From contig CM073324.1 of assembly GCA_037043015.1 (NCBI GenBank), positions 15,149,013 to 15,213,012 on the forward strand: a DNA stretch of 64,000 bases. Direction: 5' to 3'. The DNA comes from Bryum argenteum. Its lineage: Eukaryota > Streptophyta > Bryopsida > Bryales > Bryaceae. The position numbers and the translations under genes are program-made. Shown here piece by piece: positions 1-64,000 of this stretch; within the stretch, counting starts at the first letter, position 1, and each line of letters opens with the position of its first letter. Under the pieces are notes generated by a model that had not been told where the DNA came from, made no database searches, and was given only the letters and a program-made list of their open reading frames with translations.

Positions 1-42
1 TTTGACAAATGAATAGGAATTTTGTCCCATAAGACAACCCTG
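1..42. mobile_element. hAT-type MITE, end fragment cut by window edge
   Basis: Bases 1-42 match, in inverse orientation, the terminal arm of the complete MITE at 2284-2410 (shared stretch GAATAGGAATTTTGT and terminal AAGACAACCCTG). The rest of the element lies outside the window, so its length and target-site duplication cannot be checked. Confidence 0.6.
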
Positions 43-528
43 AATACAAGTACCGAACTTAATTGATGCACTTGCAACCTTTTGGAAAGATGATTAAAGC
101 TTGCAACATATGAAATGAAAGGGGGAGTGAATTCAAGAAACCTTGTTAAAATGGCACTATGCCATGTGTCATTTTGTCTCACCAAATCTTACATTTGTGC
201 TCATACAGAATGGTGTATTCTGTAATATCACAATTTTTTTTTGTAATATCACTTCTTTGTATACATTGTTACTCATTTCCCTAATATCACCTTCGAATCT
301 GTTATATCACATGGTTTTTGAACTACACTTTAGAAAATTGAGGTGTGCCATTTTACCGGGATAATGCCATTTTAACGGAATTTGGGGATACCAAGCTTGA
401 AGTGTAGCGAGTTCCTGCAATCTCATCTTGGGGCACCGCAGCTGCCACCACCTTCATCTCCTCCGCACTCAGCTTCACAAATGCAGCACCTATACTCTCG
501 TCCAAGTTGAGAATCTTGGTAGTACCTG
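43..528. other. AT-rich spacer, nothing recognised
   Basis: No open frame here resembles a known protein. Short frames on both strands overlap one another and lack family motifs. There is a local repetition of TAATATCAC around 220-300, of unknown meaning. Confidence 0.5.
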
Positions 529-970
529 CACTACTAGAAAAGAGGGGCGTAAGCAATGTGACAAACATTGCTTTTTGTGCAAACATTGCTTACTTGGGCA
601 ATGTCTTGGGGCATGCTTTAGCACCCATTCCAAGAAAATAAGCAATGTCTTCAACCTAAGATATACAATTTAATAGATTTGAGGTTGAAACATTGCTTAT
701 TTTTTTGGGAAGGGTGCTAAAGCATGCCCATGGTTGTCATATCAGACAAATTACTATCCATTTCATGTCCTACAGGACGAGTTACTATTCATCACATGTA
801 CTTGAAAGGTAGATTTGATAAATGGTAACTCGTCCTATAGGACATGAAATGAATAGTAATTTGTTCAAAATGACAACCATGAGCATGCCCCAAGACATTA
901 CCCAAGTAAGCAATGTTTGCACAAAAAACAATGTTTGTCACATTGCTTACCACCCTCTTTTCTAGTAGTG
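529..970. mobile_element. Non-autonomous CACTA (En/Spm-type) element
   Basis: The element starts CACTACTAGAAAAGAGGG and ends with the near-perfect inverse CCCTCTTTTCTAGTAGTG. The inverted arms run on for about 85 bp (around 529-615 against 885-970). The CACTA terminus is diagnostic of the En/Spm superfamily. Flanking triplets are CTG on the left and TTG on the right, so the expected 3-bp target duplication is present with one mismatch. It has no transposase and must depend on an element elsewhere. A second MITE is inserted inside it at 729-881. Confidence 0.75.
729..881. mobile_element. hAT MITE nested in the CACTA element
   Basis: A 153-bp almost fully palindromic element begins CATGGTTGTCAT and ends ATGACAACCATG. 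It is flanked on both sides by a perfect 8-bp duplication AGCATGCC (721-728 and 882-889). Eight-base duplications are the hAT signature. Its arms contain ACAAATTACTATCCATTTCA, related to the arms of the MITE at 2284-2410. Because it lies inside the CACTA copy it inserted later. Confidence 0.85.
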
Positions 971-2246
971 TTGCATGCAATCACACAATCATCGTCATTT
1001 TGTCGAAGCAAGCCTGCAAAGGTAACATGCTCAATTCCTTTGCAAATTCTATTGTAGCACTTGAGCTCATTGCGGAGTGACCGAGAGAGTCATTCTTGAA
1101 AAATGTTAGAAATTGAATACATATTGTTTTGGACTTGTTTAAGATTAAGTACAAAATGTAGATACACCTCAAATTGCACATTCTAGATGCTACTCGAAAT
1201 CAAACTCCTAGGTGCATCGGAATCAAAGCACATATCTTCCTCTTGGTTGATTGCATACACTGTCCAATTCATGATCTTGTGCAGTTTTTGACACTCGAGT
1301 TTTTTCTTCTCTATCTTAGTTATGATTGAAGGTTGTATGGATGGGAGAGGTTCGGAAAGAATCGAGACTAATCCACAGTCAATAATATTTGTCACAGACT
1401 GAATCCATTTTTCATGTAAGTAAGCCATTTTGTGCTGGTAGTGAATATGATAACAATCGAATTGTTTCACTCGAAGTCCTGGCGCCAGATTGATGTTTGG
1501 AGTGTACAAGATGCAAGTGTCGAATGAAGGATTCAGAAGAGTGTCATTGACAGAAGTTTAAGAACAGTCCAAGACTTTAGCTAGGCAACCAAAAGTTGAT
1601 AATGGCAAGAGCTTCAAGAGGACCCAAACATCACATTCATGAACCGATCAACAAAACCACAATGAGTCAATGACAAAAGATATAAATCTTAAAGACTGGA
1701 TACTGAACAAATCTAGCGACCTCCAGCCATCACCTGTGACTTCACCGGGTGACCCATCACCCATGGATGAAGTGGATGGAAAAAGATGAATGGATCGAGG
1801 AGATGAGGATGCCGAGGGTCAACACTAGATGATGTTCGGTCACCCGGTGTTTCTTACAGTGAACCTCGAGGTGTTCCCGAATCTCTCTAGTTTCAACCAG
1901 AGGTTCAAACAGAGCTTGTTTGGACTAACAGTGCTAAGGCCACGGAACTGGTGTCACCAGCACCTGCCAGTGGATTGCTAACCTCAATTCTGGTAAAATG
2001 GTAATATTTCACCAAAAAAAACACAATTTTAGGATAATTATTGGAGTTGAGTAAAAAGAGAGGATGATGAGTACTTAGTAATGGTATCTGAGGTGTCATT
2101 TTGGAAGCATAACCAAAATGATACGCTGTGAGAAAATGAGATTTTTCTGTATGTAACTTGACAGTTGGAATGTCGCCATTTGAGGGAATTGTCTATTGAG
2201 GTGATATACATTCATGCATGCACTGGGTGTGAGTTTTGCAGCATAC
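971..2246. other. Spacer, no gene recognised
   Basis: A 108-codon frame on the minus strand (1183-1509) has no motif I recognise and no convincing splice neighbours. The missing C-terminal part of the aldo/keto reductase relic that begins at 3310 would be expected here, but I could not find it. Confidence 0.5.
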
Positions 2247-3310
2247 TGTAACTTCAATGGGCGTTGTGGTGTAGACTGTGTGCCAGGGTTGTCTTATGAT
2301 ACAAAATTCCTATTCAATTGTCAAACACGATTTAGATGAGATGCACATCTGAGACGTCTTCAATGTATCAAATTCAATGAATAAGAATTTTATCCGATAA
2401 GACAACACTGCTCTGTGCTTGTAATAGAGGTCGATGCAGTCAATGCCGAAACGCTCCAAACTGTCGTTGCAAGCCATCTTTTCATGCTCCAGGTCGTCTT
2501 GTTTGTGTCACCGTCTTCGATCGAAGCTAGGTGATGGCAAATTTCGTGGCTACTTAAGCCTTGTCCCGAGGTAAAATCCTTCAGAGCCTGAAATACAATC
2601 GAATGGACATGTTTGTTTGTTAGCCTCTTCTGAAGTTTTAGAGCGTTAAATTTTACCGCCAGTTTGATGTTAAGTTCAGAATGTTGTTGCAGTGATGGAA
2701 AGTGGTGAGTGCCAGTCCGAACAGTTTCTCGTCGGTGAATGGGACCATAAGAGTCGGAAGTGTCGAAAAATGTGACTCCGTTGTTGAAAGCATCCCAACC
2801 CCACCGTTGACACCTGATCGAACATCACCCGCAATTGCCATGCAAACACTGCGTCAAAACCACAACGATCCGGTGTGGTAGTCTTACTTGCTAGCTCAGA
2901 GTTATATATAACAACAGAGTATCCCGCATCATAATTAGATTATTCTCAGATCGATATACTGCAGAATAATCGACTGTAAGTGCCGCAAGCTCGATCAGGT
3001 TACCTGCAGAATGTGACGGAGGTTCCCAACTCGCAGTTAGAGTACCCCCACAACTGTCCACTAAGTACTAAATAGCAAGACATCCATGCATGTGAACCAG
3101 GCGACGGAAACATTGATAATTCCATCGTATTTTAACTGTTTGACAAAAACGAGACTCTGATTCTTTTTTAATATATATCAAGGCTGCACGAAGTTTCAGC
3201 ATAATGCTGCCATAAACGAGTGATTCAGCTACCAAAGAAGTTAAGCTAGGTACCTCCAAACCTTGAGAGCCATGCTTCCGTCTCGGCATTTGACGCGTCC
3301 CAGTCGCCAT
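2247..3310 (-). pseudogene. Aldo/keto reductase relic, frameshifted and MITE-interrupted
   Basis: Pieces of a plant aldo/keto reductase (NADPH-dependent carbonyl reductase, TIM-barrel family) lie in order on the minus strand. The N-terminus with GSQGLE is at about 3310-3250. The stretch NNGVTFFDTSDSYGP, with the catalytic-Tyr region (DxxxxYG), is near 2770. CNDSLERFGIDCIDLYY is near 2450-2415, and TTTPIEVT ends at a possible GT donor at 2247. One base is out of register right after the SYGP motif, where PFTDEKLFGLAL continues in another frame. The strand between LYYKHR and YTTTPIEVT is split by the MITE at 2284-2410. The segment for GLGCMGM is absent and nothing after TPIEVT was found, so the gene is dead. 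Family assignment is confident; which subfamily is not known. Confidence 0.8.
2284..2410. mobile_element. hAT MITE inserted in the aldo/keto reductase relic
   Basis: A 127-bp element has about 36-bp inverted arms (starts CAGGGTTGTCTTAT, ends GATAAGACAACACTG). It is flanked by 8-bp duplications CTGTGTGC (2276-2283) and CTCTGTGC (2411-2418) with one mismatch. Removing the element and one duplication rejoins the reductase reading between KHR and YTTTPIEVT. This independently confirms the element's borders. Confidence 0.88.
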
Positions 3311-4990
3311 CGTCGGTAGCTATCTGCCCCATACAGTGCTCATGGAGAAAACTCAGGAGCTCTCAGTGTGTGGAATATGAAGTGTTCGACTTGGAGTGCT
3401 CGAGAACTAGTAAGATATATAGCATGTTTCGACTCGGAAACTAGTTTTATAGCGAGGGAGATGGAGGTCATGGTGATGTTGCTAAGGAGATCGAGTACGA
3501 AATGGAGCAGTCCGAGTGCCATGGCCAAGTGCCCAACCTTTAGTTTTGGCGGGTAAGGTGTATTTACAAGAGTAAATTGGGCCTAGTGTTTAAAGGTTGC
3601 CCCCTAATTGAAAATTTAAATGCCGTAAAATCAGAAGAAAATGTGTACCCTAAGTGTAATGGAATTGTAGGCCTCATTTTTATAATCAAAATGATACTGT
3701 CAAAGGCCCCACCTTTGTTCTTAGATTAACGGGAGTTCCCCACCACTTATCTATGCTATAGGTAAATTGAAGAGATCCTCAATTGTCCACTAGAACCTAC
3801 CAGGAGCAATCTTGTTATGTCGAGACTTTGTAGAGTCTCATTTTAATCTTACACCCTCAAGCCATTCTCCGTCTGAGAATATTTTTCTGCGTTCTGCCAC
3901 AACTTTGACCAATTACAAGTTGCCACCTGGCATGCATAGCCATTGCCCTCCAAGGGATACTCGGTTGGAGAATATATGGGCAATTAGCTCAAAAAAGAAG
4001 AGCATTTGGAAGGATTCTTAGGCCAAAAAGTATCAAGTCTCAATTTAATGAATTTATTCATTACTACAATATTTATATGAAAATGGAATGCAAGCTCACA
4101 TAAAACATGATATGCAATGTGAAGCTTACTCATCATATTGGTTTTACTTCCTTATTATAATAACTTGATGTATACTCAAAACCTAAATTAAACATAAAGT
4201 AAACTTGAAATAAACTTCTCGGATAAGAGAACCTAAATCTGGACGACCTTTTTTAATCGAATAGCCCAGAGCCCTTGAATAAAGATTTTATTGGGTTGGA
4301 ATGAAGATTTCATTCGATAGTATGTTCCTCATATGTACATGTGGTAGAGTAAACGACTATAGATTTACCCATATTAATCACTTCTAATTTGTAATTAAAC
4401 ATGTGAGTGCTTAAAGATACTACAAAAATAGGGAAACCTTGTCTTTTCTATCTGCTAATCACTGTAAAATAGTAAATCACACATATTAGTATGGTGAGGG
4501 TTTGGGAAGAAATTTCCCATATCGAGCCGTTTTTTCATAAAACCGGTCCGGCAATTGGCTCATTTATTACTAAGAATAGAAATTCTACTCAAATTTTCAC
4601 CGGTTTTTACCCGGTGGTTTCATAAATAAACCGGCTATAGTGCAAAATCCATAATGAACTAGTCGTCGGTTCTTCGGGATCATTGTATGGTGAATGGCTT
4701 AAGTGTCCAAAAATAGGTGTACTTACCCTTGAAGAGGCATTCAAACCCCACCGAAACGTTTAGAATATCTGAGTGATACCCGGGCGGTTCGAAACCCGAA
4801 GGTTCCTCAATAGCTCCGGTATCTCGTTGAAGAAGGTCGATCATGCATCTGCTCAAAGAATTAGGGTTACCTGGCTTCGCAATCGGTTCGTGAAGGAGAA
4901 TTGCACTGTACGTGCTCCACATATTTCAGAGCTACACTTTGCCGCTATCTTAATTCTAATCACAAGTTTAAGAAAACTAAATCAAGAAAG
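3311..4990. other. Spacer upstream of the ankyrin gene
   Basis: No protein family is recognisable in either strand. The last few hundred bases must hold the promoter and 5' leader of the ankyrin gene, but I cannot point to a convincing TATA box. Short direct repetition of CCGGT-containing words occurs at 4540-4640. Confidence 0.45.
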
Positions 4991-7092
4991 ATGGCAGTTC
5001 CGATTCATCCCGAGGATCCTGCACCCGACCAACCCCGCACCCCGCAACCTGTCCGCGATTTGCTGCAGGCAAGTAAGACTTACACTTCTTTGCTGCTAAA
5101 TGATCAACTCTCAGCTTTGCATATAAGATCTTTCATATCGCAATCTACAATCAACTTTGCGGACGAACCGTGGGCTGTACTACAGACGATCATGATACGT
5201 AGTATTCTCTTCATTTCAGTGTTGATTTTAGCTTACTAGATATTCTAAGGAGTGAGCTTACTTTTTGCAAAGGCGGGAATGTTCACTTTTGAATAATTTA
5301 CTTCCCGCCATCCGACTCAATTGACAATCTGTTGAATCTGCACTAGGCCAGTGAGTGATCGAATTGTGTTCTGTAAGGTTGCAGATAGTATTACAATTGA
5401 AGAGAATATACAGGTCTCTCATTGAATGCAGTGTCTGAGTTAGGGTTGTTGTTTAAGTCACAGTTGTGCAATATTCGGTCAATATTTTACTTATATTATT
5501 GGCTGATGCAACGCACCATTTCCTAGTACTGGACATTCTATATGAAGACTTGTGCTCCTCGTTACCTAGTACTAGAATTATATACTCTGGAAGCGGTGTT
5601 GTGTGAAACGCTCTTTCTGCGCGAAAGCAGAAGCTCTTGATAAGCACTAGTCTGCAGCTTATGGAAATTAGGGTTTAGGGTTTAGTATCTATGTCTCGTT
5701 CATGAAGAAGAGCGATGTTAATTTAGTTGAATTTCGAGATTTTATAAAGGCGACTGCTTCGAGGGATAACTTGTAAACGTGGAATTGTTCAGGCTGCAAG
5801 ATACGGAGATTTGGAAGATGTCCAGAGCTCTCTCGCAGAGGGGACTAGTGTTAGTTCGCAAGATACGCAAGGCCGAACTGGTATGTGAGAGCAATGACTC
5901 TGAACTCTAACATGCTTACCAGTTGAGCCTAGATGTGGAATAATCCATAATTTTTTGCAACTTTGTTACCTTAAAGCATGATAATTGGAAATTATGCATT
6001 CTACTAGACGTTCATGCATCATTCTCATATCGGTAAACTTCCCATATAGGAATAGAATGCCAGAAGCAAAGCTGTGAGACTATCATCTTGGTTCATCAAG
6101 TCCTCAGAGAGTAATGAATTTTTTAAGTACCGGAATACCAACGTGATTTTGGATTTTTGTATCGTAAGGGAATATGCATTGGTGTTGCGAATCATACCAC
6201 TAGCTCGATGATTGATACTCAGAGATTCCTATGCTAATTAGTGTTGTAAATGGGACTTATAAGATGTGCACTTTAAGCAGGAAGTCGCCATTTTGGCTGA
6301 TCTTTGATTTTGAGGAACGTTATGTGTTCTGGGGTTGGGCAGGTCTACATATGGCCTCAGCAAATGGACACCTTGATGTCGTGAAATGTTTGATTGAGCA
6401 CGGTGCCGTAAGTATCTACACTGAAATAGGCACTGTTCTTTGAATAGGCGGCGACAGGTTTGGAATTTTAATGAGGAATAGTTTTGTTTCTTGAGCAGAT
6501 TATTGATATCAGTCTTCTCGGATACGTAGTTGTTGATCATCGTACTCACTTAGACAATGGTGATCTTTTCATTGTCGCAGAATGTTAATATGTGCAACTT
6601 CGAGCAGAATACCCCTCTTCATTATGCAGTTCTTAACGCACACAAACCTGTAAGTCCCGTTAGCTCCTTGCTTAGTTTCAATCATAAGCATTAAACACTA
6701 GCTATCAAATCGAGTTGTCTCCAATTTGATGCTTGGGTGCATTATGTGATGGCTGCAGCATACTTACAGTGATATGCTTTTTGCAGGTTGTCGAGTATCT
6801 CATTTCGGTAGGGGCAAATGTATCTGCAGTTAATAGGTACGATATTAGACTTCATCCTCGATGGTCGATCAGCCAATTATCTTTCTGCCTGTGCACTATA
6901 TTATAGTTGCAATCTTTTTTTTTGTGACAGTCGATTGTTGTGTGTGATCGCAGATACGATAGAACACCAGTCGATGAAGCAGTAAGCAAAGGTGACTTAT
7001 CGTTGATCGAATGCATCACCCGAGCAGCGCCCATTCCAGAGGAGCCTGCAAATGGAGACGCTGGTCATGACATTAACATGGAGGACGCTTAG
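4991..7092 (+). CDS. Small ankyrin-repeat protein, six exons
   Basis: I read exons at 4991-5068, 5793-5880, 6343-6407, 6581-6649, 6787-6836 and 6954-7092, giving 162 residues. All junction phases agree. After a proline-rich start (about 1-22) come roughly three to four ankyrin repeats: AARYGDLEDVQ, LHMASANGHLDVVKCLIEHGA, NTPLHYAVLNAHKPVVEYLISVGA and TPVDEAVSKGDLSLIECI, then an acidic tail ending INMEDA. Size and layout resemble the short plant and yeast YAR1-like ankyrin proteins, which act as protein-binding scaffolds or chaperones; the partner here cannot be inferred. Intron 1 appears to use a GC donor (CAG|GCAAGT). The normal GT four bases later would break the frame into AARYGD. The second exon pair reads TGLHMA where TALHMA is usual. 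Gene structure is well supported, specific function is not. Confidence 0.87.
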
Positions 7093-7428
7093 TTATTCTA
7101 GTAGTCAGTTTGCAGCCCTTAGTTTAACATTATTACTTGTAATACCAAATCTCTGAGTTGCATTTGTAGGAGGATTACAGTGAGGAGCTTTGCATTTTGG
7201 CAAAGAACGAATGGGGTTCAATACGATCTCAATTGGAAAAGCTTCTTCTACTCAATTTCAGCTGATTGATATCTCTGTTTGAACTCCTCGTTTTCTTTAT
7301 TGTGCTCTTGAGTAACCCTCCCCAAGACGAATCTTGTCGATATCATGCAGTATATTCGTCCAGAGATTCGAGTGTCTACTGCGGTGAAGTAGTATCTTGA
7401 ATAAAAATCATGGCAATTACCGACACGC

Positions 7429-7458
7429 CCTCGCTCTCTCGCTCTCTCTCTGTCTCGC
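7429..7458 (+). promoter_or_regulatory. CT-rich tract upstream of the HD gene
   Basis: A pyrimidine run of CTCT and TCGC repeats lies 30-60 bp before the first ATG at 7487. Such tracts are common in plant core promoters and 5' leaders. A regulatory role here is inference. Confidence 0.35.
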
Positions 7459-7486
7459 TTGCTAGCTAGTAGAGTCATGTGCAGCT

Positions 7487-9873
7487 ATGGAGGAATCGAC
7501 AAAGAAAGGGAAGCGGAGGCACTGTCCGAACGAGCTTCCCACGATGCCGCCGTTCTCAGGAACACTAGAATGGACATCCACAGGAAGCAAGCCACGAAAA
7601 CACGACCCATTGCTACTGTTGCCGACGAGGCAGGGAAACTCATTGGCAAGCCTATATAACTCATGCACAATCAAACAGGGCAACGAGAAATCTGCTGGAG
7701 GACAATCCACCCAGGCGCTCCTGAAGGTTGCCGAGGATTTAGTTGGAGGGCTCAAGGGGTCCAAAAGCACTGATCCCGCTTACCATGCTTGCTTGAAAGC
7801 CCGCTTCTATCGATTTGAGAGGTTCCATCTTTGCAGGGCAGGAGCGATGGAGGGTAAGAAGAAGGCCGCGGTAATAGTGGCAGCGGAAGAGCTGGTGCAT
7901 CAAGTGATGGGAGCGTGGGATTCTTCTCACGATCCGTTTCATGCGCTTCGTGTTCGCGATCTGGCCCTCTCGCTGGCCTGCGAGGAAGGCCTTCGTCTCT
8001 CCAGTTTACTCACCGTAAGTTCAACCCTGTTTTTTTGGCGATTTTTTTTGTCTCGATTGTCTGTGAAATCTTAGGGTTGCTTTTTCGTGGATTTTGCTTT
8101 GCAGGTGGAGCTCGCTGCTCTTCTTCACGACATTGGTAGGACTTGCCCCAAGTCATCATCTCTGTTCCTTAGGGTTAGTAAATATACCGACACACAAGCC
8201 GTTCTGATTAGGGTTGCACTAGTCAAGAATTTGTAGGTACGATCGCATTCACTAATTCAAGATAGAATCTAATCAATCAATGTACGCATTTTATACGATT
8301 TGAGGGTGGCGATTAAACTGTGGCGGTATTGATTGTTGCAGAGGATCACAAATACGCTACCAGGTGAACTGACTTCTCAGCAATTCTTGCACTGTGTATA
8401 TGATTCTTCAAATTTCTCGTTCCTGGGCTCTCTCATGGTCAAATGACGAAGGAGCTTTGTTGCTAACAAATGTTCAGCTGTTGCTTGAAATGCACTGCAG
8501 TGATGAAAGAGTGACGGTGGAGAGCTTCTTGAAGCTACACAATGTGGAGTCGAACACTGCAGCTGCTGTTTTGAAAATTGTCACTACCATGGGTACGTAC
8601 CTGCCCTTTTTGGATCAAAATCTGACTGCCGATCACATCAATGATGTATTGCAATGGAACAGGGTTCAAAGAGGAGCTGGAACGATCTGGAAATGAGCCT
8701 ATCTCGCCGGAGTTCGCAGTGGTGCAAGACGCAGACCGCCTCGATGCAATTGGTGCCATCGGTGAGCTGCGAACAACAGAATTCTTATACATGAATAAGC
8801 AAATGCATTTCTGAGGGTACCAGTTTGCCCATGCCATTCTCGATATCATTGCTCTGTTGTTAACTAGTACACTTGGCTAAGTATCAACGCTACTCTCTTT
8901 GACAGCATCTGTTTTATAGTCTGTGAATTTATGTTGTCTCCCCTTGCTTCATCGGCTTGAAGCAGTGATTCAACTTGCTCTACCAAGTGAGGTAGCGGTC
9001 GAAAGCGCTAGAGATCATAAGTACAATAGAGCAAGTATTGCATGCAAGTATCATATGAGCTGAAAGTTGGAAAACCTGTGCCTTTGAGTTTAACCCTATT
9101 TACAGTGATTCAGTAGTAAGTATGTCGGTTTTAGATTACCCCACTAAAAATAAAGCGAGGTGCTGGTTGCTTCGAATGCTTTGCAGGGATTGCGAGGGCG
9201 TTCACGTATGGGGGGAGTAAGAATCGCAAGATGCATGATCCTGCAGAAGCGCCACGCACCAATCTCACCAAGTCTGACTATACCAATGCTCAGGCGCATC
9301 CTACAACCATCAACCACTTTGCTGAGAAGCTGCTCAAGCTCAAAGACCTCATGAAATCCCAGGTACCCTACTCGTTCCTCTCTACCTTCTCTGACATTTG
9401 TTACATCGCCTACTCATGAGGTTTTTAGCACACTTAAATATATGTATCAGCTGGATTCCATACTACATTCAACAAATGAATAATACTCTCCCTACATTCT
9501 ATGTGTGTATGTAGCCCTCTCTTTCATTCAAGATCCCCGACTTGTTTCCTACTCATTAGGAGATTATCAGCACACTTGAATAATCTAGCAGTAGTCTTCT
9601 TTGATAGATTTTGTTTTTTTAAAACACTTATACATGTATTAGTTGGATTCTTCTTTGTTTGCAGTAGGGATCCAATCTTCTGCATTTGGGATTCATGCTT
9701 TTGATGCGCTCATAATGCTGTTGGTACATCCACACTTTCGTGGGGATGCAAGATGGCCAACTCAGTGATTGTGGATGGTGCTGCAGGCTGGCAAGAAACG
9801 AGCCATGCAACGACATGAGTTCATGTTGTCATATCTGCAGCAATTCCATGGAGAATGGGAAGGAAAGCTCTAA
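7487..9873 (+). CDS. HD-domain metal-dependent phosphohydrolase, seven exons
   Basis: Exons read at 7487-8014, 8105-8135, 8342-8363, 8501-8592, 8663-8761, 9187-9362 and 9787-9873 with consistent phases, giving 344 residues. The fold is the HD superfamily, close to bacterial YedJ/YpgQ-type proteins: SHDPFHALRV supplies the first metal-binding His, ALLHDIEDHKY the HD pair, and VVQDADRLDAIGAIG the final Asp. The C-terminal part (FAEKLLKLKDLMKS, HEFMLSYLQQFHGEW) is typical of the family. These proteins hydrolyse nucleotide or other phosphate esters; the natural substrate is not known. The start is uncertain. The ATG at 7847 (MEGKKKAAVI) would give 224 residues, the usual family length, and a good acceptor (TTTGCAG) ends at 7836 just before it. 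The extra 120 residues from 7487 match nothing I know, so they may be 5' leader. Confidence 0.85.
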
Positions 9874-10930
9874 GACAGACAGACCCACTTAATGTGAGGG
9901 CCGCCTGTGAAACATCATCATCACAAATTCTGAACATGCAATATCTGTATCTTGTCGAGACTAGTGTTGTTTCTGTGCTTATTCCGTGCAATATGGTGCC
10001 CCCAGTTGGTGATCGATATCACTAAGATGAACTATCTGGTAAAGAAAGGATGGTTGCGTTTGTATTCTGGTATTGGTTGGTGCTACCAGGGTGTGGATGT
10101 GGTTGGTGCTTTGCTGTGAGGATGTAACGGTGGAGTTTTGATAGAAGTAATTTGATATGCATTGGACTTTATGCCGGTAAGTTTGTTTGAGTAAATTTTA
10201 AGTGGTGTGTTGATGTATCTTAACGCTTGTGATGGATGGATCATACCAAGTAGGATCTAGGATGTGAGTCTTCAGGAGTTCATCCTCCGTGGCTTCAAAA
10301 GTGAAGGTAGTGCATAAAGTGGAAGGAAGTTCCTACCGAGCACTCAAAAGGCGTGTGTATGGTGAAACCACTTATTGTCTTGCACTTGAGGATTATCTAA
10401 GGAATCTATATACTTGGAGTGATGAAATGAGTGGGTTGTTATCTTTCAGGAATAAGGAAAAGGAAAAGATGAAATTTCCCTATTTATATCAAACTACACA
10501 TAGTTAAATACAAGTTCAGAAGTGGAAGCCTATAAGCAACACTCTATTTACGTACGCATGAGGTACATGCAAGGGAGGTTAGCTTTTATAAAGGCAAGAT
10601 TGGTGAGTGTGTGCCTTAAGGTGGTTTCACTCTAAATGGGGTTGGGTGCCTTATGATTTTCACAACATGGGTCACACTAAGTGCAAATCTTTATCTCTTG
10701 TCCCACATTTACACTTTCACCTCTATGATCTAGAGTTTTCTTGTTCATCACACTAGTGAAAGGTTATAGTTAGAGTCTTCTTGTTTATCACAATTGTGGA
10801 AAATTATAGTTGATTAAGGTGAAAAGCAAGTTGACATCATCGTTAGCATGAACCTTTGATCCTTTGATCCATCTTGATATCTTGATGCTGGACTCCGCAT
10901 AGTCCATTTGAAACATATTCATCTTACTTA
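9874..10930. other. 3' flank and spacer
   Basis: This holds the presumed 3' untranslated region of the HD gene, then AT-rich sequence. A 72-codon frame at 10289-10507 shows no family features and no partner exons. Confidence 0.5.
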
Positions 10931-11435
10931 GGGTTGCTTTACACTATGGACCATGAAGACTGACCATGGCCTTTTAAAATTTGTGATTGGAGAGTAAAGT
11001 GCTCTTGGTCCCATTTGGCTTCACACTACCTTGAAAAAAGGAGAATGACCACTAACTTTGAGGTCCCCAATGTATGTTGTATTTTGCATTGTGGATAATG
11101 TTTCCATGGTCTCCTAGATTGTAGTTGAGTCGAAATACCTTGACTCAATTACAATCAAGGAGACCATGATGCTCATTGATTGGCTAGTGTTCAATTATTT
11201 AAAAAGAAATGAGGACAAAGGGGAGGGTAAGAGGGAGAAAGATGAGGATTTATATTATAGAATTGGGCTTCAACTTGTCCCCATCCAAATCCACTCCACA
11301 CTACTAGAGTGATCAAGCCACTCAAATATCCATTTTTGATTTATCATGGTCACGGCTCTTGATCAAGAACCATGACCATGAAAATTATTTTAATTTTCTT
11401 GGTCATGACTCTTGGTCCATAGTGCAAAGGGACCC
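10931..11435. mobile_element. Tourist-like PIF/Harbinger MITE
   Basis: The left end GGGTTGCTTTACACTATGG and right end CCATAGTGCAAAGGGACCC are inverted copies, flanked by TTA on both sides (10928-10930 and 11436-11438). A 3-bp TTA-type target duplication with GGG...CCC termini is the PIF/Harbinger pattern. The same family occurs at 60930-61245 and, interrupted, at 46321-47700. It has no coding capacity. The termini resemble those of the complete Harbinger at 18261-21713 (GGGCCG.TTTACACCTA), so it may be mobilised by a related transposase. Confidence 0.87.
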
Positions 11436-12099
11436 TTAAGGCCTAGTCTATTCTTAATGGGCACTCACTAAATGAACGATGAACGAGTCAATTAGATTTG
11501 GTAGAGTTTATCCACGCATGCAACCCAAAGGAAGACTCCAAATCTGCCTTACACTTGGCCTATTGAGCGTGAGTTTCGAGATCGCTGTCACTTAGAGCAA
11601 ATTTGAAGTGGCCAAAGTCCCTGTTGGAATTCCGAACCATGCAAGGGCGCATTTATCCTGGTTGGAGATGCTCCAATACATGGCCTTGTTTGTCAATTCG
11701 CTGTAGCCTTATCCATAGCTTCAAGGCGTCTAAGAAATTCTTAGCTTACAGAGTCTAACAAATTGTTATCTTACACCAAGTCTATCGATTTTCCTTGGAA
11801 CATTTCGAAACTCATTTCGAAATCATCACTCGACATCAATTCTAGAAACATTATAAATCTGAGTAACTGCTAATGGCACAAGTGGTTCAATGAGTACACA
11901 TCACAGCAGCTTCAATCAGTTAGAATTATTGTGATATACATCAGCATCAACCGCTGCATCCGATTGCATACAATTCGATCATCTAGCATAGTCCTAAATC
12001 CTACCAGTGTCGAGAGGAGGCCTGCGAACAGCAACAATCTCATGTACTGTACAGTGCGAGGCTAGAATGTGGAATGCACAGAAAGCTAATGTACACTGG
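11436..12099. other. Spacer downstream of peptide deformylase
   Basis: No gene is visible. It includes the presumed 3' untranslated region of the deformylase gene (minus strand). Confidence 0.5.
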
Positions 12100-14206
12100 T
12101 TATGTGGAAGAAGGGGTTAAGCATACACCAGGGCGAGGGCATCCAGAAGGGAGCGGCAGCCTGAGATTGTCCGTGGTTCGAAACGTGCGCTTCACCATTT
12201 GATCCACGTACAGCAGACCTTGCAAGTGGTCGTACTCGTGCTGCAGTATCCGAGCCTTCCATCCTTTGGCTGTGAAGCGCACTGGCTGCCCGTCTCTTCC
12301 TAGTCCTGTCACTTCCACCTCCAAGTGCCGCTCCACTAGAGCTCGATGACCAGCCACACTGCAGTACCCAACCACCAAATGAGCACAATCGCAAATAGAA
12401 TCATCCGGAAAGGATACACATGCACAGCCGAGACATCCTTTACCACGAAGAGACTTGTATGAAACTTGACTTCATACTCTTTGATACTTTGAAATGTGCG
12501 ATACATGTAGGACTAAAAACTATGTAATTTGGAGGAAAGCTAACCTGAGGCAGCCTTCGAAGAAAAAGGCTGTGGCTCCGCCTTCCTTCTTTTCTAGCTT
12601 TGGGTTGATGATCACCTGTCAATACACAACATTTCATGAGGCGCATTCTTAGTTACACCATCTGAAAGTAAACGAATCGAAGTGTTTTTAGGACATGTTT
12701 GATGATTCGGATCCTTCTCCAGCCAGAAATTTTTGATGACATTCATGGTTTACTAATTCAATGGAGGATTGAAGGTAGTACAAAAATCTATGAAGAATAG
12801 CATGAATTTGAGCATGTTGTGAATAGAGGCTATTCCAGATTGAGAAATGTCACCATGAGTAGGTTAACTACTTCGCCACGAATATTGACTGCAGGAACGT
12901 CTGAAAACAAGCATGGGATTTACCAGAAGATCGAAGGGTGCTCGCTGTTGGGCTTCGCATTCTTCAGGAGAAGTGTAACTCATGAGCTCCTTGGTGTCCT
13001 CCAGCACAATAATCTACATCAGACATTCTGCAACAAGTATCAGCATCTGGCAACAACAAAGTGTTGATGGAAGGCAGCCAACAGGGGATTGTGAGCATTA
13101 CTTGTAAAGGAACACCGATCTGAGGAGCAGCCAGACCGACACCCGGACCGGCGCGCATGACGTCCACCATGTCGTTGATGGTCTTCTCGATGCGTGCACT
13201 CCCTATGTCTTGTTTCTTCACTTCCTCTGCCGGCTCATGTAGCACCGGATCCCCTGCCTGGCAACCAGTACAATCACATGAAAACCAAAATTCGGTACCC
13301 AAGTGCCAAACCATGAGCGTCTAGAAGCAACACCCCAGCGAATCACGAGAAAGGAAAGGAATACGCCCAATGAATCTTTCGACAAAAGCACAAAACGGCC
13401 CGATCGCGACAAAAGTTAGCAACCACTACAATCACATGAGCACACAATAACAAACAAAATCAGCCGATACTAGAACGAGCGAGCAACTTCATGTGGTGAT
13501 AAATGATTGATTGAATCCTACTTCCCCTTCGATTGCACAAATTGACATCACAGCAATCAAACCCTACAGGCTAAATGGACGCAGGTGGAATTGGCTACTC
13601 CAGATCCGAGTGTGGCCGAATCCAGTAAGCATTCTTGACAAATTCTTCTTCATCACATTCGTCACTAGATGAGTTAAACACCGCCATATCCACAAAGAAT
13701 GAGACCCAATGGCAGGAATGGGGCAGCACCTGCACAATGTCGGGGAGTTTGTTCTTGCCGAAGCCGAAGAAGGCCATGGGCACAACACTCGTATCGCGCA
13801 CGCGCCACGAAGGCGCCTGACACACGCCACGGAATGGCGCCGTGTCCATCAAATGCGGCATTGCGAAATCCATCGCACCTCCGTCTCCACGCCGCAACAA
13901 TGCACTCCTCTTCCTGCTGCTGCTGCTGCTGCTACAGCAATTGCTGCTCCTGGCCGGCTGGTGCTCCCTACCTTCACGGGCACAATAATAATGCGTGGTA
14001 ATATTCGCGGCGACCGGGGGATGGTGCGTTGCACGGGGTATGGTGCCAAAATGCATGGTGAGGGAGGTGGGTGGGAATTGTGCAGCTGGGGATTGTTCTC
14101 CTGTAGCAAAAGCAGACGCTGATGGAATGGCCAAGGTCCCACCGTGATGCATGAGCTTGAGGGCCATGATTGTGAACTGTGGGATTGCTTCGCTTGGGTC
14201 ACGCAA
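12100..14206 (-). CDS. PDF1A: Peptide deformylase, type 1A (organelle-targeted)
   Basis: Removes the formyl group from the initiator Met of organelle-made proteins, using a bound metal ion. Exons on the minus strand are 14206-13730, 13257-13102, 13013-12924, 12615-12545 and 12358-12100, all in phase, giving 350 residues. The three catalytic motifs are intact: [10 protein letters not shown] (about 198-207), EGCLS (261-265, split by intron 4 so it only appears after splicing) and QHEYDH (about 304-309). Residues 160-350 match plant PDF1A in order ([32 protein letters not shown]). The first 159 residues are Ser/Arg/Ala-rich and fit a transit peptide. Other in-frame starts (14167, or a later MDFAMPH) are possible, so the N-terminus is uncertain. 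Plant PDF1A goes to mitochondria and/or plastid; the destination here is inference. Confidence 0.92.
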
Positions 14207-15343
14207 AGAGGTGCTGCACGGGCACCAATTGTTTCAGTGATGGCGTCCTCCTCCCACACACTGCATGCGTCGCTAGCTGCGACCTCCCCACCCTCCCGGC
14301 ACGCTTGCCTCCAGCGCCTTGTTTGCCCGAGCTCGCTATCCCCTTCCCATTGCCCCGCCCTATCATCGCTAAACCCTTACCCTCTTCCACTTGGATGCTT
14401 CATCCATTGCTTCAATCTTGCATGAGAACAATAGAGTTATCCACAAACTAGAGAAAAATGCTCCCTAGGGTAAATTCTGCTTGAACTTGATGATGTGATA
14501 GAGCAATACTTCTCATATCGACGATGAATTTAGTTCGAGTTTGCTCATATCTAGTTTCATGACATTCCTCTGAGTTCATGATGTATGCTTTGTAAGGTTG
14601 ATTCTTGGTAGCATTGTGATAACCTTGTTTTCTTTGGCTAGTTTTGATACTTCAAATGGGTGAGATAGCCCATGACTCTAACAATGACTCAAATTGCTAT
14701 AATAATTCTTATCTGAGTTGATTGAGTTGATCGAAAAGTCACGGGAAGTTTTCACCTTTGTGAAGTTCGACTATAAGCTGAATTTATTGTCATGAACAAC
14801 GTCAAGCTAGTATAGCTCTTGGAAAGAAATCCATACTACACAATTAAGCTAGCATAGCTCTTGGAAAGAAATCCATACTACACAATTTGAAGGGGAAGTC
14901 ATTAATATCTCTTTGGAACTTTGTGTGATCTCAAGAAAAATCTTTTTAAGTGAATTTGTCACATGGACTTTATACAATTGTTTTGAGTTGTAAGCCCAAG
15001 TCAACCAAGTGGTGTACAAAGGATAAACAATATGGGTTATTCATGGAAAGTTTGTTTGTAGCTCTTTGTATAGAAAAACCCTCTGTCACATAAAGTCTCA
15101 TTTCTTGAAATGATATAGGTCTCTTCACATGAAGAGGAGGAGGTAGCTCCTGCGTCTCATAAGTTATTTATTGAATAAGAATCTCCATCTGCACATGAAT
15201 TGCAAGTAGTAACCATCCATCTTGTTGAGCTAGCATTACTAGTTATATCAGAAGTTTCAAGAACTCAAGAATTTGACATTTTGTAGCAAAGACCATCTAT
15301 TCAAGAATTTCCTACCAAGAGCTCCTTTATAGCCTTATTTTAA
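14207..15343. other. Spacer with a short tandem duplication
   Basis: This contains the upstream region of the deformylase gene. Apart from the 42-bp duplication at 14803-14888 nothing is recognisable. Confidence 0.45.
14803..14888. repeat. 42-bp tandem duplication, two copies
   Basis: The word AAGCTAGTATAGCTCTTGG followed by AAAGAAATCCATACTACACA recurs exactly 42 bp later with one change (AAGCTAGCATAG). It is a simple recent duplication with no coding sense. Confidence 0.85.
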
Positions 15344-15705
15344 CCCTTAAACGCCCAAGCAAGCCTGAGGGGCTTGATCCCAACATAATCTTCTCTGTAG
15401 CTCTCACTGTAATCGACTTCTCACTTATATTTTGATGTCAAACTGGTCAACGTCTTATGATGCATTCATTTAAAGAAATTTTACAATTAAAATCACAATT
15501 TGTATGTATGATTTTATGGTTTGAAAGGTTTGTGGTAGGTAGGTTGGGGTTGTACATAACCTTGTAGGAGGTTGCAAGCTCATCATTGATTGGTTCATTC
15601 ATGATGCCCAAGTTCAAAAAGTGCACTATTCATGATGCCCAAGTCCAAAAGATGTTGTGATCCAATTTTGGGCTGCCCGTTTTAGACCCCATGGGCGTGT
15701 AAGGG
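15344..15705. mobile_element. TTAA-flanked MITE, piggyBac-like termini (copy a)
   Basis: A 362-bp element starts CCCTTAAACGCCCA and ends with the inverse TGGGCGTGTAAGGG, and is flanked by TTAA on both sides (15340-15343 and 15706-15709). Beyond TTAA the flanks do not match. The interior is unrelated to the longer members at 34136, 39205, 49547 and 61502, so only the ends are shared. Confidence 0.7.
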
Positions 15706-15709
15706 TTAA

Positions 15710-18260
15710 TTCAACTTGTAAACCCCCACAACCAAGTGCTTCACAAGGTAAAAAATTGTATTATGGAGGAGAAGTTGCCGGTCATGTGGCTATTCATGTA
15801 AAGAAGCCCTTCAAAAAGTGAAAAATATTTCTCTTAAACATGCGTGCATAAGAAATTGTTATTTTAGAAAACTCTCAAATGTCTCTATTCTCTACGAATG
15901 CATGGAAAGTAACTCGTGAAACATTTAAATGATGTTTTTATCTATACGTACATGAGCAATAGAGTGGAAGCAAGTACATTATAAGTCAAACTTAAGGTAA
16001 CATTCAATGTTTTGGAATTTGGATCATTCCATCAAATAAAGAAGATATTGCTACCAACTTGATTTGCTTTAAAAAATAAAATAAATCTTATGGTTGTGAA
16101 AATTTCTTGTACGTATGTATAGTTTTAGTATGCATAGTTTTTATTATGAAAAGTTTTAGAAACATTTGAAACCTTTTCACCGCACTAAATGGGAGATTCC
16201 AGCATTCAATGAAAAAAAAGCACCTAAACAAATTGACCGGCAACTGACTTTAAGCATGCATCATGACTTCATACAAAGTCTAAAACGCAATCTCTTTTGT
16301 AAACACATCATACAATAAAGTGGCCTACTATTCTTGTGAGTATTCATCTCAAAATGATATAAGGTCTATAAAATCATTGGTGAGGCTTGCAATCAGCAAA
16401 AATATACATAAACTCAATATTCCATAACCATTATCATGTCATAAAAACCATGTCATAATTTGGGTAAGTTTGAAACACATGGTTGCTTGGAAAAATCCTT
16501 CATGTATTCCTTATTTTAAGACAACTTCAACGAAAAAAGCAACTATCTATAATTGCCATTTAGATTTGAGCTTCTTGTCAATGTAGATAAATTAACCTTA
16601 TTTGACTAAGAATAACAAGGATTAACTGAGAGATTTACAAGTGATGCCCAAACCCTACTTGCACTTGGAACTATGCTACTAAAATTCTCAATTAAAATAG
16701 CATGTCTCTAGGACCTTTATCAGTTTTTACTTTCAATTGAAGTACAACACAACATCAAAGCTCAAAAGCATGTTAAAATCTCATGGAGTTTGGAAAATTT
16801 CCTTACAAGAAATGAATTGTAACTAGATGCATTTCCAAATGAAGCATCCTCAAATGGATTAAGCAATTGCAAAAATCTTGAAAACAATAATTTCTATAAA
16901 TTCCAACAAAAGAAGGAAACTAAATTGCCATTTTGATGTGGGCAACATAGAAATGTTGGGTCAAACTACCGGTATCCTCCTTCTTGGAACTTCTAATAGG
17001 GGTTCAAGTTTATTTAATTTAGACCAAGGGATCGTTGCCATCTAATCATGTGGCGTAGTTGTAGTATGTATTGATTTCTTACAAACCTCCAAATCAGCAA
17101 TAAAGGGTCAATCTTGTATGCAACAAATTACCCCTACAAATTTCCCTTGGCAATCCCTTGAACCACCCTTCTTCTCACGAAACCTTATTTTGGCCCACAT
17201 TTTTGCACCCAATCTAGGGTCCCAAAAAAAAATTGAAAACCTGGCGAAAGAGATCTAATATGGGTTGAACATTTATCACATAATATAATCATCACATTCC
17301 TTCCATTCATCCCCTATATTTAGAAGGAAAATATCTAATCCTAATGTTATTGCCAAAACTCTCAAAACCCCATATAATTTTCACGAAACTTCAAGGACAA
17401 AACCGCTTTAATTAGATATAATAACTATGAACGATGGTATCATGAATTTACTAATTTTTAATCAATCGCATGAGGAACTCGAAGTTATACAACACTTAAA
17501 TAGTGAAGACACGCCAATGATTTTTTCTTCTTAACCAATCAATGTATTAATTTATTACACAATCAATACATCAAGAACCAAAGTAGGAAGCCTCTTTAGC
17601 AATATCTATTATTATTTCTTCTTAGACGTCGATGAACTTTGAAGACTATACATATCAAAATTGCATAGCACTTGGGACCATCATTCCTTCAATCAAGATC
17701 TTTCAAATATGCATTTTAGGATATGAAAAATCCATATTAACCCAATTTAATGAACATAGTCAGTCTCTTTCATTTAACTCAAAATTTCAAATGGGTTATC
17801 GGTAAGTAGTGAATTAAGCATTCATTAGGGAAGGTTTCAATTCAAATTACCACTAAACGGACAGTATAATAGAACATGAACATTGAAGACAGTTGAATTG
17901 CCCCCCTCCTACAAAGCCACAACCCCTTTACATTGATAACCTAACTAACTTTGCAATCAATAACAAGTGAAAATTTGTGGGCAGGCAAAAAAAAAGCTCC
18001 AGAAGTAACATTAATGCAAACAATATTTTGAAAGTTTAACTAAATTGGTATTAAATTCTTCATTTATGGGCCGGGCTCTGTTTTCAAATATTATTTCAAG
18101 TGGCAATATTTCTGTTAGTCAGGAAAACCCACTTATGGAGAAATTTCTCCATGTTCCCCTTATTACTTCTTCATGATTTTCCTTTATGAGTTGTTTTTCC
18201 AGAGTTTAATATGGGCTCTGACAACCTCAAAATCTGGAGCTATGGAGTGTGGCTATCTTA
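15710..18260. other. AT-rich spacer, nothing recognised
   Basis: About 2.5 kb without a frame of notable length or any protein motif. It may be decayed transposon sequence, but I find no terminal repeats or target duplications to support that. Confidence 0.5.
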
Positions 18261-18488
18261 GGGCCGATTTACACCTAGGGGCCGGGCCAAGTTTTCTTGG
18301 GGCCAATTGCTTGAAATTTCAGCCCGTTTTTGGGTTGGGGCCGGCCTCAAGTCCTCATTATAATATGATTAGAATGGGGGCCGATTTTCCCATATGTAAT
18401 GGCCTTCGGGCCAAGAAGCCGGGCCAATTCAATAAAGTCCAAAAAAATTCAGCACTTCTCTCTCTTTTTTCATTGGCATTTTTTCAAA

Positions 18489-19595
18489 ATGGATGAACGA
18501 AGGCATAAGGTTTTAGTGGCTCTTGTGTTCTTCATGGCCGTGCGACATGTTATGGCGGTTATTACAATATTGCAAAAACTTGCTTTGAACCAACATTATG
18601 GTGCGATGGCGATGGTTTTTGCTATGATGGTTGTGGAAGATAGTGCTTCTAGGAGGACACGGAGCATTTGGATGTATGACCGAAGCAATGTTTTTGCAGA
18701 CAAATTATTATTTGGAAGCTATTCGGTTCGGTTATTCAAGCAACATAGAAGGTTACTTCCAGAAACTTTTGATTACTTGTGTGGCATTTTATCTCCTTCT
18801 TTGAGACGTGAAGATTCAAAATTCAGAGTAGCAATTCCTCTTAGAAACCGGGTTGCTCTTTCATTGAATAGACTTAGTAGTGGGAATTCATTACGTGGTT
18901 GTGCTGAAATATATGGCATTCATGAAAGCACCGCATCTATCATTGTTAGAGACTTTTGTGCAGCAATGGAGAAGCATTTGAAACCATTAGTAATTGAGAA
19001 ATTATCTAGAAATTCTTTGTCTAGAATTGCAGCCGAATTTGAGGATCTTAGGGGATTGCCTTATGTTATGGGAGCAGTTGATGGAAGCCACATACCTATC
19101 ATTGCCCCCCCTATAGATCCTACTTCGTATTATTGCAGAAAAGGTTTTTATTCGGCTCTACTTCAAGGCATAGTTGATAGCAAATGCAAGTTCTGGGATT
19201 ACGATTTTGGATGGGCTGGGCGCTGCCATGATTGGACTTTGTTCCAAAATTCAGATATTGGGAAAAGAGTGATGAAGGGTGAGTTATTACCTTATAAATT
19301 AATTGGTGATGCGGCTTATCCAATGAGGCCGTGGTTTTATTCTCCTTTCAAAGGTGAAAAGGAAGGATTACCTAGAGCAAAGGCGCATTGGAACTTTATT
19401 CAATCATCAACAAGAATGGGGGTAGAGAGGGCGTTTGGAATATTAAAAGGGAGGTGGAGGATTTTATTGAAGAGGATTGACATGCCTCTTGAAAATGTAC
19501 CGAATGTGATTACAAGTCGCATTTGTCTTCATAATCATGTATCATACACCAAGACAAGTTCGATGATGAATGGGCCAAGGAAGGAGAGAGGATAA
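18489..19595 (+). CDS. PIF/Harbinger DDE transposase, frameshifted near C-terminus
   Basis: Cuts and joins the element's own ends. The start MDERRHKVLVALVFF at 18489 looks right; an in-frame ATG 90 bp upstream (18399) would add 30 unconvincing residues. After a helix-turn-helix-like region (LRGCAEIYGIHESTASIIVRDF) the DDE domain shows all three acidic blocks: VMGAVDGSHIPI, GWAGRCHDWTLF with LIGDAAYP, and GVERAFGILKGRWR. The conserved tail after ICLHNH continues in another frame from about 19545 (motif CIIHQDKFDDEW). The frame therefore stops early at 19593-19595, and more acidic coding-like sequence follows to 19964. Length about 368 residues against roughly 400 or more for intact relatives. 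The enzyme core is complete; whether the shift is real or a sequencing error cannot be told. Confidence 0.9.
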   Translation: MDERRHKVLVALVFFMAVRHVMAVITILQKLALNQHYGAMAMVFAMMVVEDSASRRTRSIWMYDRSNVFADKLLFGSYSVRLFKQHRRLLPETFDYLCGILSPSLRREDSKFRVAIPLRNRVALSLNRLSSGNSLRGCAEIYGIHESTASIIVRDFCAAMEKHLKPLVIEKLSRNSLSRIAAEFEDLRGLPYVMGAVDGSHIPIIAPPIDPTSYYCRKGFYSALLQGIVDSKCKFWDYDFGWAGRCHDWTLFQNSDIGKRVMKGELLPYKLIGDAAYPMRPWFYSPFKGEKEGLPRAKAHWNFIQSSTRMGVERAFGILKGRWRILLKRIDMPLENVPNVITSRICLHNHVSYTKTSSMMNGPRKERG

Positions 19596-20007
19596 TGCAA
19601 ACGGAAAGTAGAAATCAACTAGGAGATTTGGGGAATTCGATATTTTCATGGCGGCTACACACAGTTTGCAAAGGAGATGAGGAGATATTTGAGAATGAAG
19701 GAGGTTGAAGTCGGAATTATGCTCTTTGAAGACCTTGAAGGAACCAAGGTGAATGAAAATGATGGTGTAGAAGAAGAAGAAGAATTGAGTGCTCAAATTG
19801 TAGAAACGAAGAAAGACAAGGAAGCTAGGATTAAAAATATGCTTGTGCAAGCTACACAAGCTCATGAATTACTAGCTCAATCGTTTTGGGAAGCACACTT
19901 GAGGATGGAAGGAAAAGTTCTCTTCCCCCGAGACTATGATGCAACTGATTCGGAAGAGGAGTAATTCTACAATTTGTCTATAAGCCTATCCATTTGCCGT
20001 TCTACCT

Positions 20008-21210
20008 TCAAAGTAGAGCATTTGTCTCTTGAAAATTAAACCATGACCGAACTGTTTTTCGCCATTTTAATAAAAACTCCGTAGCATTGCTCCCGAAAAC
20101 TCTTCTTGTCGCCTTTGATTCTTTGAATTCGGAGTTGGAAGTGGACTTTCCTTCAATGTAGGTCGTTGTCAATGTCGATGGTGTTGTCGTCGCTAATAGT
20201 GAATTGTTAGCGGATGCGGTAACATGTTTCATTATGGTACCGGTTTGATGCCACCACCGATCGAAAGAGTCGTAAAACTTACATGCGTGGCGGTCGATCC
20301 TCGAAATGCCATTAGCCAATTTGTCTTCTTTGTACAATTTGTACAAAGAATTGAACTTCTTCTTGCAAGCCTCGGCAGTCCGGTTAAGTCATGGAATAAC
20401 CGCAATTAAACGTGCATGTAATCGGAACCAAGTGTCTACGCCTGCACATCACATTCATGGAGAGAAAACACAGTAAAAACATGATTCGGCCTTCATTCGA
20501 GCTCCGAAATGGCCAAATCTTGAAAATTACAGCAAGGAATTGTCTACAAATTGATGCGAAATGCATTGTTTGACATCTAGTGAGAAGAAAGGAAGGCTTG
20601 AGGATATCCGGAAGAGTCTCTCTTCGCGCCTGCGAGGTGAGGGGTTCAAACCCCCGTGGCGCCGCTCATACCACCGGCTAAGCCATAGCCCTTGGGGGGG
20701 AAAGGGGGGGCTCGGGGGCGAGAGGCGAAGCCCAAGGCCTTTAAAGGGCCAAATCGGCCAAAATCAGAAATCAATTTTTTTTTAAAAAATTCACAATTTC
20801 AAAAAAATCTCACCTTGTTTCTTGGCGTTCTTCAAAAATTCAGGCTCCATCTCTCCCCTCAATGCAATCATCGTCTCGACGTCACAGTCCTTCCAATTCT
20901 TTGCGGCAGATTCGTCCTCGTCTTCTTTCTTCACGAGTCTTCTTCTTGGTGGGTTTTTGGCAATAGTAGAAGCGGCTTTCTTCTTCTTTGGTGCCGATGG
21001 ACCCACAATTCGTACATCCTCATCTTCTTCTACACTCTTTCTTTTATGATCTCTAGCAAGCAAGTCCATCAACAACGGGGGAAGAGGAGGAATAGGAGTT
21101 TCTAGAGGTGCTTGAAAAAATCCGGAAATTCTTCCACTACCTAGTTGTTGCTTGCAAAGGAGTTTGAAAGGGTCGAAAGCATGAGCTTCGGCACTTTCAT
21201 ACCTTTGCAT
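20008..21210 (-). CDS. Harbinger accessory Myb/SANT-like DNA-binding protein, probably broken
   Basis: PIF/Harbinger elements need a second protein that binds the termini and helps bring the transposase to the nucleus. On the minus strand, 21210-20822 encodes a Pro-rich head, a basic Lys/Arg stretch (APKKKKAAST, PPRRRLVKK) that could be a nuclear signal, and the start of a Myb-like domain (NWKDCDVETMIALRGEMEPEF, split here as seen). The domain resumes around 20380-20270 (RTAEACKKKFNSLYKLYKED, then FYDSFDRWWHQTG). Between the two parts lie about 400 bases with a tRNA-like repeat and an in-frame TGA close to the second part. Either a long intron or a disabling change separates them. I give the span, not a finished exon model. 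Confidence 0.72.
20600..20705 (-). repeat. tRNA-derived SINE-like fragment inside the Harbinger
   Basis: Read on the minus strand there is a box-A-like TGGCTTAGCCGG (about 20675-20686) and, some 30 bases on, a box-B-like GGGTTTGAACCCC (about 20641-20653). This is the internal polymerase III promoter layout of tRNAs and SINEs. It is not a complete tRNA gene because I cannot fold a full acceptor stem. It lies between the two halves of the accessory gene. Confidence 0.5.
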
Positions 21211-21876
21211 TCCCTCATACCCTTCACTAGATGCCCATCCACTCCTCTCTCTGATCCCTCCATGCTATCCTAGAAAATGCAACAAAAAAATTGACAAGCA
21301 CAAAAAAATTCGAAAAAACAAGTACAAGTGAGAGAGGAAGAGAGGAGGAGGGCGAGAGACAAGGGAGGATGAAATAGGGATGCGAGAAAGAGAGCACATT
21401 CGATCTTCGCAAAAACGGACGGATTTGATTCGGAGAAAGAAAATTGTTTTTTAAAAAAAAAGGTTTTTTTAGACAAATCTGACATTGGCCCCCAGGCCAA
21501 GAATTGGCCTTCCATTCTCGGTGCACCCAATTCACCGAGCTCGGGCCATGTCAGAACTTGCATTTCTTGATTAAAAAAATTCTGACACCAAATTGGCCCG
21601 GCCTCTAGGTGTAAGGGGGTTGGGCCCGATTTTTGCCTTTCGGCCAATCACGAGTGAGGATTTCAGCCCTCAAACGGGCTGAATTGGCCCGTCCCCTAGG
21701 TGTAAAGCGGCCCTTACTAGAATTGTACTCCAACTTAATTTGCATACTAAAAGAACCTCAATCATGTGTATTGATTTTCAATGGAGTAATACTCCTATTA
21801 GTTCTTAAAAAATGAAATGAACTCCTTGAAGTGGTAATATCTCGCATAAAATGAACCTTATGGGGTTAGAATATAG

Positions 21877-22113
21877 GTAGATAGAAATTTCGGTCCCTTT
21901 CTAAGGGGCTGGCGTGAATGAAGTGTCTGTTTGTTATGCTAATAACTCGATGCCCAATCATCGGAAAAGGGGAAACTGGAGCAATACTACTTTCCCTTTC
22001 GAGGGTAGAGTCTATATCTATGCTAGTTTCTAGCTAGTTACTTGAGATACTTGACATAGTATCCCCCCAAAAGGCTTTGAGGTACCCATACAACAAGGTT
22101 CAAGGGTTAGAAT
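21877..22113 (-). repeat. Truncated SINE with TATC-type tail
   Basis: In minus orientation this is the 3' part of the SINE family found complete nearby. The GATAGA tail lies at the left end (21877-21886). It is followed by the CCTTAGAAAGGGACC-type tail region and, near 22090, the inverse of CCTTGTTGTATGGGTACCTC. The tRNA-like head is missing. Confidence 0.7.
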
Positions 22114-22348
22114 ACACTGTAAAGAGAGGGTGGTATTACAAGAATTGTGATATCGCAGTAGTATTCGGATATGTCACTAGAGCGGTACTTTGTAACAAAA
22201 AGGATAATTTTAGTATGTCGAAGAATCGATGCTCGGAATATTGTCCATTCAATAAGATTGTCAAAAAGAAGGATTTTGTTATGTTTTTTGTCACAAGTAT
22301 TTGACGATTAAAAAAATTAGTCCTAACGAACCCAAACTTAATGTTTTC

Positions 22349-22860
22349 AAAGGATCAACATCACAGGCCTTGGCTTGGTGATTGGGGCTCATGGCTCCCA
22401 ATGAGGAGCTCGTGGGTGCTATTCCCATGCCGGCGTGGTACTCACCATCTTAATCCACCCAACCATGGTGGGGGTGTGCTTGGACCTTGTTGTATGGGTA
22501 CCTCAAAGCCCTTTGGGGGGGATAATATGTCAAGTATCTTCCACTGTTGATATGTCGTGTGGGCATATCACCAAGGGTAGGTCAAACGGACACTATATTA
22601 ACGCCAACCCATAAGGTCTGGTGTTTTTCTTCTTCTTCTTCTTCTTCAAGTATCTTCAAGACACTAGTAACTAGCTAGAAACTAGCGTAGTTATAGTGCC
22701 CAGTGCCCACCCTCGAAAGGAGGAAGTAGTATTGTCTCAATTTCCCCTTGTCTGGTGGGCATCGGGTTATCAACACTCCGAACGGACACTTCATTCACGT
22801 CGGCTCCTTAGAAAGGGACCTAAGTTTCTATCTATCTTTCTATCTATCTTTAAAAGATTC
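22349..22860 (+). repeat. tRNA-derived SINE with (TATC)n tail, interrupted
   Basis: The head (GGCTTGGTGATTGGGGC, CCAATGAGGAGCTCGTGGG, GCTATTCCCATGCCGG) has the spacing and word pattern of a tRNA-derived SINE head with degenerate boxes A and B. The body (CCTTGTTGTATGGGTACCTC, AACTAGCTAGAAACTAG) leads to a 3' tail ending in TTTCTATCTATC repeats. The same layout recurs at 22970-23545. A second retroposon is inserted at 22542-22645. Confidence 0.72.
22542..22645 (+). mobile_element. Retroposon fragment nested in the SINE
   Basis: About 104 bp ending in (CTT)n are flanked by a 12-bp direct repeat TCAAGTATCTTC (22530-22541 and 22646-22657). In the intact copy at 22970-23545 this target word occurs once. 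The insert resembles the 3' tail region of the SINE/LINE set (AACGGACACT, AACGCCAACCC). A long TSD plus a repeat tail indicates target-primed reverse transcription. Confidence 0.78.
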
Positions 22861-22969
22861 ATCCTTGGACAATTTTGACAAAAGACCTACTCCGAAAATT
22901 CACTAGTTTCCATACAACTCTTGAAATTAACAAGTCTTACTACTACAATTTACAATCTATCACCATGAA

Positions 22970-23545
22970 GGCACCACAAGCCTAGGCTTGGTGATTAGGC
23001 CTTAGGCCCCCAATGAGGAAGTTGTGAACTCTATTCCCCATGCCGGCGTGGTGCTCACCAACATAGTTCACCCCAACCATGGTGCGGTGTCCCTGGACCT
23101 TGTTGTATGGGTACCTCCAAGCCCTTTGGGGGGATACTATGTCAAGTATCTTCAAGGCACTTGTAACTAGCTGGAAACTACACTAAATTTGATATTAGTG
23201 TTAGATACACTAATTTACATAAACATGTTATAAGTTTTTATTGTTGTTCAATAATTTTACCCACTATATTGGCCAAGATGGGGGTCCTTATATAGTATCA
23301 GAATCAATGCTCTTGGTGAATTTTTTTAAACAAACGTAAAAACTAATAGCATATTCAAATCTTATAATAATCTAACACTAATTATCAAATTTAGTGTAGC
23401 TTAGTTATAGTATCCACCCTCGAGAAGGAGAAGTAGTATTGTTCTAATTTCCCCTTGTCCGGTGGCCATTGGGATATTAGCATTACGAACGGATACTTCA
23501 TTCACGCCGGCCCCTTAGAAAGGACCGGAGTTTCTATCTATCACC
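22970..23545 (+). repeat. Second SINE copy, split by a MITE
   Basis: It carries the same head (GCTTGGTGATTAGGCC, CCAATGAGGAAG, CCATGCCGGCGTGGTGCTCA), body and tail (CCTTGTCCGGTGGCCATTGG, TTTCTATCTATC) as the copy at 22349. It is interrupted after GAAACTA by the MITE at 23181-23396. Without the MITE the SINE is about 355 bp. Confidence 0.74.
23181..23396. mobile_element. TA-flanked MITE inside the SINE
   Basis: A 216-bp element has inverted ends CACTAAATTTGATATTAGTG and CTAATTATCAAATTTAGTG, flanked by TA on both sides. The empty site is visible in the sister SINE at 22349-22860 (GAAACTAGCGTAG), which supports the TA duplication and a Tc1/mariner-type origin. The CACTA-looking first bases are misleading, since no 3-bp duplication is present. 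Confidence 0.72.
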
Positions 23546-25068
23546 ATATCCTCTGAACAACAAGGGAGGTGAAACTTTGAGGAAAAACAAAGTCAACGGC
23601 ATACATGCCATAACATCTTACAATACATACTTCACCTCAAAGCTTCTCCAGTACAAAATTAAGAAGAAAAGCGACAGAAAGAGACGACTTCAAGCGATGA
23701 AGAAGAAGAAGAAGCGGTTCTTCGTCGTCGTTAACACCATTTGATTTTGATAAAAAAAAAGAGAGTCAGAAATTTGCAGCTGCAGTTGCAGCATTGAATT
23801 GAAGAAGAGCTAGCTCGATCATCGCTAGCTTACCTTAATGAAGCTCGTCGTCCCGTAGGGTTTGCAGAGATCGATTGTCAGAGCAATTTCAAACCTCGAG
23901 CGAACCATTAAATGGGCGCTGCCAGCCCGCCTTGATGTCGCTATCTTTACTCCGCCCCTCCGGCGCCCGCGCCCTTCGCCTCCATTGTATTCCCAACCTT
24001 TCATCGTCCTGCTCACTTGCGAGTGTAATCTCTTTGAATTGCGCTAGTCCATGTCAGACGACCGATATCAAGCTTACCTTATGAGTAGTTGACATCGTTT
24101 GCCTTAGTTCCGTTTTTAGCTTCTGACGCTTCTTAATTCTGGTTTGCGAGTTCGCGCCTAATGAAGGATTCATCTTTTGAATGACTATGATTACTGTATG
24201 ATTATTGTCAGTGAACATTGATTGCGGAGGAACCGCTCGATTTGCATTCGTAGTGTTTGTGAAAGCTGTAGTTAACGCAGTATGAGTTATCTGCGGAGAG
24301 CGTTGTGATTGAGTGACTGTAGCTTTTGTTAGGAGCTGATGAAACTCACTGTTGAGTGATTGTGGTGAGTTTTGAGGGTGAGGATTTGAGTCTGGAGATA
24401 TATATCGCCTTTCGAGTCCGCGCTATTGTGGAATTCATCTTCCTCTGTGTTATTGTCAGAGAAGGATAGTTTCGTATTAATTGCGTAAGAACTGCTGCTT
24501 TTCGCATTTTGTAGTCTTGGCCCCTGTGGAAGCTGTGAGAGAACATGAGGTGAGTCTGGAGAGCGTTGTAATCGAGTGGCTATGCTTTTGGTGAAAGCTG
24601 CCAGGTCTTAGCCTAGCACGCCTGTAAATGCTGAGTCAGGAGCTTCGATTGTGCAATCGAGTGTGAAATTTCAGGAGACTGAGCATTTCTGGTGACATGC
24701 GCATTGTACGCACTAGCTTCGGAGGATGTATGCGCAGTGAAATGATCGGAGACCAATTGTTAGTTTGGAGATGCGCATTGAAGCATTTCATGCATACAGG
24801 CCCTGACTTGCCGCACGAGTGAGCTGCAAACGCATCATTTTTAAAGGAGTGTAACGCCTACCTTATCCTGAAATCGTTCATCGCCGGCTGGAGAGAGGGA
24901 ACCAAAGGAATACTTAGTTGTTCGTATTTCGAGGAGCCATCGTTAGCCACCTTCACAAGATTGAGGAATGCATGTCACAGTGGTGCCTGGATAGCTTCTG
25001 GAAGCTCTGAATTGTATTGAAAATCGTAAAGATCGATTACGTTCCCGAGTCAGTTTCTACGACTCGCC
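23546..25068 (+). other. Upstream region and probable 5' leader of the SOSEKI gene
   Basis: Sequence becomes less AT-rich from about 23640, with AAGAAG repeats at 23660-23715 and no recognisable protein on either strand. Known SOSEKI genes often have long leaders. A leader intron with an acceptor before 25069 is possible but I cannot define it. Confidence 0.4.
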
Positions 25069-28000
25069 ATGGAATCACCGGCAGAGTTCTACCACAAGAT
25101 TGAGGTGGTGTACCTGCTTAGTCAGGGGCCTGGACACGCTGATCATCCTCACATGATACAAGTCCAATATCCCTCGCACCAGAAATTTCCTACTTTAAGA
25201 GGTATGCTATTTCCCGATATCACTCGATTTGTTTGTCTTTGCACACTGGCGGCATTGACTCTTTTCACACAGTGTTCCTTCTCGTGATCAACCTTCGTCA
25301 CATGCGATCAAAATCATTCACACTTGAACCTTGTATTAGCTTCGTGCTGTTGGCAAATTCGGCATTTTAACCGATTTTTGCTTAAACAGATGTTAAATCC
25401 CGTTTGACTGCGCTTCGAGGAAGAGGGATGCCAGATTCGTATGCTTGGTCATACAAAAGGTATTATTCACATTTTTTGGATTTTTCGAAGATGGCTGGTA
25501 ATTAGTCTCCCGGTCTGATTGTCTATACCCATCAGTAGTAGCAGTTGAGCATTATCACCACTTCGGTGACTTTTTCGAAGGGGATTGTTTTTTATGGTGG
25601 TAGCTGTCGCATTCTGACCTTGCAGCTGAATTATGAAAGTATATGCTTCCACACATCTTACACGTAGGATCATGATATACTCAATGTAAAGGCCTGAACG
25701 GGACGCTATTCGTCCCAATTGACGCAGGAGCTACAAGGGAACTTTTATCTGGTGTGATGTGTTCGATGATGACGTCATTTATCCACTTGGCCAAAGTGGT
25801 GAATACGTTCTCAAGGCTCTGGAGGTTTTTGACGCCTCTCAAGGTAAATGTCGAGCCCGAAGTTCCAACAATACTAGAGTGTACGCAGATCATAGCCCCG
25901 CATAGTTTACCTCAGGGTAGAACATTGTACATTTTCTGTGAGTAAGATACGACAAACATGTAAGAATTTTAGCCGCATTTGTTATTAAAGTATGAGAGCC
26001 TAACAACCCATTGCTTCCATGTCACTCAGATTCCACAGATCGAGAAGCAGAGCAACCGTGGCAAGAGGTGGATCAGACGGCGATGAGGAATCTACCAGTA
26101 TCAAGTGAATCAGTATCGAGTGGAGCTGCCGTTACAAATTTGAAGGAAAGAACCCACTCTAGTGGGTCACGAAACCATATCAATGTCCACAATGTGGCCT
26201 CCCACAACTGCTCAGAATATAAAGATACATCCTCGGGCGACTCCGCTCCCGCTGGAATCAAGACGAAAGCGTGGGGCAATGAACATACGGATGCATGCAC
26301 ATGCAGTGCCGGTGCTCCTGGATATGCGTCTGAAGATATCATTGAGAACAAGAGATGTGTTGAAAAATTCCGAAGAAGTCAGTCATCAACCAGCGTAAGC
26401 GGAACAAACAGTAGTGCAGGGACTCAGACGGAGCCTTTCTCCACTTCCGATTGTAATTCAGATGTATCTTCCTTTGAAAGGAATGTGAAGTTCGATGTGA
26501 AGGATGTGCCGTCGAAGCGATCTTCTGCCACTGATGAGACGTCTAGGCGTGCGTTTCCGGTATCTGACTTTTTTAGAAAAGGACCAGTTAAGAGTAAGAC
26601 ATGGGTTGTAAAGGAAGAGGATGTTTCTGTGCCAATCCATACTGGGACCTCGAGAAGGTGCAGAGACGAATCCTATGAACGGGTTCCCGTGGTACCACCA
26701 AGTCCGGTAGTGCGGCCTTGTTTTCCAGGGCACCCACTGATGTTCATGCTAAAGAAAGCTGCTAGGTTCCATCGTTCCCAGTTGTGCAGGAGAGTGGAAG
26801 TCGTGGAGACGTTCCGAGCCCTGCCCTTGGAGGAGCCGAATTTTTCTCGATACACTTCGAAGAAAAGACATGGAAATGGGTCCAAAAAGGCAGACCAAAG
26901 ACCTCACTTCAGCAAGATCGTGACCCTTAAGTCGAAGCCCCAAAGGAACAAGATATCTTCTGAAGAACCGGGGAGAGAGGCAAGGACTATGTCTGATTTT
27001 GTTGAGCCTTCGAAGAGCAGATCTTTGTCAGAGAGAATGGTCAGCAATGGTTCTCGGGATGTTGCATCCGCTCGACATAATCGAGCGGATAGTATGGATG
27101 CATACCACACTGCCCGGTGCAGAGAAGTGGTGGTCGGTCCAAAAGTAAGTTCGCGATCAGAACGGGTTCCAAAGGAGGATGAGAAAGGGATATTCGATTT
27201 GAAGAGCCTGGTGAGTCCGGAACTGAAAAGTCTCAAGATGGATTCGAAATCTTCTGCCCGGCACACTTCCAAGCCTGGCATTGTCTCGTCTTCTTCTCCG
27301 CTCATTGCAGCGCCTGCAGAGGGCGTTCACCTCCCCACGGTTTCTAAACCCCAAGAGATTTACAAGGAAAGAGCTCTCAAGCAGCACCGATCTCAGGTCG
27401 CAGGTTTAGTTGACATACCGACCAGGGACGAGAGCTCTGTTGTCGGGTATATTCACAATGCCTTCTTCTACGCGCTATCATCTATGTTCATTTTTCCGTC
27501 TTACAAGTAGAACATAAATGGAACATCGTAGCAAAGGGTCTTCTGGACTGCATGTTGGGTGTCAAAGTGGATCCTCGAGAATGAGTCCAACTGATCGTTT
27601 GATCTCTTTGGCTGTTGACAGTGAGAATGTTGCTTCGATACCCCAAGATCTAAAAACGCTCAAAGTGGCGAGAAATGTTAACAACAACTGCTACTTCAGT
27701 CTCCCTATACCAGCTGCAGAAAAGAAAATTAGTGACCCAAAAGTGTATCCTACGAGGGAAAGTTCTGTATTCGGCTCTGCTGCATTGCAAAGTGATAACA
27801 TGCAGGAGGTTAAGGCGGTCAACTCAAAACTCGACATCCAGGCGGCTCCTGTGACTGAAACAAGCTGTCCTGAAGGAGTATCAGTGTGGCCCAAAGATTC
27901 TTCTCCGAAGGACAGGGCTTTCAAAGGCAACAGAGAAGAAAGGTACACAAATTTTCATTATCAGCTGTATCATCTGAAATTTTCAATCCTATGTGAAATG

Positions 28001-28536
28001 GGTGAAATCGGAGCCATCAAAAGTTTAACAATTACTCAGGAAAAGGCCCAACATCAATACTGACATTAAGTACATATATAAGATCGTCTCTCAAATGCCT
28101 TTCTGAAAGACACATTTAAGCGCACGTGATCCTTAAATTGGAAAACATGTGCATTGCAGACCACTCACTCCAGGATTGACGGAGCTGCATTGGGAGGGAT
28201 TGCTACAAGAGGCAGTTGTTCACAGTCAGCCTCCTAAGGATTTGATTCTACATGAATGCCTGTAAGTATCTCAAAGCTTGAAGTTACCGCAGTGACGTAG
28301 ATACCCTTCTGGATGATGAGCTTTAGAGATTATCAGTTCTTGAGACATCAGTTTCTGCGGTTCATTGTTCAATTCTGTCTCTGAGGTGTGGCAATCGTTG
28401 ATGCAGTCGTTGTGGGAGGACTTTCAAGCCAGACTCGTTGAAAGTGCACCTGCGTGGCTGTCACATTATAAACAAACCCAAGCCATCGATGGTTTTGAGA
28501 AAGAAGTATTCCATGTAAAGAGCATCGCCAGGTGAT
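25069..28536 (+). CDS. SOK: SOSEKI (DUF966) polarity protein
   Basis: SOSEKI proteins mark cell corners and edges and polymerise through an N-terminal DIX-like domain. Exons: 25069-25201, 25390-25459, 25728-25843, 26030-27446, 27532-27942, 28160-28261, 28407-28536; 792 residues, phases consistent. The DIX-like DUF966 domain fills residues 9-105: KIEVVYLLSQGPG, HPHMIQVQYP, LRDVKSRLTALRGRGMPDSYAW, SYKGTFIWCDVF, YVLKALEVFD. The large middle exon is Ser/Arg/Lys-rich and probably disordered. The C-terminus has ECLRCGRTFKPDSLKVHLRGC, a CxxC...H...C zinc-finger-like motif assembled across the last intron. The small intron 27447-27531 is my inference to bypass stops. Compared with flowering-plant members the domain is divergent (LSQGPGHADHPH). 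Confidence 0.9.
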
Positions 28537-29736
28537 GAACGACATCCACAGGTTTTAGCACGAGTACTACTTAGATGTAGTACACTTTCAGGAGAATGAT
28601 GCAACTGGATTATCATGATTTAGATATATATATAAAATGCCGACTATTACCGAAGCGTTTGTATATTTTTGAGTTTGTCGGGGCATTCTGATTACATACA
28701 CATCATGTAAGCATTTTGGTAAATTCCGATTACGTGGTCTTGATATTTATCGACAAAACGTTTTTCCATGCATTTGAGCGAGTAATAATTTGGATAAACA
28801 CCTTGCTTTCTTTAAGGACCAGATGTAATAAGTGAAGATGATAATCTTTGCTATGATGCAATTGCCTGATTTTTGCTGAGCTAATAGGCATTAGCTTTTC
28901 CTTCATCGTTTTAAATGTTTTCAGGATGTTTCCTATTTGTTAAAAAGATATCCTAGCACTTGATGTCTCGTGATGTCGTGTGATAGTATATGATATTGTC
29001 GTATGCTTGCAGAAGCCTGCTTTCTGTGGGCATGATTATTTCAATAAACGGTTCTCAGCATCTAAGTATTTTTCATTTCCTCATCCCTGAAAAATAGTAA
29101 CTCACTCATTTCTCTTTCCGAGTATATAGATTCCCTCGATTTTCCTTGGTTTCATTATACATCTCCCCCCTCCAGATTTAGTACTAATTCTAGTTGGATC
29201 TGCATGTAGTTGATTCCAATTGGTCCACTCCGCCTACATACTTTGTACATTTTCCAAAATTGATTCTCTCTGCCTCTCCACAACGAGCTTGCCAATCTGA
29301 AATCCATGCAGTTTTTGAGCCTACTACCCTACAGTAAATGGTCTAAACTAATCATACAAGTTAAAAGTGAGGATGGTCAAAGGGCAGGCAGTCAAAGGGC
29401 CGGAAGGAACGAAGGAGATGCCTGCTCGCAGGTGAGATGCCTGGCCGTCTTCCGGCGCGAACCAAGGCCGAGGCAGTCAAAGGCCCGCTTGGCGCGCCTG
29501 GCTCTCAGCGCCGAAAGATCGCTGTCGTCATTCCCCCACTTCCATGGACAACTGGAAACAAGCAACTGCACTCAAACACTGTTTCTCGGCGGTCGTTGCA
29601 ACCCAGATTCTCCCCCTGCCACCCCCACCACTTTCATCTCCTCACGCACTCGCTCCACTTCTTGCAATCCACTCTCATCACCTCCAAGTCTAACTACCAT
29701 CGCTCGATCGATCGATCGATCGCAGCTACTAGGACG
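28537..29736. other. Spacer
   Basis: Probable 3' untranslated region of the SOSEKI gene followed by AT-rich sequence. A 165-codon frame from 29306 has biased composition but no recognisable motif. Confidence 0.45.
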
Positions 29737-30544
29737 ATGGGGACCCTTCTCATCGCTCAGCCACAGGGTTTTGGGTTTAACACAAGAGAATCGGCTCGAT
29801 TAAATGCTCGAGCTAGAATGCCGAATTTGATCGGGGTGCGTTGTCTAATCCTATCTCCTCACTTGCAGTAATAGATCTGGTTCGTCAAGTAAGAGTAATT
29901 TCTGCATATCGCTTTAGCAATCACCAGGGTATTGATCATTTTGAGCACTACTATGGGGTTATGTTGGTGAATTGTACTAGTGTGGATAATCATGAACTTT
30001 GATCAGTTGTCAAAGAGTTTTGTCATTGACGTAGACAGGAGAGTGTATGCGCAATGTGGATTTTTAGTCTCCATACTTTAGTACGGTATATTAGAGACAC
30101 TACGAGAATTGAGAGTGAAGCAATATCGTATTTTGAATATAAGAAGTTTCGGACATTTTGTTGCTTATGAAGTGATAAACAGTATGCTAAGACAAGTACG
30201 AGGAAGTTGCTTCAGTTCGTATCGTCTAGTTTGACAAATTAACGTTGCAAGATCCGAGTGCGGTAAAACTCTGTGAGGAATCAGTCGTGACAATTGATTT
30301 CGGTGTAGATATTTGAGCGTCAGCAATGATTGTCGAGTTGATTGATTACGATTTTGTGATTTGAGATTCTGATTCCTCAGACGGGGTTTTAGTGGAGGTT
30401 ACATGTCAAGCTACAAATCGAACTTTGTTGAAGTGCAGTGGCGAGCTTGAAATAGGATAGGAATGGTGATCACAAAATGGTGAGAATTGAGTCTCTTGTT
30501 TGCAGGCGAGTCGTTTCAGTGGTGGGCAGCGGCGTCTTGCTTAA
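29737..30544 (+). CDS. Candidate small two-exon gene, unrecognised
   Basis: An ATG at 29737 follows a pyrimidine-rich stretch and a CGATCGATCGATCGATCG run (about 29704-29722), a setting that looks like a plant 5' leader. The frame MGTLLIAQPQGFGFN reaches a GT donor after 29835. A matching acceptor (TTTGCAG) at 30505 opens ASRFSGGQRRLA and then a stop, for 45 residues. The composition (Arg, Ser, Ala, few acids) is like a plastid transit peptide without a mature protein. A further exon-like piece with a good GTAAGT donor lies at 30645-30676. It may be a truncated gene, a non-coding transcript or chance. Confidence 0.25.
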
Positions 30545-30983
30545 TTGCAGTGGGGGTGGGGGTTCGTGTGCTTGCTCTTCTTCGGATATGACGACCGCAT
30601 TTAAGTTTCCCATCTTTCGGAGTATATCATTGGCCTTGTAACAGGTACTGCAATCCGCTGCTACTCAAATCATCTCGTAAGTTAAAACTTTCAGATTTTG
30701 ACACAAGCTGGCAATATTCCAAGTGTCATATTGACAAACCAAAACCATAATATAATCATTCATAAAGTTGCTAGTTTGGTTCTGTTTTCAAAATGGCACC
30801 TCAAATACCAGAAAAGAACACCCGTTCCTCTGTAATATCACGCTTGCTTTAACTGAATTCTAACTCTTAAAAGTGCATACAGCCATTTTAACAGAACTGG
30901 GGTTTTGGGTTTTGATTGAGGGAGGAAGTGATGATTCGATCATGGTGATGTTGGTGATGCAGTAAACAGGCTAGTGGTTTTTT
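30545..30983. other. Upstream region of the receptor kinase gene
   Basis: AT-rich, no motif I can name. It is taken to hold the promoter of the gene starting at 30984. Confidence 0.4.
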
Positions 30984-33667
30984 ATGAGTCCCTTTTGCAT
31001 GTCGTTTGCGAGATGGTGGAAGGTGGCCAGGGCTCTACTGCCCATTCTAGCGTTACTTCTGTGGGTGGAGCGAGCGTCGGGGCAGGCGCCGCCGACGACG
31101 ACGGCGCTCTCGCCCGATGCGAAATGCTTGCTTGATTTCAAGAGTTTCGTGACTGACCCGCAGAACAATTTAAGGAATTGGAATCAAAACGATGTGGCGG
31201 ACATGTGTAAGTGGTCAGGCGTGCAGTGTTTCGGCAATCTGGCACCCCCAGTTTTCAAACTGCTCTTGTCCAATTACGAGCTCGCGAGTACATGGCCGAC
31301 GGTGCTCAAGAACTGCACCAATCTGCAGACAATCGACTTCTCGTACAATACCTTCGTGGGTCCGCTGCCAACCAACATCTGCAGCGACTTCCCGAACCTC
31401 GTCACGTTTCGGCTCCAACACAACAAGTTCGATGGCCCCATCCCGCCCGACCTCGGCACCTGCAAGTTTCTGAACGACCTCTACCTGAACGACAATGTCT
31501 TGACCGGGCCGGTTCCGGCGGAGCTCGTGCAAGCGCCCCGGCTCTCCAACCTGGACCTGTCCAACAACGACCTGTCGGGCACCATTCCGAGTGAATTCTC
31601 CGCTACCATTCCTGGTACCAACATACCGAAGTTCAATGCGTCCAGCTTCGAACATAACCCTTACCTCTGCGGTGCGCCACTGACCTCTCCGTGCAGGACA
31701 AGCAAGAAGCCGCGAGGGAAAACGGGGGTGATCGTGGGTGGGATTGTCGGGGGCGTAGTGGCGTTACTAGCGCTGATGGGGGTAGGATTTTGGTGGTTCT
31801 TGCGCCGAACGAGGTCAAAAGAAAAGCTGGAATATGCGAAGCGGCGGAAACTGCAACCGAAGATGAAGTTGTATCGGAAGGACAGTAAGTGGGTGAAGAA
31901 GATTCCAGATCCGAAGAGGGTGACGGTGTCGATGTTTGACAATCCGCTCGTGAGCAGGATCGCGTTCACGGAGCTGCTGGAAGGGACGGACGATTTTAGC
32001 GCGGAGAAGGTGATTGCCACGAATCAGACGGGGACGGTTTACAAGGCGACGTTCAGAAGCGGGCAGGAGGTGGCGATCAAGCGGCTGCGTGTGTGCATGG
32101 AGAATGAGAAGGTGTTTAGGACTGAGATGGAGGCATTGGGTGACTTGAAGCACCCCAATCTGGTGCCGCTGCTCGGGTACTGCGTCGCGGCCGGCGAGCG
32201 CTTGCTGGTGTATGAGCACATGCCGCACGGGTCCCTTTGGGAGCGCTTGCATGACCCCGATCAGAAGCAGCAGCACCCGCTGCTGTGGCCCGACCGCGTC
32301 CGGATCGCCACGGGCATCGCACACGGGCTTGCGCATCTGCACCACACCTGCAACCCGCGCGTGCTCCACCGGAACGTGAACCCGCGCGCCATCCTCCTGG
32401 ATTCTAACGACGAGCCCCGCATCACCGACTTCGGCCTCGCCCGCCTCTCCAACCCAAACGACACGCATGTCAGTCTCCCCACCTCCCTTCTTTTCCCTTC
32501 TTCGCATCAGAACAACTGCTCGCAATGGCCTCATTAGTTTTCAACATACTTCAAACTAGAACAATCTAAAAGTCAGTGAACCAACGAAGAATGCACCATG
32601 AGCCTTGTTCAAGGTGTTCATGACCACTATGGAGGACATTCCTATGTCAGCACGAACCTTACTATCATATACGATCCATCCAACTCCAAGTCATATCCGT
32701 ATTCTTAGTTAGAGTCGTTCTACAATAGTATGTCTACTGCCCATTAGGCATCTACAGGTGCAAGGAACTAGATAAGAAAGAGTGTCACCTTTATCAAAGA
32801 ATGAAGTAAGTTACTCACTTTTCTATAGGTCATGAGTATCTAACATTATAATTGAAAACAATTGGTCTACAAAGACACACCCCCACAATACACAGACAAA
32901 GGCTTGATAGTATAAAGAGAGAAAAGAGAGTGGTGATATTATAAAGGTTGGGTGTGAGGTTATTAAGGTCAAAAGGGTGACACTACAAACATTTTAGGTA
33001 ACGGAAGACAGAGGTAAGTTTTAGTAATACATAAAATGACTTGCAAATTGGCATTTTATTTGTGTTAGCCATCATTGTATTCATATCTATCTGTGTGGTT
33101 GAGTGTTGTAAGAATCGTTCAGTTCTTTTTTCTGGATGGCATCGTTTCTACATCTCTGTTTTTTGTAAACCAACGGAACGAAAATGGGAATGAGAACAGG
33201 TGAGTACATTCTTCAACGGAGATTACGGCGAAGTGGGATACGTCTCTCCCGAAACGATCCGCACATTCGTAGCAAGCACAAAGGGCGACGTGTACAGTTT
33301 CGGAGTAGTAGTCCTGGAGCTCGTAACAGGCCAGAGAGCAACAAACGTAAAAACGAAAGATGGCACCATCTACCGAGGAAACCTGGTACAATACATGACA
33401 GGCCTGAAGGATGTGGTGGAAGCAGTGGACCCAGCGATCAAAGACAACGTAGGCGTGGACGACGAGATTCTTCTGCAGATGCTCAAAGTGGCCATGTCGT
33501 GTGTGGCGCCGGAGCCCAAGGAGCGACCCAACATGTTCGAAGTGCACCAGCTCCTGCAAGCGATTGGAAAGAAGTATGATCACAGCTCCTCGTTCAATGA
33601 GCTCCCCTCCTTGCATGAGGACGAAGTGCATGAAGAAACTCGTGTCGGGATTCATATGCTGCGATGA
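30984..33667 (+). CDS. LRR receptor-like pseudokinase, BIR2-like
   Basis: Two exons, 30984-32468 and 33200-33667, phase 0, 650 residues. In order: signal peptide (about 1-34, hydrophobic LLPILALLLWV), LRR N-cap (CLLDFKSFVTDPQNNLRNWN, CKWSGVQC), about five LRRs (70-215), a CGAPL...C C-cap, one membrane helix (about 247-270) and a kinase-like domain from about 325. Lys366 of VAIK and DFG (482-484) are kept. The glycine loop is degenerate (ATNQTGTVY) and the catalytic loop reads HRN (462-464) in place of HRD, so phosphotransfer is unlikely. This fits BIR2, an inactive kinase that binds the co-receptor BAK1 and restrains immune signalling. That role here is inferred from the family. The intron is placed just before the activation segment STFFNGDYGEVGYVSPE. 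Confidence 0.93.
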
Positions 33668-33988
33668 TCGATCGATCACCACCCGCCAGGTAACGTCACT
33701 GCTCATCTCGGAAGAACGTAATCAGAGGCGAGTTCATTTTTGCCATGCTCAGGACTGTGCAAGCAAACCAATTTTTGTGTCAGAATGGTGGTTTATCATG
33801 GAGAATGTCAGCTTGAAAAGCTGCATATGGGTTGATTAGTGATTAGTTTTGGGTGTGATTTGTGAGTTGGTATATTAAATGTGTCATTTCAGTTGTGATG
33901 ATTCAATTACTTCCATTTTAACTGTCAATTTAGCATTTTTGACATGACGGCCACTGGTACATAATTAGAAAATTTCACTCTAAATTAA
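33668..33988. other. 3' flank of the receptor gene
   Basis: Presumed 3' untranslated sequence, beginning with GATCGATCGATC right after the stop. No gene. Confidence 0.45.
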
Positions 33989-34823
33989 CCCTTAAAAGTC
34001 CCTTGGGGATAGTTTGTACGCAGTCGTATAATTAGGATTTGCTACCAACAAGAAACTCTAAACTGAAATCGTAATAGCTCACTAGAATTGCATTCATTCA
34101 AATGTCAACTTCTCCTTTGAACTCAAACCCATTAACCCTTAAGCGGGCCGAATGTCGAAAAACGACATTTTGGATGACACCAACTTTGGAGAGCCATAAC
34201 TTCTTCATCCGGACTCCGTTTTGGACGAAATCACTTGGGTTGGGTCCCAAATCAAGTCTAGTTTATGTAATGAAAATCTCAGACCCATACAATGAAGTAT
34301 GAATTAATGGCATGCATTTCAGTGACAGCAGCCTAGTTTTAGACATTTTTTCCTTTGTAAAATTTAGGGCAGTTTTCACCATTGCAGGGCCATAATTTGC
34401 ACAAAGAAATTTTTCTCATGGTTTTTTTTTGTTCAAGGATGCTACTGAGATGAAGGTGAACAACATTCTAATTGGTGACTTTTTCATTGCAATAAGTCTA
34501 ATGGTAGCATTTTCACTTTAAAGTGAAAATGATGAAATTATGTGATCATTTTTGAGTATTTATACATTATGATCTCGCAATCTATGAAGCCTCATGACTC
34601 AAAATTTGACCCACATGATGTTCAATATGTCTACGACAAGATTGTACGGTTGAGATTTGGATAACACACTTTTACCTCCACCTATGACAATGCTTTTGAG
34701 GATGTGTTCATTTTACTACAAATGAGTCAAACCATTTAGGGGTTAAAGGTGTGCATTCACTCCAATACAACCAAAATACATTGTATTCTACTGATCGCCA
34801 CGGCACGCTCAGACCTTTAAGGG
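33989..34823. mobile_element. TTAA-flanked MITE with a second one nested inside (copy k)
   Basis: Outer ends CCCTTAAAAGTCCCTTGG and GACCTTTAAGGG (inverse CCCTTAAAGGTC) are flanked by TTAA at 33985-33988 and 34824-34827. About 224 bp are its own; the rest is the 607-bp member at 34136-34742 with one TTAA. Confidence 0.65.
34136..34742 (+). mobile_element. 607-bp TTAA-flanked element, piggyBac-like termini (copy b)
   Basis: Starts CCCTTAAGCGGGCC, ends CCATTTAGGGG, flanked by TTAA (34132-34135 and 34743-34746). Near the left end is a hairpin word (GTCGAAAAACGAC). The interior holds a 24-bp palindrome centred on CACTTTAAAGTG. It has no coding capacity beyond a 66-codon frame. Reading it against 39205-39811 I find no difference in 607 positions. 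Confidence 0.85.
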
Positions 34824-34827
34824 TTAA

Positions 34828-36444
34828 CATATCTCATGATGGTACATGTATTATTGCCTTTGATGAGGTTAAGGCATCTCATATTGTCAAATGTAATGTT
34901 GCGACTTTGATGAGATTGAGATTAGTTGTAAGTTGCCACTTTCATGAGATTGTGATTAGTTGTAATTATCAATGAAGCATTTGTGTGTGTATCGATGTGT
35001 GGACTTTTAATTTGCCACTAGAGAATGGAATTGAGGATCTTGCATCAATGTACATTGACAAATACTTGGTTTTTTTTGTGCAGGTGGAAATAGGTGCAAT
35101 TGGTGCTCATTAAATTATATGAAGCTTGTAAACAAAGTAAGAAGTGAGTGCTTTGGATGTGCACAAATGTGAGTGCAAGGGCAAGGGTGTTAATTTTACT
35201 AAATTTCTCAATCAGGTATAGTAGCAAGGCATAGTAGCAAGGTCAAAATTAGATTAATTTGTAATTTGATATACTTCCGGTACCCATCTTGGAGGGTATA
35301 TGCCTTTGTGCTAACATTCTATGATGGCCACACCATTTTCTTAAATGGAGCTTGAGCACAAAACTTGGGCTAGAACCAGACTTTCTACTTCTCTTGGATG
35401 TGACGTACATAAGCAGCTGTGAAATATGTGGTTGTGACATGCATAAGTAGCAGTGAATTTTAAACATGAAGCCAAGAATTTGACCATTATTTGGTATAGT
35501 TAAGTTGATTATCTAGTCTCAAATGCTCCTTAGTGTTTATGGGGCTTCAAGGTTATGATTATATGTTGTTTTTTTTTTTTCAAGATTGTGCATGTCAAAA
35601 GAACTACAATACTAACCCCTTTTTGTGCGTGCCAAAATGATTAGGAATCTTACTCCTCAAGATATTTTGGAATATTTTTACAAAAACCCCATGTGCCCAC
35701 ACTCTAAAGCCCACCTCAACTTCTACAGTAAATTGAATCTAAATACCAACATATGATACTAAATCCAACTATTTATAAGAAGCTATCATAGATATATTTT
35801 CACTCCATAACAAAAAAAAACAATATAAGCAAAAAGTGAGTCAAAGAAACACCAAAATCAAATCCAATCCAGTGTAAATGCATTGCGTGCATTGCATTCA
35901 CATACCAGAACTGAAAACTACAGCCATTCAAGAGAAATATTTCAAGAGAAGAATTTCAAGACGACGCAAAAAACACAAAAAACGGCAACTAAAATATATT
36001 CATACTTCGAACCCCAAAATTCTCAAAACTTCGAACCCCAAAATTCTCAAAACTTAGCATATAAGAAAAACTAAAGCAAAGGAAGCAAGTCTGATGAATC
36101 TACCTACAAACAACACCAAACGATGTGAGCGTAAACACCAACTCCGTGCTTTTTCAGGTTTTCTAAAGAAATAGTTAACATACGCAAGCACCTTTCATTA
36201 TAAAACAAACCAACCCGGACGGACTCAGACATCAGCTCATCGAAATCATCACGTAAACTTGTGTAACTTACCAATCAATGTGGTATAATACTTAATTTTG
36301 CACAAGAGAGGTCCAGGGTAGCACTGCCTCTGCTCTTTTCAGTACTGTGCTTTTGCATGTAAAAAGAAAGAATCTGCTGAACATATACACTAGCAATGGA
36401 AAAACTCTAAAAGAATGCTATTGTTACAAGTGAGAGGCGCCGCT
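34828..36444. other. AT-rich spacer
   Basis: No gene. A 25-bp word (CTTCGAACCCCAAAATTCTC) is tandemly doubled at about 36006-36055. The last part is 3' flank of the acetyltransferase gene on the minus strand. Confidence 0.5.
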
Positions 36445-37960
36445 TCACGCAATGTACTTGTGCAACAATGAGCGCCGCGGTCGAGAATGCCGCCTTGCCT
36501 CCGACGCACTCTCCTCCTTCTCTAATTCAAACCCACCCTTGTTGTAAAGCTTGACAGCAGCGTCATTCGTGGCCACGACATGGACATATAAACTGGTAAT
36601 CCCTGTAACGAAACAAGCTTGGTTAGATTGATTCTAGAATCTCAAACAAGGCAATAATGGATTGATTCAAGAGGGAAAATGGTTTCACTACTACCCCAGT
36701 GTTGAGCAACGTTTTGTGCGTGCTGTAGAAGAGCTACTCCGATGCCTCGTTGCCGCATTAGAGGCGCCACGCACACGTTTGAGAAGTAGCCTCTTTCACG
36801 ATCTGCTTCAAGTCCCTGTATTCAACGATGGTGTTGTTTATAAGAATCTCGTCATTTGGAATTTGTCTTTTTTTTCCTGAATGGCTGGGAGCTCACCTCG
36901 GGTTTACTTCCAACGATTTCGCCGGGAAGGACTTTGCCTTGATTCAAATCCAGCGATCCCACAAGCACATGCTCCTCGCCGTTTGCAAATGTCACCTGTT
37001 CACGTGAATCTTACGGAATTAAGCAAGCTGCTGCTCTTGTACAGCTTGTGTAAGCGAATGCTTGCATTGAGATTGTGCAAAAGTTTATTCTGAGAGAACT
37101 ACACACAACATACTTGTAAAAAAGTATCGACAACTGAGTATTCACAGATGGTGACGAACTGATATAGATCTCAAAACTTGGCAGTTCTTCCCCCGAATTC
37201 AAAGAACATGAAGTGTAGATTATAACAAGGGTGGAGTACAAAGAGCACAAGAGGATATCTTTATTTAGTCCAGCTCTCTTGGGATGACCTATTCCTGTTT
37301 TTATGCATTGCTTCGACTCGAGAGGGCTGGAATGAGATCCAAAATGGTATCCTCGACTGAGAGTGTGAATGAATGAATGAATGGCAAGTACCTTCAAAGC
37401 AGGGTGGAGATCCACAATGGATCGATTATCGAGGCAGGAGAGAGGATAAAGCGCAAGAATGCACACGATGCGCTTGTAGCCTTGTTCAAGGCCCGCCACT
37501 TTCGAACTGAGCGCCGTGAACTCATCATCAGTCTTCATTTTGCGATGCAACTGAAATAGACACACGCACGCCGCAACAAAATGAGGCTCTCATTCCCAAA
37601 CAAGCAATCACGAATATAGCAAACAAAACATACCTTGAGGGCTTCTTCGGTGCGACCTTCGGGGTAGGTATAGAACGAGAGAGCACGCAAGTAAGCCGCG
37701 GCTCGAATGAGCTCCGGCGAGCGCCCCTCGTGGAACACCAACCCTTCCTTGACACATTGTAGCACGACTACCCTGGATTCTTCCTGCTGCTGTTGGCCTT
37801 CTAACCCTACTTTCTCCACAGCCACCGCGCACGCCCTCGTAATGCTTATCCTCCTCCTGCTCACTAGGGCTACTCGTGGCCATCCTTGTTGTTGCTGCCG
37901 CTGGTGGCAGGTCCGTGGAAGGGCGACAAACCCCGCACAATGGGGTAGCAAGCTTGCCAT
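36445..37960 (-). CDS. Plastid-type GNAT N-acetyltransferase
   Basis: Transfers acetyl from acetyl-CoA to protein N-termini or lysines. Exons on the minus strand: 37960-37634, 37550-37392, 36995-36897, 36815-36695 and 36602-36445; 287 residues with consistent phases. Residues 1-60 are Arg/Ser/Gln-rich with few acids, as in a plastid transit peptide. The mature part opens with AAYLRALSFYTYPEGR, followed by GYKRIVCILAL, VLVGSLDLNQG, then the acetyl-CoA loop FSNVCVAPLMRQRGIGVALL (the R/QxxGxG/A signature is RQRGIG) and the C-terminal strand-helix SLYVHVVATNDAAVKLYNKGGF. The order and wording match the plant plastid GNAT6/GNAT7 type. Substrate is inferred from that group, in which dual N-terminal and lysine activity is known. 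Confidence 0.9.
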
Positions 37961-39200
37961 GGCCGCACGCTTTCAGCTTGCCATGGCGGTGGGTGATCGA
38001 TTAGTTGGGTACGAACATGGGTGGCTTATCCAAAAAGGTCTGATCGTAACCACTGGCTTTTGATGGAGAATGGGAGATGCTTCATGCGAGTGGTACTAGT
38101 CGGGAATCTCTGGGAAATTTGGGCTGGTGAGTGTTTTTGGGGATGTTGCAAGTGGTGAGTGTGTTTGATCAGAGGTGCTACTACTGTAGATGGAAACGCT
38201 ACAAGTGGTTGCTGGTGGAAGTACGAAAGTGCGGCGTGCGTGCCTGCATCTTCGGCGACGGTGTTCGCGCGACAAGTGACGGATTTGCTTGTTTTACTTT
38301 CGGACACTCGATTGTTTGCCTTGTTCTCTACAATCACATTATTGATTGCAGTATGACATGTGGGATGCTTCAAAGTTCGGATGACCTCCTGTTGATGCCA
38401 GAGGTGGACTTATTAGGGTTTACTAGTGAATATGCCGTCTTTGTTTCAAGAATCTTTCACATACATATGAATTTTTTGTACTTCCAAAGGTTTTATAGTA
38501 TGTTTTGATGATGGGTGTTTGCAATTACGAAAAATAGTGTGTATGTATGTATAGATTTGACCAGAAGTACAAAGCCAAAATCTAGAAGTACGGAGCCAAA
38601 ATCTAGAAGTACGGAGCCAAAATCTAGAAGTACAAGAACATTTTGTACTCCGGTAACCTTGGGTCCTGTATGGTAATTAATGTTGGACTTACACATCAAA
38701 TGGCAAAAAACTTGTTATCAACCCTTTAGTTGATCTTCTTATCAATCTTTTTGCATATGTGGTCTTACAACTTGGATGGACCATGTAAAATGAGGAACAA
38801 CAAGAAGAAGATGTCATAACATACTTTGAGAATGTTTTATTTAGTCATGCTAAACAACAAAGTCAGTTATCTTAAAGACTTAGGGAAAAAAGATTTTTGC
38901 CGATGGCATTGCCACCACGACTTTGTCTCTCACGTGAACAATCTCCCATGTCAGAAGGGAAATGGAGTGATGTGGAGTGCTTTTAAACTAGCAAAAGAAT
39001 TGTGTTGTGGTGCTTGGAAGGCTTGTTGTCTTAAGGTTACGAGTTCATTACTTGTAAAATCTCCTACTACTTAATGCAAACCCATGCAATGATTTCTTCT
39101 TCCCATGTGAGTTTAGAATTAAAAGGGAGGGATAAGGGTGCATATAGTCAATTTTATGGAAGCAAGAGCTAGATGGCACTTTCTCTCATGTGAAGCCGCC
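37961..39200. other. Spacer upstream of the acetyltransferase
   Basis: Probable promoter near 37961-38100, then unrecognised sequence. Frames at 38131-38508 and 38826-39074 lack family features. Confidence 0.45.
38563..38635. repeat. 21-bp minisatellite, about 3.5 units
   Basis: The unit AGAAGTACGGAGCCAAAATCT repeats in head-to-tail order with one variant first unit (AAAG for CGGAG). Confidence 0.85.
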
Positions 39201-39204
39201 TTAA

Positions 39205-39811
39205 CCCTTAAGCGGGCCGAATGTCGAAAAACGACATTTTGGATGACACCAACTTTGGAGAGCCATAACTTCTTCATCCGGACTCCGTTTTGGACGAAAT
39301 CACTTGGGTTGGGTCCCAAATCAAGTCTAGTTTATGTAATGAAAATCTCAGACCCATACAATGAAGTATGAATTAATGGCATGCATTTCAGTGACAGCAG
39401 CCTAGTTTTAGACATTTTTTCCTTTGTAAAATTTAGGGCAGTTTTCACCATTGCAGGGCCATAATTTGCACAAAGAAATTTTTCTCATGGTTTTTTTTTG
39501 TTCAAGGATGCTACTGAGATGAAGGTGAACAACATTCTAATTGGTGACTTTTTCATTGCAATAAGTCTAATGGTAGCATTTTCACTTTAAAGTGAAAATG
39601 ATGAAATTATGTGATCATTTTTGAGTATTTATACATTATGATCTCGCAATCTATGAAGCCTCATGACTCAAAATTTGACCCACATGATGTTCAATATGTC
39701 TACGACAAGATTGTACGGTTGAGATTTGGATAACACACTTTTACCTCCACCTATGACAATGCTTTTGAGGATGTGTTCATTTTACTACAAATGAGTCAAA
39801 CCATTTAGGGG
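39205..39811 (+). mobile_element. 607-bp TTAA-flanked element (copy c), twin of copy b
   Basis: Same ends, same length and, by eye, the same sequence as 34136-34742. Flanked by TTAA at 39201-39204 and 39812-39815. The left flank GCCGCC and right flank CCCCTA do not match each other, so the duplication is TTAA only. The right TTAA is also the left TTAA of the next element. Near-identity implies recent movement. Confidence 0.87.
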
Positions 39812-39815
39812 TTAA

Positions 39816-40070
39816 CCCCTAAAGGTCCTTGATACAAAATTGTTTGAATTATCAAAAAGAACCTTTTTCTACTTCAGGTGTAAAGAAACTCAATCTAAGC
39901 ATTGATCAGAAGATCCAACCGTAGGATCTTGAAGTCAACTTGACCCTTTTCTCGAATGTTAAATTTGAACCGTTAATTTTTCTCCAATTTTGAGATTATA
40001 ATGGTCAAAGTTGGCTGAATTCTTGCGGAAATTCCAAAAAGCGATTTCCGCTTTCTTGGACCTTTAGAGG
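39816..40070. mobile_element. Short TTAA-family MITE (copy d)
   Basis: Starts CCCCTAAAGGTCCTTG, ends CTTGGACCTTTAGAGG. The left side is TTAA (shared with copy c); the right side is TTAC, taken as a mutated TTAA. It is related to the decayed copy at 41608. Confidence 0.65.
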
Positions 40071-40123
40071 TTACCTTTTGTCACTATTTCTTCTTTGAAA
40101 CTAACCCTACGGCAGGTACTTAA

Positions 40124-40708
40124 CCCTTAATTGACATCCTTGTTTCCCACAAATTGGAGAGAAACGCAACCTCATTGTCTTCTGGCCTTATTTCTGCATT
40201 GAAGGTAAACCATTTTTGAGAATTGGAAACGGTGGTTATCAAGGTAACTTGGTGATGTGACCAATGCAAAAAAGATCGATTACATCGGGTAAAATCTCAT
40301 AAAATGGCACCGTTGAGATAAAAATGTTTTGGTTGCTGATCGTGAGTGAGAAATATCATATCGCTTTTTTGGTTTTTCCCCCTTGGGTCATTTTTTCCTG
40401 AAAATTGGCATCATAGAGCATGGTATAGGGATAAAGATCAAGATTTTTTATTATTTTGAAAAAAAATCGTCAAAAAAATAAAAAGAAAGGCCAAGTCAAA
40501 GTGCATTGACCATGGGATCACGTGGCCCCTACAATTTTGCGCGGATCACACAAACCTCAAGAAGGCGATCGGAAAGGATCATTGGATTCGGAAAAACAAA
40601 AGAATAGGGGTGCCTTTGGACAAAATTTGCATCCTACCACTGTGTCGGACCCCAAAAGCAAAAACAATGACACCGAGGACCAATTTGGTCCTCGGTGACA
40701 ATTAAGGG
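40124..40708. mobile_element. TTAA-flanked MITE (copy e)
   Basis: Starts CCCTTAATTGACATCC, ends GGTGACAATTAAGGG, with TTAA on both sides (40120-40123, 40709-40712); 585 bp with no frame of note. The interior is unrelated to copies b and c. Confidence 0.72.
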
Positions 40709-40712
40709 TTAA

Positions 40713-41607
40713 TATCGCACGATGTTGTTCAAAACAGAAATTAATCTTTCCCTAGAGGGTGAATCAAAGAGCTCTACCATGCTCAAAGATTTAACAATTC
40801 TGAACCATCAAGTGCATTGGAAAGGAAGTAGAAGATACTTTCCAATTCTTGTCATCCTTGTCGTTATTTGATTATAGAGAACGGTGAGGATTTGCATTCT
40901 TCATGCATTGATGGTGCCTATAAAAATCTCTCATAGGTGATGAGTAATGATTTTTTTGATGAGCGCAAATGATCGTTGAGTTTTGAATTGTGGTTACTTA
41001 CTAATTATTATCGATTCAAATTTAATAACCATGTGAAGTTCATACTAAATGTTTGTTTAGGTCATTGTATAAAGAAATTAGGGAAACACAACAACCTATG
41101 AAGTTATGAAGGGAAAAGATAAGTGATATCTCAATATCACAACATGCCTTGAAGATCTACCACTCAATGAAAGAGTTGATTTATAAAAGGTACTTTTATA
41201 ATGGTTACAACTTCAATTATTGATTGGTGAAAATGTTCTTGCATGCATGTGCTAGTGACTCTTTCAACTATTATTTGCAATTTATATATTACCAACTCAC
41301 ATTCCATGCTAAAATACACTTGATTCTTGTATATGTTGAGGGTCAATTTTGTAAAAGAATATCAAACAATGTGATCTAGATTTAATTGATCAAACAATAT
41401 GCATTTTTCATATACGCAATATTTTGAGTTTATACTTGAGGAGATTGCATAGTTATTTCCAAAATAGTCATTTTCACAAATAGAATAACCAACATTGTTT
41501 TTGTGTGGCAACTTTGTTGGAATTTAGCAATTGCTAAAGATTATCTTTCTTGTCACCTCATGCCTCTCAAGTTTGATTGTCACATGCCACATCCAATTAT
41601 ATGTTAA
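40713..41607. other. AT-rich spacer
   Basis: No gene or defined element seen. Confidence 0.45.
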
Positions 41608-41855
41608 CCCCTATAGGTCCTTGATTCGAAATTGGCCAAATTACAAAAAATGACCTTTCTTTATTTCACACCAAAAAATATAATTTAAGTATCAAATAGA
41701 AGATCCAGTGTAGTATCTCTTGCCTTTTTATTTGCATGTGAAATTTGAACGGGTGATTTTTTTTCATTTGTGAAATTATAATGATTATAGTTGGCTGATT
41801 TTACCACCACAGGAACCCCGGAAAGCCATTTTGGTTTTCTTCAGTCCTACAAAGC
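41608..41855. mobile_element. Decayed TTAA-family MITE (copy f)
   Basis: The left end CCCCTATAGGTCCTTG follows a TTAA (41604-41607) and the interior resembles copy d (GATCCAGTGTAGTATCT, GTTGGCTGATTTTACC). The right end near AGTCCTACAAAGCTAA is degenerate, so the border is approximate. Confidence 0.5.
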
Positions 41856-42224
41856 TAACATTCAAAAACTTTTTACAAATAGATGTTGCAAAGATCCAAA
41901 TTAGGATCTTTCTTAAATATTTCCAATTCCAATCAAGGAAGAGCAAATGCATATCTTTCATACTCATCCCCAGTTCACAATCACATTGCCAATTCATGCT
42001 CAAAAAAGTCACTTGCCACCGTACGTATTCTATTAGTCCTAGAAAGAAGCCTAATATAAGTTGACCGGTGATGAGATTCACCTTCAAAAATCCTCTCACA
42101 AATGTAGTAGTTGTTAGAATTGGACCAACAGGATCGACCTAATAGCTACAAGCTTACAAAAACTCATTTTCATAAACTATAGACCAATATTTTCCATGTC
42201 ACACATACTGTACTGAGCTGATTG

Positions 42225-42270
42225 AAACAAGATGATAGATAGAAAGATAGATAGAAACTCCGGTCCCTGA
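42225..42270 (-). repeat. LINE/SINE tail remnant with GATA repeats
   Basis: GATAGATAGAAAGATAGATAGAAACTCCGG is split here as GATAGATAGAAA and GATAGATAGAAACTCCGGTC. It is the inverse of the tail seen at the 3' ends of the LINE and SINE copies (GACCGGAGTTTCTATC). Nothing else of the element remains. Confidence 0.6.
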
Positions 42271-43916
42271 TTGAAACAAACCACAACTAGCTATTGTTCT
42301 CAACCTCATGTGCAAATGTGATAAAAAGTTTTGGAAGCTCTACCTCATATGCAAATGTGATAGAACGTTTTGGAAGCTTACAAATATATCCATTCAGATA
42401 ATGGTAGAATATTCCATAATCATGGTGCACAAAGGAGGGTTCTCGATCAGATCATCCTCGTTCGGAACAACCGCTCTTTTATATGAACAGAAAAACATTC
42501 CCAATAAAATGGAAAGCCTAAGCGGCGTCAAAGGCTCGAGAGTCGAGCAGCTCAGAGTTGAATATTCAACCCGAGGCTCCGGAACCCAAACTGAAGCCAT
42601 GCAAGACAGTACGAGTCATCACTAATCAGCCATGCGACACATGTTCACCCCGACTGTCAGGATCACTTATCCATAGTTTATGCAAGAGACGGCGTCAAGG
42701 CTTCCTTAACCTCCACGCTTTCGCAGTCGACTAGATTTAATCCACTGCTTCCATAACGTGTCAGGATGGCACGAAGTCCACTTGTGAGTCACACGATTTA
42801 CAGTAAACTAGAACTAACCACTGTCATTTTCGAACTCTGGGGCCGCCCAAAGCGTTAGAAGGAACCTTTTGTGATGACATGATTTTCATTTCACCACCAA
42901 CACGATGATCGTTTTCACCTCAAAATTGACAGGTACTGTCGCAGTTTCGTATTCTGATGATATCGACCTGGCTACCAGTCCAATGCACGATTGGATGATG
43001 TATACATACATACCATACCTTCTTTGTTTAGAAAAAACTACAACACTCTACATGTGTGAAGACTTCGTCATCTCCAGAAGCTCGTTACCAGGACGAGGAG
43101 GATTGATGAACACAGTAGCTGCGTTGACGAGTATCCCAACCTCAGCGTTGTCGCGCCATTCGTTGGCGATGATGCCACCGCCGTGCTGCAAAAGACAACG
43201 ATACACCTTAATTACACAGCCCAAGTATGATTGATTCTTGCATGAGAAACTCAGGAATAATTGGCATCGATAGAAAAGTTGTATAATTGGCGTCATGAAC
43301 ACGTTGATATCGTAGCTATGTCCGCTTCTGTCACATCGAAAAGTGATTTGCGCACAAGCCACTACATATCGGTGGCGCTACAAGATGTAGTGGCTTCTGC
43401 TACGTAGAAGACGGAGCACTGGGCGATCAAGGTTTGGCTAATACCCGTTTCAGTAGCATGCAGTGCCTAGTGCTCCAGCTTACATTCTGAAAGTGACACT
43501 ACGTTCAGCAACACTCAAAGTACCCTGGTGTACTTTCCGGAGTGGTTATGATTCACGATGTTGTATGATGAAACCACAACAGAAAACGGTGAGCATGGTT
43601 GCCATAATGGACAGGTTACTTAGACGCTCACATGTAAGTCTGCGCGTGGATGTTCTAAGTGGACCTGTCCATTATGGAAATCATGGCAGTGAAATACACT
43701 GTGCCAAAGTTAGCAGACATGTACCTGGCTGGATATGTACAAGAGCCGTAACCTGCAGAGGAAGAAACCCGGTGAAGTCAGGTGAAGAATCACAAAGTTG
43801 AAAGCCCGGTCCAGAGTGCTTGCCATCGCAATTGCTTGGAAAAATGCAGTATTTTCACTCTAAGCTCTCGTAAACGATCCAGGGGCAAAGCGTAAAAACA
43901 TTGTCTGGAAGGTGAT
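42271..43916. other. 3' flank of the glucanase gene and spacer
   Basis: A pair of inverted words, ATAATGGACAGGT (around 43605) and ACCTGTCCATTAT (around 43665), could form a hairpin. A frame at 43048-43362 (-) was considered as an extra glucanase exon and rejected. No other gene is visible. Confidence 0.45.
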
Positions 43917-45434
43917 TCAGGAGTTGGAGATTGTGCTACACTTACTTGGGTCCGCGGTGACGACTCGAGCAGCCCCCTGGAAGTTGCAGGCAGAAGCTGG
44001 ATCGGTACTGTTAACATAGAACATGTTCATAGCCCACGACGCGTGAGAGTATCTGGTATCAGGAAGGAAGCACGTTCCGTTGGCTTGAATGGGTGCGCAG
44101 TCCACTTTTCCCACCCCGCAGGCGAAGTCTATGGATGTTTGCAACACAGCCTCCGAGAGTCCCTGCTCAATTCAATCCACTGCCTGCTCAGTACATAACT
44201 CTGGGGTGACTCTGCTCGTGCTTAGCCTATTCTGAGTTGTATGCAATGTTGTGATCCAATCCGCTAATACATACCTGTTTGGCGATGCACCAGGTCCGTC
44301 CTGTCGCGGAACCACTGGTGAAATTGGTGCCAGTGAAATTGACGGGGTAGATGGGAGTGGAGTCGTTGTTGAACATGCCGAAGTTTCGTTGCGAACCAGG
44401 ACCCACATTCAGATTCTCACTGTAAAGCTCATACAGATAAGTGTTGACGTCGACTCCAGGACGTACTGGAGTTCCCACTCGCGCCACCAGGTGGTTCACC
44501 AAGTTGCCGTTGTAGATTCTCGCATTCGCTACGGACGCACCTGCTTCGCCGGTGTCGCCCGAGGTCGGCCACCCAGTCTCACTCACATAGAGCGCGAGCT
44601 CCGAATGATTCGCGCGTGCTAGGGCAGCGTACACCGCGTCCACTTGCGCATCGAACAAATTCGTGTACGTGTTGTTCGTCCCTGTATCGACCACGCCGTT
44701 ACTCGCAGTCGCATTGAAGACCGCGTAGTCCAACGGAATCGTTGCGGGCGCTGCAGCGTACGCTTTCCACGGGTACACATTCACCATGTAGGGTGCGGAT
44801 GTCTCCGACAGAAACGCCAGCAATGCCGGGACCTCAGTGTAATTTGCATTGAATTGTCCCGACGAGGGCACGTACGACTGCGCAAGCAAGTCCATGGAGC
44901 ACGGCGTCGAGACCTTGATGTTCTGCAGATTGACGGCCACGAGCGCCGCGTACAACTTCCTCATCGCTGGGACAAGGGACGACGATGCGGTGGTGAACCC
45001 CGTGAACACCTCGTTGCCTACCCCGATGGCCACAATGTCAGTGGAGTTCAGAAATGGCAAGATCTTCGTCGTCACCCATGTTGTCGCAGACGTGTTCGAC
45101 GTCGCCAGATCCAGAAGCTCGCTGTTGAGGATGCCCACCACGAGCTCGATGTTGCTGTTTTGGAACGCGCTCAGCACGGTCGGGTCCGCATCATAGAGCC
45201 GCACTTGCGCTATACCCAGTGATTTAATCAGCTGTACAGCTTGCGGCGGAGGTGGCAGATTGTCACCGTTGCGACCATAGTTGAACCCCACATACGCTCC
45301 TGTGCACAAACCCAACTTGTCAAACACAGACTTGAGCAACGAGACAGAATGATCGGTTAAAACACCATACCTGTGGTGGAGACGAAGAACACCAGGTAGT
45401 GAACAAGCAGCCAAACTCTTGCCAGTGCCATCAT
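43917..45434 (-). CDS. GH17 beta-1,3-glucanase with X8 domain
   Basis: Hydrolyses beta-1,3-glucan (callose) in the cell wall. Exons on the minus strand: 45434-45371, 45299-44275 and 44162-43917; 444 residues, phases consistent. The start is set by an in-frame TAG just upstream and a good signal peptide (MMALARVWLLVHYLVFFVSTT), cleaved before GAYVGFNYGRNGDNLP. The GH17 domain (22-about 340) holds the proton donor Glu118 in GVGNE and the nucleophile Glu262 in YVSETGWPTSGD. An X8/CBM43 carbohydrate-binding module follows (WCIAKQ to ACNFQGAARVVTADPSKC), with Cys residues spaced as usual. There is no hydrophobic tail after it, so no GPI anchor; a soluble secreted protein is likely. The exons are strongly GC-rich, unlike the spacers. 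Several N-glycosylation sites (NST, NTS, NYT) are present. Confidence 0.93.
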
Positions 45435-46320
45435 CGCCGATCCTTGCTAGAACAGAGCGCGGTCGAGAAATCACCACTGGGACGCCGGCCAGAAATGACA
45501 CAATTAGAACACAATACTCACACTCGACTGAAAACTGAAACCCAATTCACGACGGCATTCATCTGTCGGTAGCAAGATTACCTCGCGATCGAGAAACGAT
45601 TCAGAACAACAGGATTGTGACAACAAGGCACCCCAGCTGGCCATGGACACCCACAAGTGTGCAGCTCCCTGCAAAACTAGCTCCCTGCTTCTTCTTACTT
45701 GACAATCAGGATCTCGCGCTTCGGATCCCCCACAACGTTGCCGGCCTGGTGGCTATCAGTCAAAGCTACAGAAAATTCTTGGAACGCTCCAGAGGAAGAA
45801 GAGGCACGATCGATCGATATATTCCCCGAGCACAGTTTCCGAGTCGACAGTGGATCGACACGTACTCAGATCGAGATTCCGGGCTTCTACAGCACCGGAT
45901 ATAATACTGGTACAGAGACGGCAGCAGCTACAATACCAACATGAAAGGTGAGTCGACAACTGACACAGGGAGAAGTGAGTGAGACAGAGGATGAGGTGAA
46001 GAATGAAAATGAATCCGGCGACCGTTGCGAGATCTGGCAAGTGGGGCGACATGACATTCAGTTCGTGTCAGTAAGAAGAAACGGTACATTGATCATTCTG
46101 GGATGATTCTATCTGCCGCCTCCCATTCATGTCAGCTAGGTGTGATGAATGTAGCCGAACCGGAGTCGATCGCCATGCTCCTGAAAACAGGCAGTTATCT
46201 GCTCGATTTCAAAATCTGCCCTTACAAGCTGGCCTATGTGTTCATTGTGTTGTGCCATGGCCAGCCCCCACCTGACTTGCATAAGAAAGAACATGAGTGA
46301 AGAAGCTAAGGGTTGGTTTA
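45435..46320. other. Upstream region of the glucanase gene
   Basis: Probable promoter on the minus strand; no coding evidence. CGATCGATCGAT at 45808-45820 is a short simple repeat. Confidence 0.4.
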
Positions 46321-46660
46321 GGGTCGCATTACACTATGAACCATGAAGATTGACCACGGCCTTCTAAAACTCGTGACTGGAGAGTAAAGTGTTCTTGGTC
46401 CCATTTAGCTTGAAAAAAGGAGAATGACCATTAACTTTGAGATTCTCAAAGTATGCTAAATTTTCATTCTGTATAACATTTTCATGGTCTCCTTGATTAT
46501 AGTTGAGTCGAGGCAGATGCCTAGACTTGACTGCAATCAAGGAGACCATGCGCCTCAAAAATTATTGATTGGCTAATGTTCAATTTTCTGAGGAGAAAGA
46601 AGAAAAAAAGGGGAGGGTAAAATAGAGAATGATGAAGATTTATATTATGGAATCGAGCAT

Positions 46661-47507
46661 ACAAAATAAAATAAAAATAAGAACACCAGACCCTTGTAGG
46701 GTTGGCGTGAATAAAATGCTCGTTCGACCTACCCTTGATGATATGCTCACTGGACATAACAACAATCGCGTAGGACTACTAACCCCTCTCACATTGAACA
46801 CTATAACCACAAGTAGTAACCAATAGTCATTAAACTAGTAACCAAATATTTTATTATAAAGGTTGTGATTTGTTTGTTGGTTTTCTACAAATTGGTATGA
46901 ATGTAGGGTATCAATTTAGTTGGTCGTCACATTGTTGACAATACCCGGATATTCGGTAAAATTATAGTTATGTTGTGGTCCGAGTTTAAATCACCACAGT
47001 CTCGTTTGAGCATCGTTTGGCACAGCGGTGCTATCCGTTGAGTTGGACTAAAATTACATCATCGTGGGCCTACGTACCCTTTGCGTGATAAGATTACTTT
47101 CTCAATAAATAAATGTAGGTTGATGATCACTATTTTATATATTGATCTTATGGGGGTTTGTATTTAGTGGTAATGGTTTATAGATTTCTATTTTTCTTTA
47201 ATAAACATAGCCTAGTGTATGGCAATGGTGTTAATTTCTTTGAAGGTATTTCTTATGGTTGTTTTTGGTACTTTAAATTTGTCTTGAATAATCTTCATAG
47301 ATGGGATGTATGTGGATGTTCTAGCTCATGCCGTAATAACTAATAGTGAATCTACTATCCAACCTTTTATTTTTAATGTCATTTATGAGAGGTTGATACT
47401 TTTCCACTTTTGTATTCATGCTTTCTGGTGAAAATTTTGTCCTTACAATAGATAATCCTATAAATTGTATAATCAGATTATAATTAGAAGTTGTAGGAGG
47501 ATTTGAA
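46661..47507 (-). mobile_element. Retroposon insertion with 11-bp TSD
   Basis: An 847-bp insert is flanked by GAATCGAGCAT (46650-46660) and GAATTGAGCAT (47508-47518), an 11-bp target duplication with one change. The left edge ACAAAATAAAATAAAAATAA reads as an A-rich-complement tail on the minus strand. The minus strand contains the tail-type words GGTAGGTCGAACGAGC and ATTCACGCCAACCC shared with the insert at 22542. No protein is recognisable. Confidence 0.7.
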
Positions 47508-47603
47508 GAATTGAGCATAAACTTGTCCCAATCCAAATCCACTTCACACTACAAGAGTGACCAAGCCATTTAAAATTTCATTTATGATTTATCATGGACA
47601 CAA

Positions 47604-47699
47604 CTCTTGGCCAAATGATTTGATTTATTGATATATCATAGACATAGCTCTTGGCCAAATGATTTGATTTATTGATATATCATAGACATAGCTCTTGGC
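47604..47699. repeat. 44-bp tandem repeat, just over two units
   Basis: CTCTTGGCCAAATGATTTGA begins at 47604 and again at 47648, with a third partial start at 47692. It has amplified within the Tourist-like MITE. Confidence 0.85.
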
Positions 47700-47739
47700 T
47701 ATATAGAAAGCTTCCTAATAAACGGAATTGAAAGTATGT

Positions 47740-47960
47740 TATTAAAATCTCAATCATACAATCCTGTAATACACATAGTGTAGGTCATGTGGGTCAAATT
47801 TGGAGTCATGAGGCCTTATAGATTGCGAGATCATTGTGTATTTGTACTCAAACTCGATTATGAAATTTCAACATTTTCACTTTGAAGTGAAAATACTATC
47901 AATGAACCAATTGCAATTTGTACTAATTGATGTAACTAGTTTTGGTTTAAATTAAAATAT
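47740..47960 (-). mobile_element. Fragment of the long TTAA-family element
   Basis: It matches the interior of copies b, c, g and h in inverse orientation, including the palindromic CACTTTGAAGTG core and AGATTGCGAGATCAT. No ends are preserved. Confidence 0.6.
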
Positions 47961-49542
47961 ACAAAATAAAAAAATAAAAGATAAAAAAATAAAAAGACTT
48001 GTATTTGGTACATCTCTTTTTGGGGCTTAACAATACTTTAATCTTGAGTATTGTCAAATATAAAGAAAAAAATCAAAACACTGTGAAGTACTCATTGTCT
48101 CCTATAATGTGAGATCAATAGGTTCTCTCAAATCTATTTTTTAGGCTGATTTGAGAGAACCGATTGATCTAACATTATGGAACATAGGAAGTAGTATTTG
48201 ATAAAGCTTAATCACGGTACATCAAAACATGCCAACCCTCCTGATTAGACAAAAGAGTGTCCCTTATATTGGAACTTGGGAAGTACAAGTTGAAAGTTTC
48301 AAAGTTTGAATTTGTCATAAACAAAAAAGGAAACCATCCTTATGTGTTTCCATGCAAACTAACACCAAATAAAGGGGTTAGTAGATGTGAACAAGGTGTC
48401 GACAAGTGGATAAAACTTGTTTTTGCCATTTCAAATGCAAATTCAACTCTGAAGAATAAAAAACAAATTATAACAAGAAGACAAGCTTTATAAACATGGC
48501 TAAACATTGGCAATCCATTGTTGTCCATGATGTAGCTTCAATCGAGAAGTAATTGTACGATATCAATTAGTTACAAGCAAGCAATATGCATATGTATAAA
48601 TGATAGTGCAAAAGTTAATTGGTATTACTACACTTGACAGAGAAAAGTAATGGTTACCAAGAATAGCAATTAGCAAACGTAAAGGGAATGCCTTACGTAT
48701 GGCATTTCCAACACAAAATAGGAAAATCCCTTACAAATGCAAAAAGGCCCTAACTACGTATGTCAACAAAGTGTCTCACAAAAGATATAGGTGCATTGGG
48801 AAGTCAAGTTAGCATGGCACAGTAAAATGCCCAAACTTCATGTAAAATGAGATGCATTTATAAAAAATGCAAAAATATAATCCCAAGCAACTTAGATTTA
48901 AATACAAAAGTATAAGATAAGTTATAATCTCCATACGTTTGGCAAGGCTGAGCAAAGTTATACCGCTTAAGATACAAACTTTGCATGGATTTATAAACAA
49001 AGCAAAAATGTTAGATCATGAGAAGTATTTTGCATGATATTGAAATTTCTCAAAAGACAATTTAGAGCAAAGAAAAGAAAGAAAAAGAAACGGTGTAGGA
49101 CAATCATAAGGTTAGTCCAATTGAACAAGAGGGTTTTATGACTTTAAGGATATTAATGTGCTAGGGACATACGATAGGTATGATAAGTCCTTGGTGTATT
49201 CTATTTGTCTATCCTTGTTGAAGTCATAAGAAGACTTTTATGACGAGTAAATTTTCTAAGGGACAAATGCAAATGAGTTTGAGACTTTCTGTAAGTGCAA
49301 TTTAACCCTTAAAAGTAATTAATCCCAAGATGTGTTTGATGTTGAATTTGAACATTTTGGATAAAGAGATGGAATTTTAGATAGTCATAATTTCTTCATC
49401 CTAAATCTCTTCTTTACATACTATGTTGCGTTGAAACTCAATATAAGCCTAAGTTTTGAAAATCCATTCCACATGCCACAAGTTCCTTCTTTGAACTAGA
49501 TTTTATTTATTTATTAATCTTTTTTCTTATGTAAGAGAGAGC
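47961..49542. other. AT-rich spacer
   Basis: No gene. An inverted pair ATAGGTTCTCTCAAATC and GATTTGAGAGAACC at 48118-48160 forms a short hairpin. An orphan TTAACCCTTAAAAGT near 49302 looks like one end of another TTAA element without a visible partner. Confidence 0.45.
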
Positions 49543-49546
49543 TTAA

Positions 49547-50519
49547 CCCCTAAACGTCCCTAGTGTCGAAAAACGACATTTTGGATGAAGGGCAGGAACT
49601 TTGAAGAGCCATAACTTCTTCATCCGGACTCCGTTTTTGACGAAATCACTTGGGTTGGGTCCCAAATTAAGTCTAGTTTGTGTGGTACAAATTGCAGACC
49701 CATACAATGAAGTATGAATTAATGGCATGCATTTTAGTGACAGCAGCTTTTGGTTTTGAGATTTCAAACATTGGGCATGTTTCACCATTGCAAGCCAATT
49801 ATGCAAAACCAAAAATAGTTTTTCATGAATTTTTTTTACATAAGTATGATCTTTAGATGTATTCTAACAACTTTCTAGTTGCAAGTTTTTTGATCCAAAT
49901 AACTTTGCTAGTGGATTTGCAATGATGTTTCTACAATGAAAAAAGTGAAAAAATAGATGATTTTTGAGGAGCTAGATCTCCTTCATCCACCGTTAGATTT
50001 CGAATTTATTCTATGGGATAGATTCCAATCATAGTCTATTTTAAGTGGTAGAAACCTTAACCTTATTGAAGATGTATTGAAGATAGGGCATGGATTTGAG
50101 TGCAAAGGGTCTTGTTTTGGACTATTTTTCCTTTGTAAATTTTGAGGCAGTTTTCACCATTGGAAGGCTACTATTTGAGCCAAGATATTTTTTTGATGAA
50201 TTTTTTTGATACAAAAGTGTTTTTGAGATGAAGATGAACAACTTTCTAGTTGGTGATTTTTTGATTGCAAATTTCATGTTGGTAGTATTTTCACTTCAAA
50301 GTGGAAATGATGGTATTTTGTAGCCTGTTTTGCGCACTAATATGTTACGATCTCCCAATCTATGAGGTCCCATGAGTCAAGTTTTGGCCCACATGATCTA
50401 CTACAAGTCTATTACAAGTTTGTACGGTTAAGATCTGAATAGCTTATCTTTATTTTCATCCATATCACTTTTTTTGAAAATGAGTTTTTGGCTAAAAATA
50501 CCCCAAGGACGTTTAGGGG
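49547..50519 (+). mobile_element. Long TTAA-flanked element (copy g)
   Basis: 973 bp, starts CCCCTAAACGTCCCTAG, ends CAAGGACGTTTAGGGG, with TTAA on both sides (49543-49546, 50520-50523). It shares the GTCGAAAAACGAC hairpin, the words CATCCGGACTCCGTTT and TTGGGTTGGGTCCCAA, and the central palindrome with copies b and c. It has about 360 bp of extra interior, so b and c look like internal deletion derivatives of a longer type. Confidence 0.82.
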
Positions 50520-50523
50520 TTAA

Positions 50524-51345
50524 GCTGAAACCCAACAACTTATTAGTTGAAAGATTCTATTGTTGTCTTTTCTCTTGAAATTGCATCTTCAATGATGTTT
50601 TCAACTTACAAAAGCAAAAAAAATGCATGGGTCTAGATGAGTTGTATCTTCATCATTTCTCATTCTATTCTAATGCAAGTTGTTGAGTAAGAATCCATTT
50701 CAAGTTTTTGTTATGTGGTAGAAAGCTTAGTATAATCTAAAATGTCATGTAAACATGGCATGCACTCTAGTGCAAGAGCTTTAGCTTTTGACTATTTTTC
50801 CTTTGTGAGATTTGGGGCAATTTCCACCATTGCAAGGCTAATTTTTGAGTTTAGAAAAATAAAATAAATCATGACTTTTTTGGTATAGAATTGTTTGATC
50901 GCTGAACGTCCTTGGGGTATTATTAGCCAAAAACTCATTATTTATAAAAGTGACATAGATGAAAATAACAATAAGCTATTCACATTTTAACCGTACAAAC
51001 TTGTAATAAACTTGTTGTAAATCATATGGACCAAAACTAGACTCGTGGGATCTTATACATTGCTAGATGATAACGTTTTAGAGCTCAAAACAAGCTACAA
51101 AGAATCATAATTTTCACTTTGCAATGAAAATACTATTAACATGAAATTGCAATAAATAAAAAAATAACAAACTAGAAAGTTGTTCATCTTCATCTCAAAG
51201 ACTCAATTATACCAAAAGATTCATCAAAAAATGTAATGACTCAAATAGTAACCTTGCGATGATGAAAACTGCCAAACATTTTACAAAGAAAAAAATAGTT
51301 CAAAACTACACCCCTTGCAAAAAGAAGATAAACTTCAACCTATTT
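50524..51345. mobile_element. Broken pieces of the long TTAA element
   Basis: The first part matches the interior of copy g in direct order (TTTTTCCTTTGTGAGATTTGG). From about 50905 (AACGTCCTTGGGGTATTATT) a second piece runs in inverse order to about 51330. Neither has an intact pair of ends. Confidence 0.55.
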
Positions 51346-51349
51346 AGAA

Positions 51350-51520
51350 GTCGACGTGAGCAGAATGTTCATTGACCTATCCATGAATGCATGCACATAG
51401 GTCATTTCACCAATGGCAGGACTACTAACCCCTCTCAGGGTGAACACTATGCTAGTTGCCTAGTTCCCACCTAGCCACTAGTGCCTTAGAGATACCTGAC
51501 ATGGTAACCCAAACTAGACT
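51350..51520 (-). repeat. SINE/LINE tail fragment
   Basis: GTCGACGTGAGCAGAATGTTC followed by GGACTACTAACCCCTCTCAG (each quoted here in part) parallels the minus-strand insert at 46661-47507. Then come CTAGTTGCCTAG and TACCTGACATGGTA as in the SINE body. Confidence 0.5.
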
Positions 51521-51716
51521 ATAATTTGAATTCATCCCAAAAATGGAGTCAATATCTAACAGTGGATGAAGGAGATATAGGCCCTCAAATATTTATTTTA
51601 ACTTGAACATCACGATCTCACAAACAATATGTAATGATCCAAAAAAAACATTGTACACACACAAGTTAGGTACATTTACTCTTATTGCCACTCGTCAAAA
51701 TATGTCACAATATTAA

Positions 51717-52241
51717 CCCCTATAGACCCGAGGGGTTTGAAGAAAAACTTAGATGTGTTTTAAAATATGGACTTTGTAACCCTTATGATGTAGCGCTCCA
51801 AAGATAATATAAAGACCTTATACCAAATTAGATCTAGATGGTTAAATTTTCTAAAATAGGTAATGTTTGTTCTATAATGAATTAAAACGAGTAAAACTTT
51901 GAAAATCAATATAAAACGTACTTTTCATTATTAGTACTTTGAAATTTATATGATTGGCTAAAATCACATATTTTATGATAATAAAATGTAGAAAGGTTAT
52001 GAGTAACCTATGAGGAACCTTTCTAGTTTCCCAAAATAATAAGTTTTCTTGCACCAATAAAACCCTGCCTTGTTTGTGTTTGAAGGCTTATTGTGAACTA
52101 TCTTTGAATCCGAACAAGGTTTTGTAAATTGGATGTGGTTCCCAACTCACCAAAAATTCCAAAAAAAATCTTTTTTTAATCCGGGGACAACTCTTCAGAA
52201 TTCGGGATCAACCATAAAATGGTTGATTGGGCTCTTAGGGG
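51717..52241. mobile_element. TTAA-family MITE (copy j)
   Basis: 525 bp, starts CCCCTATAGACCCGAGGGG, ends GGGCTCTTAGGGG. The left flank is TTAA (51713-51716); the right flank is TTGA, taken as a mutated TTAA. The interior is unrelated to the other members. Confidence 0.6.
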
Positions 52242-52773
52242 TTGAGAAAATTCACCTAGCACTGAGAAAGGGCAGGGTTGAAATTTCCAAAGATTACTGC
52301 GCATTAATAATTATAAGTTACTTTAGAACACTATTCACACTTTAGGTCATTTTGCTGAAGGATGACTTGGCACTCAACGACTCACCTGCACTAGCCACAT
52401 AACCCTCACCCATCCTCGTCAAGGGCTTGCGTGGCAGCAAACGCGCACTTCGGTGACGCAAGTCGGATCACGTGTCACCAGCATGTTTCTTCTGCTGCGG
52501 GCACCTGTTCCCATGTTCCCAAGCGACGTTCGAGTCCTATCAACATGTACCTAGTACGTACATGTGACTGGGTCGGCACGGTGGAGAGAACAAGAAATAC
52601 AGGCCAGGGCGCAACTCTCCTCGCATTGCAATTAGCCGCGAGTCGCTGTTACCCTTCATTCGTAGTTGAAGAGATTCAGGTCCGAGCACCCGATTTGCCT
52701 TTTCGAACGGTACCAGCGGTGTAGAATTTGGTGCGGGGAAGCGAAAGTTACTGGAGGTCGAGGGTTTGTAGCT

Positions 52774-53166
52774 ATGGCGTTGGAATGGGCCGCGTTGGGA
52801 GCCGTCACGGCGGCGGAAGCGTTGATATTGTTGCTGCTCACGATGCCCGGATTGGGCGGTATGCGCAAGGGCTTGATCGCGGTGGCCAGAACCGCGCTTC
52901 AGCCCCTGCTGGCCGTGGTTCCGCTGGCACTCTTCTTGGCGCTTGAGATTTACTGGAAGTACGAGCACAAGGCTGTTTGCGAGGGCCCGCAGTGTGGTCC
53001 CATGGAGAGAGATCGTGCGTCCAAGTCGGTGATGAAGAGCCAGCGTAACGCGATTCTTGTCGCCGGGGCTTTGTTGTTGTACTGGACCTTGTACCGCGTC
53101 ACCGCCATGATGGTTAAGATGGAGCAGCTCAGCACTCAGCTGAAGAAGATTAAATCATCAGATTAG
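52774..53166 (+). CDS. BAP31/BAP29-like ER membrane protein
   Basis: A single-exon gene of 130 residues. BAP31-type proteins sit in the endoplasmic reticulum membrane and act in export and quality control of membrane proteins. Three hydrophobic segments are visible: about 8-26 (VTAAEALILLLL), 42-60 (LQPLLAVVPLALFLALEIYW) and 93-112 (AILVAGALLLYWTLYRVTAM). A charged tail QLKKIKSSD follows, with a KKxx-like basic end but not a canonical KKxx-COOH. The wording KYEHKAVC...MERDRASKSVMKSQRNAIL fits the plant short form, which lacks the long coiled-coil tail of animal BAP31. The start at 52774 is the first ATG giving a proper first membrane segment. An upstream in-frame extension to 52666 has no family support. 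Confidence 0.85.
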   Translation: MALEWAALGAVTAAEALILLLLTMPGLGGMRKGLIAVARTALQPLLAVVPLALFLALEIYWKYEHKAVCEGPQCGPMERDRASKSVMKSQRNAILVAGALLLYWTLYRVTAMMVKMEQLSTQLKKIKSSD

Positions 53167-53627
53167 ATTGGTGTAAGTGATTGCCTCAGCTTGAATCTCT
53201 CCCCTTTCGTGCCCTCGTGCATGTTTTACATAGGGTTTGCGGCGAGGCATAATGGTTTGATATGATCACAGATTTCTGTGAAGGCTCTGGTGTCGGCCAG
53301 TGTAGGATCCGATGTACAGATGGGAATATAGTCCTTTTTTTGAGACATCTTTAAGCAAAATTCTGGTCATTGTCATATTCCTCTTTCACTTAACTGGTGA
53401 TGTTTTGTTCAACCTTCTTGTCTCTTTGTTTTCGAATGCCTCACATGTTTGGGTTTGCATACGCGTATTTTGAGAGTGTTCATGCTTTGAAGAGCACTAG
53501 GGTCTCATCCTTTGCCGTGTTTATGGATATCTGGTGTAGCAATAAGTTCGATGGGAGTGATGACGTTTTGGTCTTCGCTTTTTGTTACTTAAACCTCTCT
53601 TTGTGAGATGACGGACACAGAAACTTA
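53167..53627. other. 3' flank of the BAP31-like gene
   Basis: Presumed untranslated sequence, T-rich, no gene. Confidence 0.45.
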
Positions 53628-54036
53628 TTGAATGGACACGATTTGAAAGAGTATTCGGATTGCTGTAGCGAAGACAGATTCGTCTTCGCCTTGTTTGGCG
53701 ACTGGCCTCCAATAACTTCGCCTGATCCACAGGTGCACAAACATAGGGAGACCGTCAGCAGGCGCATAAGAACTCGTTTTATTGCAGAGTTTCCTAGCAA
53801 TGCGGACCCCTCCTGACCCTAAAATTCCATCTTCTCTCGTAAATTCTGCATTTGAATGTTCTTCACTCGGCCACCGAGATGCCGCCATTGAAATCGATAT
53901 GCCATTTCCCGGCATAATCGATGAAAGGTCTCTTGATATGCCAATTGTGGAGCGGATGCTTGTCCCAACATCGACTGTCGCAGCACATTCTAGAGAGGGT
54001 CGTTTGGAAAGAAGATATGTTCTCTTGCAGATCTGA
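53628..54036 (+). other. Coding-like stretch in two overlapping frames, unrecognised
   Basis: One frame (53628-53816) reads HDLKEYSDCCSEDRFVFALF and DWPPITSPDPQVHKHRE. A second (53782-54036) reads RTPPDPKIPSSLVNSAFECS and IDERSLDMPIVERMLVPT. Composition is protein-like in both and less AT-rich than the flanks. I recognise neither. They could be two exons, a frameshifted gene relic or chance. A minus-strand frame of 152 codons covers the same area. Confidence 0.3.
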
Positions 54037-55636
54037 TAACAGGTCCAAGCAAGTTGGGGCTGAAAACGCTTCTTTGTGTGCACGAGCTCACTTACAGACT
54101 TCTGTATCCACCGTTCTAGTGCGCCTTTCGAAGCAGATGCAGCTTATTAACTGCGGTATGATCTAAATCAATTCCACCTCTGGATCGTATGATGCAGAAG
54201 GATTCTCCGTGAGCCTTCACCGACCCCGCCGTTCGCCGTGCCTCCCTCTCGCCGGATAGACTCTCCTGTTTGTCACGACCTTCTCGAAACGCTTTCTTCT
54301 ACCTCCAGGCTCTATATCCTACACTCAATGACTCCTTCTAAGGCATGTGACATGAAATTTTGTTGTGATCCAAGGCATGCGACATAAAATTTTGCGAACC
54401 AGAATACTCAGATCTTCTTGTGTGCCTTACTTCGTCTTATAATTCGAATGATTTGGGAGAAGTTCACGTAGTTTTATGACTTGAACGATTTGTGAAAAGT
54501 TCACGCATTCAAATGATTTGTATGATTTGTGAGAAGTTCAAGTAGTTTTATAGTTTGAGTGATTTTTGAGAAGTTCACATAGTTTTACAACTTGAATGAT
54601 TTTTGAGAAGTGAGGAATTTCTTTAGTAATAGTTAGAAGGTTTTGTTCATTGATGTTACATACTCAAAATATCACGGATATAGGTCCTCTATTGTTTGCA
54701 ATGTCAACATCACTTGGTATGTAATATGTGCAATCCCTTCTCATTACTCTTGTATGTATGAAGATAAATTATTGCCATTTCAAATTTGTTAAAATGAAAG
54801 ATCTAGTTGCTTCTCCTCTTGAGAAAGCCTATTTTTGTTTGAAGAAATGTTCTCTGTGTAGTTGAGTCATGAAGCAATCTAGCATAACTCAAGTCTATCG
54901 AAGACAAAGTGACTATATCAAGACTCTGTAAAGGTGTGTTTAGTTAAGAATATTAGAATTCTCTAATTAAATCATACTAAGAGAATTGCTGTATATTGGG
55001 ATAGGAGTACTTGAAACACTTGCACATAGAAGGACATGTGCACCACACATTGAATTGAAGCACCGGTTATCAAAGGAAATACAACTCCTCAAGATCCATG
55101 TATTTTTATGGTTATTTGCAATGAAAAATCACCTACTAGAAAAATAACACCCTTGAACAAAGGAAGTCTGAGAATATATTTTGGCTTAAATAATGATCTT
55201 GCAATGCCAAAAACTATCTAAAATTTTACAATTGAAAAGAATCCAAAATTAGACCCCTCGTACTGTTTCAGTGCCCATCCTGGGTATGTTTTAAGAGAAA
55301 GATGAAACAAACGAGGCTCCCTCTCCCAAGACCTTGTACTATAGAGGGAGTTATGACCTAAAGCTCATGAAGCCCAGGAAACCACTACAGTTGCTCTAAA
55401 TTTTTGATGCACTTTAGTTGCAAGGACATACATTCAACCATAGGTTTAAATATCATTTTCACACTTGGTCAAAATGATCAATATACTCTAGCTCTAAGAA
55501 CACACTATGGGCCATGGGCTCAAATTCTTCTCTTCAATCGAAAAGCTCCAGATTCGAATGTGCACCACGTGCCGAAAAGCCTCAAGCATATGAGAAAGCC
55601 ACAAGTGAAATGACCACCAAATCATGAACTTGGGAA
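54037..55636. other. AT-rich spacer
   Basis: No gene is seen. Around 54460-54620 the word GATTTGTGAGAAGTTCA and variants recur four to five times, a degenerate tandem repeat of about 45 bp. From about 55300 the sequence may be upstream LINE sequence. Confidence 0.45.
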
Positions 55637-56916
55637 TTGGAGGGTAGTCCTTTGATGATGTGCTCCAATGCTCCATCAAGCGTTCTTTATGCTCTTAAGC
55701 TCTATCCTAACATAAACAAATGGACCTCCAATCCGGATATACATGCAAAATCTTCAAATGCCTTCTCGAAAAACCCAACAATTACAGACTCTCAAATAAC
55801 TAGCAAACTAAAATTCCGAACAGGACAATACATGGGATACGCAAGAAAACAACTATTCTTTGGACATATAAGGTTCCCATCAAAGACATGCCCTATCTGC
55901 AACTCCATAGAGGTAGATACGTGGTTACACGTCCTACTCAAATGCCCCCAACCAAACATACGCGCACTTAGAGTTACCAGGTACAATCAGACAGTTAAAA
56001 CCATCAAACAACTCATCATGTCAAACACCAAATCTAGATGCTACACACTCATAAATGCTGGAAAACACCTCAACGCACCTCCTGATAACACAGTTCCAAG
56101 CTGGCTCCTTCCTTGCACTTGCGACACACGTCGATGTGACTGCAATGCACGATTTAGACTTGACTTACTATGCGTAATAGGTCTCCCACACCAAGGCACA
56201 CCCCCACAACATCCCAATGACAACATTGTCATCCAATACGTTGAATTCACATATTGTAACGATAGATTCCCGCAAGAAACCATCACAAATAAAACCAACA
56301 AATACCAACCACTACTAGACTCAATAGTTTCCCGTGGGTGGAAAGTCAACCCTCTCATAGTCATCACCTCAGGCGCCAGAGGCACAACTCACACACCCTC
56401 CATGACTTCATTAGAAACCACATTCAAACTAACCAAAAAACAAATCAAACACACATTCAAATCAATTAACACAATAGCCATAAGACACGCCGCATTAATC
56501 CTCCTACATAAACGAAAACTAGAAAACCACCAAACCCTCCCCACCAATATCGAGCCACCATGACAAACAAAAAGGGGGGTAGTGGTGCAAACCACTGTTG
56601 TTAGCAGCGCACTACTTCAGTCTCAGCTTCTCGGGTAGGGGCCGGGTGGTTGATAATATTTTCCTGCCATATACTCACAGACAACCCCAGGCCATGCGTA
56701 CTGCTCAAACGAGCCCGCCAGGGTTCGAACTCGGACCAGCACAATTACAAACGTCCCACACCCCAACCACCCTAGGACTGCACGACTTGGTGACCACAAA
56801 GCCACCTAAATCCCACTTAAAACACCTATTGCATTGCCAAAACACTCGCACCCTAAATAGTTCTATCTTGGTTACTTTAGTTTAGTTCAGTTTCGTATAT
56901 AGTTTAGTGTCTATTA
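55637..56916 (+). mobile_element. LINE 3' part with RLE-type C-terminus (copy 1)
   Basis: The frame 55637-56563 (308 codons) is the C-terminal end of a non-LTR retrotransposon polyprotein. It has a CCHC zinc knuckle CPICNSIEVDTWLHVLLKCP, then RFRLDLLCVIGLP, IQYVEFTYCNDRF, NKTNKYQPLLDSIVSRGW and PLIVITSGARGT. The zinc knuckle followed by a (P)D...E...K region is the layout of elements that nick DNA with a restriction-like endonuclease (R2/NeSL/Dualen-like), not an AP endonuclease. The reverse transcriptase domain is absent, so the copy is 5'-truncated. After the stop come a 3' untranslated part with an antisense tRNA-like word, then TAGTGTCTATT where copy 2 begins. The RLE assignment is from motif order only. 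Confidence 0.72.
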
Positions 56917-57802
56917 TGCAACGCTAGATTCAAACCGGATATACTATGCGTTAAAGGTCTACCACACAAAAACGACCCACCAACACACCCATCAGACAAC
57001 CTCACACTTCAATTTATAGAATTCACATATTGTAACGATAGATTCTCTCAAGAAACAATTAATAACAAAACCGTCAAATATCAACCACTTCTTGATAACC
57101 TCCGTAACCTAGGATGGAAAGTAGACCCCCTCATAGTCATCACAGCAGGTGCTAGAGGCACAACACACAAACCATCAATGAAACTTCTTGCAGAAAAATT
57201 TAATTTATCAGAAACATGCATAAAACGCACATTCCATGAAATAAATACCATTGCCATTCAACACGCCGGTTCAATTATTTTACACAAAAGGAAAATCGAG
57301 AACAACCAAACGATTCCTACAATAATGTAACAATAAAAGGAGGAGGGCGTGAGAATTGGTGTAAACCACTTCCCACAAGTACAGTCACACTTGTCTCATG
57401 TAGATGGGACGGGGCCGATTGATTGGTACAAATTTCCTGCCTATATATAACACACTAGCAGCACCAAGCCATGTACATCACATTAAACGCTCAAACGGAT
57501 CCACCGAGTATCGAACCCGGACCGCTTATTTGTGACTCAAACATCCCTACCAATCAACCATGAATCATGGCTTGGCGATTATACCCACGACAAAAGCTTA
57601 CACAAACCTATTAGGTGCTCTGTTGACTATTCTAGGGTTACTTTTGTTTCTTCTGGCTACTATAGTGTCTAATCCCGAAAGGGGTGAGTAGTCTTGCACC
57701 AAGGTCCTTCTGTCCGGTGGGCTTTAGGTCGTTGGCTTGACGAACAGACACTCTAATCACGCCGGTCCTGAAAAAGGATTGGAGTTTTTATCTATCTATC
57801 TT
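56917..57802 (+). mobile_element. LINE 3' part (copy 2) with TATC tail
   Basis: The frame 56917-57330 repeats the C-terminus of copy 1: ARFKPDILCVKGL, LQFIEFTYCNDRF, NKTVKYQPLLDNLRNLGW, PLIVITAGARGT. Here the PD of the putative nuclease is intact, where copy 1 has LD. The untranslated part carries an antisense tRNA-like word (GGGTTCGATACTCGG on the minus strand near 57510). The 3' end CCCGAAAGGGGTGAGTAGT to GGATTGGAGTTT is followed by TTATCTATCTATC. It is severely 5'-truncated. Confidence 0.72.
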
Positions 57803-59623
<1,821 letters not shown>

Positions 59624-60929
59624 TAAGCTCTAAAAGTGGGATCTTTTCATAGTCTAGTTGATAAAGGTGCATTGCTCTTGATCGAAGTAGCAAATGTGTT
59701 CTACGTCAACGGGTAGTGGGAAATGAGGCAAGTGCTTACATGTTGTTGCCGCAATCAACCTCTCATCTTGTCAAAGAAACAAGCATAAGTCTCTCCTTCG
59801 CTCAAACCAAGAACTTTCGCAAACTCCCCTAAAATTCCAACTTCCCAAGCCCTCCTTGCTCCCCATGGAGTCTTCAAAAGCGGCAACAAATGGAGTGCAA
59901 ATGCTAGTCACCACATACCGAGGCTGCCTCTCCGCTATTATTGCAACATAGGAACACCTTCGCTCTAAAAGTTCACTCAATGGTTTGCCGTAGTGACTCT
60001 TTGCAAAAAACGGCATAGGAGACAAACAAGCAAGGAACAAAGTTAGAGTGGCAAGAGCCCCACCGCAAGTCTTAACAGTGCTCAACAGCAACCTTGCAAG
60101 CGCTCCCTAGTTCTAGAACCCTTGTACTAATATACATGCTATGTACCATATTCCTTATATCTTGAATGGTATTAAGGTTTGTACCACATAAACCAAATCG
60201 GAATCGGAATCCAACCCAACAAACAAAGTTGAAATCCAATTGTGAATGAAGGAGAAAGAACTCCTCTAAAACCATGTATTTCAGAAAAAATTAGTATATA
60301 AACATCTTGGCAAATTCAAGACTTAAATTATCCATATCAAAAATCTTTCAACTACAAAGCTCTTGGATTTTATGTTTAGATCACAATTATGTAGAATAAG
60401 TATATAAAAATCTTAACAAGATTTCACATAATTGGCTTGCAATGGTAAGATATGTCCCACGTGTGGAAACTCTAAAATAAGAGTTGCCTTCACCAAAATG
60501 CATGTCATATATTCATATTTTCTTGTATAGTTTTGCAATGTTTACCACACAAACTATGCTTGATTTGGGATCCAACCCAAATGATTTAGTCAAAAGCAGA
60601 CTTTGAATGAAATAGTTATGGTCCCTCAAGTTTTCACTTGTCATCTAAAATGTTGTTTTTCAACATTTGGCATGTTAAGGGTAAAACAATCATTTTGAAG
60701 CACAATAAACAATAGTCATAAATAAGTATGAAGAAAGAACTCAACTGATTGCTCGAACATAATGACCACTAGAATGAACATTATCAATCTTGAAATAATA
60801 GATTCAACAAAACCATCATTATTAACCTTTATCCACTTTATAGATTCTTTTAAGGTGACTATTGATAGTTCCTTCTTTGGGCTTCTAAAAGTGGATTCTG
60901 AACACATATTACATATCATTGAGAACTCA
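59624..60929. other. Spacer with an unrecognised frame and TTAA-element fragments
   Basis: A minus-strand frame at 59771-60091 (FAKSHYGKPLSELLERRCSY, RQPRYVVTSICTPFVAAFED) looks protein-like but I cannot name it; it may be transposase debris. From about 60280 to 60690 the sequence matches the long TTAA element in inverse order (GATCCAACCCAAATGATTT, AATGTTGTTTTTCAACATT), without intact ends. Confidence 0.4.
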
Positions 60930-61245
60930 GGGTCGCTTTACACTATGGACCATGAAGATTGGCCATGGCCTTCTAAAATTTGTGATTGGAGAGTAAAGTG
61001 CTCTTGGTACCATTTGGCTTTACACTACCTTGAGAAAAGGAGAATGACCACTAACTTTGAGGTTCCCAAAGTATGCTAAATTTTGCATAGCGGATAATGT
61101 TTTCATGGTCTCCTTGAATATAGTTGAGTCGAAGCAAATACCTCTTTGATTTATCATGGTCATCGCTCTTGGCCAAGAGCCATGACCATGAAAAAGATTT
61201 TAATTTTCTTGGTCATGACTCTTGGTCCATAGTGTAAAGGGACCC
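60930..61245. mobile_element. Tourist-like PIF/Harbinger MITE, short form
   Basis: 316 bp, ends GGGTCGCTTTACACTATGG and CCATAGTGTAAAGGGACCC, flanked by TCA on both sides (60927-60929 and 61246-61248). It is the same family as 10931-11435 with about 190 bp of the middle missing. Confidence 0.88.
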
Positions 61246-61501
61246 TCAAAGCCAAATGTCAATCAATACAAAAAAACAAATCTTCTTGTTAAGGAAGGAT
61301 AAAATTAAATTAATCTTTGAAGACTAACAACTACATATTCAAGGAAACCAACCTTTCTTTTTATTTTGGGACAACTTATAATAAGGTTCAAATCTAAATA
61401 TCTATTTTTCTTAGCCATGCTTCTTTGGGAAACTGTATGAAATATCCACATCGAATTTGGTAAATTGTCAAAAAATTATCAAAAGCAAGGTATATGCTTA
61501 A
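61246..61501. other. Short spacer
   Basis: No feature seen; ends in the TTAA (61498-61501) that flanks the next element. Confidence 0.4.
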
Positions 61502-62471
61502 CCTCTAAACGTCCTTGGGGTATTTTTAGCCAAAAACTCATTTTCAAAAAAAGTGATATAGATGAAAATAAAGATAAGCTATTCAGATCTCAACCGTACA
61601 AACTTGTAATAGACTTGTAGTAGATCATGTGGACCAAAACTTGACTCATGGGACCTCATAGATTGCAAGATCATAACATATTAGTGCGCAAAACAGGCTA
61701 CAAAATACCATCATTTCCACTTTGAAGTGAAAATACTACCAACATGAAATTTGCAATTAAAAAAATCAGCAACTAGAAAGTTGTTCATCTTCATCTCAAA
61801 GACACTCTTGTACCAAAAAAATTCACTAAGAAAAAATCTTGGCTCAAATAGTAGCCTTGTAGTTGTGAAAACTACCAAAAATTTTACAAAGGAAAAATAG
61901 TCTAAAACTAGACCCCTCGCACTCAAATCCATGCCTTTTCTTCAATTTATCCTCGATTGGGTCAAGGTTTCTACCACTAAAAATAGACTATAATTGGAAT
62001 CCATCCCAAAAAAAAAAGGCAAAATCTAACGGTGGATGAAGGAGATCTAGCTCTTCAAAAATCATCCATTTTTTCACTATTTTCATCGTAGAAACATCAT
62101 TGCAAAGCCAATACCAAAGTTATCTAGATCAAAAAACTTCCAACTACAAAGTTGTTGGGATGCATCTAAATATCAAACCTATGAATAAAAAATCATGAAG
62201 AACTATTTTAGATTTCACATAATTGGCTTGCAATGGTAAAACATGCCAAATGTTTGAAAACCCAAAAACAAAAGGTGCCTTCACTAATATCCATGCCATT
62301 TATTCATACCGGTACTTTATTTTATGAGTATGCAATTTTCACTAGACTTGATTTGTGACCTAGCCCAAGTGATTTCGTCAAGAACGGAGTTTAAATGAAG
62401 AAGTTATGGCTCTTCAAAGTTTTTGCCCTTCATCCAAAATGTCGTTTTTCGACACTAGGGATGTTTAGGGG
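61502..62471 (-). mobile_element. Long TTAA-flanked element (copy h)
   Basis: 970 bp, inverse in orientation to copy g. It starts CCTCTAAACGTCCTTGGGG and ends GACACTAGGGATGTTTAGGGG, quoted here across its last 21 bases only in part (TAGGGATGTTTAGGGG). TTAA on both sides (61498-61501, 62472-62475). The hairpin word GTCGTTTTTCGAC lies just inside the right end, and the CACTTTGAAGTG core is present. Confidence 0.82.
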
Positions 62472-62475
62472 TTAA

Positions 62476-63642
62476 GGTCAAAATTAGGATTATGGTGCAT
62501 GAGGTAAATGAACAGTTATTTATTTATGAAGACCATTACAAATGAAGCACTTACTTTTGCACTTGAGTTTATCCAAGCTTTAGGGACGCTTCACATGGAG
62601 AGTCGTGGTGAACAAATCTCCAAGTCAATTTATTCACATTTTGAGCCTAATTTGCTCAATGAACTGCTTGGAGAACACATTAAACAATAAATAAAGTGGA
62701 GGCCAATTCCCCGTGTGTAAAGCCCTTGGTGCTGACTTGTAAAAGACCAATTTGTATTATTAGCTACATTCCATGCTTTTTAAATTGTTCGCAATAAATT
62801 ATTTTAGTAAAATAGTAATTTTGTAATGGAATCAAGAGACATCCTCTACACCATGAATTGGCCTTCCATTCTTGTATCTCCAAATTTTTGGAGCGTAGGT
62901 TGTCTCATAATTTGTCCCCACCCATTACGATATAATTTCAAAAGATTGGCTTTGACTCCCCATGTAAAGCCCCTAGGGCCAATTTCAAAAAATGAACCAA
63001 TCACAAGAGAAAATTTTACCTTAAATTGGCTAAGTCTCTAATGTAAAGCCGCCGTTAGTGCACCGTCACGAGTTCAAGCAACAAAAAAATTACAAGTGGA
63101 GAACATTGTTACGAGGGCTAGCCACACTCCCCATTAATTTTGCGCCCCTAAATTGCCTTGTGTGTTTTTGAAGTTTCAAACCTCAAAATTTTTATTTTCT
63201 ACCTCTATGCACTATGGCAGTGTGGACCAAAGTTTCTTACTTTGTTTAGACTTTAAATCGTAAGATTTTGTACTCAAGCCTATTTTTAGTCACCAATATA
63301 GAAATTGATTGTTGGACGTTTGATATTTGCAAGATGATAACATACAAAGTTTGTGCAAAAAAAATTACTCGGATTTTTAAAAGGTATGAAACTTGCTCTT
63401 GTAGATTATGTAGGCTGCCCTTGTAAAACTTGTATAAGTTTGACTTGGGTCACCTAGAGATATGAGTAGGAATCTGGTTATGAACATATTACAAAAAGAA
63501 CGATTAAAACAAATATTTATAATAATAAGTTTATTTCTACCCCCCTAGGGTGTGAAAATAAAAATATGCATTAAAAAACTCTACATTTGGATTTGACTTT
63601 GCAATTTTCTCCACATACACCTTAATTGATTTTAACACTTTC
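62476..63642. other. Spacer with possible Harbinger-MITE traces
   Basis: Two words, CCCGTGTGTAAAGCCCTTGG (62711 on) and GTCTCTAATGTAAAGCCGCC (63031 on), resemble Harbinger-type right termini. I cannot pair them into an element with a target duplication. No gene. Confidence 0.4.
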
Positions 63643-63963
63643 CACTAGTAGAAAACGACACTAAAAGTAATGTCTCTAATGTCTCCAATGACTTGTCCTT
63701 GTTGACGCAAGAATACCTATTTTAATTGTGCTTCTAATAACATCAAAATAAATTATTTAATTTATCAATCTTCAATATTTTTTTCAAATAATCTAGTAGG
63801 CTATAGTGTGCTTATTACAAACAAAAGAAAATCTAAGGAAAAGTGAAGAATATAATAATTCATCTTGATGTCATCACAATTAAAATAGATACTTTGTGTT
63901 AATACGAACAACATCACTGGAGACATTAGAGACCATCACTTTTAATGCCATTTTCTAGTAGTG
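63643..63963. mobile_element. CACTA-like MITE
   Basis: 321 bp with about 50-bp inverted arms: left CACTAGTAGAAAACGACACT, right ATTTTCTAGTAGTG (inverse CACTACTAGAAAAT). Both arms contain GTCTCTAATGTCTCC. The ends match the CACTA element at 529-970. The flanking triplets TTC and AAA do not form a duplication, so border or target was altered. Confidence 0.68.
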
Positions 63964-64000
63964 AAATTCATCTATGCTATCGGAAATAGCAAAAAGACAT

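Follow-up and report, generated by a model that had tools for sequence, protein, structure and literature searches.

The DNA analysed here, referred to below as the window, is a stretch of 64,000 nt from Bryum argenteum (GCA_037043015.1, contig CM073324.1, positions 15,149,013–15,213,012 of the forward strand). A first-pass annotation of this sequence had listed ten copies of MITEs with piggyBac-type ends, which together with damaged members of the same set are collected in Table 1. Reading the sequence of the window, we found TTAA directly 5′ of the start in all ten listed elements, followed by the tip CCC(C/T)TA in nine and CCTCTA in one, just as the annotation had described. Its count of seven copies with TTAA on both sides likewise held when the second ends were read. 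The remaining copies possess, again as described, a one-base variant of TTAA at the second end (two of the ten, GTAA and TCAA) or, in the element at 41604, no second end that we could recognise. The exact string TTAACCYYTA occurs 19 times on both strands of the window, compared to a mean of 0.45 and a maximum of 2 in 40 first-order simulations. Two of these 19 sites lie outside the listed elements, at 49302 and 60822, the latter being probably a chance occurrence. Terminal inverted repeats of 14–18 bases, TTAA included, are present at 15340 and 40120. For piggyBac MITEs, the excerpt of PMC2872659 gives terminal inverted repeats of 12–19 bp and CC(C/T)T tips; the listed elements have repeats and tips of this kind, though some repeat pairs are weak, for example that of 34132–34746 past about 8 bases.

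Table 1. Elements with TTAA-flanked, CCC-type ends in the window (window coordinates)
Element	Position	Strand	Features
370-bp MITE	15340..15709	+	TTAA both sides; left-end palindrome, centre bp 25
Outer element, ~230 bp minus insert	33985..34827		TTAA both sides; interrupted by nested insertion 34132-34746; neither end palindromic at bp 25
615-bp A-short MITE, nested in outer element	34132..34746	+	TTAA both sides; left-end palindrome, centre bp 25
A-short, second copy	39201..39815	+	TTAA both sides; 100% identity to 34132-34746
B MITE	39812..40074	-	left TTAA in common with 39201-39815; GTAA right; right-end palindrome, best centre 33, second best 25
593-bp MITE	40120..40712	-	TTAA both sides; long right-end palindrome, centre bp 25
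B relative	41604..41801	-	left end only, TTAA+CCCCTATAGGTCC; end coordinate is limit of similarity to 39811-40021
Single end TTAA+CCCTTAAAAG	49302..49542		beyond the ten listed; partner end looked for, not found; extent uncertain
981-bp A-long element	49543..50523	+	TTAA both sides; left-end palindrome
Damaged A-long relative	50902..51592	-	beyond the ten listed; also delimited as about 50902-51319; both tips decayed; similarity in pieces
533-bp MITE	51713..52245	-	TTAA left, TCAA right; right-end palindrome, centre bp 25
Truncated A relative	60115..60685	-	beyond the ten listed; right end TTTA; palindrome centre bp 24
978-bp A-long element	61498..62475	-	TTAA both sides; right-end palindrome

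The two A-long elements belong to one family, share 88% identity in opposite orientation and are longer relatives of the 615-bp MITE. An extra 850 bases within a repeat (46653–47507) revealed no TTAA/CCC ends by eye, and an Rfam search at gathering scores gave zero matches.

To follow these elements beyond the window, we searched the 259-Mb host genome, in which TTAACCCYTAAA occurs 23,184 times compared to 401 occurrences of the reversed control. The palindromic end of the 615-bp MITE has 157 exact occurrences in the genome, 151 of them with TTAA directly before it, and all 12 copies that were fetched (two being the window's own) have TTAA on each side and dissimilar flanks. The first-pass annotation had proposed such an alignment of flanks, and also an inspection of empty sites in a sister accession, for which we used relatives from the same genome instead. 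For the 615-bp MITE at 34132, all four uninterrupted relatives that were read carry one TTAA at the insertion point. At the empty site of a transposase-bearing element, all ten MITE copies compared, none of them from the window, likewise carry a single TTAA; any one empty site would be equally compatible with a 2-bp TA duplication. For one MITE family and one autonomous element, TTAA is hence directly shown to be the target that insertion duplicates.

The host genome holds many open DDE_Tnp_1_7 (piggyBac) stretches. Of 775 candidates, 116 were scored, the best with E 7.4e-82; no scored match falls within the window, in line with the earlier statement that the transposase itself is absent from it. 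The suggested search for such genes between like termini was successful, as paired TTAA/CCC ends enclose 15 of the 20 transposase loci examined, forming elements of 4.5–6.6 kb, and five loci have no clean end pair. The end counts leave out L013, L017 and L025 (no end pair) and L015 (a poor pair, dropped), and L028 contributes its left end only. At L011, the best pair (16/16, 7325 bp) has its farther end in a copy of the 370-bp MITE, so the second-best (14/16, 4950 bp) was used; at L020, the shorter of two pairs tied at 12/16 was taken; the pairs of L019 (11/16) and L023 (10/16) are weak. Transposases from these loci gave Pfam matches with E of 2.6e-83 and 4.4e-79, and one of them matches the solved piggyBac structure 6x67 with E 4.1e-31 and, more weakly, the piggyBat structure 9c0f with E 4.9e-22. 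The L011 frame aligns to 6x67 at the DE, CDN and GVD motifs, which we take to be the sites of the catalytic aspartates. A crude scan recovered all three motifs in seven of the 20 frames (L011, L014, L015, L020, L024, L026 and L028) and missed at least one in the remaining 13. A C-terminal CxxC...CxxC motif is present in 13 of the 20 transposases, the other seven lacking the full motif. The transposases fall into several subfamilies that are 30–45% identical.

A palindrome centred near bp 25 is found at one end of eight of the ten listed elements, and was sought in both ends of 33985–34827, where it is absent. Most autonomous elements also possess a bp-25 palindrome in their left end, i.e. 5′ of the transposase, and its sequence differs between subfamilies. 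For piggyBac, the excerpt of PMC7351741 places the binding site at bp 17–33, where it is bound by the C-terminal domain. The plant elements likewise combine a cysteine-rich C-terminal motif with a palindrome at this position of one end, a candidate binding site, with 33985–34827, L029 and L030 as exceptions. It could be argued that the elements are piggyBac MITEs in which this palindrome simply arises from MITE sequence rich in hairpins and is no transposase binding site, since the palindromic ends in the window were picked after inspection, one listed element has no palindrome and the palindrome is very weak in two autonomous left ends (L029 and L030, 2/6 pairs each). However, the palindrome also marks the left ends of the autonomous elements, a side that is set by the position of the transposase: pairing at bp 25 amounts to 4.50/6 in 16 left ends compared to 0.80/6 in 15 right ends, and the next-best centre reaches 2.75. 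Re-dealing the palindrome partners among 24 ends gave 66 pairs compared to the 113 observed, a value reached in 0 of 5000 trials, in a statistic that ignores relatedness. We therefore regard the by-product reading as unlikely. Near bp 47, the 15 autonomous right ends show another palindrome, with a mean of 3.4/6 pairs. As it is strong in a single family (L021, L022) but uneven elsewhere, we do not claim it as a general feature.

The target duplication by itself is shared with other superfamilies, as Kolobok (cf. the listing of PMC6004289) and Sola3 likewise duplicate TTAA. The MITEs might then stem from one of these two superfamilies, with the piggyBac genes of the genome being a separate population, a reading to which the lack of a parent for the A and 51713 families among the 20 loci would also lend itself. 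Yet the piggyBac elements that bear a transposase agree with the MITEs in their tips, their one-ended bp-25 palindrome and their target, which makes such an origin very improbable. We give almost no credence to the idea that the elements are Tourist-type PIF/Harbinger MITEs, which would duplicate 3 bp (TTA/TAA) and depend on the PIF-like element at 18261–21713. While the window does encode a DDE_Tnp_4 transposase (E 5.3e-26), located between inverted repeats with TTA flanks, the PIF tips GGGCCGATTTACACC differ from CCC(C/T)TAAACG, and filled and empty MITE sites differ by the 4-bp TTAA duplication, which refutes this reading for 34132; tips and duplication size rule out a partnership with this element. 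A Helitron-type 3′ hairpin is ruled out by the inverted repeats, the two-sided TTAA and the duplication seen at empty sites. The likeness of CCCTAAA to the plant telomere repeat was dropped on reasoning alone, because CCCTAAA stands as a single unit at each element tip. A 17-base end also occurs in two viral contigs, in the read parts of which no element was seen, and we take this match as chance.

With high confidence, we read the elements as non-autonomous MITEs of the piggyBac superfamily, which in this land plant depend for their movement on transposases supplied in trans from other places in the genome. This part of the first-pass annotation is supported by the ends, the empty sites and the DDE_Tnp_1_7 elements with like termini. 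It is very likely that a piggyBac enzyme encoded in the genome moves the small elements; the transposases encoded outside the window would act on them in trans. Since there are several transposase subfamilies, the further claim that one transposase drives all copies is probably wrong, and given this coexistence, every MITE family probably has a transposase subfamily of its own. We infer the driver of each family from its ends. The ends of 15340–15709 are nearest to transposase subfamily 1 (L011, L012, L020), with a BLAST match of 64 bases (E 7.4e-7) to the L011 and L012 left ends. For the right end of 39812–40074, the subfamily 2 left ends are nearest, with a match of 39 bases (E 3.5e-9) to the left end of L028. 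A specific partner is likely for both, such that subfamily 1 would drive 15340 and subfamily 2 would drive 39812; for 40120, the ends hint weakly at one. The 20 loci examined included no parent for the A family, and the ends of the 51713 family match none of them clearly.

Tentatively, and at slightly less than even chances, we propose that the subfamilies coexist within a single plant nucleus and that their palindromes keep them separate: terminal repeat and 25-bp distance from tip to palindrome centre would be fixed, and palindrome and C-terminal domain would putatively change together like lock and key. If so, the 25-bp distance, which insect piggyBac shares and which we reckon at about 25.5 for piggyBat, would be a ruler of the superfamily that could locate piggyBac MITEs without any transposase. 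The bp-25 palindrome offers a practical signature for annotating piggyBac MITEs in other plant genomes.

This is a known kind of element in an unusual host. To our knowledge, piggyBac transposons are known chiefly from animals, and descriptions from plants are rare. The present analysis documents a large and partly very recent land-plant population down to its open transposase genes and its empty sites. With a piggyBac native to a plant and MITEs belonging to it, one could test seamless excision in plant cells and ask whether end palindromes separate related transposases.

Regarding the view that piggyBac is not commonly reported from land plants, two reviews and two repeat tables already apply the name to plants, with 1,230 elements in C-fern and one in Stipa (PMC10004981, PMC10794571, PMC6890710, PMC8319324). 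In the excerpts of these sources, the superfamily is named in lists, and an open transposase, element ends or an empty site are not described. The coral CMITEs (excerpt of PMC2872659) are likewise piggyBac MITEs with TTAA, CC(C/T)T tips, an empty allele, tandem arrays and terminal repeats in common with a resident piggyBac; they differ in their animal host, and the word palindrome does not appear in that excerpt. In piggyBat of Myotis lucifugus (9c0f, excerpt of PMC11707139), a mammalian element and the weaker match to the plant transposase, a palindrome unrelated in sequence to that of piggyBac is located in the left end only, at about bp 19–32 by our reckoning from the given motif positions, although three such sites are present in that end. 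According to the excerpt of PMC7351741, piggyBac of Trichoplusia ni (6x67) has an insect host and carries a palindromic repeat in both ends, differently placed, whereas the plant right ends have no bp-25 palindrome, and what pairing they show near bp 47 is weak and uneven. It shares with the plant elements the TTAA target, the CCC tips, a DDD transposase, asymmetric ends and a palindrome at bp 17–33, which is bound there by the C-terminal domain and is recognised here from sequence.

The first-pass annotation had described ten or more MITEs with piggyBac-type ends, and all ten of its element starts are present in the window, each with TTAA immediately 5'. Seven elements carry TTAA on both sides, as it had claimed, and the one-base variant or decayed second side ascribed to the others takes the form of GTAA (40074), TCAA (52245) or, for the 41604 element, of a second end that was searched for and not found. 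GTAA- and TCAA-type target variants are also known in animal piggyBac elements (PMC10813416). The motif TTAACCYYTA occurs at 19 exact sites on both strands of the 64 kb; 40 first-order simulations gave 0.45 such sites on average and never more than 2. The two window copies of the 615-bp MITE are identical across 615 bp, and its two longer relatives form a single family (88%) in opposite orientation. Three damaged members come in addition to the ten.

Positions of features in the window and, in the last five rows, elsewhere in its genome (G000; C2, C3 and C5 are contigs)
Feature	Position	Palindrome centre (bp from tip)
370-bp family	15340-15709	25.0 at 15340
Outer element	33985-34827	absent from both ends
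615-bp MITE, inside outer element	34132-34746	25.0 at 34132
615-bp MITE	39201-39815	25.0 at 39201
39812 element	39812-40074	33.0 best, 25.0 second best, at 40074
593-bp family	40120-40712	25.0 at 40712
41604 element	41604	absent from its single end
Longer relative of 615-bp MITE	49543-50523	25.0 at 49543
51713 family	51713-52245	25.0 at 52245
Longer relative of 615-bp MITE	61498-62475	25.0 at 62475
Damaged member	49302	
Damaged member	50902-51592	
Damaged member	60115-60685	24.0 at 60685
PIF/Harbinger element	18261-21713	
DDE_Tnp_4 gene of this element	18369-19595	
Repeat with tips like GGG...TTTACAC	10926-11443	
Same repeat	46318-47609	
Same repeat	60925-61253	
Tetranucleotide array	57918-59633	
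Open frame	55628-56563	
Related open frame	56908-57330	
Third relative, other strand	47216-47467	
370-bp MITE pair	G000:C3:28421779-28422514	
370-bp MITE pair	G000:C2:9802597-9803315	
Chlorophyll-binding cluster	G000:C2:25064562-25094660	
Chlorophyll-binding cluster	G000:C5:8161886-8412977	
Chlorophyll-binding cluster	G000:C5:14730833-14760859	

Empty sites and a count of TTAA across genomic copies, both proposed with the annotation, bear out its target assignment. Inside the outer element a TTAA flanks the 615-bp MITE on each side, and the outer element with that MITE removed (232 bp, a single TTAA at the junction) has at least 40 relatives in the same genome, all 40 scored at 94–97% and covering 230–232 bases; each of the four relatives read has one TTAA at the insertion point. 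In a second, independent case, the transposase-bearing element of L021, one of 20 fetched DDE_Tnp_1_7 loci (L011–L030), is 5758 bp long and lies, with TTAA on both sides, inside a 615-bp MITE copy at an internal TTAA (MITE positions 428–431) that is single in all ten other copies fetched from outside the window. At this place the two window copies read TTTA instead of TTAA, sharing a private T at position 430. Therefore, one MITE and one transposase-bearing element duplicate TTAA on insertion. At a single site a 2-bp TA duplication is indistinguishable from TTAA, an ambiguity countered here because all four bases are constant: genome-wide, 151 of 157 exact 49-base palindrome ends of the 615-bp MITE are preceded by TTAA.

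The Pfam DDE_Tnp_1_7 profile was searched against the window's genome (258.8 Mb, 25 contigs; window at C4:15149013-15213012) and gave at least 116 scored matches among 775 first-look candidates (best E 7.4e-82), 93 of them with a stop-free matched stretch by manual count of the listing. None of 14 control genomes matched, a weak control if these are, as seems, prokaryotic. Since six rows, on C1, C2 (two), C4, C8 and C9, have one score (258.4 bits), they suggest recent copies. When the first 20 rows were examined for ends, the expected gene between like termini was found at 15 loci as a TTAACC(C/T) pair spanning the transposase, 4469–6570 bp apart and with tips including CCCTTAAACGCCC, CCCCTAAAGATCC, CCCCTCAAGGCCC and CCCCAAAGCGTCA; the TTAA at these loci was a search requirement and is not independent evidence. 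Contamination as the source is unlikely because the fetched transposases come from long contigs (17–44 Mb) and the window's elements sit amid plant genes. The genes in the window (kinase-LRR, glycosyl hydrolase 17, peptide deformylase) and 90 chlorophyll-binding matches in the genome mark the host as a photosynthetic plant. Compared with the PDB, one of the chlorophyll-binding genes scores highest with 9vfj_2 (434 bits, over two stretches of a long chain), followed by 7xqp_a and 8htu_U (366), 8c29_G (354) and others at 349 bits or less; 7xqp and 8htu come from the moss Physcomitrium and 8c29 from spruce, so that the host is probably a moss.

With its 494 residues, the L011 frame has matches to piggyBac 6x67 (E 4.1e-31, query residues 21–439) and piggyBat 9c0f (E 4.9e-22), the sole further row having E 0.24; its Pfam E-value is 2.6e-83 and that of L024 4.4e-79. 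When compared in pairs, the 20 stop-to-stop frames fall into subfamilies, mostly 30–45% identical to each other: L011, L012, L015, L020 and L026; L014, L016, L021, L022, L024 and L027–L030; L018 and L025; L019 and L023, which L017 joins at 50–52%; and L013 alone. A C-terminal CxxC...CxxC motif is seen in 13 of the 20 frames and is partial or disrupted in L013 and L027, while five frames (L014, L017, L023, L024 and L030) stop short of it.

Scored matches, about 40 per MITE family, are lower bounds, and the number of first-look candidates should not be read as a copy number. The 615-bp MITE has at least 40 genomic matches, all 40 scored, including the window's own two, matching at least 613 of 615 bases (1101–1110 bits, printed as 100%). 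Ten fetched outside copies are mutually identical across 607 bp. Its amplification is a recent burst, and a short-range hop is suggested by the private base common to the window's own copies, which lie 5 kb from each other. The 370-bp and 593-bp families, each with at least 40 matches (40 of 40 scored at 95–100% and 93–100%, respectively, queries included), are older than this burst. Counted over both strands of the genome, TTAACCCYTAAA is present 23,184 times versus 401 for the reversed control, as raw occurrences rather than confirmed element ends. In two head-to-tail pairs of 370-bp MITEs the copies overlap by 4 bases, as if one TTAA were common to both, as at 39815/39812; piggyBac MITEs in tandem arrays are described for corals (PMC2872659).

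By BLAST, L011 and L012 match the first 64 bases of 15340 with their left ends (77%, E 7.4e-7), and the left end of L028 matches 39812-40074 at its palindrome end (90%, 39 bases, E 3.5e-9). In an ungapped comparison of bp 6–45, the 15340 palindrome end is closest to left ends of the L011 subfamily (27/40) and its other end to the L011 right end (25/40; next subfamily 22/40), with GGGCAGCCC at the same place in both. For 39812-40074, the palindrome end is closest to the L028 left end (32/40; a paired change lies within the palindrome) and the other end to the L014 right end (21/40). For the 593-bp family, L019 and L023 come nearest to the palindrome end (23/40). The 615-bp MITE with its longer relatives, and the 51713 family, have no clear end match among the autonomous elements compared; the 51713 non-palindrome end is nearest to their left ends.

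The window also holds a nearly complete PIF/Harbinger element with a DDE_Tnp_4 gene (E 5.3e-26), a Myb-like frame on the opposite strand below Pfam's cut-off, and inverted repeats GGGCCGATTTACACCTAGG with TTA either side. The three GGG...TTTACAC-tipped repeats are possibly PIF-type MITEs; about 850 additional bases are present in the 46-kb copy, and about 190 are missing from the one at 61 kb. A very long tetranucleotide array reads without a stop as repeated IYLS in three frames, and two related open frames share about 70% DNA identity, the 55628-56563 frame having no Pfam match. Elsewhere in the genome, weak chlorophyll-binding matches cluster in frames of about 230–250 residues, which are probably ELIP-like genes; clusters of such genes are known from plants surviving drying.

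At one end of eight of the ten listed elements a palindrome is centred 25.0 bp from the tip. The autonomous elements are the fairer test, as in them the transposase defines which end is left and which is right: their 16 left ends have a mean of 4.50 of six pairs about bp 25 (next-best centre 2.75) and their 15 right ends 0.80, L029 and L030 being exceptions with left ends of only two pairs. The eight window palindrome ends, picked after looking, average 5.12 and the seven opposite ends 2.00. With partners re-dealt among the 24 left or palindrome ends, the mean was 66 pairs versus 113 observed and none of 5000 trials reached 113, in a test that ignores relatedness, several ends being close relatives. 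Forty-five non-redundant ends of both kinds also peak at 25.0 (2.93/7 pairs; mean 1.84). The palindrome adds a testable structural rule to the system.

The reading as piggyBac-type MITEs stands. Among the matches listed for piggyBac with moss or bryophyte in the open-licence literature, no title concerns native moss elements. Reviews count piggyBac among the MITE superfamilies of angiosperms (PMC10004981) and the DNA superfamilies of plants (PMC10794571), and repeat tables give 1,230 piggyBac elements for C-fern (PMC6890710) and one for Stipa (PMC8319324); this is therefore not the first mention in plants. Two C-terminal domains of insect piggyBac bind a palindrome at bp 17–33 of one end (PMC7351741), and the piggyBat left end has a motif at bp 11–16 and, 3 bp further, a palindrome whose sequence is not related to that of piggyBac (bp 19–32 by our reckoning from the third repeat's positions), its right end having none (PMC11707139). 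The ends described here have the same geometry, and the system is of a kind already known, though its host is unusual.
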